Below the pieces are notes generated by a model. The model was not told the DNA's origin and did no database searches. It saw nothing but the letters and a program-made list of their open reading frames with translations. 64,000 bases of DNA from Aureimonas sp. Leaf324. GTDB taxonomy: Bacteria > Pseudomonadota > Alphaproteobacteria > Rhizobiales > Rhizobiaceae. Each line of letters opens with the position of its first letter. Position 1 is the first letter of the stretch. The DNA lies in the NCBI RefSeq assembly GCF_001423245.1, contig NZ_LMOH01000012.1, positions 64,518 to 128,517 of the forward strand. The letters run 5' to 3'. This document shows, piece after piece, positions 1 through 64,000 of this stretch. The translations under genes were made by a program, and so were the position numbers.

Positions 1-145
1 CCGTACCGCTTGCGGCCAGGATGACGCCGATCGTGTCGAGAAGGCTCTTCTTCGCGGCATCGATGACGTCGAGCGGGAGATCGGAGAACCGAGTCGTCGC
101 GGCGAAGCGGGCGAGTTCGGTTGAGAGGTCGGCGGCAGGCGTCAT
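1..145 (-). CDS. MmgE/PrpD family protein, N-terminal part (cut by window edge)
   Basis: The reverse strand from an ATG at 145 reads as about 48 residues up to the window edge. It contains the segment LLDTIGVILAASG, which nearly matches the N-terminal segment SILDTLGVILAASG of the complete MmgE/PrpD protein at 43341-44747, so the family call rests on that paralogue. Members include 2-methylcitrate dehydratase, cis-aconitate decarboxylase and iminodisuccinate epimerase; the substrate here is unknown. It is the last visible gene of an operon, 56 bp behind the SMP-30 lactonase and downstream of an SDR. The remainder lies outside the window. Confidence 0.85.
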   Translation of the reverse strand, partial: MTPAADLSTELARFAATTRFSDLPLDVIDAAKKSLLDTIGVILAASGT

Positions 146-201
146 GGTGCGCATCGTCCTTGGCAGGAAAGTCTGTTTCGATGGGTGTCGGGAGACGGCA
201 G

Positions 202-1104
202 TCAACCGGCGAAGCGGGGCTCGGGAATGCCGGTCACCCCGAGCCCATGGATGGCGAAGAGGCCACCGGCACCGGCCTGGCGCGGCGGGATGCCCCGCAT
301 GGGACGCCCCATGCTCGTGAAGTACAGGACATCGAGGTTCGGACCGCCGAACGTGATGCTCGTGACGTTGCGTACGGGGACTTCGATCGATCGATCGATG
401 GACCCGTCCGGTGCATGGCGGATGATGCGCCCGCCCAGGACCTTCGCGTTCCAGAGGTAGCCTTCCGAGTCCACGGTGGCGCCGTCGACCGCCCTCGAGA
501 ACCTGCGGTCGGACAGGAACTCTCGCTTGTTCGAAACCGCGCCGGCCGCGATGTCGTAGTCGTAGGCCCAGATCACGTTGTGCTCGGAGTCTCCGCAGTA
601 GAAGGTCCGATCGTCGGGGCTCCAGCAGGGCGCGTTGGCACAGACGAAGCCCGTGTCGATCTCGTGCATGGTGAGATCGGGATCGAGGCGATACAGCGAA
701 CCGTCGCGGGCCGGGCGCCGGGCCACGGTGACGTCGAGCGGATCGAAGTCGTAGCCCATGCTGCCTGCGAAGAACCGACCGGCGCGATCGACCTTTCCGT
801 CGTTGAACCGGTATTCGGAACCGGGTCCGAACGGATCGGCGACCGACGTCACCTCCTGAGTGTCGAAGTCGTAGAGGGCGAAGCCGCTGGCGAGCGCCAG
901 CACCGCCCCGCCCCGTTCCCGCAGGGCCATCGACCCGACGTAGTTCGGGACGTACCAAGTTCGGACGTCGCTCCCGTCGGCCCGGCAGCTCCATATCTCC
1001 GCGGACGTGGAGTCGACCCAGTAGACCCGCTGCTCACGAGCATCCCAGATCGGTCCTTCGCCGAGGTCGTTCCTGCAATCGACGAGAAGTTTGATCGTAT
1101 GCAT
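202..1104 (-). CDS. SMP-30/gluconolactonase family sugar lactonase
   Basis: A 300-residue protein of normal family length. Metal-site landmarks of the six-bladed propeller are visible: DLGEGPIWD near residue 15 (Glu ligand), FNDGKVDRAGRF near 103, NAPCWSPDDRTFY near 155 and VDSEGYLWNA near 205 (Asp ligand). The family hydrolyses aldonolactones to the open sugar acids, usually in the cytoplasm. It lies 46 bp behind an SDR and 56 bp ahead of an MmgE/PrpD gene on the same strand, so the SDR probably makes the lactone that this enzyme opens (inference). A second lactonase with the same partner families is at 45754-46608. The true substrate cannot be read from sequence. Confidence 0.88.
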   Translation of the reverse strand: MHTIKLLVDCRNDLGEGPIWDAREQRVYWVDSTSAEIWSCRADGSDVRTWYVPNYVGSMALRERGGAVLALASGFALYDFDTQEVTSVADPFGPGSEYRFNDGKVDRAGRFFAGSMGYDFDPLDVTVARRPARDGSLYRLDPDLTMHEIDTGFVCANAPCWSPDDRTFYCGDSEHNVIWAYDYDIAAGAVSNKREFLSDRRFSRAVDGATVDSEGYLWNAKVLGGRIIRHAPDGSIDRSIEVPVRNVTSITFGGPNLDVLYFTSMGRPMRGIPPRQAGAGGLFAIHGLGVTGIPEPRFAG

Positions 1105-1150
1105 CGTGGCCCCTCCCGGCCATTCCGCTCGGCGGCGCGAGTCGCCGCGT

Positions 1151-1909
1151 TCAAAGACAGGCGGTCTGGCCGCCGTCCACGGACACGATGGATCCCGTCA
1201 TGAAGCTCGCGTCGCTGGTCAGCAGGAACACGATCACGGCCGCGATCTCCTCGGGCTCGCCCATGCGTCCGATCGGATGGGCGGCCTTCACTCGTTCGAC
1301 GGCTGCAGGATCCTGCAGCATGTACTCGGTGAAAGGCGTCCGGGTCATGCCCGGCGCGATGGCGTTCACGCGGATGCCGAAGGGTCCGAGTTCCGGCGAC
1401 ATGGACTTGGTGATGCCGGTGACACCGAACTTCGACGCCACGTAGGGAAGTCGGTTAGCGACGCCCAGGATGCCGGCCCCGGACGAGATGTTGACTATGG
1501 CGCGGGGGTAGGCGTCGTCCCGTACGACTTGGGCGAACGCCTGGCACATGTTGATCGTGCCGTCGAGATTCACCGCCATGACGCGCGTATAGTTCTCTGG
1601 ATCGACGTCGAAGACGTTCCCGATGCCCTTGATGCCGGCGCAGTTCACAAGGCCATGGATCGCACCGTGCTTCTCGCGGACCTGCTGCATGAGCTGGAGC
1701 GAAGCCGCATGATCGCAGACGTCCAGAACGACACCATCGACGCGCTCTCGCTCCTCGAAACCAGCGACCAGACGATCGACCGCTTCGCGGGTCACGTCCG
1801 CGGCGACGATCGTCGCACCCTCCCAGTGGAGCCGGCGAACCGTCGCGGCCCCGATACCGCTGGCGGCCCCCGTCACCACGACGACCTGTCCCTCAAAACG
1901 TTGAAGCAT
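1151..1909 (-). CDS. SDR family NAD(P)-dependent oxidoreductase
   Basis: A 252-residue classical short-chain dehydrogenase. It has the cofactor motif TGAASGIG near residue 14, the NCAG variant of NNAG near 89, the catalytic Ser in NISSGAG and Tyr/Lys in YVASK, and the C-terminal SVDGGQT segment. It probably oxidises a sugar or polyol hydroxyl, because it heads an operon with a sugar lactonase and an MmgE/PrpD protein. Upstream, at 1989-2026, lie an inverted repeat and a near copy of the palindrome found before the IclR gene, so IclR control is likely (inference). The substrate is unassigned. Confidence 0.9.
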   Translation of the reverse strand: MLQRFEGQVVVVTGAASGIGAATVRRLHWEGATIVAADVTREAVDRLVAGFEERERVDGVVLDVCDHAASLQLMQQVREKHGAIHGLVNCAGIKGIGNVFDVDPENYTRVMAVNLDGTINMCQAFAQVVRDDAYPRAIVNISSGAGILGVANRLPYVASKFGVTGITKSMSPELGPFGIRVNAIAPGMTRTPFTEYMLQDPAAVERVKAAHPIGRMGEPEEIAAVIVFLLTSDASFMTGSIVSVDGGQTACL

Positions 1910-1988
1910 CGATCTCTCCCATGGTCGACACGCGAGATCTCCATCCGTCGCGCTCCACTTCGAGGCGGCACGGGCTCAACCGAGATGC

Positions 1989-2012
1989 GTGTCTTTGATC
2001 TGTAAAAGACAC
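1989..2012. promoter_or_regulatory. Inverted repeat upstream of the SDR/lactonase/MmgE operon
   Basis: GTGTCTTT (1989-1996) and AAAGACAC (2005-2012) form a perfect 8-bp inverted repeat with an 8-bp spacer, about 80 bp before the SDR start. It abuts the TTTCATATATG element at 2013. Together they look like an operator cluster; the protein that binds is not known. Confidence 0.5.
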
Positions 2013-2026
2013 TTTCATATATGCAT
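2013..2026. promoter_or_regulatory. IclR-type operator near copy
   Basis: TTTCATATATGCAT matches 12 of 14 positions of TTTCATATATGAAA, the core of the perfect palindrome at 6668-6683 before the IclR gene. It lies about 105 bp upstream of the SDR that heads the minus-strand operon. I infer that the IclR protein at 5831-6643 controls this operon as well as itself. Confidence 0.6.
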
Positions 2027-2283
2027 GTGGGCGTCAACGCTCTTTTGTCGGCGCGTGTGCAGGTGACTTCTGCGGTACGGATGCGCGACGGCACCGCGTC
2101 CCTATTCCGAGGGTGCCCGCATCCCACCGGACCGGGCGTTCCCTGCGCCCAGGATCAGCACGACATGATCTCGGGCTGAACGTCCCGATGCGACGGCGCG
2201 AGTTTCGGCGAAGGGTCCATGCGCCTTGCAAACGGGTTCGACGATGCCAGAATGGCTGCCACACGTCCGACGCCTGGGTCCGC

Positions 2284-4155
2284 ATGAAACTCCTGAGATA
2301 CCGTGTGACGAACTTTCGTTCGGTCGATGACAGTGGCTGGATCGACGTATCCGACGTCACCGCACTGATCGGCGAGAACGAGGCCGGAAAGACCAATCTT
2401 CTTCTGCCACTCTGGAAGCTGAATCCGTCCGGAAACGGGAAGATCAGCCTGCTCGACGACATGCCTCGAGCCCGGTATGCCGAGATGCGGAGCGCACCGG
2501 AGAAGCACGACTTCATTGATTGCATCTTCGAGCTGAGCGATCGCGAACGTGACATCTGCGAGCGCTGGGGTGCCGACCGGACGAAGACGGGCACGATCCG
2601 TGTCGTTCGGGATTTTGCCGGGCGGTACGGCATCTGGTTCGAGAACTATACGTTCGACCCGTCGAAGGCGTTCGAGACGGCCCGCCTAGCCAAGCTCGCC
2701 GAGGACGGTGCCGACGAAGAGAAGGCGGATGCCAAGGGGCCGACTCTGCACGGAGTGCTCCGCGCTCGGCTTCCGAAGTTCGTCTACTACTCGAACTATG
2801 GCAACCTCGACGCGCAGATCTATCTGCCGCACGCCGTCGAGAACCTATCCCGCAGCGATCTCGGCGCCAAGGAGGCTGCGAAGGCGCGCACGCTGAAGGT
2901 GCTGTTCGAGCTCGTCAGCCTCAGCCCCCAGGAGATCCTCGAACTCGCCAAGGCAACCGGTGTCACCGAACGGGTGAATCACTACGGCCAGAAGACTATC
3001 GACGAGAAGTCCGAGGAGCAGATCGTACTCGACGACGAACAGCTTCGCACCCGGGCAGCGCTGCTGCAGTCCGCGTCGGCAAAGCTGACCCGTACGTTCA
3101 GGGACTGGTGGAAACAGGGCGATTACCGGTTCCGCCTCCAGGCGGACGGGAATTATTTCCGGATCTGGGTGGCGGACGATCGTCGAACCGAGGAGATCGA
3201 ACTCGAGAACCGCAGTACCGGGCTGCAGTGGTTCCTGAGCTTCTTCCTGGTCTTCACCTACGAGAGCGAGGACGCGCACGAGAACGCGATCATCCTGCTC
3301 GACGAGCCGGGGCATTCGCTGCACCCCCTCGCCCAACGGGACCTGACGAGGTTCTTCGACAACCTGGCGGCGACTCACCAGCTTCTGTTCACGACGCATT
3401 CGCCGTTCTTGATCGACGCCGACCGCCTCGATCGCGTCAGGAAGGTGTTCGTCGACGAGAGGGGTGGAACGAAATCGTCCGGAAACCTCGCCGTAGGTAC
3501 ACGCGGAAGCGGGGCCGCCTACGCCGTCCACTCGGCTCTCAACCTCTCGGTCGCGGAAAGTCTTCTCCTGGGTTGCACGCCGGTCATCGTCGAAGGGCCA
3601 TCGGACCAACATTACCTCTCGGCGATCAAGACGATCCTCATCAGGAAGGGGAAGATCAAGCCGAGCAGGGAACTCGTCTTTCCTCCCTCCGGGGGTGCCA
3701 AGACCGCCCGACTGATCGCCGCTATCCTCATGGGGCGCGACGACACCCTGCCCGTCGTCCTCCTCGATGGCGACGCTCAGGGAGCGCAGGCTGCCAAGAA
3801 CCTGCAGGAGACCCTCTATCAGGGATCGGAGAAGCTCGTCTTGACGACCGATCAGTTCCTCCCGGGGATGAAGGCGACGGAGATCGAGGATCTCCTCCCA
3901 GCGGAACTGATGATCGGCGTTCTCGACAAGATGGAGCGCCGGCCCCGGGACGAGTTCGAGGACGTCTACAAGACGGGTTCGCCCATCGTCCCACAGATCA
4001 AGTCGTGGGCTGCCTCAAACGGAATCACGCTGCCGGACGGTTGGAAGGTCGAGCTTTCGCTCGGCGTGAAGAACAAGCTTTTGGCCAACGGCGATCGGTT
4101 CGTGGACGACGCCCTCATGAAGCGTTGGGTCGAGTTGTTCCGGAAGTTCGTCTGA
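2284..4155 (+). CDS. OLD-family AAA ATPase/TOPRIM nuclease
   Basis: A 623-residue protein from the ATG at 2284, where the conserved N-terminus MKLLRYRVTNFRSV begins; the frame is open further upstream but that part has no family character. Walker A is GENEAGKT at residues 30-37, Walker B is ILLDEPG with Asp-Glu near 340-341, followed by TTHSPF (switch His). A C-terminal TOPRIM domain shows VIVEGPSDQHYL (Glu near 437) and LLDGDAQG (DxD near 495-497). This architecture is that of overcoming-lysogenization-defect (OLD) ATP-dependent endonucleases, several of which act in phage defence, alone or with a helicase (Gabija). No GajB-like helicase is adjacent. The next gene, a RES protein, converges on it across 173 bp. 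Function in this host is inference. Confidence 0.85.
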   Translation: MKLLRYRVTNFRSVDDSGWIDVSDVTALIGENEAGKTNLLLPLWKLNPSGNGKISLLDDMPRARYAEMRSAPEKHDFIDCIFELSDRERDICERWGADRTKTGTIRVVRDFAGRYGIWFENYTFDPSKAFETARLAKLAEDGADEEKADAKGPTLHGVLRARLPKFVYYSNYGNLDAQIYLPHAVENLSRSDLGAKEAAKARTLKVLFELVSLSPQEILELAKATGVTERVNHYGQKTIDEKSEEQIVLDDEQLRTRAALLQSASAKLTRTFRDWWKQGDYRFRLQADGNYFRIWVADDRRTEEIELENRSTGLQWFLSFFLVFTYESEDAHENAIILLDEPGHSLHPLAQRDLTRFFDNLAATHQLLFTTHSPFLIDADRLDRVRKVFVDERGGTKSSGNLAVGTRGSGAAYAVHSALNLSVAESLLLGCTPVIVEGPSDQHYLSAIKTILIRKGKIKPSRELVFPPSGGAKTARLIAAILMGRDDTLPVVLLDGDAQGAQAAKNLQETLYQGSEKLVLTTDQFLPGMKATEIEDLLPAELMIGVLDKMERRPRDEFEDVYKTGSPIVPQIKSWAASNGITLPDGWKVELSLGVKNKLLANGDRFVDDALMKRWVELFRKFV

Positions 4156-4328
4156 AGTTCCGAAATCTCGAAGGCGGCTAGCCCTCCGGGTTCTGCTGAG
4201 GGACTTCTCGACGGTCGAACCCGTACCTGAAGATCATGCGGACGTTGGGCCCGCGCACGCCTGCAGGCGAAGGCGGTCGCCCTGCGACGCGTCGCGGCAC
4301 GCTCTTCGGAAGGCGATAGGGAAATGGA

Positions 4329-5642
4329 TCAGAAACGATCCTCGTCCGCGCCGGTCGGCGAATCCGCGTCGCCGAGCGAGACATGCTGCACGCCGACCGA
4401 ATACGTCGCGGAACGGACCGTGACGAGTTCGATCGAGCCATCGACGTACTCCAGTCCAGGATTCTCGCGTGGAGCCAAGGGCGACGTGAAGTCGTAGAAG
4501 TCCAGATCGTCGGGTTCGGTGGATCGGCTGCCCTCACGTTCCGGGACGGTGGTCGTCGCTCCGGCGACCTTCGCGGCATCTCCCATGATCGCGATGTTCT
4601 TGCCGCCATCGCGCTGAGCGGACCGGAACATGACGGCGTCGGGCGTCACGTCGGTTCCTCGCCACCGTACGGATTGGGTCGTCAGGTACTCGGCGACGAC
4701 CTGAGCCGGAACGTACTCGAGATGCTCGTCGCCCGGCAGGACCGGTTTGCTGATCTCGAGCGCGAAACTCTGCATGAACGCCCACTGCGTCGCCCGCTTG
4801 GCATGATTCTTCGAAAGGATGTCCAGCCGCTTGCCCGGTCGGTCGAACCGGGTAAGGTCGAGCACGTGGATTGGTCGCTGAGGCCTGAATGCCGCCACGG
4901 CGATGCGGGCCCCAACTGCGGGGCGGAGTTCGGCGGTCGCCGTGTCGCGTTCGGTCGCACCATAGAAGACCGGGATGCCCGCAGCATTCATCCGGCCCTG
5001 CCTACGCAGCGACGGGGGCGGCGTCCCCATCGACGCTGCAGGATTCTTCGCGATCTGCCGGAAGGCCGCCTCGTCCGCGACGACGCGAGCCCGAAAGATG
5101 ATGAGTCCGTCGTCGGCAGACGATCGATAGAAAGTCGGTCGACCCGAGACGTCTGACTGGTGCTGAATTCCTTCGAATATCTCGTCGAGGAACCCCTTGG
5201 CACGATCGTTGAAGAAGCGCTGGCGATGCAGGATCGCCTCGCGGAAGCGTTCCCAGAGGACGCTATGTCGCCATCCGTCCAACGGAACCGAAACGTAGTT
5301 CCGGTCGGTCGCGTAGAACGCCTCTTCGCCGTCGGGCGGCCAGTAGGAATCGTTCGCGACGAGCCAGTCGACGAGTTCCGAGACGACAGCCTCTTCCGAA
5401 GCTCCCGTCATGTCCTCGATCAGGAAGTGCAGATCATCGCCCTCCTCCTGATCGTATCTCCATTCGCCGAAGCCGTAGTTCGCCCTGAAGGCGGGATCGA
5501 CGATCCGCCCGACTTCATCGATGGGAACAGCCTTGAGGTTCGGATGAAACCGGCACTTCTCGCCGGAGGGAAAGCGTGGTCGAATCTCGATGAGCCGCCG
5601 CTTCAACGTCTCGTTGCCGAAGCATTCCGGGCAGACATTCAT
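4329..5642 (-). CDS. RES-domain protein with N-terminal zinc-knuckle and HEPN/RES-type region
   Basis: A 437-residue protein. The N-terminus has a probable zinc site (C4, C7, C30, H33), then a helical region of about 130 residues resembling the HEPN/RES N-terminal domain. The RES fold follows from about residue 170: the IIFRARV arginine, then GRMNAAGIPVFYGATERDTA with downstream Glu, then EYVPAQVVAEYL and VMFRSAQRDGGKN. RES proteins in Xre/RES toxin-antitoxin pairs degrade NAD+. No Xre-type antitoxin gene is adjacent; the neighbour is a convergent OLD-family nuclease. The last roughly 70 residues are a Pro/Asp-rich tail. The RES call is firm; a NAD-depleting defence role is inference. Confidence 0.8.
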   Translation of the reverse strand: MNVCPECFGNETLKRRLIEIRPRFPSGEKCRFHPNLKAVPIDEVGRIVDPAFRANYGFGEWRYDQEEGDDLHFLIEDMTGASEEAVVSELVDWLVANDSYWPPDGEEAFYATDRNYVSVPLDGWRHSVLWERFREAILHRQRFFNDRAKGFLDEIFEGIQHQSDVSGRPTFYRSSADDGLIIFRARVVADEAAFRQIAKNPAASMGTPPPSLRRQGRMNAAGIPVFYGATERDTATAELRPAVGARIAVAAFRPQRPIHVLDLTRFDRPGKRLDILSKNHAKRATQWAFMQSFALEISKPVLPGDEHLEYVPAQVVAEYLTTQSVRWRGTDVTPDAVMFRSAQRDGGKNIAIMGDAAKVAGATTTVPEREGSRSTEPDDLDFYDFTSPLAPRENPGLEYVDGSIELVTVRSATYSVGVQHVSLGDADSPTGADEDRF

Positions 5643-5830
5643 CGGAAAGCGTCCAATGGCACGCCTCGGTCGATCCTCGGCCTTCGGTCAGGATCGATAT
5701 CTCGTAGAAGGCCCTTGGCCAAGGGCGGTCTCCGTGCGGACGTTCGGGTAGCATGCAGGTACGCGCGGCGATGGCTTGCTGCACCCGACGCAGTCGGGAT
5801 CGCAACCGAGATGCTGGATGGCAGCTTCCG

Positions 5831-6643
5831 TCAACGAGCCACGCCGGCGCCCATGCGGTTGGAAAGGTCGCGGCAGGTCGCCACAATCTCCGCTCTTGCC
5901 TCTTCGACCGGGACGTTCGAGGTGCCCGTCAGACGACGAATGAACGGCGTCGTCACGGCGGCGACTGCCTTCCCGGAGAAATCGAAGACCGGGGCGGACA
6001 GGTTGACGACGCCCTCGATGGTCAGCGATTCGCCTTCGCAGTAGCCCGAACGTCGAACACCTTCGAGATCCGCCAAAAACCGGGCTCGACGGTCCCTGGG
6101 CTCGTCTCCGGCGAGGACCAACAGGTTGGCGAGGCCATCGTCGTCCATGAACGCTGCCAGGACGCGCCCCGAAGCGGAGTCGTAGATCGGGATCTGGGCA
6201 CCGAGCCGGACCGAGTTCAGGTTGTTGTCCGGACAGTCGACCTGCGCGATCACGAGCAGCTTGCCGGAGTTCAGGATGCACATGTGGATCGACTGGTTGA
6301 TGCGGTTCGCGAGCTTTTGCATCGCATCGCCGGCGATCGACGTCAGGCGCCGGATAGGCGGATGGCGGTGGGCCACCTCGAACATCTTGGTGGTCAGACG
6401 GTAGGTGTCGGAGCCGCCGAGTTCGACGTAGCCGCGCTCGCACAGCACGACCAGCATTCGGAAGATCTCGGACGTCGTCCTGTCCAGCATGCGGGCGATC
6501 TCGACCTGGGACAGTCCCTCCTCCGCCGAGGCCAGGAGTTCGAGGATGTCGAGGCCCTTCGTCAGAGCTGGCGCACGGTACTTGCCGCCCGCCGCGTCGT
6601 CCGCATAGTTCGCCATGCCTGCCTGCCCTTCGCCGTCGGCCAT
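5831..6643 (-). CDS. IclR family transcriptional regulator
   Basis: A 270-residue regulator. An N-terminal winged helix runs from about residue 24 (ALTKGLDILELLA, then the recognition region LSQVEIARMLDRTTSEIFRMLVVL), followed by the IclR effector-binding domain (RLGAQIPIYDSASGRVLAAF, GYCEGE and APVFDFSGKAVAAV). A second ATG at 6616 starts nine codons later and is equally possible. It is transcribed away from a perfect 16-bp palindrome at 6668-6683, and the neighbouring hydroxyacid dehydrogenase lies upstream on the same strand. A near copy of the palindrome precedes the SDR/lactonase/MmgE operon, its likely target (inference). The ligand is unknown. Confidence 0.92.
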   Translation of the reverse strand: MADGEGQAGMANYADDAAGGKYRAPALTKGLDILELLASAEEGLSQVEIARMLDRTTSEIFRMLVVLCERGYVELGGSDTYRLTTKMFEVAHRHPPIRRLTSIAGDAMQKLANRINQSIHMCILNSGKLLVIAQVDCPDNNLNSVRLGAQIPIYDSASGRVLAAFMDDDGLANLLVLAGDEPRDRRARFLADLEGVRRSGYCEGESLTIEGVVNLSAPVFDFSGKAVAAVTTPFIRRLTGTSNVPVEEARAEIVATCRDLSNRMGAGVAR

Positions 6644-6667
6644 CTACGAACGAGACGACCACTGCAA

Positions 6668-6683
6668 GTTTCATATATGAAAC
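6668..6683. promoter_or_regulatory. Perfect palindrome before the IclR gene
   Basis: GTTTCATATATGAAAC is a perfect 16-bp palindrome 25 bp upstream of the IclR start codon, in the position of an autoregulatory operator. It is AT-rich in a GC-rich setting and its TTTCATATATG part recurs at 2013. The link to IclR is inferred from position and recurrence. Confidence 0.65.
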
Positions 6684-6728
6684 CTTGGTGTAGAAACAGG
6701 TCCCTGCAGGAGCGATAGATCGAGTTTT

Positions 6729-7655
6729 CTAGACGGGGACCGATTCGTCTAGCTCCGCCAACACTTCGTCCTCCGCGATCCGGGCCCCTCTGGAGCGGGC
6801 GCCCCACGTGGCACCACCGATGTGCGGCGTGATCGCGACGTTACCCAGAGCCGCCAACCTCGACGGAACCGTCGGTTCGCCTTCGACCACGTCGAGACCG
6901 GCTCCGTAGATCGTCCCCGACTCCAGGGCCGCGATGAGGGCGGACGTATCGACGAGGTCGCCCCTGCCGACGTTCACCAGACGCCCCTTGGGCCCGAGGG
7001 CCCGCAGTTCGGCCTCGCCTACGACGTGCTTCAACGTCTGGGTGCCTGGCACGGCTAGGACGAGGACGTCGCACGCTTCGGCAAGCGACACCATGTCGGG
7101 ATAGAGGGCGTCCGACAGGCCCACGTTCGACGGACGGTCGAGTCCTGCGACTGTCATGCAGGATGCCTCGGCCCGACGAGCGATCGCACGACCGATCCTG
7201 CCACTGAGACCAGCGATGCCGATCGTGGCGTCCACGAGGCTCAGGCCCGGCTCGTATCGTTTCTCCTTCCAGTCGCCGCTTCGTGCGAACCGGTCCGCCT
7301 GAACGAGGCGACGGGACGACATCTGAACGAGCGACATCGCGAGATCGGCCACGTCCTCGGTCAGGGCCTCGCCGACGTTGCGCAGGCGGATGCCACGCGC
7401 CTCGATCGACGGAAGGTCGAACTTGTCGCGTCCGGCCCCCTGGGACACGACGAAACGCAGATTCGGCAGGGCTTCGACGATGGAGGCGCCACAGCCCAGA
7501 CTCGCGCTGGTCATCAGGACCCGGACGCCGGCCCGCCGCTCGGGTGGTAGCGAGACGATCGCCGCTTCGTCGGCGACGACGTCGACGAGGTCAGCGGCGT
7601 CGAGCCGCGGGTATTCCATCCCTGTCATCATGGGATAACGGAGCACGGGTCTCAA
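6729..7655 (-). CDS. D-2-hydroxyacid dehydrogenase (phosphoglycerate dehydrogenase-like)
   Basis: A 308-residue NAD-dependent D-isomer 2-hydroxyacid dehydrogenase. The Rossmann segment GIAGLSGRIG lies near 145, the catalytic Arg in NVGRGDLVD near 227, the Glu in GAGLDVVEGEP near 252 and the catalytic His in TPHIGG near 275. These enzymes reduce or oxidise 2-keto/2-hydroxy acids such as glyoxylate, hydroxypyruvate or glycerate in the cytoplasm. The start I prefer is TTG at 7655, which has GGGAGC five bases ahead; an ATG pair at 7631/7628 would remove eight to nine residues. It is followed, 86 bp on, by the IclR gene on the same strand. Confidence 0.87.
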   Translation of the reverse strand: MRPVLRYPMMTGMEYPRLDAADLVDVVADEAAIVSLPPERRAGVRVLMTSASLGCGASIVEALPNLRFVVSQGAGRDKFDLPSIEARGIRLRNVGEALTEDVADLAMSLVQMSSRRLVQADRFARSGDWKEKRYEPGLSLVDATIGIAGLSGRIGRAIARRAEASCMTVAGLDRPSNVGLSDALYPDMVSLAEACDVLVLAVPGTQTLKHVVGEAELRALGPKGRLVNVGRGDLVDTSALIAALESGTIYGAGLDVVEGEPTVPSRLAALGNVAITPHIGGATWGARSRGARIAEDEVLAELDESVPV

Positions 7656-7724
7656 ATTTCGCTCCCTGAAATGCTCGGACGATCGGGTCGGTCGACGACG
7701 TCACGAGACTTGAGGATGGTCGCA

Positions 7725-7774
7725 GGACGCACCTCGTCGGGCCGACGGTGAAGTCGACCCGACGAGGTGCGTCC
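7725..7774 (-). terminator. Perfect 17-bp inverted repeat, probable terminator of the cupin gene
   Basis: GGACGCACCTCGTCGGG (7725-7741) pairs perfectly with CCCGACGAGGTGCGTCC (7758-7774) across a 16-base loop. It lies 70 bp after the stop of the minus-strand cupin gene and before the hydroxyacid dehydrogenase. There is no clear run of T after the stem, so it is not a textbook intrinsic terminator and could also serve as an RNA-stability hairpin. Confidence 0.6.
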
Positions 7775-7845
7775 CTCCGCAGGGAAGGACGCGGAAGGAC
7801 GCGAGGATGGGCGGCAGGGAGGTCTGCGCCGCCCGTCCGCAAGGT

Positions 7846-8685
7846 TCAGAACTGCGGGAGGGTCACGGTGAAGAACAGGGACTCCTCGTTCGCCTTGATG
7901 TCCACGGGCGCATCGCTCGGAAGCAGCTCGATGGCGGTCTTCTCGCCGTATGTCCTGCCGTCTACCGTGATGCTGCCCTTGCTCATGAAGAGCACTTCGA
8001 TCTGGGACCGGGTACCGGTGTTGTAGGTCGCGCCCGCGTCGATCTTGAGGAAGCCGATCCGGGTGTTGCGTTCCGTGAAGACGCCGAGAACCTTCGAGGA
8101 GACGCCCTCGGTTCCGGTGCCGACCCAGGCGTAGGCCTCCGGATCCATCATCATGATGTCGTCGTAGCGGGGCGGATGGAAGACGAGTTTCTTGCCGGTC
8201 GCTTCCTCGAAGCAGGCCGCCGAGCCGTCCATGTTGTGCTTCTGGCCCTTCTCGTCGAACCAGGTGAAGATGCCGTTCTTGAACTCGCCCTTGGCCTTCA
8301 GCGCCTCGTTCGCAGCTTCGCGCTTGGGTGTGGACAGGAAGCCGTCGCCGCTCGCGCCGCCGAACTGGATGACCATCATCTCGAGGCCTTCCGGCCGGTC
8401 CTGCGGGCCGTAGTGCACGCTCTCCGGGAAGTAGGCCACGGAGCCCTCGCCCATGATCTTGTGGGGCGACGCCGGATACTTGCCCTTCAGCACGTAACGG
8501 ATCTGGTCGAAGTTGTGCCGATGCCGGGGCGTGCCCCACCCGCCGGACCCCGTCAGACCCACGTTCAGGAGGTAGTTGTTCGGGGAGTCGTCGTCGCCCT
8601 GCAGGAGGAACTTCTGGTCCAGCTTGCCGTCGCGCATGGATCCAACCTGACCGCCCTCGGCAGTCGATGCTTCAGAAATACGCAT
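7846..8685 (-). CDS. Two-cupin (bicupin-like) protein of unknown reaction
   Basis: A 279-residue protein. An N-terminal cupin shows GTPRHRHNFDQIRYVLKGKY near residue 50 (His/His/Gln set) and SVAYFPESVHYGPQ near 82. The second half, from about 185, has KIDAGATYNTGTRSQIEVLFMSKG and ends in a beta-rich stretch, consistent with a second, degenerate cupin lacking the His pair. No signal peptide is visible. It is divergent from an HpcH/HpaI aldolase and shares with it an 18-bp operator at 8778. By context it may be an isomerase or oxygenase of a sugar or aromatic acid, but this cannot be decided from sequence. Confidence 0.7.
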   Translation of the reverse strand: MRISEASTAEGGQVGSMRDGKLDQKFLLQGDDDSPNNYLLNVGLTGSGGWGTPRHRHNFDQIRYVLKGKYPASPHKIMGEGSVAYFPESVHYGPQDRPEGLEMMVIQFGGASGDGFLSTPKREAANEALKAKGEFKNGIFTWFDEKGQKHNMDGSAACFEEATGKKLVFHPPRYDDIMMMDPEAYAWVGTGTEGVSSKVLGVFTERNTRIGFLKIDAGATYNTGTRSQIEVLFMSKGSITVDGRTYGEKTAIELLPSDAPVDIKANEESLFFTVTLPQF

Positions 8686-8777
8686 ATCCGGTCCTCATAT
8701 GACGTCGGAGCAAATGATTTGGCAGGACCGACTATAGATCAGGGCCTCCGCGCATTCCTATAGGCGTAGCAGCGGGG

Positions 8778-8795
8778 CTATAACCCTCCTTTATA
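8778..8795. promoter_or_regulatory. Shared 18-bp LysR-type operator, copy A (cupin/aldolase)
   Basis: CTATAACCCTCCTTTATA matches the repeated pattern CTATM-N8-TTATM and contains the LysR T-N11-A core. It sits in the divergent region 92 bp from the cupin start and 122 bp from the aldolase start. Partial ACTATAGATC (8731) and CCTATAGGC (8758) elements nearby may be secondary half-sites. Confidence 0.7.
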
Positions 8796-8917
8796 CGGAA
8801 TGTCGTCCGCACTTCCGTACCGCTTGCTAAGCTTGGGACCGAGTAGCATTCAATTGCGCCAAGTTCGCCATACCCGGCGACAACATGGCCGGAACGGCCG
8901 CGAGGGGCCCGTTTATT

Positions 8918-9706
8918 ATGTCGATGATCGAGATTCCGCTAAAGAACGCCATGAAGGCCAAGATGGACGCGGGCGAACTCGCCGTCGGCATGATCGTGCG
9001 TCTCATGCGGAACGTCGAGATCGCGGCGATCGCGAAGAGCGCCGGCTTCGACAGCCTGTACGTCGATCTGGAACATTGCAGCTTCTCGCTCGAGACGGTC
9101 AGCCAGATCAGTCTCACCGCAGCCGCCCTCGGAGTGACCCCGCTCGTGCGCGTCGCGGGCATCGATACCGCCGAGATCGGTCGTGTGCTCGAGTCCGGCG
9201 CACAGGGCGTCATCATTCCTCACATGGAGACCAAGGCGGACGCCGAGCTGGTCGTGGAGGCGGCGAAGTTCCCTCCTCGCGGCCGTCGCTCCCTCCTCGG
9301 CATCAACCCCCACACCCTGTTCAAGGGCGGTCCTGCCGCCGAGGTCATGGAGAAGATGGACGCCGCGACCCTCGTGGTCGGCATGATCGAGTCGGTCGAT
9401 GCCATCGAGAAGGCGGACGAGATCGCATCCGTCGACGGGCTCGACATGCTCCACGTCGGTACCAACGATCTCTGCAACTCGCTGGGAGTTCCCGGCCAGC
9501 TCGATCACCCCGACGTGCGCGACGCGTACGCCCACATAGCATCCGTCTGCCGGGCACGTGGCAAGCACCTCGGCATCGGCGGCCTAAATTCGAGGCCCGA
9601 CATCGCTCGAGAGATCATCGGGCTGGGCGCCCGTTACGTCTCGGCAGGCAGCGACACGGGTTTCCTGATGAATGCGGCGACCTCCGCCGCCCGCGCATTT
9701 GCCTGA
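8918..9706 (+). CDS. HpcH/HpaI-family class II aldolase
   Basis: A 262-residue protein from ATG 8918; an in-frame ATG at 8885 would add eleven uncharacteristic residues. Features of the pyruvate-dependent class II aldolase/citrate lyase fold are VDLEHCSFS (catalytic His region), GVIIPHMETKADAE, GMIESVDAIEKADEI (metal Glu) and MLHVGTNDLCNSLG (metal Asp). Such enzymes cleave 2-keto-3-deoxy or 4-hydroxy-2-keto acids to pyruvate and an aldehyde. It is followed by an SDR and an aldehyde dehydrogenase, so the aldehyde product may be oxidised by the latter (inference). Its promoter carries the shared 18-bp operator. Confidence 0.88.
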   Translation: MSMIEIPLKNAMKAKMDAGELAVGMIVRLMRNVEIAAIAKSAGFDSLYVDLEHCSFSLETVSQISLTAAALGVTPLVRVAGIDTAEIGRVLESGAQGVIIPHMETKADAELVVEAAKFPPRGRRSLLGINPHTLFKGGPAAEVMEKMDAATLVVGMIESVDAIEKADEIASVDGLDMLHVGTNDLCNSLGVPGQLDHPDVRDAYAHIASVCRARGKHLGIGGLNSRPDIAREIIGLGARYVSAGSDTGFLMNAATSAARAFA

Positions 9707-9800
9707 TCGCCCGCCTGCGGTCCCTCGCCTCGGGTCGTCCCGAGGATCGCGGCTGCAGGTCGTCCTCCCGAAGCTTCGTCACATCGACCGGAGAAACGCC

Positions 9801-10625
9801 GTGAACTTCGCCGCCACACAGACCAAGCAGAACGCCGATCTCTCGGCGGATGCCCGCAACTTCGGGGTCCAGGACCGCGTGGTTCTCGTCACCGGCTCGG
9901 GCCAGGGCATCGGGCGCGAACTCGCCCGCCAGTTCGCCGCCGCCGGGGCGAAACTCGTCGTTGCCGATCTGAACCTCGACAAGGCCGGCGCGGTCGCGGA
10001 CGAGATCGGTACCGCGGGGGGCGAGGCGCTATCTCTATCCGTCGACGTATCGAGCCGCGAAGCCGTCGAGAAGATGGTCGCGTCCACGATCGAGCGCTAC
10101 GGCCGTATCGACGTCCTGATCAACAACGCCTCGATCTTCTCTGCCCTGATCAAGCGTCCGTTCGACGAAATCCCGACGGAAGAGTGGCAGAGCGTCATGA
10201 ACATCAACGTCAACGGCGTATTCTACTGCGCCAGTGCCGTAGCCAAGCCGATGAAGGAGCGCGGCTTCGGACGCATCATCAACATCTCCTCCGCCTCCGT
10301 GCATCGAGGCACGAAGAACTACCTGCACTACGTGACCTCCAAGTCGGCGTTGATCGGCATGACCAACTCGATGGCGCGTGAACTTGGGCCCCACGGCGTC
10401 ACGGTGAACTGCATCAGGCCCGGCACCGTCGCGACGGAGGTTCCAGCCCGCGTCGCGAGCCTGACGCCGGAGGTCCTTCAGCGCAACATCGACCTGCAGT
10501 GCATCCCGCGCACGCTGGTTCCATCCGACCTCGTCGGGCTCTCGATGTTCCTGAGCACGCCGGCGTCCGGCTTCATCACCGGTCAGACGATCGCCTGCGA
10601 CGGCGGCTACACGCACAGCTTCTGA
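9801..10625 (+). CDS. SDR family NAD(P)-dependent oxidoreductase
   Basis: A 274-residue SDR starting at GTG 9801, with GGAG seven bases ahead; the frame is open back to 9672 without SDR features. It shows TGSGQGIG, NNAS in place of NNAG, and Ser in NISSAS with YVTSK as the catalytic Tyr/Lys. It ends in ITGQTIACDGGYTHSF. It is the second gene of the aldolase-SDR-aldehyde dehydrogenase operon, 94 bp after the aldolase and 21 bp before the dehydrogenase. It probably oxidises a sugar-acid or hydroxy-acid intermediate; the substrate is not identifiable. Confidence 0.9.
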   Translation: MNFAATQTKQNADLSADARNFGVQDRVVLVTGSGQGIGRELARQFAAAGAKLVVADLNLDKAGAVADEIGTAGGEALSLSVDVSSREAVEKMVASTIERYGRIDVLINNASIFSALIKRPFDEIPTEEWQSVMNINVNGVFYCASAVAKPMKERGFGRIINISSASVHRGTKNYLHYVTSKSALIGMTNSMARELGPHGVTVNCIRPGTVATEVPARVASLTPEVLQRNIDLQCIPRTLVPSDLVGLSMFLSTPASGFITGQTIACDGGYTHSF

Positions 10626-10646
10626 GCCTACGACAGGACGGATCCC

Positions 10647-12101
10647 ATGATCTCCTACGAGAACCACTTCATCGACGGACAGTGGGTGAAACCGTCGAAC
10701 GCTCACCTGAAGCCATCCATCGATCCGTACACCGAGACGCCGTTCGCGATGGTCACATCCGGGGGAACGGCCGACGACGTCGATCGGGCCGTCATGGCGG
10801 CGCGGCGTGCCTTCGCATCGTTCTCGCGAACCAGCCTCGACGAACGGATCGCTCTTCTCGACCGCATCGCGGCAGCCTACGAGGAACGGGTCGACGAGAT
10901 CTCGCTGCTGATGGCCCGAGAGGTCGGCATTCCGGTCAGTGCACGCGCACAGGCGACGGGTCCCGTGGGCCATATCAGGGTGGCCAGGGATCTTCTCCGG
11001 AGCTACAGCTTCGACAAGCAGCTCGACGGCACGATCGTCCGCCGGGAGCCGATCGGCGTATGTGCCCTGATCTCCCCCTGGAACTGGCCGATGCAGACGC
11101 CGGTGATCAAGGCGATCTACGGTATCGCCGCAGGCTGCACCGTCGTCCTCAAGCCGTCGGACGCCTCGCCGATCACCGCGATCGTCATGGCCGAGATCTT
11201 CGAGAAGGCCGGCGTACCGCAGGGCGTCTTCAACCTCGTCCTGGGCAAGGGACGCGAGGTCGGAGCGGCACTCTCGATCCACCCCGAGGTGGACATGATC
11301 TCCTTCACCGGCTCGACCGGAGCCGGTGCGAAGGTCGGAGAGGCTGCTGCCCGGACCGTCAAGCGCGTCTCGCTGGAACTCGGCGGCAAGTCGGCGAACA
11401 TCGTCCTGAAGGATGCCGACATCGAGAAGGCAGCCCGGTGGAACGTCCAGCGGTGCTTCTTCAATGCCGGACAGTCGTGCCACGCCCCGAGCCGGATGCT
11501 CGTGCACAAGGACCAGATGGATCAGGCGGTTTCATTCCTCGTCGACGAGGCTTCTCGATACCGCCTCGGAGATCCGAAGGAGGCCGAGACGACGATGGGG
11601 CCGGTCGTCAATCAGGCGCAGTTCGACAGGATCCAGCGATACATCCAGGTCGGCATCGACGAAGGAGCGACGCTCGCCTGCGGAGGTCCCGGCAAGCCCG
11701 ACGGACGGAACCAGGGATACTTCGTCAGGCCGACCGTGTTCGGCAACGTCGCCCCGGAAGCGACGATCGCCAGGGAGGAGATCTTCGGTCCGGTGCTGGC
11801 CGTAACCCCCTACTCGACGGAGGCGGAGGCGTTGGACATCGCGAACGACAGCCCCTACGGCCTCGGAGGCTACGTGTTCGGAGGGGACCGTCGACGGTCC
11901 TTCGAGTTCGCAGCCGGTCTACGCGCCGGTCGGATCTGCTTCAACGGGGCCGCGACGAACTCGGTCACGCCGATGGGTGGCTACAAGCAATCCGGGATCG
12001 GTCGGTCGATGGGAGCCGTCGGGCTCGAGGAGTATCTCGAGATCAAGTCGATCTACGGCTTCGAGGATGAAGCCGGCCGCCTTCCGGAATTTGCTGCCTG
12101 A
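10647..12101 (+). CDS. Aldehyde dehydrogenase (NAD(P)+)
   Basis: A 484-residue ALDH-superfamily enzyme. The landmarks are SPWNWPMQTP, VVLKPSDASP (cofactor Lys), SFTGSTGAG, ELGGKSANIV (general-base Glu) and NAGQSCHAPSR (catalytic Cys), with REEIFGPVLAV near the C-terminus. It is third in an operon behind the aldolase and an SDR, so it is a good candidate to oxidise the aldolase's aldehyde product to an acid (inference). A strong hairpin follows 24 bp after the stop. Confidence 0.92.
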   Translation: MISYENHFIDGQWVKPSNAHLKPSIDPYTETPFAMVTSGGTADDVDRAVMAARRAFASFSRTSLDERIALLDRIAAAYEERVDEISLLMAREVGIPVSARAQATGPVGHIRVARDLLRSYSFDKQLDGTIVRREPIGVCALISPWNWPMQTPVIKAIYGIAAGCTVVLKPSDASPITAIVMAEIFEKAGVPQGVFNLVLGKGREVGAALSIHPEVDMISFTGSTGAGAKVGEAAARTVKRVSLELGGKSANIVLKDADIEKAARWNVQRCFFNAGQSCHAPSRMLVHKDQMDQAVSFLVDEASRYRLGDPKEAETTMGPVVNQAQFDRIQRYIQVGIDEGATLACGGPGKPDGRNQGYFVRPTVFGNVAPEATIAREEIFGPVLAVTPYSTEAEALDIANDSPYGLGGYVFGGDRRRSFEFAAGLRAGRICFNGAATNSVTPMGGYKQSGIGRSMGAVGLEEYLEIKSIYGFEDEAGRLPEFAA

Positions 12102-12125
12102 CACGGCCGCCAGCGAACTGACTGC

Positions 12126-12165
12126 GCCGGGCGCTCACGACGGATCGTGGGCGCCCGGCTTCGTT
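12126..12165 (+). terminator. Rho-independent-type terminator after the aldolase operon
   Basis: GCCGGGCGC-T-CACGA (12126-12140) pairs with TCGTG-G-GCGCCCGGC (12145-12159) around a CGGA tetraloop, a 15-bp stem with one T-G wobble, followed by TTCGTT. It is placed 24 bp after the aldehyde dehydrogenase stop. The rest of 12166-12327 holds no recognisable feature. Confidence 0.8.
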
Positions 12166-12327
12166 GATCGGTCGGAACCTTATCTGGCCCACCGCACGGG
12201 ACGCCTGCATTGTCGCCAATCAAACCGCATGACCGCCGTTATTAGGCCGCGCACCAGCGGTCCCCTCGCCCCTGTATGGGTAGGTGGGTGACCGCGACGA
12301 GGAGCCGCGATCGTTTGGAGCGTACCG

Positions 12328-13821
12328 TCAACGCTGGACGTAGACGCTCTTCGTGTAGAGGTAGTTGTCGAGGTGTGCGAGACTACCCTTCGCTCCGTAA
12401 CCGCTCATCTTGGCACCATTGAAGCCGACGAGCGGATCGATCAGGCCGTAGCAGTTCACCCACATGACACCGGCGTGGATGCGATCGACGACGGTCAGGG
12501 CCGTAGAGACGTCCCGCGACCAGACGGCGCCAGCCAGACCATACTCGGTCTGATTTCCGATGCGGATGGCGTCCTCGACGTCATCGAAGGGAATGATCGA
12601 TACGACAGGGCCGAAGATTTCCTCACGAGCGATCCTCATGTCCATGTCGACGCCGGCGAAGACGGTCGGTTGGACGAAGTACCCGTCGGCATACTGACCG
12701 GTCAGGGCATTTCCTCCGGTGACGAGTCTCGCTCCCTCCGCTCGGCCGGCGTCGACGTACGACAGGACCGTATCCCGTTGCTTCGTCGAGATCACCGGCC
12801 CGAGCTGGGCGCTCGGATCCATCGCCGGCCCCACACGGAGCGTCTCGACGAATGCCGAAAACCGCGAGGTGAACTCGTCCGCGATCCTTCGTTGCACCAG
12901 AAGGCGCGTACCGGCGAAGCAGACCTGCCCGGAGTTTCCGAACACGCCCAAGGCCGCACCGGGCACAGCCTTGTCCAGGTCCGCGTCGGCGAAGACGATG
13001 TCGGGCGACTTGCCTCCGAGTTCGAGCTGCAGACGCTTGATGTTGACCTTCGAGGCATCGATGATCCGTCGTCCGGTCTCGGTCGATCCCGTGAAGGCGA
13101 TCCGGTCGACGTCCGGGTGACGCGCCAGGGCGTCTCCGGCCGTAGAGCCATGCCCCGTGACGACGTTGACGACGCCCTTCGGAAGCCCGATCCCATGAAG
13201 CAGCTCGACGAGATACAGGATGCTGAGCGACGCCTCGGCCGCCGGCTTCAGGACGGTCGTGCATCCGGTCGCCATGACTGCCCCGACGATCCACCAGATG
13301 GCGGTCAGGGATCCGTTCCACGGAACGATGCCGGCGACGACGCCCGCTGGAGCCCGGATCGTCATCGTCGTGACGTCGCCGGGCAGGCCGTTCTGGATGG
13401 TCTCGCCGCGGATGTTAAGCGCCATCGACGCGAAGAACTGAACCATGCGGAGGGCAGCGGCCTTCGAGCCACGCGTGCGAGAGATCGGCGCCCCCATGTC
13501 GAGAGTCTCGATCGATGCGATGTCGTCGAAGTTCTCGTTCAGTAGCTGATACGCCCTGAACAGAAGCGCCTGCCGGTCGTACGGCGTCCAGTGCCTCCAC
13601 TCCCCCTCGAAGGCGGCTCGCGCAGCGCGCACGGCCTTCTCGACGTCGTCGGCCTCGCCGGCGGCCAGATGTCCGAGAACGACACCCGACGATGGATCGA
13701 ACGTCTCGATGGTCCCACCTCCGACGGCCTCCACCAGACCACCGTCGATGATGAGTCGATGGGAACCACGATCGAGGAAGCGTCTTGCAGCGTCGCCGAT
13801 CTCGAACGTCTGGGAAGTCAT
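12328..13821 (-). CDS. Aldehyde dehydrogenase (NAD(P)+)
   Basis: A 497-residue ALDH from ATG 13821, preceded by GAGGA nine bases ahead; the frame runs open to 14061 but overlaps the alcohol dehydrogenase there, so the longer form is rejected. Landmarks: VPWNGSL, TVLKPAAEAS (cofactor Lys), AFTGSTETGR, ELGGKSPDIV (Glu), NSGQVCFAGTR (catalytic Cys) and REEIFGPVVSI. It lies 124 bp behind a zinc alcohol dehydrogenase on the same strand. The pair would take an alcohol to an acid through an aldehyde. A LysR gene diverges upstream of the pair and probably controls it (inference). Confidence 0.92.
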   Translation of the reverse strand: MTSQTFEIGDAARRFLDRGSHRLIIDGGLVEAVGGGTIETFDPSSGVVLGHLAAGEADDVEKAVRAARAAFEGEWRHWTPYDRQALLFRAYQLLNENFDDIASIETLDMGAPISRTRGSKAAALRMVQFFASMALNIRGETIQNGLPGDVTTMTIRAPAGVVAGIVPWNGSLTAIWWIVGAVMATGCTTVLKPAAEASLSILYLVELLHGIGLPKGVVNVVTGHGSTAGDALARHPDVDRIAFTGSTETGRRIIDASKVNIKRLQLELGGKSPDIVFADADLDKAVPGAALGVFGNSGQVCFAGTRLLVQRRIADEFTSRFSAFVETLRVGPAMDPSAQLGPVISTKQRDTVLSYVDAGRAEGARLVTGGNALTGQYADGYFVQPTVFAGVDMDMRIAREEIFGPVVSIIPFDDVEDAIRIGNQTEYGLAGAVWSRDVSTALTVVDRIHAGVMWVNCYGLIDPLVGFNGAKMSGYGAKGSLAHLDNYLYTKSVYVQR

Positions 13822-13945
13822 TTCGCGTTCCTCGAAGTCGATGTCGTTGAGGGTTGGAGCCGGCGGGCCGTCGCTTCGGGGACCCCCTGGAGCAAGCGCT
13901 TTGAAGCCAGGTCTGCCGGATCGGCCATGGTCTCCGGAAGCCCGG

Positions 13946-14974
13946 TCAGTCGAAGACGAAGACGCCCTTGCCGATCTTCTTCTGATCGAAAAGACCGTAA
14001 GCTTCCTCCGCCTGCTCCAGCCGGAACTCGTGGGTGAAGAGTTCGTCCACCGGGAGGCCACGTTCCATTACGAAGTCCGAGCAATCCGACTGCAGGTTCT
14101 TCGAGAACGTGAGGGATCCGAGGACCGACCGGTTCTGCAGGATGATGTCGTTGCTGTGGAACTCCACGTTCCCTGTCACGCCGATCATGACGGTGGTGCC
14201 CCAGGTCCTGGTGCATCGGATCGCCTGGCGCCGCGCCTCGACGTTCGCGCTGCATTCGACCGCCTTGTCCGCCCCGCTCCCGCCACGGGTGACGTCCCGG
14301 ATCGCCTGAACAGGCTCGACTTCCAGCGGGTTGATGACGATGTCGGCCCCGAACCTCCGCGCCATGGCGAGGCGCTCCGCCCCGACATCCAGTGCGATCA
14401 CCCTCGCCCCCATCGCCTTCGCGAACATCGTGACGCTCAGACCGACCGGTCCCTGCCCGAAGACGGCGACGGTATCGTCTCCCGAGAGGTCGATGCGTTT
14501 GAGGGCGGCATAGGCGGTACCGCTTCCGCAGGCGACCGCCGCACCGGCTTTGAACGTCATGTCGTCGTGCAGCCTGATCAGCGTATGCGCCGGTACCTTC
14601 ATGAATTCCGCGTGCGCCCCGTGACCGTTCAGCCCTCCGTAGACGACACGATCGGTCTCGCAGAGCTGTGTCCACCCCGAGCGACAGTGACTGCAGGTCC
14701 TGCATCCGTCGTAGTGGTGGACCATCACCCGATCGCCGACTCGGGCTTCGGCAGGGCGCACGGCCGATCCGACGAGTTCGACGACGCCACAGGGTTCATG
14801 CCCCTCGATGACGATCTGATCCTCGCGTCGACGGGGCTCGTGCAGGTGATGGAGATCGCTCCCGCACATTCCGGAAGCCTTCATGCGGATCACCACCTCG
14901 TCCGGTCCCGGCACCGGATCGGGGAACTCCCGCAGCTCGAGTTTCCCCTCCCCGAGAAATACGACGGCCTTCAT
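13946..14974 (-). CDS. Zinc-dependent alcohol dehydrogenase (MDR family)
   Basis: A 342-residue medium-chain dehydrogenase starting at ATG 14974 with GGGAGAAG in front. It has catalytic zinc ligands in SGMCGSDLHHL and IEGHEPCG, the structural-zinc Cys series in GCRTCSHCRSGWTQLC, and the Rossmann motif GQGPVG. It is NAD(P)-dependent and cytoplasmic. It heads the operon with the aldehyde dehydrogenase at 12328 and diverges from a LysR gene across 334 bp. A close relative is at 53698-54729 with matching MCGSDLH and VMVHHYHGC stretches, so the two may act on similar substrates. The exact alcohol is unknown. Confidence 0.92.
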   Translation of the reverse strand: MKAVVFLGEGKLELREFPDPVPGPDEVVIRMKASGMCGSDLHHLHEPRRREDQIVIEGHEPCGVVELVGSAVRPAEARVGDRVMVHHYDGCRTCSHCRSGWTQLCETDRVVYGGLNGHGAHAEFMKVPAHTLIRLHDDMTFKAGAAVACGSGTAYAALKRIDLSGDDTVAVFGQGPVGLSVTMFAKAMGARVIALDVGAERLAMARRFGADIVINPLEVEPVQAIRDVTRGGSGADKAVECSANVEARRQAIRCTRTWGTTVMIGVTGNVEFHSNDIILQNRSVLGSLTFSKNLQSDCSDFVMERGLPVDELFTHEFRLEQAEEAYGLFDQKKIGKGVFVFD

Positions 14975-15207
14975 GATCTTCTCCCATTCGCGGACATCGG
15001 GTCGGAATTGGCGGATCCATGAGCGCGCCAAGGGCTCCGCAGGCGGGACCGCCTCCGAATGCGCCGAATGGCTGCAGAGATCACGGATGGGCCGCCCTCG
15101 CGGCGGGACGCCTCTTCCTGGTTCGGAAGCGTCCTGTTCACCCAACTCAGGAGTAGGTGATTTCCGGCCCCGACGGAACGGGAGCTTCACGGCCCGCCGT
15201 GGAGGCG

Positions 15208-15221
15208 ATAAGTTTCCTTAT
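15208..15221. promoter_or_regulatory. Candidate LysR operator between alcohol dehydrogenase and LysR genes
   Basis: ATAAGTTTCCTTAT is an inverted repeat (ATAAG/CTTAT, 4-bp spacer) in the 334-bp divergent region 14975-15308, 88 bp before the LysR start. It resembles the ATAA...TTAT core of the repeated 18-bp site but is one base shorter, as might suit the paralogous LysR at 15309. No other structure was seen in the gap. Confidence 0.45.
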
Positions 15222-15308
15222 GGTCGCCGCGCATCTTCACCGCATGTCTGCTCGGCCGTTCTGACGCTGGATCGGCCGGCAGGATCTCACGACTGGAAAG
15301 GATGCCGC

Positions 15309-16322
15309 ATGGGCGACGATGCGCTCGCGGAAGAGGCTGCCGGACCTCGCAGGCCCGTGGACGCCCGAAAGGTCACCTACTTCGCTCAGATCGTGCTCGA
15401 AGGGAGCCTGAGCAGGGCTGCGAAGGTTCTCGGGCTCTCCCAACCGGCCCTCTCCATGTCGATGGATAGTCTGGAGAGGGAACTCGGGACGAAGCTTCTC
15501 CGACGTGGTGCCCATGGCGTCGAGCCCACCGAGCAGGGAGAGATCCTCTTCCGGCATGCCCGGAACGTGCTCGAGACGTTACGGACGGCCGAGGACGAGC
15601 TTAAGGGGTCACCTGGGAACAGCCATGGTGTCCTGAGATTCGGGTGCCTCCCGACACTGGCAGGCAGCATCGTGCCAAGGGCGATCCGCCAGTGGCGCGG
15701 CGAGCATCCGCATCTGGAGCTACAGGTTACGGAGCGACCTCAGAACGAGCTTCTGTGGGGTCTTCTGCGCCACGACCACGATTTTTCGATCGGCGTGGTC
15801 GACCCGGCCAACCATGCCTACGGCCTCAGACAACGCGTCCTGTTCCGTGAGCAACTGCACGTCGTGGCAGGCTCCTCGCATCCCCTCGCCGCGCAGGCCG
15901 TCGTGACCCTCGACGACATCATCGAGCATCACTGGGTCACGCCGACGACCGGTTGGCGAAATACGGCCTTGGAAAGAATCCTGGAGCCGGCAGGGCTCAC
16001 GCTCCGGCACAAGGTGACCGTCTGCAGCTCGATGTCCCTCCTCAAGTCGCTCATCACCGACAGCCCCCATCTGGCGCTCCTGCCCGCCCACGCGGTGCAG
16101 GAGGAACTCGCTGATGCGAGGGTCGTCCTGCTGCCATTCCATCAGGTCGAACTGGAGCGAAGCATCGCGGTGTTCCTGAGGGACGGAAGCGAGTTGTCGC
16201 CGCCTGGACAGGCGCTTGTCAGATGGATCCAGCAGCAAGGACGTCGACGCTTCTCTGGCGAGAGCGATGCGGACATCCCGATGCATGCTCCGGCTCGGGC
16301 AGACACCAGGGACGTTCGTTAG
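15309..16322 (+). CDS. LysR family transcriptional regulator
   Basis: A 337-residue regulator from ATG 15309 with GGAAAGGA ahead. The helix-turn-helix spans about residues 20-80 (VTYFAQIVLEGSLSRAAKVL, then LSQPALSMSMDSLERELG), followed by a substrate-binding domain starting near GVLRFGCLPT. It closely parallels the LysR at 25840-26739 in the DNA-binding part, with the same QPALSxSMDxLERELG run, so the two are paralogues. The C-terminus carries an extra roughly 25-residue Arg/Asp-rich tail. It diverges from the alcohol/aldehyde dehydrogenase operon, its likely target, and converges on the TctA gene downstream. Confidence 0.92.
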   Translation: MGDDALAEEAAGPRRPVDARKVTYFAQIVLEGSLSRAAKVLGLSQPALSMSMDSLERELGTKLLRRGAHGVEPTEQGEILFRHARNVLETLRTAEDELKGSPGNSHGVLRFGCLPTLAGSIVPRAIRQWRGEHPHLELQVTERPQNELLWGLLRHDHDFSIGVVDPANHAYGLRQRVLFREQLHVVAGSSHPLAAQAVVTLDDIIEHHWVTPTTGWRNTALERILEPAGLTLRHKVTVCSSMSLLKSLITDSPHLALLPAHAVQEELADARVVLLPFHQVELERSIAVFLRDGSELSPPGQALVRWIQQQGRRRFSGESDADIPMHAPARADTRDVR

Positions 16323-16390
16323 TCGCCTTCGGTCTGCCGGAGCGTTCCCGTCGTGAGGGATGTGGGAAAGGGGTCGACGGCGATCTTCCC

Positions 16391-17893
16391 TCAATCCTCC
16401 TTGAATGCGACCTCACGCGTCTTGCCGAATGCGGGAAGCAGGAGGAACACGAGGAGGATCGCAGCCAGCCCGAGCATGACCGCACTGATCGGCCGCGTGA
16501 CGAACACGCTCGGATCTCCCGCCGAGACCAGGAGGGCCCGACGCAGGAAGTCCTCCATCATGGGCCCCAGGACGAATGCCAGAAGAAGCGGCGTAGGCTC
16601 GGCGTCCAGCTTTCGAAAGACGTACCCGACGATCCCGAACAGTGCGAGCGGAAGGACGTCGAAGCTCGTGTTGTTCAGACTGAAGGCGCCGATCAGGCAG
16701 AACACGATGATGGCGGGATAGAGGAAGTGATACGGGACTGCGGTCATCCGGACCCAGAGCCCGATGAGGGGAAGATTTAGGACGAGCAACATCAGGTTGC
16801 CGACCCACATGGACACGATCAGTCCCCAGAACAGCGTCGGCTGTTCCGTCATGACGGTGGGGCCTGGCTGGATACCCTGGATGATCATCGCCCCGATCAT
16901 GAGCGCCATCGTCGGATTGGACGGGATGCCAAGCGTCAGCATCGGAATGAAGGAGGTCTGGGCGCCGGCGTTGTTCGCCGCTTCCGGACCCGCGACGCCT
17001 TCGATGGCGCCCTTTCCGAACTGATGCGTGTTCCTTGAGACCTTCTTCTCGATGGCGTACGAGGCGAACGAGGCGAGCAGGGCACCGCCGCCCGGCAGGA
17101 TCCCGAGAGCGGAACCGAGTGCGGTGCCCCGCGCCATGGGAGCGAACATCCTCTTCCAGTCGTCCCAGGTCGGATAGGGCCGCTTGATGTTGGTGATGGC
17201 AGGAAGGCGCGTCGATTCATGCTCGAGATTGGCGATGATCTCCCCGATGCCGAACACACCCATCGCCACGACGACGAAGCTCAGGCCGTCTGAGAGTTCG
17301 GGAATGTCGAACGTGAAGCGTCCCATTCCCGTGTTCGTGTCCGTTCCTATGAGGCCCAGCAGCAGACCGATAAGGATCATGCCCAGGGCGTGAAGCAAGG
17401 ATCCTCTTGCCAGGACGATCGAGGCGACGAGCCCGAGCACCATGAGCGAGAAGTACTCTGCGGCACCGAAGCTCAACGCCATCTCCGCCAGAGGAGGCGC
17501 GAAGAGCGCGATGATGACGGTCGCGACCGTGCCCGCGAAGAAGGAGCTGATGGCCGCTGCCGCGAGTGCCCGCCCCGCCTCTCCCTGTCTGGCCATCTGG
17601 TATCCGTCCAACGCGGTGACGATCGACGTCGCCTCGCCGGGGAGATTGATCAGGATCGCCGTCGTCGAGCCGCCGTACTGCGCGCCGTAGAAGATGCCGG
17701 CGAGCATGATGAGCGCAGTCACCGGCGACAGGCCCAGCGTGACAGGTAGAAGCATGGCGATCGTCGCCGTGGGCCCGAGCCCAGGCAGGACTCCGATCGC
17801 GGTACCGAGGAACACCCCGATCAGGCAGTAGAACAGGTTGCTGAAGTTGAGAGCGGTCTCGAGGCCGAGCCAGAGGTTCGAAAGGACGTCCAT
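16391..17893 (-). CDS. tctA: Tripartite tricarboxylate transporter, large permease TctA
   Basis: A 500-residue, highly hydrophobic protein with about twelve membrane segments. TctA hallmarks are IGVLPGLGPTATIAMLLPVT near residue 35, YGAQYGGSTTAILINLPGE near 69 and the internal GxxPG repeat LGILPGGGALLASF with TLGIPSNPTMALMIGA. TctA forms the transport channel with TctB and receives a carboxylate from periplasmic TctC, driven by an ion gradient. It is the last gene of tctC-tctB-tctA on the minus strand, 9 bp after tctB. The substrate class is a di-/tricarboxylate or related acid; the exact one is unknown. Confidence 0.93.
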   Translation of the reverse strand: MDVLSNLWLGLETALNFSNLFYCLIGVFLGTAIGVLPGLGPTATIAMLLPVTLGLSPVTALIMLAGIFYGAQYGGSTTAILINLPGEATSIVTALDGYQMARQGEAGRALAAAAISSFFAGTVATVIIALFAPPLAEMALSFGAAEYFSLMVLGLVASIVLARGSLLHALGMILIGLLLGLIGTDTNTGMGRFTFDIPELSDGLSFVVVAMGVFGIGEIIANLEHESTRLPAITNIKRPYPTWDDWKRMFAPMARGTALGSALGILPGGGALLASFASYAIEKKVSRNTHQFGKGAIEGVAGPEAANNAGAQTSFIPMLTLGIPSNPTMALMIGAMIIQGIQPGPTVMTEQPTLFWGLIVSMWVGNLMLLVLNLPLIGLWVRMTAVPYHFLYPAIIVFCLIGAFSLNNTSFDVLPLALFGIVGYVFRKLDAEPTPLLLAFVLGPMMEDFLRRALLVSAGDPSVFVTRPISAVMLGLAAILLVFLLLPAFGKTREVAFKED

Positions 17894-17902
17894 GTTCCTA
17901 CC

Positions 17903-18391
17903 TCAGAAACCCGACCAGCCCGGAACGATGCCCGAGATCCAAGGTCCGACGAGCGGCATCGGTACGCCGAGACCACGAACGAAGACGAGAGCGCAGAAGG
18001 CAACCATCACGGCCATGCCGATGAGGGCCTTCCATTCGAAGCGAAACCGCTCGCTCGCCGACGCACCCACGAGGATGCTCACCGCCATCGCGACGAGCAG
18101 TCCTGCCGTGTTGACGAGGAACGCGAACGAGAGGACCGAGGCGGTGATCAGTGCCATCGGCTTGAGCGCGAGTCGTCCGACCGGATCCCCCTCGATCCTA
18201 AAGGAGCGGACGATCGCGATCGCACCGACGAGCACGAGCAGGGCGGAGATGACGAACGGGAAATAGCCCGGACCCATACGGGCCGACGAGCCGAAGGGGT
18301 AGTCGCGGCTCACGACGTAGCCTGCGAGACCTGCGAGCGAGTAGATCGCTCCCGTCCAGAAGTCCTTCGGTGCGCGAATGCTGAGACCCAC
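17903..18391 (-). CDS. tctB: Tripartite tricarboxylate transporter, small subunit TctB
   Basis: A 162-residue protein from GTG 18391, preceded by AGGAG nine bases ahead; the frame continues open to 18535 without TctB character. Four hydrophobic segments are visible, with the family's MGPGYFPFVISALLVLVGA motif near residue 40 and a C-terminal membrane hairpin (PLIGM...FVRGLGVPMP). It is the small membrane partner of TctA, located between tctC and tctA in the same operon. The 148-bp gap to tctC carries no clear element. Confidence 0.85.
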   Translation of the reverse strand: MGLSIRAPKDFWTGAIYSLAGLAGYVVSRDYPFGSSARMGPGYFPFVISALLVLVGAIAIVRSFRIEGDPVGRLALKPMALITASVLSFAFLVNTAGLLVAMAVSILVGASASERFRFEWKALIGMAVMVAFCALVFVRGLGVPMPLVGPWISGIVPGWSGF

Positions 18392-18539
18392 GACGTTGCG
18401 CTCCTTACCGTAGATTTGCGAGTCCTCGCGCCCGATGCAGGACGAAGCCCGTTGCGGCCGGCCGGCTGCCGAATCCGAGGACGTCAGGGCGGACAGGACG
18501 CCGGTTCGAGTGCCCAGCGTCCCGATCGACTGCACGTGG

Positions 18540-19514
18540 TCAGTCGAGGGAGATGTTCTCGCGCTTCGCCACGTCCCCGAAGAGCTTGGAGTCCTCCTCG
18601 AGGGCCTTCGCCAGACCGGCAGGCTTGTCGGCCCAAGGCGTGAAACCGACTGAGATCAGGCGATCCTTGACGTCGGCCTCGGCGAGCGCCTCGGTCACGT
18701 CGGCGTTGATCTGGTCAACGATCTCCTGAGGCGTTCCCGTTCGGGCGAACAGAGCCACCCAGGACTTCAGTTCGAAGTCGGCAGGCCCACCAGCCTCCGC
18801 GACGGTCGGAACGTCGGGGAACGTCGGGTGCCTCTTGGGTGCGGCGAGCGCGAGATACTTCACCTTGTGCGCACGGTACATCGGTCCGGACGACGAGGCC
18901 GATCCGAACGCCCAGTCGAGTTCGCCGTTGGCAACCGAGACGAAGACCTGCGGGGTGTCCTTGATCGGAACGTGCGTCATCTTCACGTCGGTCGCGCTCT
19001 CGAGCATCTCTCCACCGAGATGCATGTGGCTCGCGACGCCCGAGGACCCGAACGTCATCCCGCCGCCCTTCGCCCGTGCCGCCTCGACGAGGTCCGGGAT
19101 GGTCTTCCAGGGGGATTCGGCCGGAACGACGACGAAGAAGTTCGTCTGGTAGAGAGGCGCCACGGGAACCAAGTCCTTGGCAGGGTCGAACGGCAGCTTC
19201 TTGAAGACGTGGGGCTGCAACGCGAAGAGCAGGTTGTCGATCTGGAGCAGCGTATAGCCGTCCGGATCGGCCTTCTTCACGGCTTCGACGGCCGTCCATC
19301 CGTTCGCCCCCGGTCGGTTCTCGACGATGAACGGCTGACCCCACTTCTTCGAAAGCTTGTCGCCGACCTGGCGCATCACCGAATCGGGCCCGGTCCCCGC
19401 CGGGAACGGCAGGATCACCGTGACCGCCTTGTCCGGGAACTTCTGTGCGGACGCAGGCGATACCAGCGCCGCAATCGCCGACACGGCGACGACGAACGTG
19501 CTCATGAGCTTCAA
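18540..19514 (-). CDS. tctC: Tripartite tricarboxylate transporter, substrate-binding protein TctC
   Basis: A 324-residue exported protein. A Sec signal peptide (STFVVAVSAIAALVSPASA, cleavage near residue 23) precedes the Bug/TctC fold: VILPFPAGTGPDSVMR, VENRPGANG, DGYTLLQ, and a late DVPTVAEAG. The start appears to be TTG 19514, since GGAGG lies eight bases before it but seventeen before the next ATG at 19505. It binds the carboxylate in the periplasm for TctBA. A copy of the shared 18-bp operator (19801-19818) is 287 bp upstream, hinting at control by the LysR at 25840 (inference). Confidence 0.92.
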   Translation of the reverse strand: MKLMSTFVVAVSAIAALVSPASAQKFPDKAVTVILPFPAGTGPDSVMRQVGDKLSKKWGQPFIVENRPGANGWTAVEAVKKADPDGYTLLQIDNLLFALQPHVFKKLPFDPAKDLVPVAPLYQTNFFVVVPAESPWKTIPDLVEAARAKGGGMTFGSSGVASHMHLGGEMLESATDVKMTHVPIKDTPQVFVSVANGELDWAFGSASSSGPMYRAHKVKYLALAAPKRHPTFPDVPTVAEAGGPADFELKSWVALFARTGTPQEIVDQINADVTEALAEADVKDRLISVGFTPWADKPAGLAKALEEDSKLFGDVAKRENISLD

Positions 19515-19800
19515 GTCGAATTCCTCCCGTTGTTCGCGGCGATCCCGACCTCTTCGACGAGGTGTGGCCTTCGCTCGCGATCGCTTCCACCACGTGGAAG
19601 TCGCTCTTCTCTCCCGATCGCTCCCCAGCCGCTTCTCCGGTCGCCTGGGTCGATCAATGTGCCCTTCGAAGCCCCGAGCGTGGCATCGGCCGGTCGCTCG
19701 GTCCTTGTGTCGTTCGGCGCATCATCGACGTCACAACATCACGGTTCCCGCCGGATTTGAAGGATTACGACGGCCAATCCCAGGCAAACGTCTCAGATGG

Positions 19801-19818
19801 TATAAGCAGCACTGATAG
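19801..19818 (-). promoter_or_regulatory. Shared 18-bp LysR-type operator, copy B (tctC)
   Basis: On the minus strand this reads CTATCAGTGCTGCTTATA and fits CTATM-N8-TTATM. It lies in the 392-bp gap 19515-19906 between tctC and a LysR gene transcribed in the same direction. The distance to the tctC start (287 bp) is similar to those of copies D and F. No gene was found in the rest of the gap. Confidence 0.6.
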
Positions 19819-19906
19819 GCTTCCATTCCGGCGAGACACCCGGCGAAGCCGTTGCAGGGCACGGCCGCAGGTGAATTCGCCGCGCCCATCCGAGGTTCTC
19901 ACCCCT

Positions 19907-20833
19907 CTATCCGTCTGCCTCGGCCACGTAGCGTGAGACGTTCGCCTCCATCATTGCGATCAGTCGGTCACGATTGTCGTCCCGAACGTGCGCGTGCCAT
20001 GCAGCCGCCAGCGGCAGTCGCGTTCCGTCATGCACCGCCCGATCCGCCTCGCGCACTCGCGAGAAGGCGACGCCCGGACCGCCGAGGCGGGCGGACCAGA
20101 CTGGAATGATCGCGGCACCGATCCCTGCTGCGACCATTCCGACGATGGTCTGCTTCTCGTCGGCCATCTGAGCGATATGCGGTCTCAGTCCTGCCTGCTC
20201 GAACAGCCGGATCGTGAGGTCATGACTGTGCGGCCTCGATCTCCGCTCCGGTACGATCATCGCGACGTCGGCGATGTCCTGTATCGACACCTCCTCCCGT
20301 CCGGCCAGCGGATGCCATCGCGGCAGCGCCAGAACCACCGGCTCGTCCAGGAGGAAGCGCGTCCGGACGCGTGGATCGAAACGAGGGCTGGGTCGGATGA
20401 TCGCAAGATCCAGTCGCCCTGACAGGAGCCTGGGGACCAGGCGGATCGTCTTGTCCTCCACGAGTTCGATCCTCGCCTCGGGCTCGATCTCCGAGAAATC
20501 GTGGATCAACTGCGGCACGAGACCGGCGGCGGCACTGTCGATGGCACCAAGCCGGATGACGCGATCCAACGATCGGTCTCGCGATCTGAAACGCTCGGCG
20601 ACGGCGTCCGTCATTGCCAGGATCGTCCGGGCCTCGGCCACGAAGGCTCGGCCTTCGCGACTGAGAGACACCGCACGTGTCGTGCGCTCGAAGAGCCTGA
20701 TCCCGAGTTCTTCCTCGAGCATTCGGACGTGCCGACCCAGCGCCGCCGGCAGCATGTCCATTTTCTGCGCCGCACGACCGAAGTGCATCTCGTCGGCGAC
20801 TGCGATCACACATCTCAACTGACGAAGTTCCAT
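19907..20833 (-). CDS. LysR family transcriptional regulator (possibly of tartrate genes)
   Basis: A 308-residue regulator from ATG 20833; an in-frame ATG at 20869 adds twelve non-family residues. The N-terminal helix-turn-helix reads MELRQLRCVIAVADEMHFGR, then LPAALGRHVRMLEEELGIRLF. The effector domain begins near RVIRLGAI and shows IAMMIPERRSR-like and VGMVAAGIGAAIIP segments. It diverges from tartrate dehydrogenase across 146 bp. In Agrobacterium vitis the tartrate genes are also controlled by a LysR protein (TtuA), so a similar role is likely here (inference). Confidence 0.9.
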   Translation of the reverse strand: MELRQLRCVIAVADEMHFGRAAQKMDMLPAALGRHVRMLEEELGIRLFERTTRAVSLSREGRAFVAEARTILAMTDAVAERFRSRDRSLDRVIRLGAIDSAAAGLVPQLIHDFSEIEPEARIELVEDKTIRLVPRLLSGRLDLAIIRPSPRFDPRVRTRFLLDEPVVLALPRWHPLAGREEVSIQDIADVAMIVPERRSRPHSHDLTIRLFEQAGLRPHIAQMADEKQTIVGMVAAGIGAAIIPVWSARLGGPGVAFSRVREADRAVHDGTRLPLAAAWHAHVRDDNRDRLIAMMEANVSRYVAEADG

Positions 20834-20841
20834 GCCACCGA

Positions 20842-20860
20842 TTGTATCGAACGTTTGTAT
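20842..20860. promoter_or_regulatory. Direct TTGTAT repeats in LysR/tartrate dehydrogenase intergenic region
   Basis: TTGTAT occurs at 20842-20847 and again at 20855-20860, thirteen bases apart, just before the LysR start codon and facing tartrate dehydrogenase. The region is AT-rich against its surroundings. This is a plausible operator for the adjacent LysR but has no second copy in the window. Confidence 0.35.
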
Positions 20861-20979
20861 AATCGTCACGGTCTCGTTCGGATCGACGGCGTTTCCTAAG
20901 GTCCGGTCACTCGCTCGACCGCCCGCCGTCGCCAGCCGGATCGGTCGGATGCCGCTTTCGGCCCCTACAGGACAGACCC

Positions 20980-22059
20980 ATGCAGACCTACAAGATCGCA
21001 GCCATTCCCGCCGACGGCATCGGCCCCGAGGTGATCTCGGCCGGTCTCCAGGCCTTGGAGGCGCTGGAGCGACGCGACGGCGGGTTCAAGCTCGACGTGA
21101 CGCATTTCGACTGGGGCTCGGACTACTACAAGCGAACCGGCACCATGATGCCGGTTGACGGCACCCAACAGTTGAAGGGTTTCGACGCCATCTTCTTCGG
21201 GGCCGTCGGCGCGCCGGACGTGCCCGATCACATCACGCTCTGGGGCCTGCGCCTGCCGATCTGCCAGGGCTTCGACCAATACGCCAATGTGCGCCCGACC
21301 AAGATCCTGCCCGGCATCGTGTCGCCGCTGGCCGGCGTGAAGCCCGGCGACCTCGACTGGGTGATCGTGCGCGAGAATTCGGAAGGGGAGTATTCCGGCC
21401 ATGGCGGGCGCGCCCATCGCGGGTTGCCTGAAGAGGTCGGCACCGAGGTCGCGATCTTCACCCGCGTCGGCGTCACGCGCATCATGCGCTACGCCTTCAG
21501 ACTCGCTCAGTCCCGTCCACGAAAGCTCCTCACCGTCGTGACGAAGTCCAACGCCCAGCGCTTCGGTATGGTGATGTGGGACGAGATCGCGGCCGAAGTG
21601 GCGGCCGAGTTCCCGGACGTCACCTGGGACAAGATGCTGGTGGACGCGATGACGGTTCGCATGACCCTGAAGCCGCAGAGCCTCGACACGATCGTGGCGA
21701 CCAACCTCCATGCCGACATCCTGTCGGACTTGGCGGGCGCGCTCGCGGGCAGCCTCGGCGTCGCGCCGACGGCCAATATCGACCCGGAGCGGCGCTTTCC
21801 CTCCATGTTCGAGCCGATCCACGGCTCGGCCTTCGACATCACCGGCAAGGGCATCGCCAACCCAGTGGCGACCTTCTGGACCGCAGCGCAGATGCTGGAG
21901 CATCTCGGACAGCCGCAGGCCGCCCGACGCCTGATGCACGCGGTCGAAACGGTGACCGGCAATGGCGTGATGACTCCCGACGTCGGCGGCACGGCAACGA
22001 CCAAGGACGTCACGAACGCCGTGTGCGAGGCGATCCGCGGCTCCAACATCGTGCTCTGA
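20980..22059 (+). CDS. ttuC: Tartrate dehydrogenase/decarboxylase (isopropylmalate dehydrogenase family)
   Basis: A 359-residue beta-decarboxylating dehydrogenase. It shows IPADGIGPEV at the N-terminus, FFGAVGAPDVPDHITLWGLRLPIC, the substrate-site VRENSEGEYSGHGGR, the Lys in VTKSNAQRFGM, the metal Asp pair in TNLHADILSDLAGALAG, and FEPIHGSAFDITGKGIANP. The RENSEGEYS type is that of tartrate/D-malate dehydrogenases (TtuC, DmlA) rather than LeuB. It acts on tartrate, D-malate or related acids with NAD and a divalent metal. The next gene, glycerate 2-kinase, starts 2 bp after its stop, completing a tartrate-to-2-phosphoglycerate route. Valine codons favour GTG, unlike neighbouring genes. Confidence 0.88.
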   Translation: MQTYKIAAIPADGIGPEVISAGLQALEALERRDGGFKLDVTHFDWGSDYYKRTGTMMPVDGTQQLKGFDAIFFGAVGAPDVPDHITLWGLRLPICQGFDQYANVRPTKILPGIVSPLAGVKPGDLDWVIVRENSEGEYSGHGGRAHRGLPEEVGTEVAIFTRVGVTRIMRYAFRLAQSRPRKLLTVVTKSNAQRFGMVMWDEIAAEVAAEFPDVTWDKMLVDAMTVRMTLKPQSLDTIVATNLHADILSDLAGALAGSLGVAPTANIDPERRFPSMFEPIHGSAFDITGKGIANPVATFWTAAQMLEHLGQPQAARRLMHAVETVTGNGVMTPDVGGTATTKDVTNAVCEAIRGSNIVL

Positions 22060-22060
22060 C

Positions 22061-23377
22061 ATGGAGCGGATGGCCGGCACCGACGTCGGGAATTTCGTTC
22101 CGGGGAACGAGGAGGCTCGAGGAGTTCTTCTCAAGTTGTTCCACGCCGCGGTCGCGAGTGTGGATCCGTTGAAGATGCTCGCCGGCCATCTCCCCGGACG
22201 ACCACGGGGACGATGCGTCGTCGTCGGGGCCGGAAAGTCGGCGGCCCTGATGGCTCGTGCAGTCGAAATGGCCTGGCCGGACGTCGATCTCACCGGGGTC
22301 GTGGTCACCCGTTACGGTCATGCGGTTCCCACCGAGCGGATCGAGGTCATGGAGGCGGCGCATCCCGTCCCTGACGCCGCCAGCGAAGCGGCGGGCCGCC
22401 GCATCCTCGATGCCGTCTCGGGCCTTGGAACGGACGACCTCGTGCTGGCGCTCGTCTCCGGTGGAGGATCGTCGTTGATGGCCTTGCCTGCGGACGGCCT
22501 CACGCTCGAGGACAAGCGGACCACCAATCATCTGCTCCTCGCGTCCGGCCTCGGCATAGGCGACATGAACAGGATCAGGCGTCGGCTGTCCGCGATCAAA
22601 GGCGGACGTCTCGCCGCAGCCGCCGGGCCTGCGCGGGTGGTAACCCTCGTGATGTCGGACGTACCGGGCGACGACCCGTCGGCCGTCGCATCCGGCCCGA
22701 CCGTGTTCGATCCCGATGCCGGGGGCGATCTATCGTCCCTGGTCGAGCGTCTCGGTCCTGGGCTCCCCGAGAACGTCCGGAGGCGCCTGCTCGAGCATGT
22801 GCCGGCGATGCCCGCGTTCGCATCGGACATTCGGATGATCGCAACCCCCGGAATGGCGCTCGCCTCGGCGGCCGAGGTGGCCCGTCGATGCGGTCTGACG
22901 CCGCTCGTTCTTGGAGATGCCCTCGAGGGCGAGGCGCGGGAGGCCGGGATCCTGATGGCCGGCATCGCACGATCCGTCGTGCGTCACGGGACGCCGGTCG
23001 CCGCGCCGGCGGTCCTGCTGTCCGGAGGGGAGACGACCGTAACCATCGGCGACGATGCACCCGGACGCGGCGGCAGGAACACGGAGTTCCTGCTTTCCTT
23101 GGCGAATGCCCTCGGCGGCGACGCGCATATCCATGCCCTTTCCGCCGATACCGACGGCATCGACGGGAGCGAGGACGCGGCCGGGGCGGTCGTGACGCCC
23201 GATACGCTCGAGCGAGCGCGAGCCGCCGGTCACGATCCGAACTCCGTCCTTCGTCGCCACGACAGCTATACGCTGTTCGAGAGCATCGGCGATCTCGTCG
23301 TGACAGGCCCTACCCTCGTCAACGTCAACGACTTCCGGGCGATCCTGATCACCAGTCCGCCGAACATCCCGTCCTGA
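22061..23377 (+). CDS. ttuD: Glycerate 2-kinase (MOFRL family; TtuD-like)
   Basis: A 438-residue MOFRL-family protein. The N-terminal half has VVVGAGKSAALMARAVE, VVVTRYGH, EAAHPVPDAAS and the SGGGSSLMALP loop with LSAIKGGRLA (catalytic Lys); the C-terminal MOFRL domain has LLSGGETTVTI, GGRNTEFLLSLA, ADTDGIDGSEDAAGA and TGPTLVNVND. The family phosphorylates D-glycerate to 2-phosphoglycerate; older annotations call it hydroxypyruvate reductase. It lies 2 bp after tartrate dehydrogenase, so translation is probably coupled. An ATG nine bases downstream is an alternative start. A hairpin follows at 23404. Confidence 0.9.
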   Translation: MERMAGTDVGNFVPGNEEARGVLLKLFHAAVASVDPLKMLAGHLPGRPRGRCVVVGAGKSAALMARAVEMAWPDVDLTGVVVTRYGHAVPTERIEVMEAAHPVPDAASEAAGRRILDAVSGLGTDDLVLALVSGGGSSLMALPADGLTLEDKRTTNHLLLASGLGIGDMNRIRRRLSAIKGGRLAAAAGPARVVTLVMSDVPGDDPSAVASGPTVFDPDAGGDLSSLVERLGPGLPENVRRRLLEHVPAMPAFASDIRMIATPGMALASAAEVARRCGLTPLVLGDALEGEAREAGILMAGIARSVVRHGTPVAAPAVLLSGGETTVTIGDDAPGRGGRNTEFLLSLANALGGDAHIHALSADTDGIDGSEDAAGAVVTPDTLERARAAGHDPNSVLRRHDSYTLFESIGDLVVTGPTLVNVNDFRAILITSPPNIPS

Positions 23378-23403
23378 ACGACCGAACTTCCATGACGCCA
23401 GAG

Positions 23404-23429
23404 CGATAGGGCCCTGTCGGCCTATCGCA
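23404..23429 (+). terminator. Probable terminator after the tartrate/glycerate genes
   Basis: GCGATAGG(G)CC and GGCCTATCGC form a 10-bp stem with one bulged G and a CTGTC loop, 27 bp after the glycerate kinase stop. No T run follows. A role as an operator for the next gene is possible because of the symmetric CGATAGG/CCTATCG arms. Confidence 0.55.
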
Positions 23430-23482
23430 GCGCGGGCAGATCGTCAGTCCCGCGAACCACATGATGCCATCCGGAGCTTACC

Positions 23483-24967
23483 ATGCAGACCTTCGAACAC
23501 TGGATCGCCGGTGCCTACACCGCGTCCCGGAGCGGGGAATGGATCGAAAGCGTCGATCCGTACAGCGGAAAGGTCTGGGCCCGCATTCCGCGTGGGAACG
23601 GCGAGGACGCGGATCATGCGGTCTCGGTGGCGAGGGACGCGATGCGCAGCGGTCCCTGGGCGAGCTTCACCGCGACCCAGCGCGGCAAGGTCCTGCGGAG
23701 GATCGGTGACCTGGTCCTCGATCACGCCCGCGAACTGGCGGAGCTTGAGGTACGGGACAACGGAAAGCTCCTGGCGGAGATGCTCGGATCGCTGAAGTAC
23801 AAGGCCGAATACTGGCACTACTACGCGGGCCTCGCGGACAAGATCGAGGGATCGGTCATGCCCGTCGACAAACCCGACCTGTTCGGCTTCACGCTGAGGG
23901 AGCCGGTGGGCGTCGTCCTAGCCCTCACGGCGTGGAACTCACCCCTGACGTTCCTTGCCATCAAGTGCGCTCCGGCCCTCGCCGCCGGGTGCTCTGTGGT
24001 CGTGAAGCCGTCGGAGTTCTCGTCGGCAAGCTCCCTCGCCTTTGCCAGGCTGACGAAGGAAGCGGGCCTGCCCGACGGGGTTCTCAACGTCGTCACGGGC
24101 TATGGTGCGGACATCGGCGCTCCGCTGGTCGAACATCGCGACATCGCCCACGTGACGTTCACGGGCTCCGACACGACGGGCGCCAAGGTCTACGAGGCCG
24201 CCGCAAGACACATGAAGCGTGTCGCCATGGAACTGGGAGGGAAGTCCCCCAACGTCGTCTTCGACGATGCGGATCTCGACAGGGCCGCCGCCGGGGTCGT
24301 CTCCGGCATCTTCGGAGCGGCCGGCCAGATGTGCACGGCCGGCTCCCGCCTTCTCGTCCAGAACTCCATCAAGGAGGCCTTCACCGAAAGGCTGCTCGCG
24401 ATGGCCCGGACCGTGAGGGTCGGAGATCCGATGGACGTCGCGACCCAGATGGGTCCGATCTCGACCGCTCCGCAGTTCCGCAAGGTGCTCGACTACATCG
24501 ACATCGCAAGGTCCGAGGGTGCACGCTGCATCCTCGGAGGGAAGCCGGCCGAGGGGCCGGGCATCGGCGCCGGTCAGTTCGTGGAACCGACGATCTTCAC
24601 GGACGTCACGAACGAAATGAGGATCGCGCAGGAAGAGGTGTTCGGTCCCGTCCTATCCATCATCGGGTTCGACGACGAGGCACAGGCGATCGAACTCGCG
24701 AACGGTGTCGCCTACGGCCTCGCTGCAGGGGTCTGGACCAAGGACGTCGGACGTCTCATCCGGATGTCCAAGGCGCTGGAGGTCGGGACGGTCTGGGGAA
24801 ATACCTATCGGACCTACAGCTTCATGATGCCCTTCGGTGGAATGAAGCGATCCGGTGTCGGCCGCGAGAACGGGATCGAGGCCATCGAGGAGTTCCTCGA
24901 GACCAAAAGTGTAATGATCTCGACCGCGACGGACGCCGGCCCGGCAAACAACTTCGTGCCGCGGTAG
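23483..24967 (+). CDS. Aldehyde dehydrogenase (NAD(P)+)
   Basis: A 494-residue ALDH. Landmarks: TAWNSPLTF, VVVKPSEFSSAS (cofactor Lys), TFTGSDTTGA, ELGGKSPNVV (Glu), AAGQMCTAGSR (catalytic Cys) and QEEVFGPVLSI, with the C-terminal PFGGMKRSGVGRENG. It follows the tartrate/glycerate pair by 105 bp with a hairpin in between, so it may be separately transcribed. The substrate is unknown; context suggests an aldehyde from sugar-acid breakdown. Confidence 0.92.
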   Translation: MQTFEHWIAGAYTASRSGEWIESVDPYSGKVWARIPRGNGEDADHAVSVARDAMRSGPWASFTATQRGKVLRRIGDLVLDHARELAELEVRDNGKLLAEMLGSLKYKAEYWHYYAGLADKIEGSVMPVDKPDLFGFTLREPVGVVLALTAWNSPLTFLAIKCAPALAAGCSVVVKPSEFSSASSLAFARLTKEAGLPDGVLNVVTGYGADIGAPLVEHRDIAHVTFTGSDTTGAKVYEAAARHMKRVAMELGGKSPNVVFDDADLDRAAAGVVSGIFGAAGQMCTAGSRLLVQNSIKEAFTERLLAMARTVRVGDPMDVATQMGPISTAPQFRKVLDYIDIARSEGARCILGGKPAEGPGIGAGQFVEPTIFTDVTNEMRIAQEEVFGPVLSIIGFDDEAQAIELANGVAYGLAAGVWTKDVGRLIRMSKALEVGTVWGNTYRTYSFMMPFGGMKRSGVGRENGIEAIEEFLETKSVMISTATDAGPANNFVPR

Positions 24968-25136
24968 ATCGACGACATCCCGCACGCCACTTTCCGATCG
25001 AACTGGGGGAACTGCCGATCGTCCGATCCCCCGCATGGAGCGACAGGTTGAGACGGCGCCGGGCGCTCGGTCCGGTCGCCAACGGCCCCGAGGTCTGACA
25101 CGATCTGTCGTCGAATGGACGTTAGGGGCGGAAAGC

Positions 25137-25778
25137 ATGAGTAGCAGCGAAAGATTGGGCGGTACCGAATGGTTCGATCCCAGCAGGCGAACCTTCTGGC
25201 TTCTGCTGCTTGCCTTCTGCTGGATCCTGCTGGGACTGATCGTACGCCACCTTCCGGAATTGGCTGACCCCGCCGTGGGGGCTGGCGTCGGCGCCACGAT
25301 ATCGGTTGCGGTCTTACTTGCGAACCGTGACCAATCACGCCGTCAGACGACGCTCGACCTGCTGGCCGAATACTTCACACCCGAATTTGCCCTGAACCGC
25401 CGCGCTGCAGAACGCTTCATGGCGACCCACTCCGCTGCCGACTGGTCCCAGGACGACCCTTACGTCCTGGGTGACGACGACCCGGACCTATCGGGCTATG
25501 GCGCGGTCGTACGTTACTGGCAGCGGGTCGCCAGCCTCGATCTCGAGGGAGAACTCCGATCGAGGCTGGCGTACCGACTCCTCGCACGTGAGGTCGGCTA
25601 CTGGAACGCGATCCTCTTCGCTCCGATGGCCGTCAGGCCCAACATGTATGTCCGTGGACTGCTGAACGAACTTGTTGCGAGGTTCTCAAAGGGTCAGGCG
25701 GATTCGTTCGAATTCGGCCAGACGGCAGGTCGAGTCCAGGCGGCGAAGGCCGCAGCTCGGAAGTCCTCAACGACCTGA
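25137..25778 (+). CDS. Small membrane protein, possibly DUF4760-like
   Basis: A 213-residue protein from ATG 25137, preceded by AGGGGCGGAAAG; upstream codons in the same frame (from 25035) lack protein character. Two hydrophobic stretches lie near residues 19-38 (FWLLLLAFCWILLGLIV) and 45-62, followed by a soluble helical domain with NRDQSRRQTTLDLLAEYF. That layout recalls DUF4760-type membrane proteins, but I cannot confirm the family. It sits alone between an aldehyde dehydrogenase and a LysR gene that converges on it, with no metabolic link visible. It may be an unrelated insertion into the catabolic island. Confidence 0.65.
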   Translation: MSSSERLGGTEWFDPSRRTFWLLLLAFCWILLGLIVRHLPELADPAVGAGVGATISVAVLLANRDQSRRQTTLDLLAEYFTPEFALNRRAAERFMATHSAADWSQDDPYVLGDDDPDLSGYGAVVRYWQRVASLDLEGELRSRLAYRLLAREVGYWNAILFAPMAVRPNMYVRGLLNELVARFSKGQADSFEFGQTAGRVQAAKAAARKSSTT

Positions 25779-25839
25779 CGCAGACGAACGACGCCGACAG
25801 TCGATGCGGGCTTCATGAACGCCGTCGATCGTGGTTGCG

Positions 25840-26739
25840 TCAGCTAAGGGCCTGACCGGCAGCCTCGATCTCCTCCACAAGACGACGCCCCGCGTCCGTC
25901 AGGGGCGTCCGCTCGCGGAACATCACCGCGATGTCGCGGTGAAGCAGCGGATCCGGGATGTCGATGGAACGCAGACGGCCTTCGGCTATGTCGGCATTCA
26001 CTGCCGAGGCCGGAAGCAGAGCGATGTTGTCGCTCTCGGCCACCATCGTCTTGATGCAGGCGACCGACCCGCATTCTGTCAGCTCCCTGGGGAGGCCGAG
26101 GCCCTCCTGTGCGAAGAGCTGCTCGACGAGGGTTCGCTGCTTCCCGAGCATCTGCAGGATCCATGGGTACTCGGCGAGGTCGGACCAGGTCAGTCCCTCG
26201 CGGGGGACGGCAGGATGGTCGGGTCTCGCGATCACGTGCAGCTTGTCCCGAAACAGGACGCGTTGCCGAAGTCCGTCGATGAAGCCGTACGATTCGGACA
26301 TCCCGACGATGAACGAGACCTCTCCTCGGATCAGACCGAGGAGCAGATCGATCTGAACCTTCTCGACGATGCACAGGGTGGGCGTCTCGCTCCGGGCCTG
26401 CCAACGGCACACGGCCTTGGGAACGATCGCTGCGGCGAGGCTCGGCAACGTCCCGAACGTCAGCGTCCCCTGATCCTGGTCCTCCCGTTTCGTCATCCGC
26501 CGTTCGGCAAGATCGAGTTCGTCCCGGATCAGCCTGGCGTGGGCGTAGATGAGTTCGCCCGTCGGGGTCAGCGTGACGCCGGTCGGACTGCGATCGAGTA
26601 GCTTCTCGCCAAGTTCCCGCTCGAGACGATCCATGGAGGTCGACAACGCAGGCTGTGAGACCTCGAGCTGCTTGGCCGCCTTCTTGAAGCTGCCGTTCTC
26701 CGCGATGCAGGCGAAGTAGAGAAGCTTTCTCGGATCCAT
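25840..26739 (-). CDS. LysR family transcriptional regulator (proposed regulator of the shared 18-bp operator)
   Basis: A 299-residue regulator. The helix-turn-helix covers LLYFACIAENGSFKKAAKQL and VSQPALSTSMDRLERELGEK (residues 6-50), with a periplasmic-binding-type effector domain from about 90 (GTLTFGTLPSLAA). It is paralogous to the LysR at 15309. It diverges from an aldehyde dehydrogenase, and one copy of CTATM-N8-TTATM lies between them at 26905. Because the same element recurs before four other metabolic loci, this protein is my best candidate for the regulon's activator. That assignment is inference from adjacency. Confidence 0.92.
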   Translation of the reverse strand: MDPRKLLYFACIAENGSFKKAAKQLEVSQPALSTSMDRLERELGEKLLDRSPTGVTLTPTGELIYAHARLIRDELDLAERRMTKREDQDQGTLTFGTLPSLAAAIVPKAVCRWQARSETPTLCIVEKVQIDLLLGLIRGEVSFIVGMSESYGFIDGLRQRVLFRDKLHVIARPDHPAVPREGLTWSDLAEYPWILQMLGKQRTLVEQLFAQEGLGLPRELTECGSVACIKTMVAESDNIALLPASAVNADIAEGRLRSIDIPDPLLHRDIAVMFRERTPLTDAGRRLVEEIEAAGQALS

Positions 26740-26904
26740 CCCATCCTCCGTGCCGCGGAGGCGATGTCATTCCTCCCTGCCCCCTCCCTAGGTCGGCAGT
26801 CGCGCTTGTCCCTCTGTGACACCTCAGGCCACTCAAGTCGATCCTCAATGGTTCGGGTCCCCGAAGGAATGGGATGGCCACCTGACCCCCTCGGCCGGCG
26901 ACGG

Positions 26905-26922
26905 CTATAACCCAAGCTTATC
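26905..26922. promoter_or_regulatory. Shared 18-bp LysR-type operator, copy C (LysR/aldehyde dehydrogenase)
   Basis: CTATAACCCAAGCTTATC fits CTATM-N8-TTATM. It is in the 405-bp divergent region 26740-27144, 165 bp from the LysR start and 222 bp from the aldehyde dehydrogenase start. It is flanked by GGC and GCC arms (CGGCTATAA...TTATCAGCCG), which extend the dyad. This is the copy that associates the motif with the LysR gene. No gene was seen in the rest of the gap. Confidence 0.7.
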
Positions 26923-27144
26923 AGCCGAAGTCTACAGGCGTTGCAGTCGAAAGACCTGACGCTTTAAATCTTAGTCACGAGAGACGACGGCGACCGTCTG
27001 GGAAAGACCAGGGCGCCACTTACCCAGAAGCTTCATTCCGGATGTGCCGGTTGGACTTGCATGGTCTGCTGCGCCTACGCGTCTGCGTTTCCGCACGGCG
27101 CATTGCACTGCACAAGAACTACTCGATCCTTTGGGAATAGAGAA

Positions 27145-28617
27145 ATGCTGGATACCGCAACGCGTCTTCCCGTCGAAGATACCGGCCTGTTTCGTCAGAG
27201 CAACTTCATCGACGGAAGCTGGGTCCACGCCGACGGAGGCGCGACGCTCGAGGTCCGCAACCCTTCGACGGGACAGATCGTGGGAACGGTCCCCGCGATG
27301 GGAGCGGCGGAGACGCGACGGGCAATCGAGGCTGCCCACCGCGCCCTACCGGCATGGCGTGGACTGCTCGCCAAGGAGCGGGGTGCGATCATCCGGCGGA
27401 TCGCCGAACTGATGCATCAGAACGTCGACGACCTCGCGATCATCATGACCGCCGAGCAGGGCAAGCCGCTGGCGGAGGCCAAGGGCGAGATCGCCTATTC
27501 GGCAAGCTTTCTAGAGTGGTTCGCCGAGGAAGGCCGGCGCGTCTACGGCGAGACCGTACCACCCCATGCGCATGGCCGACGCGTACTGGTGACGAAGGAG
27601 CCGATCGGCGTCTTCGCCGCCATCACGCCCTGGAACTTCCCGTCCGCAATGATCACCCGCAAGGCCGGCCCAGGTTGGGCGGCCGGATGTGCAGGCGTCA
27701 TCCGCCCCGCATCGCAGACCCCGTTCTCGGCGCTCGCACTCGCAGTTCTCGCCCAACGCGCCGGGATGCCGGCAGGCGTCTGCAACGTCGTCACCGGTCC
27801 TTCCGGAGCGACCGGCGGCGAGCTGACAGGCAACCCGCTCGTCCGGAAGCTCTCGTTCACGGGCTCCACCGAAGTCGGCAGAACGCTCCTCGGGCAGTGC
27901 GCGAGGACGATCAAGAAGACGTCCATGGAACTCGGCGGGAACGCGCCGTTCATCGTCTTCGACGACGCGGACCTCGACGAGGCCGTGAAGGGCGCTCTCG
28001 CTTCCAAGTACAGGAACACGGGACAGACCTGCGTCTGCGCCAACAGGCTCCTGGTGCAGGACGGCGTCTTCGACGCGTTCGCCGGTAAGCTGAAGGCAGC
28101 GGTCGAGAAATTCCAGGTCGGCGACGGCATGGAGCCGGGAACGACCCAGGGCCCACTGATCAATTCCGCCGCCGTCAGGAAGGTCCAGGAGCACATCGAC
28201 GACGCGGTCGCCAAGGGGGCCTCCATCGTCACCGGCGGCAAGCCCCATGCCCGAGGCGGAAACTTCTTCGAGCCGACGATCCTTGCGGACGTCCCGAAGG
28301 ATGCCGTCGTGTTCCGCGAGGAGACGTTCGGACCCGTCGCGCCTCTGTTCCGCTTCCACACCGAGAAGGAGGCGGTCGAGATGGCCAACGACACGCCCTT
28401 CGGTCTGGCAGGCTACTTCTACACCCGCGACATCGGTCGCATCTTCCGGGTCTCCGAAGCTCTCGAGTTCGGCATCCTGGGCGTGAACGAGGGCATCATC
28501 TCCGCCGCAGAGGTTCCGTTCGGTGGCGTCAAGGAGAGCGGTCTGGGCCGTGAAGGCGGAAGCCACGGGATCGACGAGTACCTGGAGACGAAGTACGTCG
28601 CGCTGGGAGGCATCTGA
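27145..28617 (+). CDS. Aldehyde dehydrogenase, succinate-semialdehyde dehydrogenase-like
   Basis: A 490-residue ALDH from ATG 27145; the frame is open upstream to 27061 without homologous character. It resembles GabD-type enzymes: FIDGSWV, EQGKPLAEAKGEI, SFLEWFAEEGRRVYGE, TPWNFP, SFTGSTEVGRTLL, ELGGNAPFIVFDDADLD (Glu), NTGQTCVCANR (catalytic Cys) and EETFGPVAPL. Unusually, the near-invariant cofactor lysine after the Rossmann beta-strand is Arg (GVIRPASQTP in place of V-x-KPA), and PALAAGC is changed to PGWAAGC. The enzyme may therefore handle NAD(P) or its substrate differently. It is divergent from the regulon LysR and has an operator copy upstream. Confidence 0.9.
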   Translation: MLDTATRLPVEDTGLFRQSNFIDGSWVHADGGATLEVRNPSTGQIVGTVPAMGAAETRRAIEAAHRALPAWRGLLAKERGAIIRRIAELMHQNVDDLAIIMTAEQGKPLAEAKGEIAYSASFLEWFAEEGRRVYGETVPPHAHGRRVLVTKEPIGVFAAITPWNFPSAMITRKAGPGWAAGCAGVIRPASQTPFSALALAVLAQRAGMPAGVCNVVTGPSGATGGELTGNPLVRKLSFTGSTEVGRTLLGQCARTIKKTSMELGGNAPFIVFDDADLDEAVKGALASKYRNTGQTCVCANRLLVQDGVFDAFAGKLKAAVEKFQVGDGMEPGTTQGPLINSAAVRKVQEHIDDAVAKGASIVTGGKPHARGGNFFEPTILADVPKDAVVFREETFGPVAPLFRFHTEKEAVEMANDTPFGLAGYFYTRDIGRIFRVSEALEFGILGVNEGIISAAEVPFGGVKESGLGREGGSHGIDEYLETKYVALGGI

Positions 28618-29032
28618 GATGTGCGGCTCAATGGACCGATCTCAATCCTCAACCTCCGAAGTCCTACCGGGTTTCGTGGCCCACTTCCACGGAGGCGTCC
28701 ACGCGACGTCGGCAAGTGCTCGCCCGCCGACGGACGCCGGTCAGGCACGCGGCGCGACGACGTACGGAGCGGAAGCGGCCTTCGGCATCCCCCGGACCCG
28801 GACCTGTCCGAAGGAGAACTGCGCTCTCGCGGACCGATGCCGCCACCGGGTCCGGACCGCCTCGTCCGAATGCTCCAAGAAGGATCTCTGGTAGCTCGGT
28901 CGATCCGACCGGCGACCGACGGGAGGTCGGCACCGGCACGACGACGTCCGAAACCGCGACGACCATCGCGTCACCATACTGCCCCGCCGAGACGGCGGTC
29001 AGAACACTTTTGAATTCAACGGGAGGTTTCAA
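28618..29032. other. 415-bp gap with no supported gene
   Basis: Between an aldehyde dehydrogenase and tctC. Frames here are Arg/Pro-rich and look like chance open frames in GC-rich DNA. The only clear element is GGGAGG at 29021, the ribosome site of the following gene, embedded in an AT-richer stretch (CTTTTGAATTC) that may hold its promoter. Confidence 0.5.
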
Positions 29033-30013
29033 ATGCTCTCACGTCGCGAACTGCTGGCCGGCGCCGCAGCCCTGGCCGGTTCCAGCCTGCTTCTCTCAGG
29101 CGTCGCGTTCGGCCAGTCGACCTGGCCGACGCGTCCGATCACCATCACGATCGGCAACGCGCCTGGGGGCGACGACGACACCCTCAGCCGCTTTCTCGCT
29201 CCGTCGCTGACCCAGACGCTCGGCCAGTCGGTCGTGGTCGAGAACCGGGTCGGCGGCTCGACGACCGTCGCGGGCAACACCGTGGCGTCCGCCAAGCCTG
29301 ACGGGTACACCCTCCTCTGCCTCATCACGGCCGGCGTCGTGCAGACCCAGCTCCGCAAGAATCTGACCTACAACCTCGACAGCTTCGTCCCGATCGCGAA
29401 GATTGGTGGCTATCCCCTCGCCTTGATCGTGTCCGCGAAGATGGGGATCAATTCCGTCGACGAACTGATCGCCGCGGCTAAGACCGCCGACGGGGTGACC
29501 TTCGCCAGCGGTGGCGTCGGCACCGTCGGACACCTGACTTCCACGATGTTCCTGAAGGAGATCGGCGGACAGGGCGTCCACGTCTCCTACAAGAACAATC
29601 CCGAAGGCATCCAGGCGCTGGCCGGCGGCTTCACGCAGATGATCTTCGCATCGGCCCGCGAGGGCGGCGTCCTGAAGGACGATCCGAACCTCAAGGTCCT
29701 CGCCGTGACGTCGCCGGAGCGGACCGCCAACCTTCCCGACGTGCCGACCCTGAAGGAACTCGGCTACGGGGATATCGACCAGAGCGTCTGGTACAGCTAC
29801 GCGGCGCCGGCCGGCACGCCCGACGAGGTCGTCGAGAAGCTGAAGGACGCGATCGTCAAGGGCGTCGAGGATCCCGCATTCCAGGAGCGGTTCGGTGCCA
29901 TGGCGTTCCAGATCGACATCCGCACCGGTCAGGATCTGAAGGCCTACATCGCCAGCGAGGCGGATCGGTTCAAGCAGGTCATCGCGGCGAACGACATCCA
30001 GCTCAGCAACTGA
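29033..30013 (+). CDS. tctC: Tripartite tricarboxylate transporter substrate-binding protein (TctC), Tat-type signal
   Basis: A 326-residue exported binding protein. The N-terminus MLSRRELLAGAAALAGSSLL has a twin-arginine motif followed by a hydrophobic core and cleavage near GVAFGQ, so Tat export is likely. Bug/TctC features: ITIGNAPGGDDDTLSRFLAP, VENRVGGSTTVAGN, DGYTLLC and LPDVPTLKELGYG. It opens a cluster of SDR, tctB, tctA and a second tctC. A strong hairpin at 30026 separates it from the rest, which may allow higher expression of the binding protein. Confidence 0.92.
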   Translation: MLSRRELLAGAAALAGSSLLLSGVAFGQSTWPTRPITITIGNAPGGDDDTLSRFLAPSLTQTLGQSVVVENRVGGSTTVAGNTVASAKPDGYTLLCLITAGVVQTQLRKNLTYNLDSFVPIAKIGGYPLALIVSAKMGINSVDELIAAAKTADGVTFASGGVGTVGHLTSTMFLKEIGGQGVHVSYKNNPEGIQALAGGFTQMIFASAREGGVLKDDPNLKVLAVTSPERTANLPDVPTLKELGYGDIDQSVWYSYAAPAGTPDEVVEKLKDAIVKGVEDPAFQERFGAMAFQIDIRTGQDLKAYIASEADRFKQVIAANDIQLSN

Positions 30014-30025
30014 GGCAGGGGAACG

Positions 30026-30060
30026 GTCCGGAGGGACGGGACTATCCCGTCCTTCCGGAC
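30026..30060 (+). terminator. Strong hairpin after tctC (partial terminator)
   Basis: GTCCGGAGGGACGGGA (30026-30041) pairs with TCCCGTCCTTCCGGAC (30045-30060), a 16-bp stem with one G-T wobble and a CTA loop, 12 bp after the stop. No T run follows. In transporter operons such stems often protect the binding-protein message, so it may be a processing or attenuation site rather than a full stop. Confidence 0.75.
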
Positions 30061-30206
30061 GAACGAGCCCGCTCGCCGCTCGAACGCACGTGATCGCCGT
30101 GAGCCTCGCGGCAAGGCGGATCACGTGGGCCGGGCAGCATGAACTCGAGGCGGAGCCGCGCACTGGCCCGTCATTCGACGATCAACGAACCGATCAGGCA
30201 GTCACG

Positions 30207-30971
30207 ATGGAAAACCTCACCCGAACGACCCTTGATGACCAGCCGAGCACGCTCCGGTCGCGTCTCGCAGGACGGCGCATCGTATTGACCGGGGCCGCTT
30301 CGGGGATCGGGCGCACGACCGCGAAGCTCTTCGCGGAAGAAGGGGCAACCGTCGCGCTCTTCGATCGGGATGCCGAAGGTGTCCGCCGGACGGCGGAGGA
30401 AACGTCGGGGCACCCGTTCCAGATCGACATCACGGACGAGGATGCGGTTCTTGCGGCGGTCGGCGAGGCGGCCACCGCGATGGGTGGGATCGACGGCGTC
30501 GTCAACGCGGCAGGCATCATGACGAAGGGTCTCGCGGCCGACGTGCGCGCCGCGGACTGGAGACGGGTTCTCGAGGTCAATCTCACCGGAACCTACATCG
30601 TCAGCCGGTGCTGCGTCCCATACCTCCTGGAGGCCGACAACGCCACCATCGTGAACATCGCGTCCGCGCAGGGCCTCCTTCCCAATGCACCGGGCCATAC
30701 GGCCTACGCAGCCTCGAAGGGCGGCGTGGTGAACCTCACACGGGCCCTTGCGGCCGAACTCGCCCCGAAGGTTCGCGTGAACAGCGTGTGCCCTGGCATG
30801 GTCGACACCCCCATGGCGGACGGCTATCGCGCCAACGTCGGCAACTATGCTCTGAAGCGAGTGGCTGATCCCCGTGAGATCGCCGAGGCCATCCTGTTCC
30901 TGACGAGCGTGCAGGCATCCTACGTCACCGGCGCAGCCTTGGCCGTGGACGGTGGGCGCTCCTTCCACTGA
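30207..30971 (+). CDS. SDR family NAD(P)-dependent oxidoreductase
   Basis: A 254-residue SDR from ATG 30207; an in-frame ATG at 30090 would add 39 residues without SDR features. It has TGAASGIG, the VNAAG variant, Ser in NIASAQG with YAASK as catalytic Tyr/Lys, and AVDGGRSFH at the end. It lies between two transporter parts and 43 bp before tctB, so it probably acts on the imported acid or alcohol (inference). Confidence 0.9.
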   Translation: MENLTRTTLDDQPSTLRSRLAGRRIVLTGAASGIGRTTAKLFAEEGATVALFDRDAEGVRRTAEETSGHPFQIDITDEDAVLAAVGEAATAMGGIDGVVNAAGIMTKGLAADVRAADWRRVLEVNLTGTYIVSRCCVPYLLEADNATIVNIASAQGLLPNAPGHTAYAASKGGVVNLTRALAAELAPKVRVNSVCPGMVDTPMADGYRANVGNYALKRVADPREIAEAILFLTSVQASYVTGAALAVDGGRSFH

Positions 30972-31014
30972 GACAGAACACGAACCGCATCGACGGGTCA
31001 GGGAGGCCGGAGAC

Positions 31015-31500
31015 ATGCACGAAGACAACCGAGCCGTAGAGACGGCAAGCACGGTCAACGCACGGGATGTCGCCACGGGCCTCGTCCTGATGGGCGTCTC
31101 GTCACTCGGCCTCTGGATGAACACCGCCTACCAAGTCGGATCGTCGTCGCAGATGGGGCCGGGGTACATGCCCCTTCTCGTCTTCTCGATCGTCCTCGTG
31201 CTGGGCGTCGCGATCCTGCTGGCGGGACTTCGGAACGGGCCGGATCCGCTGGAGGCATGGGCGATCCGGGAACTCGGCCTGATCCTCGGCGCGATGACGG
31301 TGTTCGGCCTCCTTCTCGAGAGGACGGGTCTGGCGATCTCGATCGTCCTTCTCGTCGTGATCAGCGGTCTGGCGGACAAGTCCCAGACCCTCAAGGGCAT
31401 CGTCGGCCTCGCGGCATTCCTGGTCGTTCTCTGCTGGGTCGTGTTCATACTCGGCCTCGGCCTGAACGTGCCCTTCCTGCCGCCCGCCCTGGCGCACTGA
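31015..31500 (+). CDS. tctB: Tripartite tricarboxylate transporter, small subunit TctB
   Basis: A 161-residue protein from ATG 31015 with GGAGGCCGGAGAC ahead; the longer open frame from 30952 overlaps the SDR. Four hydrophobic segments are visible with the family motif MGPGYMPLLVFSIVLVLGVA near residue 44 and FILGLGLNVPFLP at the C-terminus. It precedes tctA by 11 bp, so the two are co-translated. Confidence 0.88.
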   Translation: MHEDNRAVETASTVNARDVATGLVLMGVSSLGLWMNTAYQVGSSSQMGPGYMPLLVFSIVLVLGVAILLAGLRNGPDPLEAWAIRELGLILGAMTVFGLLLERTGLAISIVLLVVISGLADKSQTLKGIVGLAAFLVVLCWVVFILGLGLNVPFLPPALAH

Positions 31501-31511
31501 GGAGGAACGTC

Positions 31512-33005
31512 ATGCTCGACAATCTCGCGCTCGGCCTCTCGGTCGCCTTCACGTTTCACAACCTTCTGTTCGCGTTTGCGGGATGCACGATCGGGACCGC
31601 CATCGGCGTCCTTCCGGGCATCGGTCCGCTGGCGACGATCGCGCTACTGCTTCCCCTCACCTTCACGCTGGATCCCGTGACGGCTCTCATCATGCTGTCA
31701 GGCATCTACTACGGGGCGCAGTACGGTGGCTCCACGTCGGCGATCCTCCTCAACCTGCCAGGCGAGGTCACCGCGGTCGTGACCTCGCTCGAAGGTCACA
31801 AGATGGCTCGGCGCGGACGCGCCGGCGCGGCTCTCGCCGTCTCGGCGATCGGCTCCTTCTTCGCCGGCACGGTCGCGACGTTCGTCGTCGCGGCCTCGGG
31901 TCCGGTCCTCACGACCTTCGCCCTTTCCTTCGGGCCAGCCGAGTACTTCTCGCTCATCCTCCTGGGCCTCGTCATCGCCACCGTGCTCGTCAGCGGCAAC
32001 ATCTTCAAGTCGCTCGCCATGCTCATGTTCGGTCTCGCCATGGGGCTCGTCGGGACCGACATCCAGAGCGGCGAGATCCGGCTCACGTTCGGGTTCCCGC
32101 AACTCTTCGAAGGCATCAACTTCGTCGCGGTCGCCATGGGCATCTTCGGCCTCGCCGAGATCGCCCGGAACCTCGAGAATCCGGAACACCGCAGCGGCAC
32201 CGTGGCGAAGGTGGGCAGTCTCTGGCTGAACCGGGAGGAGATCCGGCGTGCGACGCCATCGGTGCTGCGAGGCACGGCGGTCGGCTCCGTCCTGGGTCTG
32301 CTTCCAGGCGGCGGCCTCGCCCTGTCGACCTTCGCCTCCTACATGATGGAGCAGCGTATCTCGAAGTACCGTCACGAGTTCGGTCACGGCGCGATCGAAG
32401 GCGTCGCAGGTCCCGAGAGCGCCAACAACGCTGCCTCCCAGACATCCTTCATTCCGATGCTGACCCTGGGGATTCCGGCGAACGCCGTGATGGCCCTCAT
32501 GATCGGCGGGCTGATGATCCACGGCATCCAACCCGGACCCGGCGTGATGCAGGCCCAGCCGGAACTCTTCTGGGGCCTGATCGCGAGCATGTGGATCGGC
32601 AACCTGATGCTCCTCGTCATCAACCTGCCGCTCATCGGCATCTGGGTCTCGCTGCTGCGGGTACCCTACCGTTTCCTCTACCCGACGATCCTCGCGTTCT
32701 GCGCGGTAGGCGTCTACTCGGTGAACTACGCGACCTTCGACATCTTCCAGACCGTCTTCTTCGGCTTCGTCGGCTATCTTCTCTACAAGCTGAGCTGCGA
32801 GCCCGCGCCTCTCCTGATCGGGTTCGTGCTCGGTCCTCTTTTGGAAGAGTATCTCCGGCGGGCGATGGTCATCTCGCGTGGCGATCCGATGGTCTTCCTC
32901 GAGCGCCCCGTCAGCGCGGTCCTCATCTCGCTGTCCGTCCTCGCGCTCGCGGCGATGGTGCTGCCCGCGATCCGCAGACGCAAGGATCAGGCACTCGAAG
33001 AGTAA
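31512..33005 (+). CDS. tctA: Tripartite tricarboxylate transporter, large permease TctA
   Basis: A 497-residue multi-spanning protein from ATG 31512 with GGAGGAACG ahead. It has TctA hallmarks: IGVLPGIGPLATIALLLPLT, YGAQYGGSTSAILLNLPGE, LGLLPGGGLALSTF and LTLGIPANAVMALMIGG. It is similar in length and motif order to the TctA at 16391-17893. It forms the channel with TctB; either flanking TctC could supply substrate. The tctC gene that follows begins 47 bp after its stop. Confidence 0.93.
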   Translation: MLDNLALGLSVAFTFHNLLFAFAGCTIGTAIGVLPGIGPLATIALLLPLTFTLDPVTALIMLSGIYYGAQYGGSTSAILLNLPGEVTAVVTSLEGHKMARRGRAGAALAVSAIGSFFAGTVATFVVAASGPVLTTFALSFGPAEYFSLILLGLVIATVLVSGNIFKSLAMLMFGLAMGLVGTDIQSGEIRLTFGFPQLFEGINFVAVAMGIFGLAEIARNLENPEHRSGTVAKVGSLWLNREEIRRATPSVLRGTAVGSVLGLLPGGGLALSTFASYMMEQRISKYRHEFGHGAIEGVAGPESANNAASQTSFIPMLTLGIPANAVMALMIGGLMIHGIQPGPGVMQAQPELFWGLIASMWIGNLMLLVINLPLIGIWVSLLRVPYRFLYPTILAFCAVGVYSVNYATFDIFQTVFFGFVGYLLYKLSCEPAPLLIGFVLGPLLEEYLRRAMVISRGDPMVFLERPVSAVLISLSVLALAAMVLPAIRRRKDQALEE

Positions 33006-33052
33006 CCGGCTTGAAGGCCGCGACGCATCGATCGATGATGTTGGAGGAATGC

Positions 33053-34015
33053 ATGTCCAAGACCCTGGCCGCCGCGACTCTGGCCCTGCTCGCAATGATC
33101 GGAGGCGCGAGGGCAGAAGCCTGGCCGACCGGGACGGTGACGATCATCGTGCCCTTCGCTCCAGGCGGCAACACGGATATCACGGGGCGTCACCTCGCCA
33201 GGTTCCTCGAGCAGAAGACGGGCAAGACCTTCCTCGTGGAGAACCGGCCCGGCGGCGGCGGCGCGGTGGGAACGATGGCGGCGGTGGCAGCGAAGCCAGA
33301 CGGCCAGACTCTCCTTCTCGGAAGCAACGGGACGTTCACGGTCAACCAGAACCTCTACGCGGTTCCCTATGACACCCTGCGCGACCTCAGTCCGGTGACA
33401 CAGGTGACGGAGAACACGCATGTCGTCTTCGTCCCATCCTCGTCCGAGTTCACGACCATCCAGCAGTTGTTCGAAGCGATCCGGAGCCGAGGCGAGGACG
33501 TCGCATTCAGTTCGGCCGGGATCGGCAGCGGAACCCACATCTCCACGGAGTTCATGGTCGCGAAGGCCGGGTCCAAGGCGCTCCACGTTCCCTATCCCGG
33601 TGCCGGCCCCGCGAACATTGCCGTGGTCTCCGGAGAGGTGGACTTCGGGGTGGATGCGATCGCCTCCGCCCTTCCCCTGATCCAGAATGGCAGCGTTCGT
33701 CCGTTGGCCGTCCAGTCGGCCTCACGCGACCCGATGCTCCCGGACGTTCCGACCCTGTCTGAGACCGTGCTGCCCGGCTTCCAGACGGGTGGTTGGCTCG
33801 CGCTCCTTGCGCCGGCGAACACGCCCCGCGAGACCATCGACACGATCAACCGCGACCTTGCGGAGGTGATCGCGTCACCCGAGGCCGTCACCACCTTCTC
33901 TCAGCAGGGCATGAAGGTATCCGTTCCAGGCCCCGACGAACTTGCTCGACGCATCTCGGCCGAGACACGGGAAGTGAAGGCTCTGATCGACGAGGCAGGC
34001 ATATCCGTGAAGTAG
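33053..34015 (+). CDS. tctC: Tripartite tricarboxylate transporter substrate-binding protein TctC
   Basis: A 320-residue exported protein from ATG 33053, five bases after GGAGG. The Sec signal peptide (MSKTLAAATLALLAMIGGARA) precedes VTIIVPFAPGGNTDITGRHL, VENRPGGGGAVG, DGQTLLLGSNG and MLPDVPTLSETVLPG. It is the second binding protein of this cluster, suggesting two ligands for one TctBA channel (inference). Confidence 0.92.
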   Translation: MSKTLAAATLALLAMIGGARAEAWPTGTVTIIVPFAPGGNTDITGRHLARFLEQKTGKTFLVENRPGGGGAVGTMAAVAAKPDGQTLLLGSNGTFTVNQNLYAVPYDTLRDLSPVTQVTENTHVVFVPSSSEFTTIQQLFEAIRSRGEDVAFSSAGIGSGTHISTEFMVAKAGSKALHVPYPGAGPANIAVVSGEVDFGVDAIASALPLIQNGSVRPLAVQSASRDPMLPDVPTLSETVLPGFQTGGWLALLAPANTPRETIDTINRDLAEVIASPEAVTTFSQQGMKVSVPGPDELARRISAETREVKALIDEAGISVK

Positions 34016-34278
34016 GCACCGTGTCCGGGGTCGCGGCTTCGTCGAGATCTCGCATGTCTGCGTTCGGTGTACAGGATCGCCCGTCGCACGGAGCGGCAAT
34101 GGAGAGAGGGTCGGCCAGATTCAACGCCAACCCAAAGGCGGCAAAAGGTTCGGCAAACCGCCCTGGAACCATCCGACTGGTTAGTCAGGCAGTTCCAGTC
34201 GGGTCGAGTATCAAGGCTTGGGAACGGTTGATGGAACCGCATCGACGGGAAGGCCAAGGCTCTCTCGCAGTCGATCCA

Positions 34279-34745
34279 TCAAATCGATGTCCCGATGTCG
34301 ATGGCGAGTTCCATCAGGTGGACTGTCGGCAGTTCGCCTATCCGTGCCACGACATCGTCTGGCAGTTCGCCGAATGCCGTGAAGAGTTGCGCGACGAAAA
34401 GATCCGCCATGCCCGCCGAGCGTCCCTGCTCGATCCCTTGCTCCAACCCCTCCCTGGCAGCGCGATAGATGGGTTCGCGCAGAACCGGGATGTTGGATAC
34501 GTCGATCGTGATGCTCACGTCGTCGATCTCCCTCTGAACGAGTTGGCTCGCATTCCTCAACTTGGCGACCAAGAGCATTCTCGCCGAGGCGTCCTGACGC
34601 GATGCCCCGGTCTCCCATAGGATCCGCTCGAGCGCTCGACGGATGGTACCAGGGTTCGGTCGCCGCGGCAGAGCAGGACGAAGACGGCATGGGACGCGTC
34701 TTCATCCAAAAGTAGAGGCTCAAGATCGAGATCGATCGCGTTCAC
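34279..34745 (-). pseudogene. Frameshifted remnant, resembling the C-terminal part of an Rpn/YhgA-like (PD-(D/E)XK) protein
   Basis: Two overlapping minus-strand frames appear to be pieces of one protein. The first (34745 downward) reads VNAIDLDLEPLLLDEDASHA then LLCRGDR; around 34640 the sense moves to another frame reading IRRALERILWETGASRQDAS and later EGLEQGIEQGRSAGMADLFV, LFTAFGELPDDVVARI. The last part looks like the C-terminal region of Rpn-family recombination-promoting nucleases with DUF4351-like ends. The catalytic part is not present, and further frame changes occur at both ends (a possible 3' tail reaches 34211 and a 5' fragment about 34830). The family call is tentative; the broken state is clear. 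Confidence 0.55.
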
Positions 34746-34832
34746 ACGTCGTACGTGAACTCGATGCCTCGGGATGCGATCCCCTGAGGAGGTCCCACCC
34801 GCTCGTCCGGGACGTTCCGCGACAATCCGTCT

Positions 34833-35471
34833 TCAAGGCTCGAATATTGACCGGCGTCTGATATAGACGGGATCGGGCGTGACGCCGTCGTCGGTCTCGA
34901 GCCCCTTGGCCAGTCTCACGGCCGTCCAGGCGTCGGCGGCTTCCTCAACGCCGTAATCGACGTGAACCATTCGGATGAACGTTCGTGTGCCCATCATGTC
35001 GACGTCCGCTCGAACAACTCTCACCGCGTCCCTCGCCTCGCGATCATCGACCACGACGAGGAAGGACTCGCCGACGCCAAGTGCGTCGCTCGTCGATTTG
35101 AGAACATCCAGAACGCTCCGTTCGCCTCGATCTCCCCAGTTGGGTTTCAGATCCGGGGGATTGCCGGCAAGCCGCCAAAGTTCCATTTCGCGGGCGTACT
35201 TCCGTCCCTCCCTTGTGACGATGCGCTTGATCCGCCAGCGATTAGCCTCGATCCAATCTGCGATCGTCGATCTGATCTCATTTCGTCTGTCCCGATCCTC
35301 TCCTGGATCACGAGTGACCTCTTCCAGGACGAGATCCGTCATCCAGACTTCGCAACCCGGTGCATACAACCAGTCCAGAGCGTCGATGGTCCCAAGAATG
35401 GACAGCGGACTGCTGTCCATTATCAGAATCTTCGGAAGCCTGACGTCCGCAGGATCCGGACGATCAATCAC
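34833..35471 (-). CDS. PIN-like toxin of a Phd-type toxin-antitoxin pair
   Basis: A 212-residue protein from GTG 35471, overlapping the end of the antitoxin gene by 8 bp. PIN-domain acidic residues are visible: ILIMDSSPL (D19), VLEEVTRD (E50/E51), GERSVLDVL (Glu near 120) and VVVDDREARDA (Asp near 147). PIN toxins are metal-dependent ribonucleases that usually cut tRNA or mRNA. At 212 residues it is longer than typical VapC (about 130), with extra helices between the second and third acidic sites, so it may be a PIN-like subfamily. The overlap with a Phd/YefM-type gene supports the pairing. Confidence 0.75.
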   Translation of the reverse strand: MIDRPDPADVRLPKILIMDSSPLSILGTIDALDWLYAPGCEVWMTDLVLEEVTRDPGEDRDRRNEIRSTIADWIEANRWRIKRIVTREGRKYAREMELWRLAGNPPDLKPNWGDRGERSVLDVLKSTSDALGVGESFLVVVDDREARDAVRVVRADVDMMGTRTFIRMVHVDYGVEEAADAWTAVRLAKGLETDDGVTPDPVYIRRRSIFEP

Positions 35472-35814
35472 GGTCTCGTCCGAACCGTCTCCGAACGGCG
35501 GCGAGTTCCCGTTCGACAGCCTCTTCACCCTTCCCGGCCAACGCATCCGAACTCATTCGATCGATCGCATCGTCGATGTCCGACACGTCATATCCAAGGG
35601 GATCGTCGATCAAACGCACGGTTTCCGACCGTGGCTCCTGGAACTCGAACGGCACCGGTTCGGCGGCGACCATCTTCAAACGAGTGAACTCCTCGATCGA
35701 AACAAGCACATTCCTGACCTTGCCGTGCGATGAGATCCCGACAGGCCCCATTGACGCCAGACGTTGGGCGTCGCCTACCCGTCGTTGTAATTCGGCCGAA
35801 GTAAGAATGGGCAT
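35464..35814 (-). CDS. Phd/YefM-family antitoxin
   Basis: A 116-residue protein. The N-terminal Phd fold is recognisable in LTSAELQRRVGDAQRLASMGPVGISSHGKVRNVLVSIEEFTRLK (residues 4-47), with an acidic C-terminal extension likely to wrap the toxin. It is translated from ATG 35814, GGAGAA ahead, and its stop overlaps the toxin start. An AT-rich palindromic region lies directly upstream at 35829, the usual place for autoregulation by the TA complex. The genes lie between a decayed gene and a 740-bp non-coding stretch. Confidence 0.8.
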   Translation of the reverse strand: MPILTSAELQRRVGDAQRLASMGPVGISSHGKVRNVLVSIEEFTRLKMVAAEPVPFEFQEPRSETVRLIDDPLGYDVSDIDDAIDRMSSDALAGKGEEAVERELAAVRRRFGRDRD

Positions 35815-35828
35815 CGCATCATTCTCCG

Positions 35829-35865
35829 ATATATATTATGCATAAAATACATATTTTTCATCGCA
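35829..35865 (-). promoter_or_regulatory. AT-rich promoter/operator of the toxin-antitoxin pair
   Basis: About 35 bp of strongly AT-rich sequence, out of place in this GC-rich window, with the perfect palindrome TTATGCATAA at 35836-35845. It starts 15 bp upstream of the antitoxin start codon. On the minus strand it offers CATAAT as a -10-like element. Autorepression by the TA complex is inferred from its position. Confidence 0.55.
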
Positions 35866-36606
35866 TCGCAAGCGATGATGCCAACGGTGTTGGCTGCATC
35901 CGCTGATCATGCCGAAGCACGCTACCTCCCCAAATTGGACCAGTCGGGTAGAGACCCTCATAGGAGCCAGCACGCCATCTCCTGACTACGTTCGTTCCGT
36001 TGATAGTGCACGGGTCTTCGGAACGTGGATTTGGCGCAGCAAGCCCCTCCCGCCGCCCTGGAGGACCGACTTGATCGTGATAGGGTACTAGCCCATCGCC
36101 CCCACCTCGTTCACCTCCGCCTATCCTGGGTGCAGGTCCGGAATGTCGCAACTCGAGCCAGGAGGCAAAGTATGTGCGTCGCGCCTGGCACGACAGTCGG
36201 CGTGGATGGGGGCATGGGAGCAGAGAACATCATGATCCGCGGATGGTGTGCGGCACCAAGGCTCCGCGTGAAGTGCGCAACGCCCAGACGGGTCAGACGC
36301 GACCGCGACATTCGCAGATAACGCGGAATTATAGCCTCGCCATGCGGTGGCCGTCCGGGCTCTGTATGAGCGCTCGTCGGCATGTTAGCCAGTTGGACAA
36401 CGAAAGATCAGGTTTTCAGGCGCGGCGGACAATACAGGCGTAGATGAAATCCAAGTAGCTTCGCGGACGCGAATGCGACTGGGCATCGACGATACAAGTC
36501 CAGTCAAAGAGTTCCGCCCGCACGATACATGAGACGGGGCGAAGCATCCACGCTCGGATGTGCCGCCCTCGCTCGACACCGTTTTCGTGTCCAAAGGGAG
36601 GAATGC
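35866..36606. other. About 740 bp without a supported gene
   Basis: This gap separates the toxin-antitoxin pair from the ABC importer. Short open frames on both strands lack family character or convincing starts. It holds one copy of the shared 18-bp operator (36317-36334) and the importer's ribosome site (GGGAGG near 36597). No tRNA-like fold or IS end was recognised. Confidence 0.5.
36317..36334 (-). promoter_or_regulatory. Shared 18-bp LysR-type operator, copy D (sugar ABC importer)
   Basis: On the minus strand this reads CTATAATTCCGCGTTATC, fitting CTATM-N8-TTATM. It is 272 bp upstream of the ABC binding-protein start codon. The distance matches copy B (287 bp) and copy F (275 bp). Confidence 0.6.
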
Positions 36607-37611
36607 ATGCGTGAACTGAAGTCTCGTGCCCCCATCGTCGGGTTCTGCCGCATGGCGCTTGTGGGAGCGTCGGCCCTGGCGGCCTCGACGGTGTCGATGT
36701 CCGGAGCGGCCTTCTCGAAGGACCTGACCTTCGGGTACGTCCCGGCAAGTCTCGAATACCCCTACAATGTCATGACCGCCCAGGGCTTCGAGAAGGCTGC
36801 CAAGGAAGCCGGCGTGAAGACGGTCGTGCTCGATCCGCGTGGTAGCGTCGAGAAGCAGGGCAATGCGCTCGACGACCTGATCAACCAGCAGGTCGATGCC
36901 ATCGGGTTCCTTCCGCTCGACTCCGTCGTCGCCGAATCCTTCGTGGACAAGGTCAACGACGCGAACATCCCGATCGTTGCCATTGCCCTGCAGGTCGGCG
37001 ACTCGGCAAAGCGTCAGGTCACCGATCCGTATCCGGGCCTTTCCGCACTCGTGGCAACCGACAACTACAAGTCGGGCGAAGTCGCCGGCGAGATGGCCGC
37101 AGGTCTCCTGCCGAAGGATCGCAAGGCCAAGATCGGCATCGTCATGGGCGACCCCGCCTACACGATCGTCAAGCTCGACACCGACGGCTTCCGGGCCGCG
37201 CTCGACAAGGCCGGTGCGAACTACGACATCGTGGCCGAGCAGCCCACCAACTGGACGCCCGACGAAGGCGAGGCGGTCTGTCAGAACTTCCTGACCGCCC
37301 ATCCCGACATGGATCTGATCTACAGTCATGCCGACGACATGGCGATCGGCTGCGCACGGGCGATCGACTCCGCCGGCTCCAAGGTCCAGCTCGTCGCGAC
37401 CGGCGGCGGCTCCAAGCTCGGCACCGACGCGATCGCCGCCGGCGAGATGTACGGCTCCGTCTGCACCCGCCCCGAACTTCTCGGAACCCTGATGTTCCAG
37501 TCGATGTACGAGGCCGTCACAAAGCCCGAGACGCCGAAGGCCCGCTTCGTCACCTACGACATGCCGGCCATCACCAAGGCGACCATCGACGCCTGCCCCG
37601 AGAAGTGGTGA
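36607..37611 (+). CDS. Sugar-type ABC transporter substrate-binding protein (RbsB-like)
   Basis: A 334-residue exported protein from ATG 36607, with GGGAGG five bases before; the frame is open upstream from 36529 but lacks a signal there. The signal peptide (MALVGASALAASTVSMSGAA) is followed by the periplasmic-binding 4 fold: LEYPYNVMTAQGFEKAAKEAG, VDAIGFLPLDSV, KIGIVMGDPAYT, LIYSHADDMAIGCARAI and a C-terminal KATIDACPEKW. It captures a monosaccharide or similar ligand for the ATPase and permease that follow in the same operon. The precise sugar is unknown. Confidence 0.9.
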   Translation: MRELKSRAPIVGFCRMALVGASALAASTVSMSGAAFSKDLTFGYVPASLEYPYNVMTAQGFEKAAKEAGVKTVVLDPRGSVEKQGNALDDLINQQVDAIGFLPLDSVVAESFVDKVNDANIPIVAIALQVGDSAKRQVTDPYPGLSALVATDNYKSGEVAGEMAAGLLPKDRKAKIGIVMGDPAYTIVKLDTDGFRAALDKAGANYDIVAEQPTNWTPDEGEAVCQNFLTAHPDMDLIYSHADDMAIGCARAIDSAGSKVQLVATGGGSKLGTDAIAAGEMYGSVCTRPELLGTLMFQSMYEAVTKPETPKARFVTYDMPAITKATIDACPEKW

Positions 37612-37657
37612 TCCGAATAGCGATCCCGACTTCCGGATAGCAGGGGAGAGCCAGCCG

Positions 37658-39226
37658 ATGTCGTCATCCGAACCCATCATGAAGCTGCGAGGCGTCGTGA
37701 AGGCGTTTCCCAACGGGACGCTGGCCCTCCGCGGTGTCGATCTCGACATCGAGAAGGGAAAGGTGCACGGCCTGCTCGGCGCCAACGGCGCCGGCAAGTC
37801 GACCCTGATCAAGATCCTCTCGGGTGCCTACTGGGCGACGCTCGGCGAGATCACCTGGCGGGGCGAGCAGGTGAAGTGGGACAGCCCGAAGGCGGCGAAC
37901 GACATGGGTGTCGCCACGGTGCATCAGCACATCCCCCTCGCCCCGACCCTCTCGATCCTCGAGAACGTGTTCCTCGGCAAAGTTGGATGGTGGCGTCGCT
38001 CGTCCTCGATCAGGACGCAGTTCGACGAACTCTGCCAACGGGTCGGCTACTCGCTCGACCCGGATGCGCTGGTCGAGAACCTCTCGATCGGCGAACGGCA
38101 GATGGTCTCGATCTTCCAGGCGCTGGCGACGGGGGCCGACCTCATCGTCATGGACGAGCCGACCGCATCGCTGGCGTCGGACGAGCGCGAACTCGTCTAC
38201 GAGACGGTCCGGCGCCTGACGAGGATCGAAAACAAGGCGATCCTATTCGTCTCCCACTTCCTCGACGAGGTCATTGCCCTCACGGATCAGGTGACCGTGC
38301 TCCGGGACGGCATGGCCGTACTCCGGGCCGAGACCCGTGACCTGGACGAGGGAAAGCTCGCCGAGGCCATCGTCGGCAAGCAGGTGATCGCGCTGGAACG
38401 GGAGGCTGCCCAGCGCAGACCGCTCGAGACCGACGATGTCGCACCACGGCTCCGCCTTCGTGACCTGGCGTCGCCGGGAAGACTTCATCCCATCTCGCTG
38501 GACGTCGCCCCCGGTGAGGTGGTGGGTGTAGCAGGGCTCCTCGGCTCGGGTCGCAGCGAACTGCTCCACGCGATCTACGGATCGGACCGCTTCGCGACCG
38601 GCACCGTGACCTTGGACGGCGTGCAGCTCGCCCGGAGCCCGAGAGCTGCCGTCGCTGCGGGCATCGGGCTCGTTCCTGAAGACCGGATGGGACAGGGCCT
38701 GGTCCCAGACTTCGAGATCTGGCGGAACACGACCCTTCCGGCCCTTGGGGGCGTGTCCGCCCTCAACGCCCTTCCCATCTCCGAGCGCGAGCGCCGGAGG
38801 GGCTGGGACGCGATCGAGAAGCTGTCCATCAAGGCGAGTTCGCCTGAGATCCTCGTGAGCGAACTCAGCGGCGGCAACGCCCAGAAGGTCACGATCGCGA
38901 AGTGGCTCTTCAGCGACGTGAAGCTGTTCCTACTCGACGAACCGACGGCGGGCATCGACATCGGCGCGAAGACCGACATCCTGCGGCTCGTCCGCGAACT
39001 CGCCTCCGGCGGCAAGTCCGTCATCGTCGTCTCCTCGGAGTTCGAGGAACTTCTCGCGGTCTGCGACCGCATCCTCGTCATGCGCGACGGCAGGTGCATC
39101 GCGGAGCGGAACTTCGACGAGACGTCGGAGCACGACCTCCTACTCCTTGCGGGCGGACAGTCCGCGACGATCACCTCCGCCCCCGCCGCACCGGCAACTC
39201 AATCCGTAGTGGGCCCTCAATCATGA
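37658..39226 (+). CDS. Sugar-type ABC transporter ATPase, two nucleotide-binding domains (RbsA/MglA-like)
   Basis: A 522-residue double ATPase. The first domain has Walker A GANGAGKST near residue 43, signature LSIGERQMV near 143 and Walker B MDEPTASL; the second has the degenerate Walker A GLLGSGRSEL, signature ELSGGNAQKV and LLDEPTAGIDIG, the asymmetry typical of the RbsA/MglA family. It powers uptake through the permease. Its stop overlaps the permease start by 4 bp (ATGA at 39223-39226), so translation is coupled. Confidence 0.94.
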   Translation: MSSSEPIMKLRGVVKAFPNGTLALRGVDLDIEKGKVHGLLGANGAGKSTLIKILSGAYWATLGEITWRGEQVKWDSPKAANDMGVATVHQHIPLAPTLSILENVFLGKVGWWRRSSSIRTQFDELCQRVGYSLDPDALVENLSIGERQMVSIFQALATGADLIVMDEPTASLASDERELVYETVRRLTRIENKAILFVSHFLDEVIALTDQVTVLRDGMAVLRAETRDLDEGKLAEAIVGKQVIALEREAAQRRPLETDDVAPRLRLRDLASPGRLHPISLDVAPGEVVGVAGLLGSGRSELLHAIYGSDRFATGTVTLDGVQLARSPRAAVAAGIGLVPEDRMGQGLVPDFEIWRNTTLPALGGVSALNALPISERERRRGWDAIEKLSIKASSPEILVSELSGGNAQKVTIAKWLFSDVKLFLLDEPTAGIDIGAKTDILRLVRELASGGKSVIVVSSEFEELLAVCDRILVMRDGRCIAERNFDETSEHDLLLLAGGQSATITSAPAAPATQSVVGPQS

Positions 39227-40440
39227 CCATCGCAGCACAGGACCACGTGCAGCCGACACCACCGTCCCCCTCGGGGTCGCGGGTGTCCGCTCCGACGAAC
39301 TGGGGGCGCGTCTTCGGCCTCCGCGAGAAGGGTGTCTACTATGCCCTCCTCCTGCTAATCGCCCTGATCACGCTGGCGACCACCTATATCGGCCAGTCGA
39401 ACTACCTCAGCATCCAGAATTTCTCGAACGTGGTCTACCAGTCGTCGCTCATGGCCATGATGGCCGTGGCGATGACGGTGGTCCTGATCAGTGGGAACTT
39501 CGACCTCTCGGTCGCGTCCGTCGCGGCCCTCGCGGCTGCGGTCCTCATCGGTAACGCCGATGCCGTCGGCTTCTGGCCTGCCGCCGCCCTGGCGATGGCT
39601 GTCGCCATGGGCATCGGCCTTATCAACGGCTCGATCGTCCAGTTCGTCGGAATCAACGCCTTCATCGTTACACTGGGCACCATGACGGCGGTGCGGGGCC
39701 TCGTCCTGATCTACACCGACGGACGGTCGCTTTCCGTATCGGATCCCGGCGTCATCGCGACAATGCGCGCCTTCGAGGGAGGCCGTCACGAAGGCTTCTG
39801 GATCGTCGTCGCGGGTGGCGTCGCCCTGCTTGCCGCCGGTATCTTGGGGGCGATCAGGAACAGGGCCTCCGGCCGCTCCCTGCAGCCCGGCCCGGTCGGC
39901 ATGACCATCGGCGGGATCGCTCTCCTTCTCCTCGCCTGGGGTTCGGGTGGGGAACTCCTCTTGCGAAACCCCGTCATCTACCTTGGCATTTTCACGGCCA
40001 TCGTCTGGTTCGTCCTCGGCTACACGATGGTCGGGCGCCGCCTCTACGCGGTCGGCGGAAACGCGGAGGCTTCCCGCCTCTCGGGAATTGCCGTGACGCG
40101 TTACAAGATCATGGCCTTCGTCTTCTCCAGCGCCACGGCCGGTTTCGCTGGCATCCTGTTCGCCAGCCGCCTACGATCGATCAACCCTGCCGGCCTCCAG
40201 GGAGCCGAACTGACGGTCATCGCAGCGGCGATCCTCGGCGGCACGTCCCTCTTCGGCGGTGCCGGCAGCGTCATCAAGACCCTGGCCGGCGCGTTGCTCC
40301 TGTTCTCGCTGACCAACGGCTTCAACATCCTGAACCTCGGCGCGAACTGGCAGGGACTGATCGAAGGCATCGTGGTGGTGGTCGCCGCGGCGATCTACAC
40401 GGTCGGTAACAAGAAGGCGAAGTCGAAGACCGGCGGCTGA
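39223..40440 (+). CDS. Sugar-type ABC transporter permease (RbsC-like)
   Basis: A 405-residue multi-spanning protein. The hydrophilic N-terminus of about 40 residues is followed by about ten membrane segments and the family motif GNFDLSVASVAALAA; the later EASRLSGIAVTRYKIMAFVF loop and SLFGGAGSVIKTL are typical of BPD_transp_2 permeases. It forms the channel of the importer with the ATPase upstream. A central hydrophilic loop (near residues 210-225) is longer than in RbsC. The cargo is inferred to be a sugar. Confidence 0.92.
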   Translation: MTIAAQDHVQPTPPSPSGSRVSAPTNWGRVFGLREKGVYYALLLLIALITLATTYIGQSNYLSIQNFSNVVYQSSLMAMMAVAMTVVLISGNFDLSVASVAALAAAVLIGNADAVGFWPAAALAMAVAMGIGLINGSIVQFVGINAFIVTLGTMTAVRGLVLIYTDGRSLSVSDPGVIATMRAFEGGRHEGFWIVVAGGVALLAAGILGAIRNRASGRSLQPGPVGMTIGGIALLLLAWGSGGELLLRNPVIYLGIFTAIVWFVLGYTMVGRRLYAVGGNAEASRLSGIAVTRYKIMAFVFSSATAGFAGILFASRLRSINPAGLQGAELTVIAAAILGGTSLFGGAGSVIKTLAGALLLFSLTNGFNILNLGANWQGLIEGIVVVVAAAIYTVGNKKAKSKTGG

Positions 40441-40466
40441 CCCTCTGCCGAGGTCGTCCGCATCGT

Positions 40467-40493
40467 CGCCCGGTCCCACCCGAGGTCCGGGCG
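40467..40493 (+). terminator. Hairpin between permease and SDR genes
   Basis: CGCCCGG (40467-40473) and CCGGGCG (40487-40493) form a 7-bp stem with a 13-base loop, 26 bp after the permease stop. No T run follows. It might be a partial terminator or attenuator; with GC-rich sequence chance pairing is possible. Confidence 0.35.
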
Positions 40494-40532
40494 GCCCTCC
40501 ATTCCAGTCATATCCGAACGTAGAGAGTTCCC

Positions 40533-41309
40533 ATGAGCACGACCGCCGCCATCGACTACACGGGTAAGGTCGCCTTCGTGACCGGCGCCGGCAGCGGCAT
40601 CGGCCGGGCGACGGCCATCGCCTTCGCCAAGGCAGGTGCTTCGGTCGCCGCCGTCGACATCGGCGAGAAGGGTCTCGCGGAGACCGTGGCCCAGATCGAG
40701 GGGATGGGTGGCAAGGCCCTCACTCTGGTCTGCGACGTGACCAAGGGGGCTGACGTGAAGGCGGCACTCGACAGGACCGTCGAGACGTTCGGTCGCCTGG
40801 ACGCCGCGTTCAACAACGCGGGTATCGAGCAGCCGGCGCAGCCTCTGGCAGACCTGTCCGAGGACGTCTGGGACCGCATCATCGCGGTGAACCTCAAGAG
40901 CGTCTTCCTCTGCATGAAGTACCAGATCGAGATCATGCTTCGGCAGGGAAGTGGAGCGATCGTCAACACCTCGTCAGGCGCGGGTGTCCTCGCGATCCGC
41001 GGCCAGTCGAGCTATTGCGCCTCCAAGTTCGGCGTCGTGGCGACGAGCAAGGTCGCGGCGCTCGAATACGCCGACAAGGGCATCCGCGTGAACGCGATCT
41101 GCCCGGGCATCATCGATACGCCGATGATCGCACGCTACACCGGGGATACCGACGAGGGTCGTGCCCGTATCATCTCTCAGGAGCCGGTCGGGCGCATGGG
41201 GCGACCGGAGGAGATCGCCGGGACCGTGCTCTGGCTGTGTTCCGAGGCCGGCGGCTTCGTCACCGGCCATGCCATGGTCGTCGACGGCGGTCAGACGGCG
41301 GGTATCTGA
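40533..41309 (+). CDS. SDR family NAD(P)-dependent oxidoreductase
   Basis: A 258-residue SDR with TGAGSGIG, NNAG, Ser in NTSSGAG and YCASK (catalytic Tyr/Lys), ending in MVVDGGQTAGI. It is probably the first catabolic enzyme for the sugar imported by the ABC system just upstream (92 bp). It is similar to the SDR at 51267, which shares GKV...TGAxSGIGRATA and NTSSGAGV. The product is likely a lactone or keto sugar; no lactonase is adjacent, but two exist in the window. Confidence 0.9.
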   Translation: MSTTAAIDYTGKVAFVTGAGSGIGRATAIAFAKAGASVAAVDIGEKGLAETVAQIEGMGGKALTLVCDVTKGADVKAALDRTVETFGRLDAAFNNAGIEQPAQPLADLSEDVWDRIIAVNLKSVFLCMKYQIEIMLRQGSGAIVNTSSGAGVLAIRGQSSYCASKFGVVATSKVAALEYADKGIRVNAICPGIIDTPMIARYTGDTDEGRARIISQEPVGRMGRPEEIAGTVLWLCSEAGGFVTGHAMVVDGGQTAGI

Positions 41310-41319
41310 CGACATCCGG

Positions 41320-41349
41320 GCGGCTGACTCATCCTTGGCGTTCAGCCGC
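41320..41349. terminator. Bidirectional hairpin between convergent genes
   Basis: GCGGCTGA (41320-41327) and TCAGCCGC (41342-41349) form an 8-bp perfect stem with a 14-base loop, between the SDR stop and the minus-strand unknown gene, whose stop codon is in the stem. Additional pairing (CCG/CGG) extends it past one mismatch. Confidence 0.5.
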
Positions 41350-43258
41350 TCGGCCCGTCCGGTGATCGAACCGGCGACAACTTACCTACACGCGATACCT
41401 TCGACAGGAACGTCAGGTCCTGGTTCTGTCCGACCTTCTCCCCGAATGCGCTCTCGATCTCGTCGAGAAACGCCTCGAGCGCTGGGACTGTCCGAGCGTA
41501 CTGCAGAGCCTTGGCGAGCACGTTGAACATCGGTAGGATCGGGAATGTGCTGATATTCAGGTACCAGGCGCCGATACTCACACCGGCGTCCAGTCTGTTG
41601 ATGCGTCGGGCGATCTTGGCCCGCTGCACCTCCAGTTCCGCAAGATCATGGCTCAGCCGCTCGACCTCGGCCTGGCGCATGTCTTCCGGAAGATCGGCGA
41701 GCCGGGTGATCAACGCCCTTCCCTTGCGACGATCGACGGACGTGAAGTGCAGGATCTCGTCGATGCCGACGTCGGGGCGCATCTCGATGATGGGGATCGG
41801 CGGGAGGATGATGCGTCGTTCTTCCTTGCGTCGCTCGTTGGCAGCCCAGGCCGCCGCTATCCGATCGTTCGCGGATCGGTAGAAGTTGAGCCGGTCGCCC
41901 ATCAGCCTCATCGGCGAGATCCAGCTATCTACGAAGGATGCCTCTCCGGGCCATGCCGGGACGAAGGTCGCATCGAGAGCATGCGCGAGGTGGACACCGC
42001 GCCCGAAGTACGACGCTTCGCCCGATAGAGTCTTGCCCGAGAGACGTTCGTAAGACCTCTGGAAGTCCGCACCTACGACATCGAACGACATGAGACCGCG
42101 GTCGACGAGCGGCTGCAGGCAGGCGCGGCGAGCATGGTCCGGACCGAGCAGGAGTTGCGAAACGTGCTCGATCGGCGTCCCGGTCTCGGCAGACAGTTTC
42201 TTGATGATCTCGAAGACCTGAGGGCCGAGAGCGGACTTGCCTAGGATGTATTCGTCCGCGGTCTCCACGAGATCCGAGGCGAAGAATGCGGCCGATCTCC
42301 GACGACCTATCACGCCTCGAGGATTGACCTGCCTCGCCTCGTTCAGAAAGCCGGTGTCACCGAGTTCCTCCGGACGGGTGTGAAGGAATCTGACGCGATC
42401 GGCGGAGACGAGGGTCAGGAGGTCGTCGCGGGAAACGGCCTGTTCCTGCCAGAAGCCGTCCGCGTCAACCAAGGGAGGTGGTTCCATATAGATGGTGTCG
42501 TAGGCTATCAGAGCCTGTCGCAAATCGATCTGAGGTACCGCGTTCGGCTGTACGTAGCAGGCATTCCCGGCGTCCTCGACGAAGGAAGCCAGCTCTTGCC
42601 GCAGCTCGCCGCGGAACAACGCAGGAAGGCTGGCGAACCACCAATCCTCCTCTTCTCTCACGAACTGTGGGACCTCCGGTCGCTTTCGGAGCGGCTTGAA
42701 CGAGGTTCGTTGAAACGAGGCAATGACCTCGTTGCTCGCCTCCGAAAGAGGAGGCGTAGGTGCCGCCACAGGCAGTACGTCGAATTCGATCGGTCGTCCG
42801 CGGACGAGTGTCGTCATGAACGACCGCAGGCTAGCCTCGCTGGCAGCGTCCAGCGGCGACGCGAAACATAGGCGCATCGCCCCCGAACGCTGGTCGTTGA
42901 AGGCCGTGAGAGCAGGTAATCGCGGGAAACAACCGGCCAGGATAGTCTCGAGATCGGGGCGGCTGAAGACGAGGCTCTCGATCCCCGATCCGATGTCACG
43001 ATCCGCTATTCCCCCGATCCGTACTCCCTGCGAAGGGCGGGTGTTGAGGATCCGGACATTCTGACCGATCTGGACGTAGCTGTCGGCGAACTTGTCTCCC
43101 AGGACCGATAGATTCAGCTGGTCCTCGGGAACGTAGATGACGTGGAGGTAGGGAGGGATCTCGTGGATCTCGGTCCGCAGATGTGGGTAGTCGGCGCGCA
43201 AGCGCAGGTCGGTCCGCCGCACCGATCCTCTCTGAGCTTCGAGATCGTACTTCGTCAT
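41342..43258 (-). CDS. Unrecognised 638-residue protein
   Basis: I do not recognise this family. The ATG at 43258, with CAGGAG ahead, gives 638 residues; the frame is open to 43339. The N-terminal 100 residues look beta-rich (EIPPYLHVIYVPEDQLNLSV), the middle has DWWFASLPALFRGELRQELA, and the region near residue 390 (SAETGTPIEHVSQLLLGPDH) is helical. A segment near 560-580 reads RQAEVERLSHDLAELEVQRA, a likely coiled coil, followed by a weakly hydrophobic stretch GAWYLNISTFPILPMFNVLA. No Walker motif, signal peptide or known catalytic signature is seen. It stands alone between an SDR and an MmgE/PrpD gene and shares no operon with the metabolic genes. It may be an effector or defence protein, but this is speculation. 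Confidence 0.6.
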   Translation of the reverse strand: MTKYDLEAQRGSVRRTDLRLRADYPHLRTEIHEIPPYLHVIYVPEDQLNLSVLGDKFADSYVQIGQNVRILNTRPSQGVRIGGIADRDIGSGIESLVFSRPDLETILAGCFPRLPALTAFNDQRSGAMRLCFASPLDAASEASLRSFMTTLVRGRPIEFDVLPVAAPTPPLSEASNEVIASFQRTSFKPLRKRPEVPQFVREEEDWWFASLPALFRGELRQELASFVEDAGNACYVQPNAVPQIDLRQALIAYDTIYMEPPPLVDADGFWQEQAVSRDDLLTLVSADRVRFLHTRPEELGDTGFLNEARQVNPRGVIGRRRSAAFFASDLVETADEYILGKSALGPQVFEIIKKLSAETGTPIEHVSQLLLGPDHARRACLQPLVDRGLMSFDVVGADFQRSYERLSGKTLSGEASYFGRGVHLAHALDATFVPAWPGEASFVDSWISPMRLMGDRLNFYRSANDRIAAAWAANERRKEERRIILPPIPIIEMRPDVGIDEILHFTSVDRRKGRALITRLADLPEDMRQAEVERLSHDLAELEVQRAKIARRINRLDAGVSIGAWYLNISTFPILPMFNVLAKALQYARTVPALEAFLDEIESAFGEKVGQNQDLTFLSKVSRVGKLSPVRSPDGPSG

Positions 43259-43340
43259 TCGCGGCTCCTGGGACCGGAAGAGGCTGCCCCAAGCATGACG
43301 GCAAGCGAGCCCGGCCGACAAGGTCGATGACGACGGCAAG

Positions 43341-44747
43341 CTAGGACGGTGGCAATGCGGAAGGTATCGCGAGGCAATGCATCAGGCGCGTCGCATCGTC
43401 GAGCCCGTCGAGTCCATCGGCCAAGGCGATCGCCTCCGTAAGGGCGTCCGGAGAGAGCCTAGCGAACGCGACCGTGGCGCACTCGCGGAACTTGGTAGCG
43501 ATGTCGCCCCAGCTCATCGGATTCTCCCCGTTCCCCGGGACGTCGTGCCCTTCGACGAGCCAGCGCCGTCCGTCGCGAGCCAGGATCTCGACACGACCGG
43601 GGGGCATCTCGAGCTTCCAATCGAGGCTCGGATCGGGAACGAGGGTCATCTTCCGTCCGATGGCGAGCACGCACTCATCTCGCAGGCCGGGTTCCGAGAA
43701 GTCGGAGACGCTCATGCCTCGCCGGGCGATCGCCACCGAGACGAGGAACGGTAGACTGAACTTGGCGTCGGCCAGGGTGGCGGGAGCGCGTCGCTCGTCG
43801 AGCGGCTGGCACATCAGGTCGTGGTAGTCGCCGACGTGCAGCCGGATCTCTTGGATGTCGTCGAGCCGCAGGTCGTTCTCCTGGACGATGTCGATGGCGG
43901 CCTTCATGTGGCTGTGGGCCGTACCGACGCAGGGCCAGCGCTTGTACAGCGTGCCACTCCCAAGGAACGTCCTGCCGAGGCGGTCCAGAATTCCCGCCCG
44001 GTCGTAGCCCCCGCCGAAATAGGTGTTCATGAAGCCGTACCGCCCCTCGAAGGCGCGATCGATGCCGGTGACCCCCTTCTCGGCCATCATCGCCGCGAGG
44101 ACCGCGCCCTTCGCCGAGAAGCCCGCGTACATTCCTCTCAGGTCGCTCCCTCGGCCGGCAACCATCTCCATGACGCCGCTCGACTGCATCGTCGCGATCC
44201 CCATCGCGTGTGCGATTCTGGACGCCGGAAGACCCATTACGCGTCCTGCGGAGGCCGTCGCCGCGAAGACGGCCAGCACGGTGGAGAGGTTCCAGTCCTT
44301 CTTCCACTCGACGTTGCAGCGGAGCCGCCCGAAGATGTCCTGGCCCGCCGCCACCGCCGCGATCAGCTCCTTTCCTGTCACACCACCCTGCCGCTCGGCG
44401 ACGGCAAATACGGCCGGCACGATGGAACTGGCGCAGTGCTGCCCCCACTGCGTCTGGTCGTCGTAGTCGAGGCAGTGGGCCAGGGCACCATTCGCCATCG
44501 CCGCCATCAACGCAGGGGCACGGCCACCGAATCCGAGCACGGTGCAATCCGGCCGCCCTCCGCTCTCGGCGACGATCTCCATGACGCCGCGGACCGCAGG
44601 TTCCATGCCGCTCGCGGCCAGGATCACGCCGAGCGTGTCCAGGATGCTCTTCCTCGCAGCCGACCGTGCCTCCTCCGGCAGATCCTCGTAGCGCAGGTCC
44701 GCGGCATGGGAGGCAAGGATGTGGACGAGGTCGCGGTCCGCTGACAT
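43341..44747 (-). CDS. MmgE/PrpD family protein
   Basis: A 468-residue protein from ATG 44747 with GAGAAGGAT ahead; the upstream open frame (to 44819) lacks family character. It shows the MmgE/PrpD pattern LDTLGVILAASG near residue 36, GALAHCLDYDDQTQW near 88 (conserved Asp pair), AGQDIFGRLRCNV and KRWPCVGTAHSHMKAAIDI. Relatives catalyse dehydration, decarboxylation or epimerisation of polycarboxylates. It is divergent from SDR, lactonase and aldehyde dehydrogenase, and the shared 18-bp operator sits between them at 44876. A paralogue is cut by the left edge. A dehydratase acting on the lactonase's product is my inference. Confidence 0.9.
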   Translation of the reverse strand: MSADRDLVHILASHAADLRYEDLPEEARSAARKSILDTLGVILAASGMEPAVRGVMEIVAESGGRPDCTVLGFGGRAPALMAAMANGALAHCLDYDDQTQWGQHCASSIVPAVFAVAERQGGVTGKELIAAVAAGQDIFGRLRCNVEWKKDWNLSTVLAVFAATASAGRVMGLPASRIAHAMGIATMQSSGVMEMVAGRGSDLRGMYAGFSAKGAVLAAMMAEKGVTGIDRAFEGRYGFMNTYFGGGYDRAGILDRLGRTFLGSGTLYKRWPCVGTAHSHMKAAIDIVQENDLRLDDIQEIRLHVGDYHDLMCQPLDERRAPATLADAKFSLPFLVSVAIARRGMSVSDFSEPGLRDECVLAIGRKMTLVPDPSLDWKLEMPPGRVEILARDGRRWLVEGHDVPGNGENPMSWGDIATKFRECATVAFARLSPDALTEAIALADGLDGLDDATRLMHCLAIPSALPPS

Positions 44748-44875
44748 GGCGGGATCCTTCTCGAAAACGCCGGCGCGGCGGCGCGATCTGGGGAAGCGGG
44801 TCCGAATGGAGTTACCCATTCAGCGGGCGGGGCGGAACCCCGGCGTCCCCTTCCCCCTCATGCATCGGTCCACCC

Positions 44876-44893
44876 CTATAGCCCACCATTATA
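44876..44893. promoter_or_regulatory. Shared 18-bp LysR-type operator, copy E (MmgE/SDR divergent promoter)
   Basis: CTATAGCCCACCATTATA fits CTATM-N8-TTATM. It lies 128 bp from the MmgE/PrpD start and 86 bp from the SDR start, the same kind of placement as copy A. No other element was seen in 44748-44979. Confidence 0.7.
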
Positions 44894-44979
44894 TCGCTTG
44901 GGCCTGCCGCAGCTTTCACGGTTTCATTCCCTCCGCCGAGATGGAATTTTCAGCTCGATACCGAATGCGGGAGACTCTC

Positions 44980-45723
44980 ATGGGACAGCTGAGCGGCAGG
45001 ACCGCCCTGATCACCGGCGCGCTGGGCACGATCGGCGAGGCGCTCGTGGCGCGCTTCCACGAAGAAGGTGCCCGGGTGATCGCATCGGACCGCCCCGGGC
45101 TGGACTCGCACGGGGACCATGCAAGCAAGCTTCCATCGGACGTTCAGTACTTCGGGTGCGACCTGAACGATCTGGCGGGTACGGAAACGGCAGTGAGGGC
45201 TCTGGCGGACGAGGTCGGGGGCATCGACGTGCTCGTCAACAACGCCGCCTTCGTCGTCAACAAGCCCCACGAGGAGTTCTCGATCGAGGACTACGAGAAG
45301 GAGATTCGCATCAACTCGTCGGCGGCGTTCGTGCTCTCCCGAGCATGCGCGGAGCACATGAAGCGGAAGAAGGCCGGCAAGATCGTCAACATGACCTCCC
45401 TGACCCTCACCGGGCACTGGGACGGCTTCGTTCCCTACGTAGCGTCGAAGGGCGCGATGTACGGGCTCGTGAAGTCGATGGCACGCGAACTCGGACGGCA
45501 CGGCATCAACGTCAACGGCATCTCCCCGGGCGCCGTGCTTTCCGACGCAGAGGGCCGGCACTTCGGAGCACGACGCCAGGAGTATCACGACTGGATCATG
45601 GAACGTCAGAGCCTGAAGCGTCGGATCGAGCCGGTCGACATCGCCAACCTGGCCGTCTTCCTCTCGTCCTCCCAGGCCGATCTGATCAGCGGCCAGGATG
45701 TCCACTGCGACGGCGGCTGGTAA
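44980..45723 (+). CDS. SDR family NAD(P)-dependent oxidoreductase
   Basis: A 247-residue SDR from ATG 44980, GGGAG eight bases ahead; an in-frame ATG at 44965 overlaps that ribosome site. The cofactor motif is the unusual TGALGTIG, with NNAAF in place of NNAG, Ser in NMTSLTL and YVASK for Tyr/Lys. It ends in GQDVHCDGGW. It is the first gene of an SDR-lactonase-aldehyde dehydrogenase operon and probably oxidises the sugar whose lactone the next gene opens (inference). Confidence 0.88.
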   Translation: MGQLSGRTALITGALGTIGEALVARFHEEGARVIASDRPGLDSHGDHASKLPSDVQYFGCDLNDLAGTETAVRALADEVGGIDVLVNNAAFVVNKPHEEFSIEDYEKEIRINSSAAFVLSRACAEHMKRKKAGKIVNMTSLTLTGHWDGFVPYVASKGAMYGLVKSMARELGRHGINVNGISPGAVLSDAEGRHFGARRQEYHDWIMERQSLKRRIEPVDIANLAVFLSSSQADLISGQDVHCDGGW

Positions 45724-45753
45724 GGCCGCGAGAGGATCGGCTGGGAGGCTGGG

Positions 45754-46608
45754 ATGCAGACCCTGACACCGGCGAGGTTCGCCGACGGCTTTATGTTTCT
45801 GGAAGCACCCAAGTGGCGCGAGGGACGTCTCTTCGTCTCGGACGTTTTCGCGCACGAGGTCTGCATCCTCTCGGACGAGGGAGCGGTCGAACGGCGAATT
45901 TCCGTGCCGACGCGACCGTCGGGCCTTGGTTTCCTATCCGACGGGACGCTGATCGTCGCCTCGGCGAAGGACTGCAGGCTGCTTCGCCTGGACGGCGACG
46001 ATCTCGCCGAGCACGCGGACCTTTCGAACGTCGCGAACGGTTGGCTAAACGACTTCGCCATCGACCGGCAGGACCGCATCTACGTCGGTGACTTCGGATA
46101 CGATTTCGTCGCTGGCGATCCACGAAGGACGACTTCGCTCCATCGGGTCGATCCCGACGGTACCTTCGAAGCCGTTGCCCACGAGGTCGATTTTCCAAAC
46201 GGCTCAACGATCGTCGACGAAGGGCGGACGCTGGTCCTCGCAGAGACCTGGGAAGCCCGCATCGCAGCCTTTGACTTGGACGGCTCCGGCAGACTGACGA
46301 ACCGCCGGCTGTTCGCGGATCTCGACGGCCGCCAGCCCGACGGCCTGTGTGCCGACCGCGATGGTGCGCTCTGGGTCGGGATCTACAACACCGGCGAGTT
46401 TCTGAGAGTGCTCGACGGGGGAGAGATAACCCATCGGATCAAGGTCGACGGCTCCGCTATCTCCTGCACTCTCGGCGGCCCGGATCGACGCACACTGTTC
46501 ATGACCGCCTTCCTCGGGACGGACGAGGACATGTCCGCCGGGAAACGGAACAGCGCGATCCTCACGGCACGCGTGGATGTCCCGGGACCATCCGACACGT
46601 TGCCCTGA
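45754..46608 (+). CDS. SMP-30/gluconolactonase family sugar lactonase
   Basis: A 284-residue six-bladed propeller lactonase. Metal-site landmarks are LEAPKWREGRLFVSD near residue 16 (Glu), WLNDFAIDRQDRIYV near 99, VDFPNGSTIVDEGRTL near 147 (Asn) and PDGLCADRDGALWVG near 197 (Asp). It follows the SDR by 30 bp and precedes an aldehyde dehydrogenase by 125 bp. Its counterpart at 202-1104 has the same neighbours (SDR and MmgE/PrpD) on a different operon plan. Confidence 0.88.
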   Translation: MQTLTPARFADGFMFLEAPKWREGRLFVSDVFAHEVCILSDEGAVERRISVPTRPSGLGFLSDGTLIVASAKDCRLLRLDGDDLAEHADLSNVANGWLNDFAIDRQDRIYVGDFGYDFVAGDPRRTTSLHRVDPDGTFEAVAHEVDFPNGSTIVDEGRTLVLAETWEARIAAFDLDGSGRLTNRRLFADLDGRQPDGLCADRDGALWVGIYNTGEFLRVLDGGEITHRIKVDGSAISCTLGGPDRRTLFMTAFLGTDEDMSAGKRNSAILTARVDVPGPSDTLP

Positions 46609-46733
46609 CCCCGACGGGCTGCTCGACCCTCGGCAACGGAGGCCCCTCTCCCGGCATGCCGACCGCGACGGGCCAGTGTTCCAACGATGAAATGCAAGGC
46701 CGCCTCACCGGCGGCCAACCGAGAGAGACCGAC

Positions 46734-48188
46734 ATGAGCGACACTCCGAAACCCGCCTATCCCCGCATCGGACTCCTGATCGACGGCGAGTGGATCTACG
46801 ACCGTCCGACGCTGTGCGACGTCGAGAACCCGAGCGACGAGTCGATCATCGGTCAGGTTCCCAAGGCGACCGCCGAGGATCTCCAGAACGCGCTCGCATC
46901 ATCGGCGCGTGCATTCGACGTCTGGCGTCGCACGCCGCCGTCCGAACGCTCGGCTGTCATGAAGCGGGCCGCTGCCCTCATCCGTGAGCGGGCGTCCATG
47001 ATCGCCCCGATCTTCACGATGGAACTCGGCAAGACGATCGCCGAGTCCCTCGCCGAGATCGAGCGTTCCGCGACGTTCCTCGACTGGGATTCGGAGGAGC
47101 TTCGCCGTCTCTACGGCCGCATCGTCCCGACAGATCCTCCGATCCAGCAGTTCGTGGTCCGGGAGCCCATCGGGCCGGTGGCAGCCTTCACGCCGTGGAA
47201 CGTGCCCATGAGCGCTCCATCGCGGAAGGTGAGCGCCTCCCTGGCGGCAGGCTGCTCCGTCATCCTGAAACCCGCGGAGGAGACCCCGGCGACGGCGTGT
47301 CTGTTCGCTCAGTGCTTCATCGACGCCGGCCTCCCGAAGGGGGTCCTCAACGTCGTCTTCGGCGATCCCGACGAGGTGTCTCATACCCTTGTACTGTCTC
47401 CGATCACCCGGCTCGTGACGCTGACGGGCTCGATCCACGTCGGCAAGCACCTTACCCGGCTTGCCGCGGAGACGATGAAGCCCGTCCTGATGGAACTCGG
47501 CGGCCACGCGCCGGTGCTGATCGATGAGAACGTCGACGTGGACGGCGTCGCCCAGATGGCTGTGAACTGGAAGTTCCGTATGGCGGGCCAGTTCTGCTCT
47601 GCCCCGTCGCGCTTTCTCATCCACAGGTCGGTCTACGGCGACTTCGTCGAGAGCCTAGCCTCGAAGGCGAGCAAGCTGAAAGTCGGCGACGGTTTCGAGG
47701 AAGGGGTCCAGATGGGACCCCTCGCGAACCGGCGACGTCTGGCGGCGATGGCGGATCTCGTCGAGGACGCGGTCTCGAACGGAGCGAGGATCGCGACCGG
47801 AGGTCAGCGCGTCGGCAACCGCGGTTGGTTCTACGCGCCGACCGTACTGGCCGACGTGCCCCTGGAAGCGCGCATCATGAGCGAGGAGCCGTTCGGACCG
47901 ATCGCGCCCTGCGCCTCGGTAGACTCGATGGACGAAGCGCTGGAGATCAGCAACAGTCTCGAGATGGGGCTTGCCGCGTTCGTCTTCACGAACTCCATGC
48001 AGCGTGCGGATCACCTTGCGCGGGAACTCCAGGTCGGCTCCGTCGCCTTGAACGTCTTCACGAGTCCCGGTGCCGACGCCCCCTTCGGAGGGTATCGGGA
48101 AAGCGGTATCGGACGCGAGGGCGGCCCCGAGATGTACCACAGCTACACCGTGGCCAAGACCATCGCGGAGCGCCGGATCGCGGTGTGA
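46734..48188 (+). CDS. Aldehyde dehydrogenase (NAD(P)+)
   Basis: A 484-residue ALDH from ATG 46734; the open frame extends back to 46347 within the lactonase gene and is not used. Landmarks: TPWNVPMSAP, VILKPAEETPA (cofactor Lys), TLTGSIHVG, ELGGHAPVLI (Glu), MAGQFCSAPSR (catalytic Cys), SEEPFGPIAP. It is the third gene of the operon and would oxidise an aldehyde made later in the pathway. A perfect hairpin follows 61 bp after the stop. Confidence 0.92.
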   Translation: MSDTPKPAYPRIGLLIDGEWIYDRPTLCDVENPSDESIIGQVPKATAEDLQNALASSARAFDVWRRTPPSERSAVMKRAAALIRERASMIAPIFTMELGKTIAESLAEIERSATFLDWDSEELRRLYGRIVPTDPPIQQFVVREPIGPVAAFTPWNVPMSAPSRKVSASLAAGCSVILKPAEETPATACLFAQCFIDAGLPKGVLNVVFGDPDEVSHTLVLSPITRLVTLTGSIHVGKHLTRLAAETMKPVLMELGGHAPVLIDENVDVDGVAQMAVNWKFRMAGQFCSAPSRFLIHRSVYGDFVESLASKASKLKVGDGFEEGVQMGPLANRRRLAAMADLVEDAVSNGARIATGGQRVGNRGWFYAPTVLADVPLEARIMSEEPFGPIAPCASVDSMDEALEISNSLEMGLAAFVFTNSMQRADHLARELQVGSVALNVFTSPGADAPFGGYRESGIGREGGPEMYHSYTVAKTIAERRIAV

Positions 48189-48249
48189 TGAATTCGGAGC
48201 GACGCGGCGACCGTCTCAACCCGCTCGTATGATGCCATGCCTAGCCGAA

Positions 48250-48274
48250 GCCGGATCGACATTGTCGATCCGGC
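48250..48274 (+). terminator. Perfect hairpin terminator
   Basis: GCCGGATCGAC (48250-48260) pairs perfectly with GTCGATCCGGC (48264-48274) around an ATT loop, 61 bp downstream of the aldehyde dehydrogenase stop. The rest of 48275-48428 shows nothing clear. Confidence 0.7.
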
Positions 48275-48428
48275 TCGCGACCTTTCGGTGCGAGCTGGTG
48301 CGCAGCATGAGCCACCGTCTTCTCCTGGGCCGCAACAAAGTACGTTCCAACGCACCATAGACACCTGTTGCGCGATCGTGGCCAGGATGCACGGAGGATG
48401 ATGACGGACATTCTCGGTGTGACCCGGC

Positions 48429-48893
48429 TCACCGATCGGCGTACTGCCCGTCGGTCACGAGTTCCATCCAGTCGGCGTTCTTGCCGTCCCGAACGTAGGT
48501 GATCGCGATGTGGCTCATGGCGGTCACATCGGTCGCGCCGTGCCAGTGCTTGACCTCGGCCGGGATCCAGACGGTGTCTCCGGCCGCGATCTCCTGTCGC
48601 GCTTCGCCCTCTCGCTGCACCCACCCCTTGCCGGCCGTCACGATCAGCATCTGGCCCGCAGGGTGCGTATGCCAGGCGGTTCGGGCGGAAGGCGCGAACG
48701 ATACGAGACCGGACGCCGATGGCGTGTCGACGGTCGATGGCAACAGCGGAGACACGACGACATGGCCGGTGAAGTTCTCCGCGCTCGCGAGCATCGAAGG
48801 ACCAGATCCCGCCGGATAGACACCGATCTCCTGGGCGTCGACGGACGTAGCGCCGGCGACGGCCAGCGTGGCGGCGATGAGCGTGTTCTTCAT
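48429..48893 (-). CDS. Exported cupin protein, hydroxynitrile-lyase-like
   Basis: A 154-residue protein from ATG 48893 (a GTG nine bases earlier is possible). A Sec signal peptide (MKNTLIAATLAVAGATSVDA) is followed by a single cupin with TAWHTHPAGQMLIVTAGKGWVQREGE-type motif 1, of which the HTHPAGQ and HWHGAT residues are the metal ligands, and a late MSHIAITYV. This pattern resembles bacterial cupin (R)-selective hydroxynitrile lyases and mandelonitrile-lyase-annotated proteins. It lies 67 bp after a carboxymuconolactone decarboxylase-like gene on the same strand, a pairing I have seen commonly with this family. The physiological reaction is unknown. Confidence 0.8.
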   Translation of the reverse strand: MKNTLIAATLAVAGATSVDAQEIGVYPAGSGPSMLASAENFTGHVVVSPLLPSTVDTPSASGLVSFAPSARTAWHTHPAGQMLIVTAGKGWVQREGEARQEIAAGDTVWIPAEVKHWHGATDVTAMSHIAITYVRDGKNADWMELVTDGQYADR

Positions 48894-48960
48894 AGGGTGC
48901 ACCTTTCGGTTTCGGTCAGCTCGTGCTGGCTGTTCTGGTCCAGCTGGAAACGATTCATTC

Positions 48961-49752
48961 TCAGTTCGAACGGCTTTCGACGACGTCCCTGACGACCGGC
49001 CCGGCCGAGAAGGCGTTCGGCCAGCCTGCGTAGAAGGCGATCTGAGTCACGACCTCGCCGGCCTCCTCCTTCGTCAGGCCGTTGTCCATGGCCCGGTTCA
49101 GATGCCCGGGGAGCTGTGCGACCTGTCCATTGGCCATCAGCGACGTGATCGTCACCAGGCTACGATCACGGAGACCGAGGTCTGGTCGTAGCCAGACGTC
49201 CACGAAGAGCGGATCGGTCGTGAATTCGGCAAGGCCCGGCGAGGACGTGCCGAGAAGCCGCTCCACGCTATCCTGCCGGGTCGCCTCTGCCCTTTCGTCG
49301 ATCGGACGGAGTGTGGGTGACGCCGCGGGCAGTTCCCCGACCTCGATGCCCCGATCGGCGAACACGGTCTTGGCGATCGCGACCGCGGACATGGCGTTCG
49401 ACCAACCGGCATAGAACGCGAGGTGCGTGATGGTTTCGGACAGTTCGGCCGGGGTCACGCCGTTATCGAGAGCGACGGTCATGTAATGGCCGAGATCGAT
49501 CGTCTGGCCGCGAGCGATCAGGATCGCTGCCGTCACGAGGCTGCGGTCACGTCGGGAGAGCTGCGGACGCTCCCAAAGGCCGCCGACGACAGCGTCCTGC
49601 CCGTATCGGGCCAGCGCGGGCGAGACCGCAACGATGTCGGATCGTGAGAGAACAGATGGGCTCGTCGAAGCGCCGAGGTTCTGCGTTGATTCCTGCGCCA
49701 ACGCGGTTGTCCCGAGCGAAACGGTGAGGAGCGAGGTGGAGAGAAGCTTCAT
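48961..49752 (-). CDS. Exported protein with two carboxymuconolactone decarboxylase-like domains
   Basis: A 263-residue protein with a signal peptide (MKLLSTSLLTVSLGTTALAQ). Two repeats of the CMD/AhpD fold are visible: RPQLSRRDRSLVTAAILIA and ITHLAFYAGWSNAM, then RPDLGLRDRSLVTITSLMAN and VTQIAFYAGWPNAF. The AhpD-type CxxC redox pair is absent, so a thiol peroxidase role is unlikely. It is the first gene of a pair with the exported cupin, and a LysR gene diverges from it across 160 bp. Confidence 0.85.
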   Translation of the reverse strand: MKLLSTSLLTVSLGTTALAQESTQNLGASTSPSVLSRSDIVAVSPALARYGQDAVVGGLWERPQLSRRDRSLVTAAILIARGQTIDLGHYMTVALDNGVTPAELSETITHLAFYAGWSNAMSAVAIAKTVFADRGIEVGELPAASPTLRPIDERAEATRQDSVERLLGTSSPGLAEFTTDPLFVDVWLRPDLGLRDRSLVTITSLMANGQVAQLPGHLNRAMDNGLTKEEAGEVVTQIAFYAGWPNAFSAGPVVRDVVESRSN

Positions 49753-49899
49753 GGGTTCGTTCCCTCTGAAAGACGATCGGGCGGAGCAGATCCATGCAGG
49801 ATCCTACGCGGCTGGCTGGGATGACGCCGCAGACAGAAGTGAACCAGAAGGTAGGCCAGGACCCTGCCACGGATTAGACAGCGTAATCCGCACGAGGTT

Positions 49900-49914
49900 A
49901 TAGATCGTATCTAT
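49900..49914. promoter_or_regulatory. Palindrome overlapping the LysR start codon
   Basis: ATAGAT-CGT-ATCTAT spans 49900-49914, a perfect 6-bp dyad with a 3-bp centre that runs into the LysR ATG at 49913. A protein bound here would block translation start or transcription of the LysR gene. It is likely an autoregulatory site also serving the divergent exported gene pair. Confidence 0.55.
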
Positions 49915-50818
49915 GAATACACGAGACGATCTGAGCGATTTGAGAGCTTTCCTGGCCGTCGCGCAGGAACGCAGTTTCACTCGTGCGGCGGCAAAGCTCG
50001 GCGTGTCGCAGCCGACGTTGAGCTATACCGTCCGCCAACTGGAGGCGCGGCTCGGTGTCCGCCTGCTCGCTCGCACCACTCGCAGCGTCGCGCCGACCGA
50101 AGCCGGGGAACGGCTGCTCCAGACGATCGGCCCACTGTACGATGGGATCGTCACGGGCATGAACGCCCTGAGCGAGTACCGCGACAAGCCTGCCGGAACG
50201 ATCCGCATCACTGCGGACGAACACGCGGTGACGACAATCCTCGCCCCCGCTCTCGGGCGCATCCTGCTCCGCTATCCCGACATCAAGGTTGAGGTAACCG
50301 TCGACTTCGGCCTGACCGACATCGTGGCGGAGCGCTTCGACGCCGGCATCCGTATCGGGGAGCAAGTGGCGAAGGACATGATCGCCGTGCCCGTCGGGCC
50401 GGAAATGCGCATGGTCGTCGTGGGCGCGCCGATGTACTTCGCCGGGCGTCACCTACCGAAGAAGCCACAGGACCTCCTCGGTCACAACTGCATCAACCTT
50501 CGTCTGCCGACGTATGGCGGCCTGTACGCTTGGGAGTTCGAAGGCGACGGCCGCGAGCTTCGTGTGCGGGTCGATGGTCAACTCGTGTTCAACAGCACCG
50601 GGCAGATCCACAGGGCAGTGCTCGCCGGGCTGGGAGTGGCCTACCTTCCCGAGGAGCAGGTGCATGCCGACATCCGCGAAGGTCTGCTCGTTCAAGTTCT
50701 CGACGACTGGTGTCCAGCGTTTTCCGGCTACCATCTCTACTATCCGAGCCGCAGGCAGGCTTCGCCCGCGTTCAAGGTTCTAGTCGACAGCCTGCGCTAC
50801 ACCCGCCCTTCGGGATAG
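49913..50818 (+). CDS. LysR family transcriptional regulator
   Basis: A 301-residue LysR of the CrgA/DsdC-like type with DLSDLRAFLAVAQERSFTRAAAKLGVSQPTLSYTVRQLEARLGVRLLARTT as its DNA-binding part (residues 6-57; written here in pieces: LSDLRAFLAV, SFTRAAAKLGVSQPTL, LEARLGVRLLARTT). The effector domain starts near PAGTIRITADEH. It diverges from the exported CMD/cupin genes, its likely target. The RLLARTTRSVAPTEAGERLL linker is typical of this subgroup. Confidence 0.9.
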   Translation: MNTRDDLSDLRAFLAVAQERSFTRAAAKLGVSQPTLSYTVRQLEARLGVRLLARTTRSVAPTEAGERLLQTIGPLYDGIVTGMNALSEYRDKPAGTIRITADEHAVTTILAPALGRILLRYPDIKVEVTVDFGLTDIVAERFDAGIRIGEQVAKDMIAVPVGPEMRMVVVGAPMYFAGRHLPKKPQDLLGHNCINLRLPTYGGLYAWEFEGDGRELRVRVDGQLVFNSTGQIHRAVLAGLGVAYLPEEQVHADIREGLLVQVLDDWCPAFSGYHLYYPSRRQASPAFKVLVDSLRYTRPSG

Positions 50819-51266
50819 CGATCTCGTCGTAGTACCTTCGAAAGATCGAGGACGTCAGTTGGCCGCCGACGCCGACCGTGCATAGCCGCAAGTTCGATTG
50901 GTATGCGAACGACCTTCCGCTGGCAGGGACACCATGTGCGCGATTGCCCAGTGCGGAAGCGGATCATCCTGGCGGTGACCGAAGTCTTACCCAACCCAAC
51001 GGATCGTCCAAGGCTCGACTCATGAGCCGCACTCATCACGGCATGCGCATCGCGGCTTCTTATTCCTCCGACTGCAGATCCTAGCTACCCGTGTGAAGAC
51101 GAACCGGCCGTCCTCGTGCCGTCGACGTATTTCGCCGACGGACGTCGTCATGGCGGAAGGGTCGACCGATCTGAAACGTCTGCGCGGCCGAGCTGTGCTC
51201 GAAGCGGATCGGAGGCTCAGTTCATCCAATTCAGCACATCATCCCTATCCCAATGGAATCCCAATC
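50819..51266. other. 448-bp gap with no supported gene
   Basis: Between the LysR gene and an SDR. Open frames are short and lack family signals, and no long dyad or operator copy was found. The SDR's ribosome site is weak (GGAA near 51256). Confidence 0.5.
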
Positions 51267-52022
51267 ATGTCCAATACCGCACGATTCATCGGCAAGGTCG
51301 TTCTCGTCACCGGAGCCGCAAGCGGTATCGGGCGGGCGACAGCCGTCGCATTCGCTAGGGAAGGCGCGCAGGTTGCAATCCTCGACCGAACTAAGGAATC
51401 CCTGAACGATGCGGCCGAAGCGGTCGCCGGCGTAGGAGCCAAGGCCTTGGTCCTGGCGTGCGACGTATCGGAACCGGCTCAGGTCGAGAAATCGATCGGT
51501 CGTGTGGTCGAGACCTTCGGTCGGCTGGATATCGCCTTCAACAACGCTGGAGTGGAAAACGAGGCGGCTCCGGTGGCAGAGATCGATCTCGAAGATTGGG
51601 ACCGGATCCTCGACATCAACCTGCGCGGAACCTTCGTCTGCATGAAGCACGAGCTTGCACAGATGGTGCGCCAGGGCGGTGGCGTCGTTATCAATACGTC
51701 GTCCGGTGCCGGCGTCCGAGGCGTCGCGGGAGGCGCGGCCTACGCTGCCTCCAAGCATGCGATCATCGGTCTGACGAAATCGGCCGCCCTGGACTATGCC
51801 AAGTCGAACATCCGCGTGAACGCGATCCTTCCTGGCAACATCGAGACCCCTATGATGGACCGGTTCACGGGAGGCGACATCCAGAAGGCGATCGACCTCG
51901 AACCCGTGGGTCGGCTCGGCAAGCCGGAGGAGATCGCCGACGCCGTCCTTTGGATGAGCGCAGATCTCGGCGCGTTCGTGACGGGCGCAGCGATCGCCGT
52001 AGATGGGGGATGGTCGCTCTGA
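51267..52022 (+). CDS. SDR family NAD(P)-dependent oxidoreductase
   Basis: A 251-residue SDR from ATG 51267; longer readings upstream (from 51093) lack family character. It shows TGAASGIGRATAVAF, NNAGVENEAAP, Ser in NTSSGAG and YAASK as catalytic Tyr/Lys, ending in AIAVDGGWSL. It is close to the SDR at 40533 in motif wording. It stands as a single gene in front of a hairpin at 52211, so its pathway is not clear. Confidence 0.9.
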   Translation: MSNTARFIGKVVLVTGAASGIGRATAVAFAREGAQVAILDRTKESLNDAAEAVAGVGAKALVLACDVSEPAQVEKSIGRVVETFGRLDIAFNNAGVENEAAPVAEIDLEDWDRILDINLRGTFVCMKHELAQMVRQGGGVVINTSSGAGVRGVAGGAAYAASKHAIIGLTKSAALDYAKSNIRVNAILPGNIETPMMDRFTGGDIQKAIDLEPVGRLGKPEEIADAVLWMSADLGAFVTGAAIAVDGGWSL

Positions 52023-52210
52023 TCAGGCCTCGATCGGAGATCCTAAACGACCCGCGACATGACCCTCATCTCCCTTCTTTGGTCGAGTGAGCGGGATCGG
52101 TCACGTGGCGTTCGACGGGGAACTGCTTGCGGACCGGCTCGGCTCTATAGACTGGTAATCCGAACGACGGATCATGGCTAAACAACCGCTCCGAGGCCAT
52201 GAACGAAGCT

Positions 52211-52241
52211 TCTTCCCCATGCGACATCGGCATGGGGAAGA
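52211..52241. terminator. Bidirectional terminator between SDR and MFS genes
   Basis: TCTTCCCCATGC (52211-52222) pairs perfectly with GCATGGGGAAGA (52230-52241) across a 7-base loop, between two convergent genes. The A/T ends of the stem suit termination from both sides. Nothing else stood out in 52023-52272. Confidence 0.8.
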
Positions 52242-52272
52242 GAGCTAGCCGAGAGACGTAGGTTTGCTCGGT

Positions 52273-53613
52273 CTAGACTTCTAGTGTCGCAATCGACGAC
52301 TTCAGAGGCCCTGTAGCCTGTCCCTCCCCGGCTGCCTGGCGCAGTCGGGCGTTGCGGGTCTCAGGCACGAACTGAACCGCCACGACGCCCATGATGGCCA
52401 CGGCGATGACATAGAAGCCGGGTGCGATCGGCGTACCGAAATACCCGACCAGCCACGCCGCGATCAGAGGCGTCGTGCCTCCGAAGATGGCGACCGTCAG
52501 CTGATAGGAAACCGCATGCCCGGTTGCACGGAACGACGTCGGGAAGAACTCCACGGCAGCAGCGAAGGAGGCCCCACCGTAAAGCCCGATGCCGATGCCG
52601 ATCAGCATTTGCCCGACGAGCGCTCCGGTGAAGGTGCCGGCCGACGCGAACTGTAGGGCCGGATAGGCCGCGCACGCGATCCACAGGGCTCCAGCGGTCA
52701 GCACCGGCTTGCGCCCGATACGGTCCGCCATGAACCCACCGACCACTAGGAACATCGACAGGACGAAGACGGCGATCGCGTTCGAAGCAAGCGCGGCATT
52801 CGCGTCCAGGCCAGCCTGTCGGACGAGGAAGGTGTACATGAACCCCAACAGGAGATACGAGCCGACGGTCTGCACAGGTTGGATCAGGAGAAGGTAGAGC
52901 ATCGATCGAAGGCTGGCCCGACGATCCTCGCGCAACTGATGCGCGTCGCTCGTCCGCTTGGCCTCGACGTACTCCTTCGGCTCCTCGAGGTTACGGCGCA
53001 TCCAGAACCCGACGATGCCTATGAGGCCGCCCAGGATGAATGGGAGACGCCAGACCCAGTCCGAGTAGATCTCGGGCCCGGCGGCGAACTGCAGGACGGC
53101 GAGCATGATCGCGACGAAGGCGTTCGGCAGGTGACCGAAGAACCACACGACGCCGACCCAGAAGCCGCGCTTGTCGTCCGGCGCGGACTCCAGGATGTAG
53201 CTCGTGGCACCGCTCGTCTCGCCGCCCATCGCGAAGCCCTGTAGCAGTCGACAGAAGGCGAGCAGGATAGGTGCCGCGATCCCGATCGTCGCGTAGGTCG
53301 GAAGAAAGCCGATCGCAGCGGTCGCGCCGGCCATGAGCCAGATCGTGATCGAAAGGATCCGCACGCGCCCGATCCGGTCGGCAAGATACCCGAAGAACAA
53401 TCCTCCGAGCGGACGTGCGAAGAAGGCGACCGCATAGACGGTGAAGGTGCTCAGGATTGCGGCCTGAGGACTCGACGAGTGGAAAAAGTGCGTGGCGAGG
53501 ATCGGGACCGAGAACCCGAACACCGCGAAGTCGAAGATCTCGCCGAATTGGCCGACCGAGGCCGCCCCGATCTTCTTGCGATTACCCGACAGGGTATCTT
53601 CAGTATGCGCCAT
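52273..53613 (-). CDS. MFS transporter, metabolite:H+ symporter (MHS) type
   Basis: A 446-residue, twelve-segment transporter. MHS/sugar-porter signatures are visible: GQFGEIFDFAVFGF near residue 22, RPLGGLFFGYLADRIGRVR near 67, GFAMGGETSGATSYILE near 126 (the MHS variant of the inter-domain loop), and ADRIGRKPVL. Relatives (KgtP, ShiA, ProP) import organic acids or osmolytes with protons. It precedes the alcohol dehydrogenase at 53698 on the opposite side of the gap and is read on the same strand, downstream of it; the cargo is probably an organic acid. Confidence 0.9.
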   Translation of the reverse strand: MAHTEDTLSGNRKKIGAASVGQFGEIFDFAVFGFSVPILATHFFHSSSPQAAILSTFTVYAVAFFARPLGGLFFGYLADRIGRVRILSITIWLMAGATAAIGFLPTYATIGIAAPILLAFCRLLQGFAMGGETSGATSYILESAPDDKRGFWVGVVWFFGHLPNAFVAIMLAVLQFAAGPEIYSDWVWRLPFILGGLIGIVGFWMRRNLEEPKEYVEAKRTSDAHQLREDRRASLRSMLYLLLIQPVQTVGSYLLLGFMYTFLVRQAGLDANAALASNAIAVFVLSMFLVVGGFMADRIGRKPVLTAGALWIACAAYPALQFASAGTFTGALVGQMLIGIGIGLYGGASFAAAVEFFPTSFRATGHAVSYQLTVAIFGGTTPLIAAWLVGYFGTPIAPGFYVIAVAIMGVVAVQFVPETRNARLRQAAGEGQATGPLKSSIATLEV

Positions 53614-53697
53614 AGTCTCCTCCCAGTGGCGTTGCGATAGGTTCGTGCGATCGCGTCCGCTTCACTCCCGCGGACGGTCGAGCACTAGCGGAAAGGT

Positions 53698-54729
53698 TCA
53701 GAAGACGAAGACGCCCTTCCCGCCCGCCTGGGCATCGAAGTGTCGATAGGCCTCCTCGGCCTGATCAAGCGTCCATCGATCGGTGAAGAGGCGGTCGAGG
53801 TCGAGCCCACGCGACCTGACGAAGTCTGCGCAGGCCTTCTGCCCGACGGTCGACATCGTATAGGACGTCATCACCGTGACCTGCCGGTCCAGCAAAGCCC
53901 TCGTCTCGACGGTGACCTGACCACCGACACCGACCATGCACATGCGGCCCCAGGTCGCGATCGCCTTGAGAGCGGACATCGCGGCCTGCGGAGAGCCGGA
54001 GGTCTCGACGACCAGCGAGACGCCCTTGCCGCCGGTTAGGTCGTGCAGGGCCTCGGTCACGTCGGCGTTCCGAGGGTTGATGGTCTCGTCCGCACCGAAG
54101 CTGCGGGCGAGTTCGAGTCTGTTCTCGTCGAGGTCCACGGCGATCACTCTCGCACCTCGGGTCGCGGCGAGCAGCGTCGCGGAGAGGCCGACCGGCCCCT
54201 GCCCTAGGACGACGATGGTCTCATCCCCTCGCATCTGGGCTCTGTCGAGGGCGCCCCAGGCCGTGCCGGTACCGCAGGCGATCGCTGCACCCGCTTCGAA
54301 GCTGAGGTCGTCGTGCAGGGGCACCAGGGTCGCCGCTGCGACCTTCATGTAGGGAGCGTGTGCACCATGGGCGTTCGCACTGTAGGTGGTCCGCGTCACC
54401 GGCTCACAGAGCTGCGGCCAACCCGTGCGGCAGTGATCGCAGACCGTGCAGCCATGGTAGTGGTGCACCATGACCCGATCTCCGACCTTGGCGACGTGCG
54501 GAAGCACGCCTTGGCCGACGGCAGCGACGACGCCGGCCGGCTCGTGGCCGGCGATCATCCGAGCCTGCGTGGGAACGCTCGGATCGTGCGGAGCGCGGTA
54601 CCAGTGCAGATCGCTGCCGCACATACCCGAAGCCTTGATCTCGACGACGACCTCCCCGTGTCCGGGGGTCGGATCCTCGAAATCGGCGATCACGGTGCGA
54701 CGATCCCCCAGGAAGACCAGGCCCTTCAC
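53698..54729 (-). CDS. Zinc-dependent alcohol dehydrogenase (MDR family)
   Basis: A 343-residue MDR enzyme starting at GTG 54729 with GTGGAG ten bases ahead. It carries MCGSDLHWY and AGHEPAG catalytic zinc ligands, the structural-zinc series in GCTVCDHCRTGWPQLC, and the Rossmann GQGPVG. It closely parallels the enzyme at 13946-14974, including the VMVHHYHGC stretch and C-terminal KGVFVF. It is upstream of the MFS gene and carries a near copy of the shared operator 275 bp upstream (copy F). Confidence 0.9.
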   Translation of the reverse strand: MKGLVFLGDRRTVIADFEDPTPGHGEVVVEIKASGMCGSDLHWYRAPHDPSVPTQARMIAGHEPAGVVAAVGQGVLPHVAKVGDRVMVHHYHGCTVCDHCRTGWPQLCEPVTRTTYSANAHGAHAPYMKVAAATLVPLHDDLSFEAGAAIACGTGTAWGALDRAQMRGDETIVVLGQGPVGLSATLLAATRGARVIAVDLDENRLELARSFGADETINPRNADVTEALHDLTGGKGVSLVVETSGSPQAAMSALKAIATWGRMCMVGVGGQVTVETRALLDRQVTVMTSYTMSTVGQKACADFVRSRGLDLDRLFTDRWTLDQAEEAYRHFDAQAGGKGVFVF

Positions 54730-55003
54730 GAGACGAACTCCACCGGACGAAAGGAGATCGTCCCAAAGGACCCGATTGCGTGCGTGAGAGCTGGGGTGGT
54801 CACGATCCAAGACCCTGCTGGATCGGATACGGGGACTCCCCGTCGGGCGACGTCGTCGAATGAAACCACTGATCTGTTCACGGTGCACCTGGATTGCGAA
54901 TTGGCGCCGCGACGATGTCGTCGTCCAAAGCAGCGTCCTGGGCCAGATACTGACCACCGCCCCCAAGAGCATTCAAGCAACGATGCGGCTCAGAGGCCGC
55001 CGG

Positions 55004-55021
55004 CAATAATATCAGCTTATA
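55004..55021. promoter_or_regulatory. Shared operator near copy F (alcohol dehydrogenase)
   Basis: CAATAATATCAGCTTATA fits CTATM-N8-TTATM except for one base in the first half-site. It is 275 bp upstream of the alcohol dehydrogenase GTG, like copies B and D. It is weaker support than the other five. Confidence 0.45.
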
Positions 55022-55212
55022 TCTGATCTCGTCTCGAACCACGATCCGGGTTTCGACTACCGATACCTTCTGGTCCGCGAACGCTGGTCTGCCACGCCGA
55101 ACCCCGATGCTTCTCGAGCACAGCGCGGCAGACGACATCGTCGCAACCTCACCCTCGTAGGTAGGCCGGCGAGATGACTTGTCCTCATGCGAGGCGGTGC
55201 GACACGACGGTC

Positions 55213-55252
55213 GCCTCGACGGACGCCGAATTAACGGGCGTTCCGTCGAGGC
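55213..55252 (-). terminator. Terminator after paoC
   Basis: GCCTCGACGGA (55213-55223) pairs perfectly with TCCGTCGAGGC (55242-55252), with partial pairing continuing into the loop. A second small dyad GCCTGAG-CA-CTCAGGC overlaps the paoC stop at 55261. Together they lie right after the minus-strand operon's end. Confidence 0.75.
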
Positions 55253-55260
55253 CTGAGCAC

Positions 55261-57486
55261 TCAGGCCAGTTCCGGTAGTTTCTCGATCAACTTGTCCAAG
55301 GTGATCGGGTAGTGGCGTACGCGGATGCCCGTAGCGTTGTGGATCGCGTTCGCGACCGCTGCACCGACGCCGCACAGTCCGAGTTCGCCGACACCCTTCG
55401 CCTTCATCGGCGAAGAACGCGGGTCGGTCTCGTCCAGAAAGATCACCTCCTGATGTGGGATGTCCGCGTGAACTGGCACCTCGTATCCGGCAAGGTCGTG
55501 GTTGACGAAGAACCCGTGGCGCCTGTCGACCGCGAGTTCCTCCATCAGTGCGCCGCCCACCCCCATCGTCATGGCACCGATGACTTGGCTTCGCGCCGTC
55601 ACCGGGTTCAGGATTCGGCCCGCTGCGCAGACGGAGAGCATACGGCGCACGCGCACTTCCGCCGTGGCGACGTCGACGCCGACCTCCACGAAATGCGCAC
55701 CGAACGTCGACTGCTGCTCTGCATCCGTGAAGGCCGGATCGAACTCGATCCTGTCCTCCGCCACGATCTCGCCGTCGCTCGCGGCATCCGCGAGTCGGAC
55801 GGACCGATTGCCGGATCGGACCTCTCCGTCGGCGAACACCAGGTCGTCCGTCGAATTGAAGCCGAGCTTGCTCGCCACGGCCTCGCGCAACTTGACGCAG
55901 GCGGCGTAGACGCCAGCCGTCGACGAGTTGGCCCCGAACTGGCCGCCAGAACCTGCGGAGACGGGAAACGCGGAGTCACCTAGGTTCACCGCGACCCGCG
56001 AGAGCGGTACGCCCATCATCTCGGCGGCGGTCTGCGCGATGATGGTGTAGGAGCCCGTGCCGATGTCCGTCATGTCGGTCTCGACAGTCACGACGCCATC
56101 CGCGCCGAGCCTGACACGAGCGCCCGACGGAAGGGTGATGTTGTTTCGGAAGGCCGCGGCGACGCCGATGCCGACCAGCCACTGTCCATCGCGAACCCGG
56201 CCGGGCTTCGGATCACGGGCGGCCCAACCGAAGCGATCGGCCCCCTGTCGAAGGCATTCGACGAGCTGGCGCTGCGAAAAGGGCCGATCGGGCTTCATCG
56301 GGTCGACCTGCGTGTCGTTGATCACGCGGAACTCGATCGGGTCGATGCCGAGGCTCTCGGCCATCTCGTCCATGGCGATCTCGAGCGCCATCAGGCCCGG
56401 TGCCTCCCCGGGCGCTCGCATGGCGTTGCCTTCCGGGAGATCCATTTCGGCCAGGCGCATGGATGCCAGACGATTGCCACCGGCGTAGAGGAGCTTCGTC
56501 TGCGCCACCGCGGTCTCGGGATCGCCTCCGGACAGATTGCCGGAGGTGCTTTCGTGGGCGATGGCGCTGATCCTACCATCCCGGTCCGCGCCGATCCGGA
56601 TCCGCTGGATGGTGGCAGGACGATGCGTCGTGTTGTTCGGGATCATGGGCCGCGTCAACGCCACCTTGACCGGGCGCCCGACTGCCTTCGCACCCAGGGC
56701 CGCCAGAACGGCATCCGTCCGGAGGAAAAGCTTGCCGCCGAATCCACCGCCGACGAAGGGCGAGACGAGCCGTACCTTTTCCTTCGGCACGTTCAGCGTC
56801 GCCGCAAGGTCGGTCAGGCCCCAGTCGATCATCTGGTTCGACGTCCAGACCGTCAATTCGTCTCCATCCCACCGCGCCGTCGAAGCATGGGGCTCCATCG
56901 CGGAATGACTCTGATCAGGCGTCGTATATTCCTGATCGAGACGAACGGGAGCTTCGGCGAAGGCCGCTTCGAAGTCGCCGAACCTGTCTTCCGGCGGGGA
57001 CGCGCTGCCCTCCTCGCTGTTGCCTCCGACGATCGGTGCATCCGGCGCAAGCGCGGCCAGGTCGAAGCGCCCGTCCTGCCGCTCGTAGTCCACGCGAACG
57101 AGGTTGGCGGCTGCCCGTGCCTCCTCGAACGTACGGGCCACGACGATGGCGACGGCCTGATGGTAATGATCGATCTCGGGGCCGGCGAGCAGCTTGGCGA
57201 CGTTGAACTTGCCCTTGCCGAGGGGGCCGGCGGATTCCGCAGTGACGATGGCCAGTACTCCCGGTGCGCGTCGCGCCTCATCGAGATGCATGGCGGAGAT
57301 CCGCCCCTTGGCGATCGCGGAGCCGACGATGGAGCCGTAGGCGACGTCGGTTCCAACGTCGTGGCGCTCGTAGGCATAGGGCGCGGTGCCGGTGACCTTG
57401 AACCGTCCGTCAATGCGATCGAAGGGCTGGCCCACGACCTTCATGCGGTCGATCGGGTTCGTACCCGCGGGAGTATCGAACTTCAT
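55261..57486 (-). CDS. paoC: Aldehyde oxidoreductase molybdenum-binding subunit (PaoC-like)
   Basis: A 741-residue protein from ATG 57486, close to the length of E. coli PaoC (732). It has the xanthine oxidase-family molybdopterin layout: RIDGRFKVTGTAPYAYE, DQSHSAMEPHASTARWDG, VSPFVGGGFGGKLFLR, EAPGLMALEIAMDEMAE, DIGTGSYTIIAQTAAEMMGV and the C-terminal KAKGVGELGLCGVGAAVANAI with the active-site Glu. It oxidises a broad range of aldehydes with Moco-bound cytosine dinucleotide in known homologues. It is last in the operon paoA-paoB-paoC, 5 bp after paoB, and is exported with the Tat-tagged PaoA as a complex. Confidence 0.92.
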   Translation of the reverse strand: MKFDTPAGTNPIDRMKVVGQPFDRIDGRFKVTGTAPYAYERHDVGTDVAYGSIVGSAIAKGRISAMHLDEARRAPGVLAIVTAESAGPLGKGKFNVAKLLAGPEIDHYHQAVAIVVARTFEEARAAANLVRVDYERQDGRFDLAALAPDAPIVGGNSEEGSASPPEDRFGDFEAAFAEAPVRLDQEYTTPDQSHSAMEPHASTARWDGDELTVWTSNQMIDWGLTDLAATLNVPKEKVRLVSPFVGGGFGGKLFLRTDAVLAALGAKAVGRPVKVALTRPMIPNNTTHRPATIQRIRIGADRDGRISAIAHESTSGNLSGGDPETAVAQTKLLYAGGNRLASMRLAEMDLPEGNAMRAPGEAPGLMALEIAMDEMAESLGIDPIEFRVINDTQVDPMKPDRPFSQRQLVECLRQGADRFGWAARDPKPGRVRDGQWLVGIGVAAAFRNNITLPSGARVRLGADGVVTVETDMTDIGTGSYTIIAQTAAEMMGVPLSRVAVNLGDSAFPVSAGSGGQFGANSSTAGVYAACVKLREAVASKLGFNSTDDLVFADGEVRSGNRSVRLADAASDGEIVAEDRIEFDPAFTDAEQQSTFGAHFVEVGVDVATAEVRVRRMLSVCAAGRILNPVTARSQVIGAMTMGVGGALMEELAVDRRHGFFVNHDLAGYEVPVHADIPHQEVIFLDETDPRSSPMKAKGVGELGLCGVGAAVANAIHNATGIRVRHYPITLDKLIEKLPELA

Positions 57487-57491
57487 GGGCT

Positions 57492-58442
57492 TCAATTCCT
57501 CGCTTGCGTCATGACCGCAGCGAGCGTGCGCTCGGTCAGCGGGATCTTGAACGCGTTGTGCTCGGTGGGGCGTGCGCCGTCGAACAACTTCGCCGCGGCT
57601 GCGCCGGCCCCGCTTGTCAGGGCCGCATCGGCTTCCGAGACACGCCAAGGCTTGTGGGCGACCCCGCCGACGGCTACACGACCGGAGCCGTCGGGCTGTA
57701 TCACGGCGGCCACGGAGACCAATGCGAACGCGTAGGACGCACGATCGCGCACCTTGCGATACACGTGGGTCCCTCCAAGAGGACGAGGCAGCGTCACGGC
57801 GGTGATGAGTTCACCCGGCTCGAGGACGGTCTCGACATGCGGCGTGTCGCCAGGGAGGCGGTGGAACTCCGCGATCGCAATTGTGCGCGTCGCACCATCC
57901 GGCTTGACCGTCTCGATATCGGCATCGAGTACCCGCAGCGCGACGTTCATGTCCGAAGGATTGGTGGCGATGCAGGCGTCGCTGACACCGACCACACCGA
58001 GCTGTCGCGAGTACCCTTCGAGCGCCGAGCACCCAGACCCCGGCTGCCGTTTGTTGCAGGCCATGTTGGTGTCGTAGAAGTACGGGCAACGGGTGCGCTG
58101 CAGGAGGTTGCCGGCGGTGGTCGCCTTGTTGCGCAGCTGGCCGGAGGCGCCCGCCATGACGGCCCGCGTCAGGACACCGTAGTCGCGACGCACGCGCTCG
58201 TCGGCGGCCATGTTGGTGTTGCGCACGAGCGCACCGATCCGCAGGCCGCCCTCCTCCGTCGCCTCGATCCGATCGAGGCCCAGACCGTTGACGTCCACGA
58301 GATGCTGCGGCGTTTCGATCTCGAGCTTCATGAGATCGAGAAGGTTGGTGCCCCCGGCGATGAACTTCGCGCCGGGTTTTGCGGCGGCGGCGGCAGCTGC
58401 CTCCTGCGGGCTTGCCGCCCGTTCGAACGTGAAGGACTTCAT
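57492..58442 (-). CDS. paoB: Aldehyde oxidoreductase FAD-binding subunit (PaoB-like)
   Basis: A 316-residue protein (E. coli PaoB is 318). It has the FAD-binding [13 protein letters not shown] near residue 30, the [12 protein letters not shown] stretch and a [4Fe-4S] Cys set in [12 protein letters not shown]...GSGC near 120-140, a feature peculiar to PaoB-type subunits. CO_deh_flav_C follows from about 210. Its ATG overlaps the paoA stop (ATGA), so the two are translationally coupled. It passes electrons from the molybdenum site through its clusters to FAD. Confidence 0.92.
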
Positions 58443-59074
58443 GCGGGCCTCCCGGCGACTTCGGTCATGGCGTCGGCAATGTTGGAGTAGGCGCCACAAC
58501 GGCAGATGTTGCCGCTCATGCGCTCGCGCATTTCGGCGTTGGACGGCTCGGGGGTAGCGGAGAGATCGGCGGTCACATGACTTGGAATACCCGCCTTCAC
58601 CTCCTCCAGAACGGCGACGGCCGAGACGATCTGGCCCGGCGTGCAGTAGCCGCACTGATAGCCGTCGTGCTTCACGAAGGCGTCCTGCATCGGGTGAAGT
58701 GCATCGGGTGTGCCGAGGCCCTCGATCGTCGTCACCTCGTCGCCCTGGTGCAGGACGGCGAGTGTCAGACAGGAGTTGATCCGGCGCCCGTTGACCATGA
58801 CGGTGCAGGCACCACACTGACCATGGTCGCAACCCTTCTTGGTTCCGGTCAGCGCGAGATGCTCGCGGAGCGCGTCCAGAAGCGTCGTGCGCAGGTCGAG
58901 GTCCATCTCGCGGCGCGTTCCGTTCACGGTCAACGTCACCTGCGAGCGGACGACCGACGCGGTGTCCGTGGTTTGCTGTGCCATCGCCACTCCCGGCAGT
59001 GCCGTCGAGGCGACGCAAGCCGATGCGCTCACCATCAGCTCACGGCGATTGAGTTCGAGGTTGGTCGTCTTCAT
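58439..59074 (-). CDS. paoA: Aldehyde oxidoreductase iron-sulfur subunit with Tat signal (PaoA-like)
   Basis: A 211-residue protein from ATG 59074, which has GGAG seven bases ahead (an ATG at 59086 is possible). The N-terminal [20 protein letters not shown] is a twin-arginine signal, as in E. coli PaoA, so the complex is periplasmic. Two [2Fe-2S] domains follow: [15 protein letters not shown] with INSC, then CGYCTPG and CRCG. It heads the operon and the palindromic region at 59179 is its probable promoter. Confidence 0.92.
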
Positions 59075-59178
59075 CGTGTTCTCCATCGCCGGAGCCCATG
59101 CCGCCCTTGATCCTCCCGCCGCGGCCTCGGTCGGGTTGCGGCGGACGTTTCCATGGAAGGAACGGCAGACTGCGATCT

Positions 59179-59192
59179 CCGATTATAATTGG
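59179..59192 (-). promoter_or_regulatory. Promoter/operator candidate before paoA
   Basis: CCGATTATAATTGG is nearly palindromic (12 of 14 bases) and contains TATAAT on both strands, about 105 bp upstream of paoA. It is an AT island in GC-rich DNA and may combine a -10 box with an operator. The rest of 59193-59348 looks empty. Confidence 0.45.
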
Positions 59193-59348
59193 TCTAAAGA
59201 AGGCTCAGGATTACCCCAGAAATTCGGGATGGTGTCATGAACCCAGCTTCTGAATCGCCCGGTTCCGAGTGATCCTCTGGCCCCCTCCTCTCGAGAACGG
59301 GAGAACCCATCTCGATCGGAGGGCGCACGGCAGGGCTCCGACAGTGGC

Positions 59349-60563
59349 TCAACGAAATCCTTCCAGTTTCACCGGCTGTTCCGCGGCTTTCCACGCCAGG
59401 ACTGCCATGCCAGCCGAAATGCACAGGAGGCCGGCGCTTAGGACGAAGGTGCTCCGGTACCCGTTCGCGTCGAACAGGAGGCCACCCACCGTCGCGCCCA
59501 GCGTGATGGCCAGCTGGATGATGGCGACCATCAGCCCACCGCCCGCATCGGCGTCGTCCGGAACGGTGCGCGTTAGCCAGGTTCCCCACGCCACGGGGGC
59601 CGGAACGCTGACGAGGCCCCAAATGCCGAGCAGGGCGGCGGTCGGGAGAGGTGAAGCACCGAAGACGATGAGCGCGACTGCGATGGACGCCATCGCGATC
59701 GGAATGGCGATCAGGACCGTGAACAGTCGGCTCTTCAGGATCGTCCCGACGATCGAGGTGCCGACCAGCCCAGCGAGGCCGATGGCCAGAAGGATGAGCG
59801 ACAGCATCGTGACGTCGACGCCCGTGACGGTCTCGAGAAACGGACGCAGATAGGTGAAGAGAGCGAACTGACCCGTGAAGAACAGGAAGATGGCCGACAT
59901 CCCATAGGCGACGGTGGAGCGGCGGAGGAGCTGGAACACGTTGCCCGTCCGTCTTTCGTTGGACCGAGGCGGCATTCGGGGCATCGACATGAACTGCCAC
60001 ACCATGGCTGCCGCTGCGAGCGGCACGACCACGCTGAACGTGCCACGCCAGCCGACGATACTACCAAGGAAACTTCCGAGAGGCGCGGCGATGGTCGCTG
60101 CCAGCGCGTTCCCACCGTTCAGAAGTGCAAGGGCCTTGGGAACGGCGTCTCTCGGCACGAGGCGCATGACGGTCGCGGTGGACATGGACCAGAAGCCCCC
60201 AATCGCCACACCCAACAGGGCACGACCGCCCATCATGATGACGTAGTTCGGGGCGATCGCGACGATCGCGCCCGATACGATCAGGAGCGATGTGAAGAAG
60301 AGCGTCACGGTGCGTCGGTCGTGCCGAGCGACGAGGGAAGAGCTGAACAGGCTGGTGAGAACGGCGAACACGCCGGAAATCGAGATGGCCTGACCGGCCT
60401 GGCCTTCGGTGATCCGCAGCGTGTCGGCGATCGGCGTCAGAAGGCTGACGGGCATGAACTCGGATGCGATGAGGACGATGACGCCGAGCGTCATCGAGAG
60501 GACTGCGCTCCACGCGATCGAGCCGCGGGACGCGGGCGCGTCACTCGAGATGGCGATGGACAT
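59349..60563 (-). CDS. MFS transporter, DHA1-type (sugar/nucleoside efflux-like)
   Basis: A 404-residue twelve-segment transporter from ATG 60563 with AAAGGTCAAGTC ahead; the longer frame to 60713 has no family character. Signatures: EFMPVSLLTPIADTLRITEGQAG near residue 35, ARHDRRTV, GRALLGVAIGGFWSM near 112 and the APLGSFLGSIVGWRGTF motif C region near 157. This is the AraJ/NepI-like drug:H+ antiporter-1 layout, suggesting export of sugars, nucleosides or drugs. It lies upstream of paoABC on the same strand across 274 bp and may be independent of it. Confidence 0.9.
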   Translation of the reverse strand: MSIAISSDAPASRGSIAWSAVLSMTLGVIVLIASEFMPVSLLTPIADTLRITEGQAGQAISISGVFAVLTSLFSSSLVARHDRRTVTLFFTSLLIVSGAIVAIAPNYVIMMGGRALLGVAIGGFWSMSTATVMRLVPRDAVPKALALLNGGNALAATIAAPLGSFLGSIVGWRGTFSVVVPLAAAAMVWQFMSMPRMPPRSNERRTGNVFQLLRRSTVAYGMSAIFLFFTGQFALFTYLRPFLETVTGVDVTMLSLILLAIGLAGLVGTSIVGTILKSRLFTVLIAIPIAMASIAVALIVFGASPLPTAALLGIWGLVSVPAPVAWGTWLTRTVPDDADAGGGLMVAIIQLAITLGATVGGLLFDANGYRSTFVLSAGLLCISAGMAVLAWKAAEQPVKLEGFR

Positions 60564-60849
60564 GACTTGACCTTTCGGTGTGGCCGTCGCGGCCATCGAA
60601 GGCAAGCGACGCAATGGACGCGAGCCTGCCGGATCGGTCGGCTCGGCTCGGCTGCACACGAAGTAGGCCTTCGACAGTCCATCGATTATCCGAGGATATC
60701 GGCATGTCGTCATGAACCAGTCTCATCAATCGTTGCGAGAAGGCCATTGCGGGCACCTGCCCTTCGCCTCCGACGTGCGTTCTCCCTGTCAATCGACGTG
60801 GATCGAAGGCGGCGCGTCGCTCGTCGACGCACCGCCCTCCGTGACTCGG

Positions 60850-61215
60850 TCAGAAGCTGTCGGAGCCCGGCACGATGGTGCCGACGCCGGCGGGTCCCGC
60901 CGTGTAGCTGGCACCCGGCGTGCCGGTGATCACGCTCATCACGGCGTCGCGCTCCGCCGCGTCGTCCACGGAGCGGGAACCGGGTACCAGGGCACCGTTC
61001 GAAGAGGTGGCGTTCGGAAAGCCGTAGATCGCCCGATCCGTGACAGTACCAACGTCGACTCGCGAAGCGGTTCCTTCGATCACGGACATGACGGCCGCGC
61101 CGTCACGGGCCCGCTCGTAGGTGTCGGAGCCGGGCACCACGGCTTGGGCGGCGGACATGGTGCCGAAGGAGGCGGCGGCGAGAAGGGCGGAGGCGATGAT
61201 GCGGGTCTTGGTCAT
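60850..61215 (-). CDS. Small secreted protein with VPGS repeats
   Basis: A 121-residue protein with a clear Sec signal peptide (MTKTRIIASALLAAASFGTMSAAQA) from ATG 61215, GAGGACAAG ahead. The mature part has three copies of a short repeat starting [VLI]VPGS: VVPGSDTYERARDGAAVMSV, LVPGSRSVDDAAERDAVMSV and IVPGSDSF at the end. I do not recognise the family. It is divergent from the two-component system across 295 bp and may be a target or a signal of it (inference). Confidence 0.75.
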   Translation of the reverse strand: MTKTRIIASALLAAASFGTMSAAQAVVPGSDTYERARDGAAVMSVIEGTASRVDVGTVTDRAIYGFPNATSSNGALVPGSRSVDDAAERDAVMSVITGTPGASYTAGPAGVGTIVPGSDSF

Positions 61216-61510
61216 GGTCTTGTCCTCGGTCGGGCCGCATGGGGCCGTTGGTTCAGGGAAGCCCGGAAGGCCTATCGGCTCGGATATGACCGGCTGGGTC
61301 GGTCGCTTCCCTGTGTTTGACGAGGATCATGCTAGCCGCGACCTGTCGCAGGGCTGTGCCGCGGTCGTCTGAAATTGTCCCAAAAGTGTATCGGGGACGG
61401 CAGTCGATCCAAAGCAACGGCCCGTCTTGCGACAAGTTGATACAGTTTTTGGCAGGCATTCCGAGTGTGGCCACTCTATACTCACTGACATCCCGTTTCG
61501 AGGCCACCGG

Positions 61511-62230
61511 ATGGACACCGCATCCCACATCATCGTCGTCGACGATCACCAGGACATCCGAGATCTCGTCGGGACCTATCTCGAACAGCAGGGATATCGG
61601 GTGAGCGTCGCTGAGAACGGTGCGGCCCTTCGCCGACTTCTGGAACGCAGCGTTCCGGACCTCATCGTCCTCGACATCATGATGCCGGGTGACGACGGGC
61701 TGACGATGTGCCGGGAGATCCGCACGATGGGCGAGACGCCCATCATCTTCCTGACGGCTCGGGCCGAAGAGACCGACAGGGTGATCGGCCTCGAACTCGG
61801 CGCCGACGACTACCTGACCAAACCCTTCTCATCGCGTGAACTCCTCGCCCGCATCAAGGCGGTGCTGCGTAGGGCGCGGCCTGGAGGCCCCCAACGGGTC
61901 CACCGTCGCCCCTCCATGCTGCGCTTCGACCGTTGGACACTCGACGTCAGCCGCCGCGAACTCCAGGACGAGGACGGCGTCGGCGTTCCCCTGAGCACGG
62001 CGGAGTTCCGCCTCCTCAAGGTGTTCGTCGAGCACCCCGGTGCGGTGCTGTCGCGGGACCAGCTGCTCGACCTCACGGTCGGGCGCGAGGCCGAGCCCTT
62101 CGACCGCGCCATCGACAACCAGGTCAGCCGACTGCGCAAAAAGGTCGAGAGCGACCCGAAGAACCCGACCATCATCCTGACCCATTGGGGCGGCGGCTAT
62201 AGCTTCGTCCCGGAGGTGATCGCGCCATGA
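61511..62230 (+). CDS. OmpR-family response regulator
   Basis: A 239-residue regulator from ATG 61511. The receiver domain has IVVDDHQDIRDLV, the phosphoryl Asp at residue 55 in LIVLDIMMPGDDG, Thr in FLTARAEE and the Lys in LTKPFSSREL. The winged-helix output domain runs from about 140 (LSTAEFRLLKVFVEHPGAVLSR, then NQVSRLRKKV and WGGGYSFVPEV). It overlaps the kinase gene by 4 bp (ATGA at 62227), so the pair is co-translated. A TATACT box at 61477 is a possible -10. Confidence 0.93.
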   Translation: MDTASHIIVVDDHQDIRDLVGTYLEQQGYRVSVAENGAALRRLLERSVPDLIVLDIMMPGDDGLTMCREIRTMGETPIIFLTARAEETDRVIGLELGADDYLTKPFSSRELLARIKAVLRRARPGGPQRVHRRPSMLRFDRWTLDVSRRELQDEDGVGVPLSTAEFRLLKVFVEHPGAVLSRDQLLDLTVGREAEPFDRAIDNQVSRLRKKVESDPKNPTIILTHWGGGYSFVPEVIAP

Positions 62231-63729
62231 CCATAGCATCGAACCACGCCACGGTATGGAAGCGCGCTCTCCGCTGGCCGACATTCGAAGCCAAGCGATG
62301 GAGTCCGGCCTACTGGTGGCGCAAGAGCCTGGCGATCCAGCTTCTCGCCTCCATGCTCCTCGCCCTCTTCGGCAGCCTCGCCTTCGGCCTCTACATCTGC
62401 TGGGACGAATACAAGGGCGCCATTCAGAGCGCGGCACGAACGGAGCTGCACAGCCGCTCGGCGGCGGTGGCGCGTCTGATGGAGGTGGCGACGCCCGACC
62501 TCAGGGACGAACTCGCTCGGGTCAACAGCACGCAGTACACGCGCTTCTGGGTCTCGGCCGGCGGCACGCCGAACCTAGACGGCTGGGTCGATGCCGCCTT
62601 CGTCCAGTTCCAGGTCCCGCTTCGTGACCTTCTCGGCGAAGGAGTCGAGGACACTCCGGTCGGCCACCCCGGTGCCGGCCTAGTCTTCGAAACGGATGCG
62701 ACGAGCGATCTGTTCCGCCAAGGGGCCCGTTGGGACGGCCCGATCGTCCAAGGCGTCTCCGACGCTCCCCTTCGTGCGCGATACTTGGACTACGCGGAGG
62801 GCGACGGGGCCGGCGTCATCATTCCGCTGACCGACGGGCAGGCTCTCAACGTCGCGTTCTACAAGCACATCGTCCCGTCGATCTGGGCGACACCGCTTCC
62901 GTTGACCCTCGCGCTTACGGCCGGGTTGGTAGCTCTCGTCGGTGCCTTCACCGCCCGGCGCATCGCACGCCCCCTAAGACAGCTGACCACGGCCGCGGAG
63001 TCGCTCGGGCGCGGCGAGGCGGTGCAGCCGTTGTGCGAATGCGGCCCCGACGACATCCGTCGGACGTCGGAGGCCTTCAATCGCATGCAGGAGCGCCTTC
63101 ACCGCTTCGTGGACGACCGGACGCGGATGCTCGCCGCGATCAGCCACGACCTGCGCACACCCCTCACCACCCTTCGCCTGCGCGCCGAACTCGTCGAGGA
63201 CGCGAACCTTCAGGGACGTATGCTCTCGACGATCGACGAGATGCAGGCGATGACCGATGCCACCTTGGCCCTCATCCGCCAGGAGACGACGGCCGAGGCG
63301 ACCCGTACCATCGACCTGTGCGCCCTCGTCGAGAGCACGTGCGAGGATCTCGCCGAACTCGGCCACGACGTGACGTTCGAGACCAGCGAGCGTCTTCCCT
63401 ACCGTTGCCGGCCGGATGGTCTGCGACGTGTCGTGCGCAACCTCGTCGAGAACGCCGCTCGATACGCTGGCAATGCGAACGTACGCGTCGTCACCACGCG
63501 TTCGACCGTCGAGATCGTCGTGGAGGACGACGGTCCCGGCATCCCCGCCGACAAGCTGGACGAAGTGTTCGCGCCCTTCTACCGCCTCGAGGGTTCGCGT
63601 TCCCGCCAGACGGGCGGGGCCGGCCTCGGCCTGTCGATCGCCCGAGCCATCGTCCGTCAGCACGGAGGCGACATCGCGCTTCGCCGGCGCTCGCCCGGCT
63701 TGAGCGCCGTCGTGAGGCTCCCGGCCTGA
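62227..63729 (+). CDS. Sensor histidine kinase
   Basis: A 500-residue membrane kinase. Transmembrane segments are at about residues 34-59 (SLAIQLLASMLLALFGSLAF) and 221-243, enclosing a periplasmic sensor of about 160 residues with no family I can name. A HAMP region (ARRIARPLRQLTTAAESLGRGE) follows, then the H-box with His307 in AAISHDLRTPLT, N-box NLVENAARYA, G1 VEDDGPGIP and G2 GAGLGLSIARAIV. It pairs with the overlapping response regulator. The ligand is unknown. Confidence 0.93.
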   Translation: MTIASNHATVWKRALRWPTFEAKRWSPAYWWRKSLAIQLLASMLLALFGSLAFGLYICWDEYKGAIQSAARTELHSRSAAVARLMEVATPDLRDELARVNSTQYTRFWVSAGGTPNLDGWVDAAFVQFQVPLRDLLGEGVEDTPVGHPGAGLVFETDATSDLFRQGARWDGPIVQGVSDAPLRARYLDYAEGDGAGVIIPLTDGQALNVAFYKHIVPSIWATPLPLTLALTAGLVALVGAFTARRIARPLRQLTTAAESLGRGEAVQPLCECGPDDIRRTSEAFNRMQERLHRFVDDRTRMLAAISHDLRTPLTTLRLRAELVEDANLQGRMLSTIDEMQAMTDATLALIRQETTAEATRTIDLCALVESTCEDLAELGHDVTFETSERLPYRCRPDGLRRVVRNLVENAARYAGNANVRVVTTRSTVEIVVEDDGPGIPADKLDEVFAPFYRLEGSRSRQTGGAGLGLSIARAIVRQHGGDIALRRRSPGLSAVVRLPA

Positions 63730-63865
63730 GACCAGGCGTTCCCCCATCGTATCGGTGGCAAGCTGCCGCTCGGACGTCGAGATCGTCGAAACGCTGACTG
63801 AACTGCGATCGACGACCGTCGCTCCTCACCGTTGCCGCGTCTCGACGCCCCATCGAAAGCCCGGA

Positions 63866-64000
63866 ATGTTCCACCTGAACTTCTCGATCCCGTGCCTCTA
63901 CGTGCTGGCGCGGTTTCTCCTGCCGCTCCCCTGGCCGACCCGATCGAAGCTGGCCGCCGGCGCCCTTCTCCTTTTCGCCTCGCAGTTCCACCTCTGGAAC
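63866..64000 (+). CDS. N-terminal part of a membrane protein, possibly a membrane-anchored metallophosphoesterase
   Basis: From ATG 63866 the frame is open to the window edge (45 residues): MFHLNFSIPCLYVLARFLLP, then a second hydrophobic segment ending ALLLFASQFHLWN. The pattern of two membrane helices with a SQFHLWN turn resembles the start of membrane-bound metallophosphoesterases, whose catalytic domain would follow outside the window. The call is tentative because no catalytic residues are visible. Confidence 0.45.
   Translation, partial: MFHLNFSIPCLYVLARFLLPLPWPTRSKLAAGALLLFASQFHLWN

Follow-up and report, generated by a model that had tools for sequence, protein, structure and literature searches.

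A LysR-type palindrome probably defining a dispersed regulon on a catabolic island of Aureimonas sp. Leaf324

The window, the whole 64,000-nucleotide stretch of Aureimonas sp. Leaf324 DNA that was analysed, carries degradation and uptake genes, among which lie six copies of a 17-bp palindrome, TATAA-N7-TTATA, given here without strand. Operator 1 (8779-8795) is the perfect palindrome TATAACCCTCCTTTATA and lies between a cupin-like gene (7846-8685, minus strand) and an HpcH/HpaI aldolase gene (8885-9706, plus strand). The latter opens a run of aldolase, SDR and aldehyde dehydrogenase genes (8885-12101, plus; Pfam) whose order is kept in most of the islands examined, ten in number with this one. 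The cupin-like protein, a likely regulon member, gives weak Cupin_7/Cupin_2 Pfam matches below the cut-off and has 61-97% identical matches in nine other islands. A site is present at the cupin-like/aldolase pair in 8 of the 10 islands; in Corn53 and T073 no site with up to one mismatch was found at this pair.

The second and doubtful operator (19801-19817, TATAAGCAGCACTGATA) is centred 295 bp upstream of tctC1 (18540-19514, minus; Pfam TctC). Operator 3 (26906-26922, TATAACCCAAGCTTATC) is flanked by the divergent genes of a LysR-type regulator, LysRa (25840-26739, minus), and of an aldehyde dehydrogenase (27061-28617, plus), as an earlier first-pass annotation had noted. Aldehyde dehydrogenase, SDR and tripartite transporter genes follow behind it (27061-34015, plus; Pfam). 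Operator 4 (36317-36333, GATAACGCGGAATTATA) stands upstream of a sugar ABC importer operon (36529-40440, plus), which together with an SDR gene spans 36529-41309 (plus; Pfam). Operator 5 (44877-44893, TATAGCCCACCATTATA) has on its left the gene of an MmgE/PrpD family enzyme (43341-44819, minus; Pfam) and on its right SDR, SMP-30 lactonase-like and aldehyde dehydrogenase genes (44971-48188, plus; Pfam), the start of the SDR at about 44971 being set by homology. Sites precede the ABC importer and occupy the MmgE/PrpD-SDR pair in the same 6 of 10 islands (own, AU22, G061, Ta6, pRL11 and T136). Operator 6 (55005-55021, AATAATATCAGCTTATA) is upstream of alcohol dehydrogenase and MFS transporter genes (53698-54972 and 52273-53613, both minus; together 52273-54972; Pfam). 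All sites had been called intergenic, and heuristic gene calls agree: only the one at 44876 is flagged within an ORF, whose homology starts about 80 bp beyond the site end.

Clues to the substrate were looked for in solved relatives of the importer's binding protein and of the MmgE, SDR, SMP-30, cupin and TctC proteins, and in NCBIfam. The nearest solved relatives of the ABC importer binding protein are of the ribose/sugar type, and those of the MmgE/PrpD enzyme are IDS epimerase, IRG1 and cis-aconitate decarboxylase; for the cupin-like protein there was none at E up to 0.1. Among ten proteins compared with NCBIfam, only the tartrate dehydrogenase exceeded a curated cut-off. The names returned by both routes were mostly generic. 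The proposal that the six loci form one pathway is not supported as it stood, because neither substrate nor reaction order is established. On the Ta6 plasmid, tannase/feruloyl esterase genes adjoin sites, a hint of plant esters; the window genes scanned include none.

The element had been described as CTATM-N8-TTATM, with five exact matches and a one-mismatch copy, and all six lie where they were placed. The five matches compare with 0.02 expected from 100 shuffles of the window, against an earlier estimate of about 0.05 in 128 kb of strand, and the whole Aureimonas assembly (4,415,253 bases, 30 contigs) contains the same five and no other. The observation is real and stronger than claimed. 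The outer C of the 18-bp form is not conserved elsewhere, and the element is therefore given here as the 17-bp palindrome. With up to one mismatch the palindrome occurs at seven places in the genome, six of them the window sites and the seventh at contig C12:585677. The proposed T-N11-A core of LysR-type sites is borne out, with T at position 3 and A at position 15 of the 17-mer each present in 96% of 63 foreign sites read on both strands, a figure partly due to selection of these sites with at most one mismatch. The same geometry was recovered independently in an inverted-repeat scan of other islands. Among 69 sites there was no clear peak for an adjacent half-site at a fixed distance.

With a matrix built from the 63 foreign sites, those of the window take ranks 1 to 6, an order that is not fully independent because the training sites were selected by the same palindrome. 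Operators 1, 3, 4, 5 and 6 score 17.7, 21.3, 20.4, 16.2 and 23.5, all above every maximum of 30 shuffled windows (1.2-11.4), whereas the site at 19801 scores 10.5, within those maxima. The copy at 55004, entered earlier as a one-mismatch variant, was correctly located but is not the poorest of the set; it scores best and 19801 worst. Five of the six sites are solid and the tctC site is weak. The genome has 26 places with exactly two mismatches; nine were scored (eight outside the window, and 2003 inside it), and the best of the eight reached 10.2. The seventh one-mismatch place scores 12.4 and lies at or in ORFs with unclear coding signal.

Conservation in relatives had been named as a check. 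In AU22, five of the six sites with up to one mismatch fall on the syntenic contig, and in the five orthologous intergenic regions 50 of 50 arm bases are identical, compared with 64-90% of other bases. Operators 1, 3 and 6 are kept at 17/17 bases (identity outside the site 0.81 for operator 3 and 0.64 for operator 6), operators 4 and 5 at 10/10 arm bases. The block 12064-20967, which contains the 19801 site, tctABC1 and a second LysR gene, is missing from AU22. Beyond this relative, several gene pairs retain a site in different genera.

In Rhizobiaceae and Cupriavidus, relatives of LysRa sit on catabolic islands that are rare; several of these islands are plasmid-borne, pRL11 of R. johnstonii 3841 included. 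The ten islands were retrieved with LysRa as query, so the presence of its clade in 10/10 is by construction. An enumeration of all inverted 5-mers in the eight non-Aureimonas islands, made without reference to the window, placed TATAA-N7-TTATA first of 7668, with 22 copies where 0.03 were expected. Ten genomes or replicons contain 25 perfect palindromes; 24 are within the island stretches examined and one is located 7 kb beyond. When 394 family genomes were searched pattern-first, with a stricter pattern that has no match in the Leaf324 genome, only two had at least two non-identical matches within 60 kb, and both belong to the three with a LysRa-clade gene. One Rhizobium plasmid has 16 sites in about 98 kb, and on the Ta6 plasmid a further site cluster contains the third LysRa-clade member of that record.

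Site totals alone do not mark these genomes. With one mismatch allowed, sites against a reversed-pattern control number 7 and 3 in Leaf324, 6 and 7 in AU22, and 29 and 78 in G061; in most genomes totals are not above the control and only clustering is raised. At least 18 of 21 genus genomes have one-mismatch sites, mostly scattered among the matches listed. G017, an Aureimonas without a close LysRa, has 18 sites (control 89), at least three of them within about 6 kb. Of 28 other LysR loci, 107 kb in all, three (L027, L032 and L048) have a site with up to one mismatch. When the window alone was enumerated for inverted 5-mers the motif was absent from the best 8 listed, because the window holds one perfect copy only.

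LysRa has clear Pfam domains, HTH_1 at 74.3 bits (cut-off 26.6) and LysR_substrate at 115.8 bits (cut-off 28), and a 96% ortholog in AU22. The first-pass annotation had considered this LysR only and overlooked LysRb (about 15357-16244, plus, apparent GTG start), which is about 40% identical to LysRa, belongs to the same clade and did not turn up on the AU22 contig. Together the 17 LysRa-clade proteins group as one clade with support 1.0, and all 17 have the recognition helix QPAL[ST]xS[ML]. LysRa is the best candidate binder of the palindromes, because its clade is represented in the motif islands examined. The window also encodes an IclR (5831-6643), LysRx (19907-20869) and LysRy (49913-50818).

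Taken together, the window sites are probably operators of one LysR-type transcription factor clade (probability roughly 0.87), and the degradation genes of the island are very probably under common control. The idea of a dispersed regulon with one operator is strongly supported by independent loci, with the exception of its doubtful 19801/tctC member. One rival is that the copies are AT-rich words arisen by chance, or ordinary promoter -10 elements, in intergenic DNA. AT-rich words favour such DNA in a window of 64.5% GC, and in most genomes the whole-genome counts do not rise above the reversed-pattern control. This origin is rejected as very unlikely: the shuffles and the matrix scores speak against it, as do the restriction of the exact pattern to the window (6 of 7 places for the palindrome with up to one mismatch), the conserved arms and the independent recovery of the motif from other genera. 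Rare islands, several of them plasmid-borne, might suggest that a repeated mobile element had spread the copies and that they were not kept as operators. This is hardly credible: no two of the 63 foreign sites share the same 29-mer, and beyond the arms they carry little information, apart from a G/C two bases outside them and a weak T/A within the spacer.

The palindromes could also be real operators bound instead by IclR, LysRx or LysRy, since 7 of 10 islands contain relatives of LysRy and IclR is present in Leaf324, AU22 and pRL11. This is improbable: above 80 bits LysRx is confined to the Leaf324 island and IclR to 3 of 10, and LysRy was not found in the site-bearing stretches of about 41 kb from pRL11, S. 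meliloti T073 and Cupriavidus NH9. The T-N11-A geometry, moreover, is LysR-type, and ATAA-n7-TTAT is the repeat predicted for CynR. A division of labour, in which LysRa and LysRb would use one operator type for different transporters or inducers, is a tentative possibility well short of even odds. It would fit the occurrence of LysRb and tctABC1 in an apparently acquired block, and the two or three LysRa-clade members in each of five other islands, and the 19801 site may belong to LysRb. Against it, that site is weak, and a Cupriavidus tctC1 relative (L074 7911-8885) is not preceded by a site, even with two mismatches allowed.

For the preferred reading, control by the LysRa clade, we infer that LysRa, perhaps also its paralog LysRb, would bind TATAA-N7-TTATA in front of five or more transcription units spread over 46 kb. 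With a pathway intermediate bound, it would switch the linked units together, most likely as an activator, and it probably controls its own gene because one operator adjoins lysRa. Tripartite tricarboxylate transporters, the sugar ABC importer and the MFS protein would take up a sugar-like or organic-acid-like substrate for oxidative degradation. The islands over Rhizobiaceae and Cupriavidus might represent a portable, self-contained regulon, with one to three paralogous LysR proteins, a single operator, up to 16 sites in about 98 kb, and cassettes that join by acquiring the palindrome; we rate this somewhat below an even chance. The analysis supplies a large catabolic island with a candidate regulator, an operator and a list of targets, and the pRL11 copy makes the prediction testable in R. 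johnstonii 3841, whose LysRa counterpart is RL_RS30565. An operator common to paralogous LysR proteins would be a usable case of regulon growth on accessory DNA.

Seven solved sequences match LysRa at E up to 1e-15, BenM and CatM included. The boxes of the BenM/CatM/CbnR subgroup, ATAC-N7-GTAT, have the same 15-bp geometry as the island operator but differ in the arms, which are ATAA in the island and not ATAC; these regulators are distant in sequence, and aromatic ring-cleavage genes are not among the island targets. The top match is TsaR of Comamonas testosteroni (PDB 3fxq, E 3.7e-25), which is the named regulator of tsaMBCD and is distant from LysRa in sequence. No description of this regulon appeared among the papers listed in the literature searched, which took in few subscription journals or preprints and included passages of PMC4495286, PMC4136779 and PMC5002191. 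PcaQ of rhizobia is likewise of the LysR type; its site is known and is also predicted in front of an uptake operon located apart (PMC4495286). It differs as a regulator and in its substrate, protocatechuate. A likeness in form is seen in the operator predicted for CynR at E. coli cynR-cynTSX, a 15-bp repeat ATAA-n7-TTAT that is the inner part of the island palindrome, with regulator and target on a common intergenic region as in the island (PMC5002191). CynR has three repeats in one intergenic region and regulates genes unlike those of the island, where five or six units over 46 kb mostly have a single site each. The operator is no new kind of element but an ordinary LysR-type box, matching the form predicted for CynR.

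The first-pass annotation had described an 18-bp LysR-type operator, CTATM-N8-TTATM. Its five exact matches are present in the window, where 100 shuffles give an expectation of 0.02. Allowing one mismatch, there are seven window matches against 1.11 expected, the additions being the proposed one-mismatch copy at 55004 and the 8778 site read in reverse. In the whole genome (4,415,253 bases, 30 contigs) exact matches number five, all inside the window. The element is a 17-bp palindrome, TATAA-N7-TTATA, and read in this form it has the T-N11-A spacing of the LysR type that had been suggested. With at most one mismatch the palindrome occurs at seven places in the genome: the six window sites (operators 1-6, at 8779, 19801, 26906, 36317, 44877 and 55005) and C12:585677. 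The 20 kb on each side of the window hold no place with two or fewer mismatches. The original observation is real, largely as proposed.

The best candidate binder is LysRa (25840-26739, minus strand), in which both LysR domains are present. Its relatives are rare (E up to 1e-50, own genome counted): 3 of 394 family, 2 of 397 order and 2 of 398 phylum genomes, and a close ortholog occurs in 2/21 genus genomes, this one included. At E up to 1e-40, 25 plasmid records match, 24 from Rhizobium, Sinorhizobium or Ensifer and one from Cupriavidus. Ten catabolic islands carrying such genes were examined, from the present genome, the Aureimonas relative AU22, the family genomes G061 and G680, and six of the 25 plasmids (C. 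necator NH9, R. leguminosarum Ta6, R. johnstonii 3841 pRL11, E. adhaerens Corn53, S. meliloti T073 and Rhizobium sp. T136).

Inverted 5-mers with spacers of 0 to 20 bases fall into 7668 observed kinds in the eight islands outside Aureimonas; TATAA-N7-TTATA ranks first, with 22 copies against 0.03 expected, and ranks 2-4 are shifted readings of it. In the same listing for the window alone it falls outside the top eight because only a single window copy is perfect. Allowing up to one mismatch, the ten islands together contain 74 sites. The share of such sites lying inside the examined stretch, out of the whole genome or replicon, is 6/7 in the own genome, 5/6 in AU22, 14/29 in G061, 11/20 in G680, 2/2 on the NH9 plasmid, 16/19 on the Ta6 plasmid, 7/9 on pRL11, 3/7 in Corn53, 5/6 in T073 (the remaining site is 25 kb further on) and 5/11 in T136 (9/11 within 69 kb). 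Perfect palindromes are inside the examined stretches in 24 of 25 cases, the exception (T136 1676853) lying 7 kb beyond. Since site totals are in most cases not above the reversed-pattern control (29 vs 78 in G061, 6 vs 7 in AU22, 7 vs 3 in the own genome), the signal is clustering and not number.

In the annotated NH9, pRL11 and Ta6 stretches, where coding annotation is incomplete and covers 61-85%, 23 of 25 sites are clear of annotated genes. One of the two others shares 5 bases with the gene of a 54-residue hypothetical protein; the other lies in an annotated start that precedes the start of homology. Sites recur ahead of the same genes from island to island, with gene order and strand varying. 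The cupin/aldolase pair has a site in 8/10 islands; in Corn53 and T073 the pair is present without a site at one mismatch or fewer. Sites accompany the MmgE/SDR pair in 6/10 islands and the sugar ABC importer in 6/10, with two sites in four of these six, and stand before TctC2 in 6/10 and a 2-hydroxyacid dehydrogenase in 5/10. On the Ta6 plasmid (CP090120.1 805378-823877) island genes for aldehyde dehydrogenases, aldolase, SDR, tartrate dehydrogenase and ABC binding protein match in two or three pieces, which suggests assembly indels or decay.

The eight foreign islands supplied 63 sites for a symmetric matrix; beyond the arms it favours a G two positions ahead of the palindrome and a C two positions past it (72% each). 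Window scores were 23.5 (55005), 21.3 (26906), 20.4 (36317), 17.7 (8779), 16.2 (44877) and 10.5 (19801), the seventh-best place in the window scoring 3.7; the far site C12:585677, outside the window, scores 12.4. Maxima of 30 shuffled windows ranged from 1.2 to 11.4. Thus five of the six proposed sites are clear, but 19801 falls inside the shuffle range and is not. The ranking is not wholly independent, since the training sites were preselected at one mismatch or fewer to the palindrome.

The five clear sites are also kept in AU22, of the same genus, where 5/6 sites with at most one mismatch are on the contig syntenic with the window. When five orthologous intergenic regions are compared, 50/50 arm bases and 83/85 bases of the complete sites agree, with 64-90% identity over the remainder of each region. 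The sixth site, 19801, is within a block (12064-20967: aldehyde dehydrogenase, ADH, LysRb, tctABC1, LysRx) missing from the AU22 contig, which has about 270 bases in its place. Relatives of the block's aldehyde dehydrogenase (66%) and TctC1 (62%) are found on the Cupriavidus NH9 plasmid. Elsewhere, an AAA_15/AAA_21 ATPase gene and, next to it, an opposite-strand RES-domain gene (2113-5642) lie beside the catabolic genes and are kept in AU22. Most of the stretch 41342-43339, a 665-residue ORF with no match in Pfam or NCBIfam, does not align with AU22.

The LysRa clade comprises 17 proteins from the ten islands. It is monophyletic, with support 1.0, in a tree that also holds LysRx and LysRy of the window and 22 further LysR proteins, a partial NH9 match (L074 1892-2191) being left out; all 17 carry the recognition helix QPAL[ST]xS[ML]. 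LysRa served as the query by which the islands were found, so that meeting it in every one of them says little. Three tests of the link are less circular. A motif-only search of the 394 family genomes with GNTATAAN7TTATANC, which has no match in the own genome, gave matches in 22; at least two non-identical matches within 60 kb on one contig occurred only in G061 and G680, both with LysRa-clade genes. In G486 the two copies are identical and separated by 15 kb, and G534 and G539 have two matches each, far apart or on different contigs. The Ta6 motif cluster reaches about 66 kb past the first two clade members, and a third (48%), one of three matching places that the plasmid search gave for this record without their positions, falls within that extension. 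The other window regulators are inconstant in the fetched stretches: IclR (5831-6643) in 3/10 islands and LysRx (19907-20869) in 1/10, both at over 80 bits, and LysRy (49913-50818) in 7/10. LysRb (about 15357-16244) belongs to the same clade as LysRa, so both may use the palindrome. One-mismatch palindromes of the common form TATAGCAA-N3-CTTATA occur at more distant control LysR loci (L027 256, L032 2747, L048 1094), whose LysR proteins group in one clade, perhaps a neighbouring subfamily with its own operator.

A LysR tetramer would bind the palindrome and adjacent DNA and, with an intermediate bound, would activate transcription. The distance from site centre to the gene start used is 66-204 bp for operators 1, 3, 4 and 5. 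For operator 6 it is 41 bp, counted to the start of the longest alcohol dehydrogenase ORF, and for operator 2 it is 295 bp, to tctC1 (18540-19514, minus strand). The products of the site-linked genes are uptake systems of the tripartite, ABC and MFS types and enzymes of oxidation or cleavage (alcohol and aldehyde dehydrogenases, SDRs, SMP-30, MmgE/PrpD, HpcH/HpaI aldolase). The ABC binding protein has solved relatives of ribose/sugar type. Tartrate dehydrogenase (TIGR02089, 585.9 bits, cut-off 470.4) and a glycerate-kinase-like gene directly follow the aldolase operon in AU22; in the window, the extra block 12064-20967 cuts them off from it. Genes for a three-subunit molybdenum enzyme of xanthine-dehydrogenase type (55261-59086) adjoin operator 6 and have relatives in several other islands. 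At Ta6 plasmid locus L089 (CP090120.1 735000-784000) the palindromes stand close to genes for tannase/feruloyl esterase, a chemotaxis receptor and members of the xanthine dehydrogenase family, a hint that the substrate could be esters of plant origin.

No description of this regulon was found in a literature search confined to open-licence papers. The operator type is already known: PMC5002191 gives CTATA-n9-TATAG as a consensus for the LysR family and ATAA-n7-TTAT as the repeat for CynR, which can be set beside the palindrome found here.
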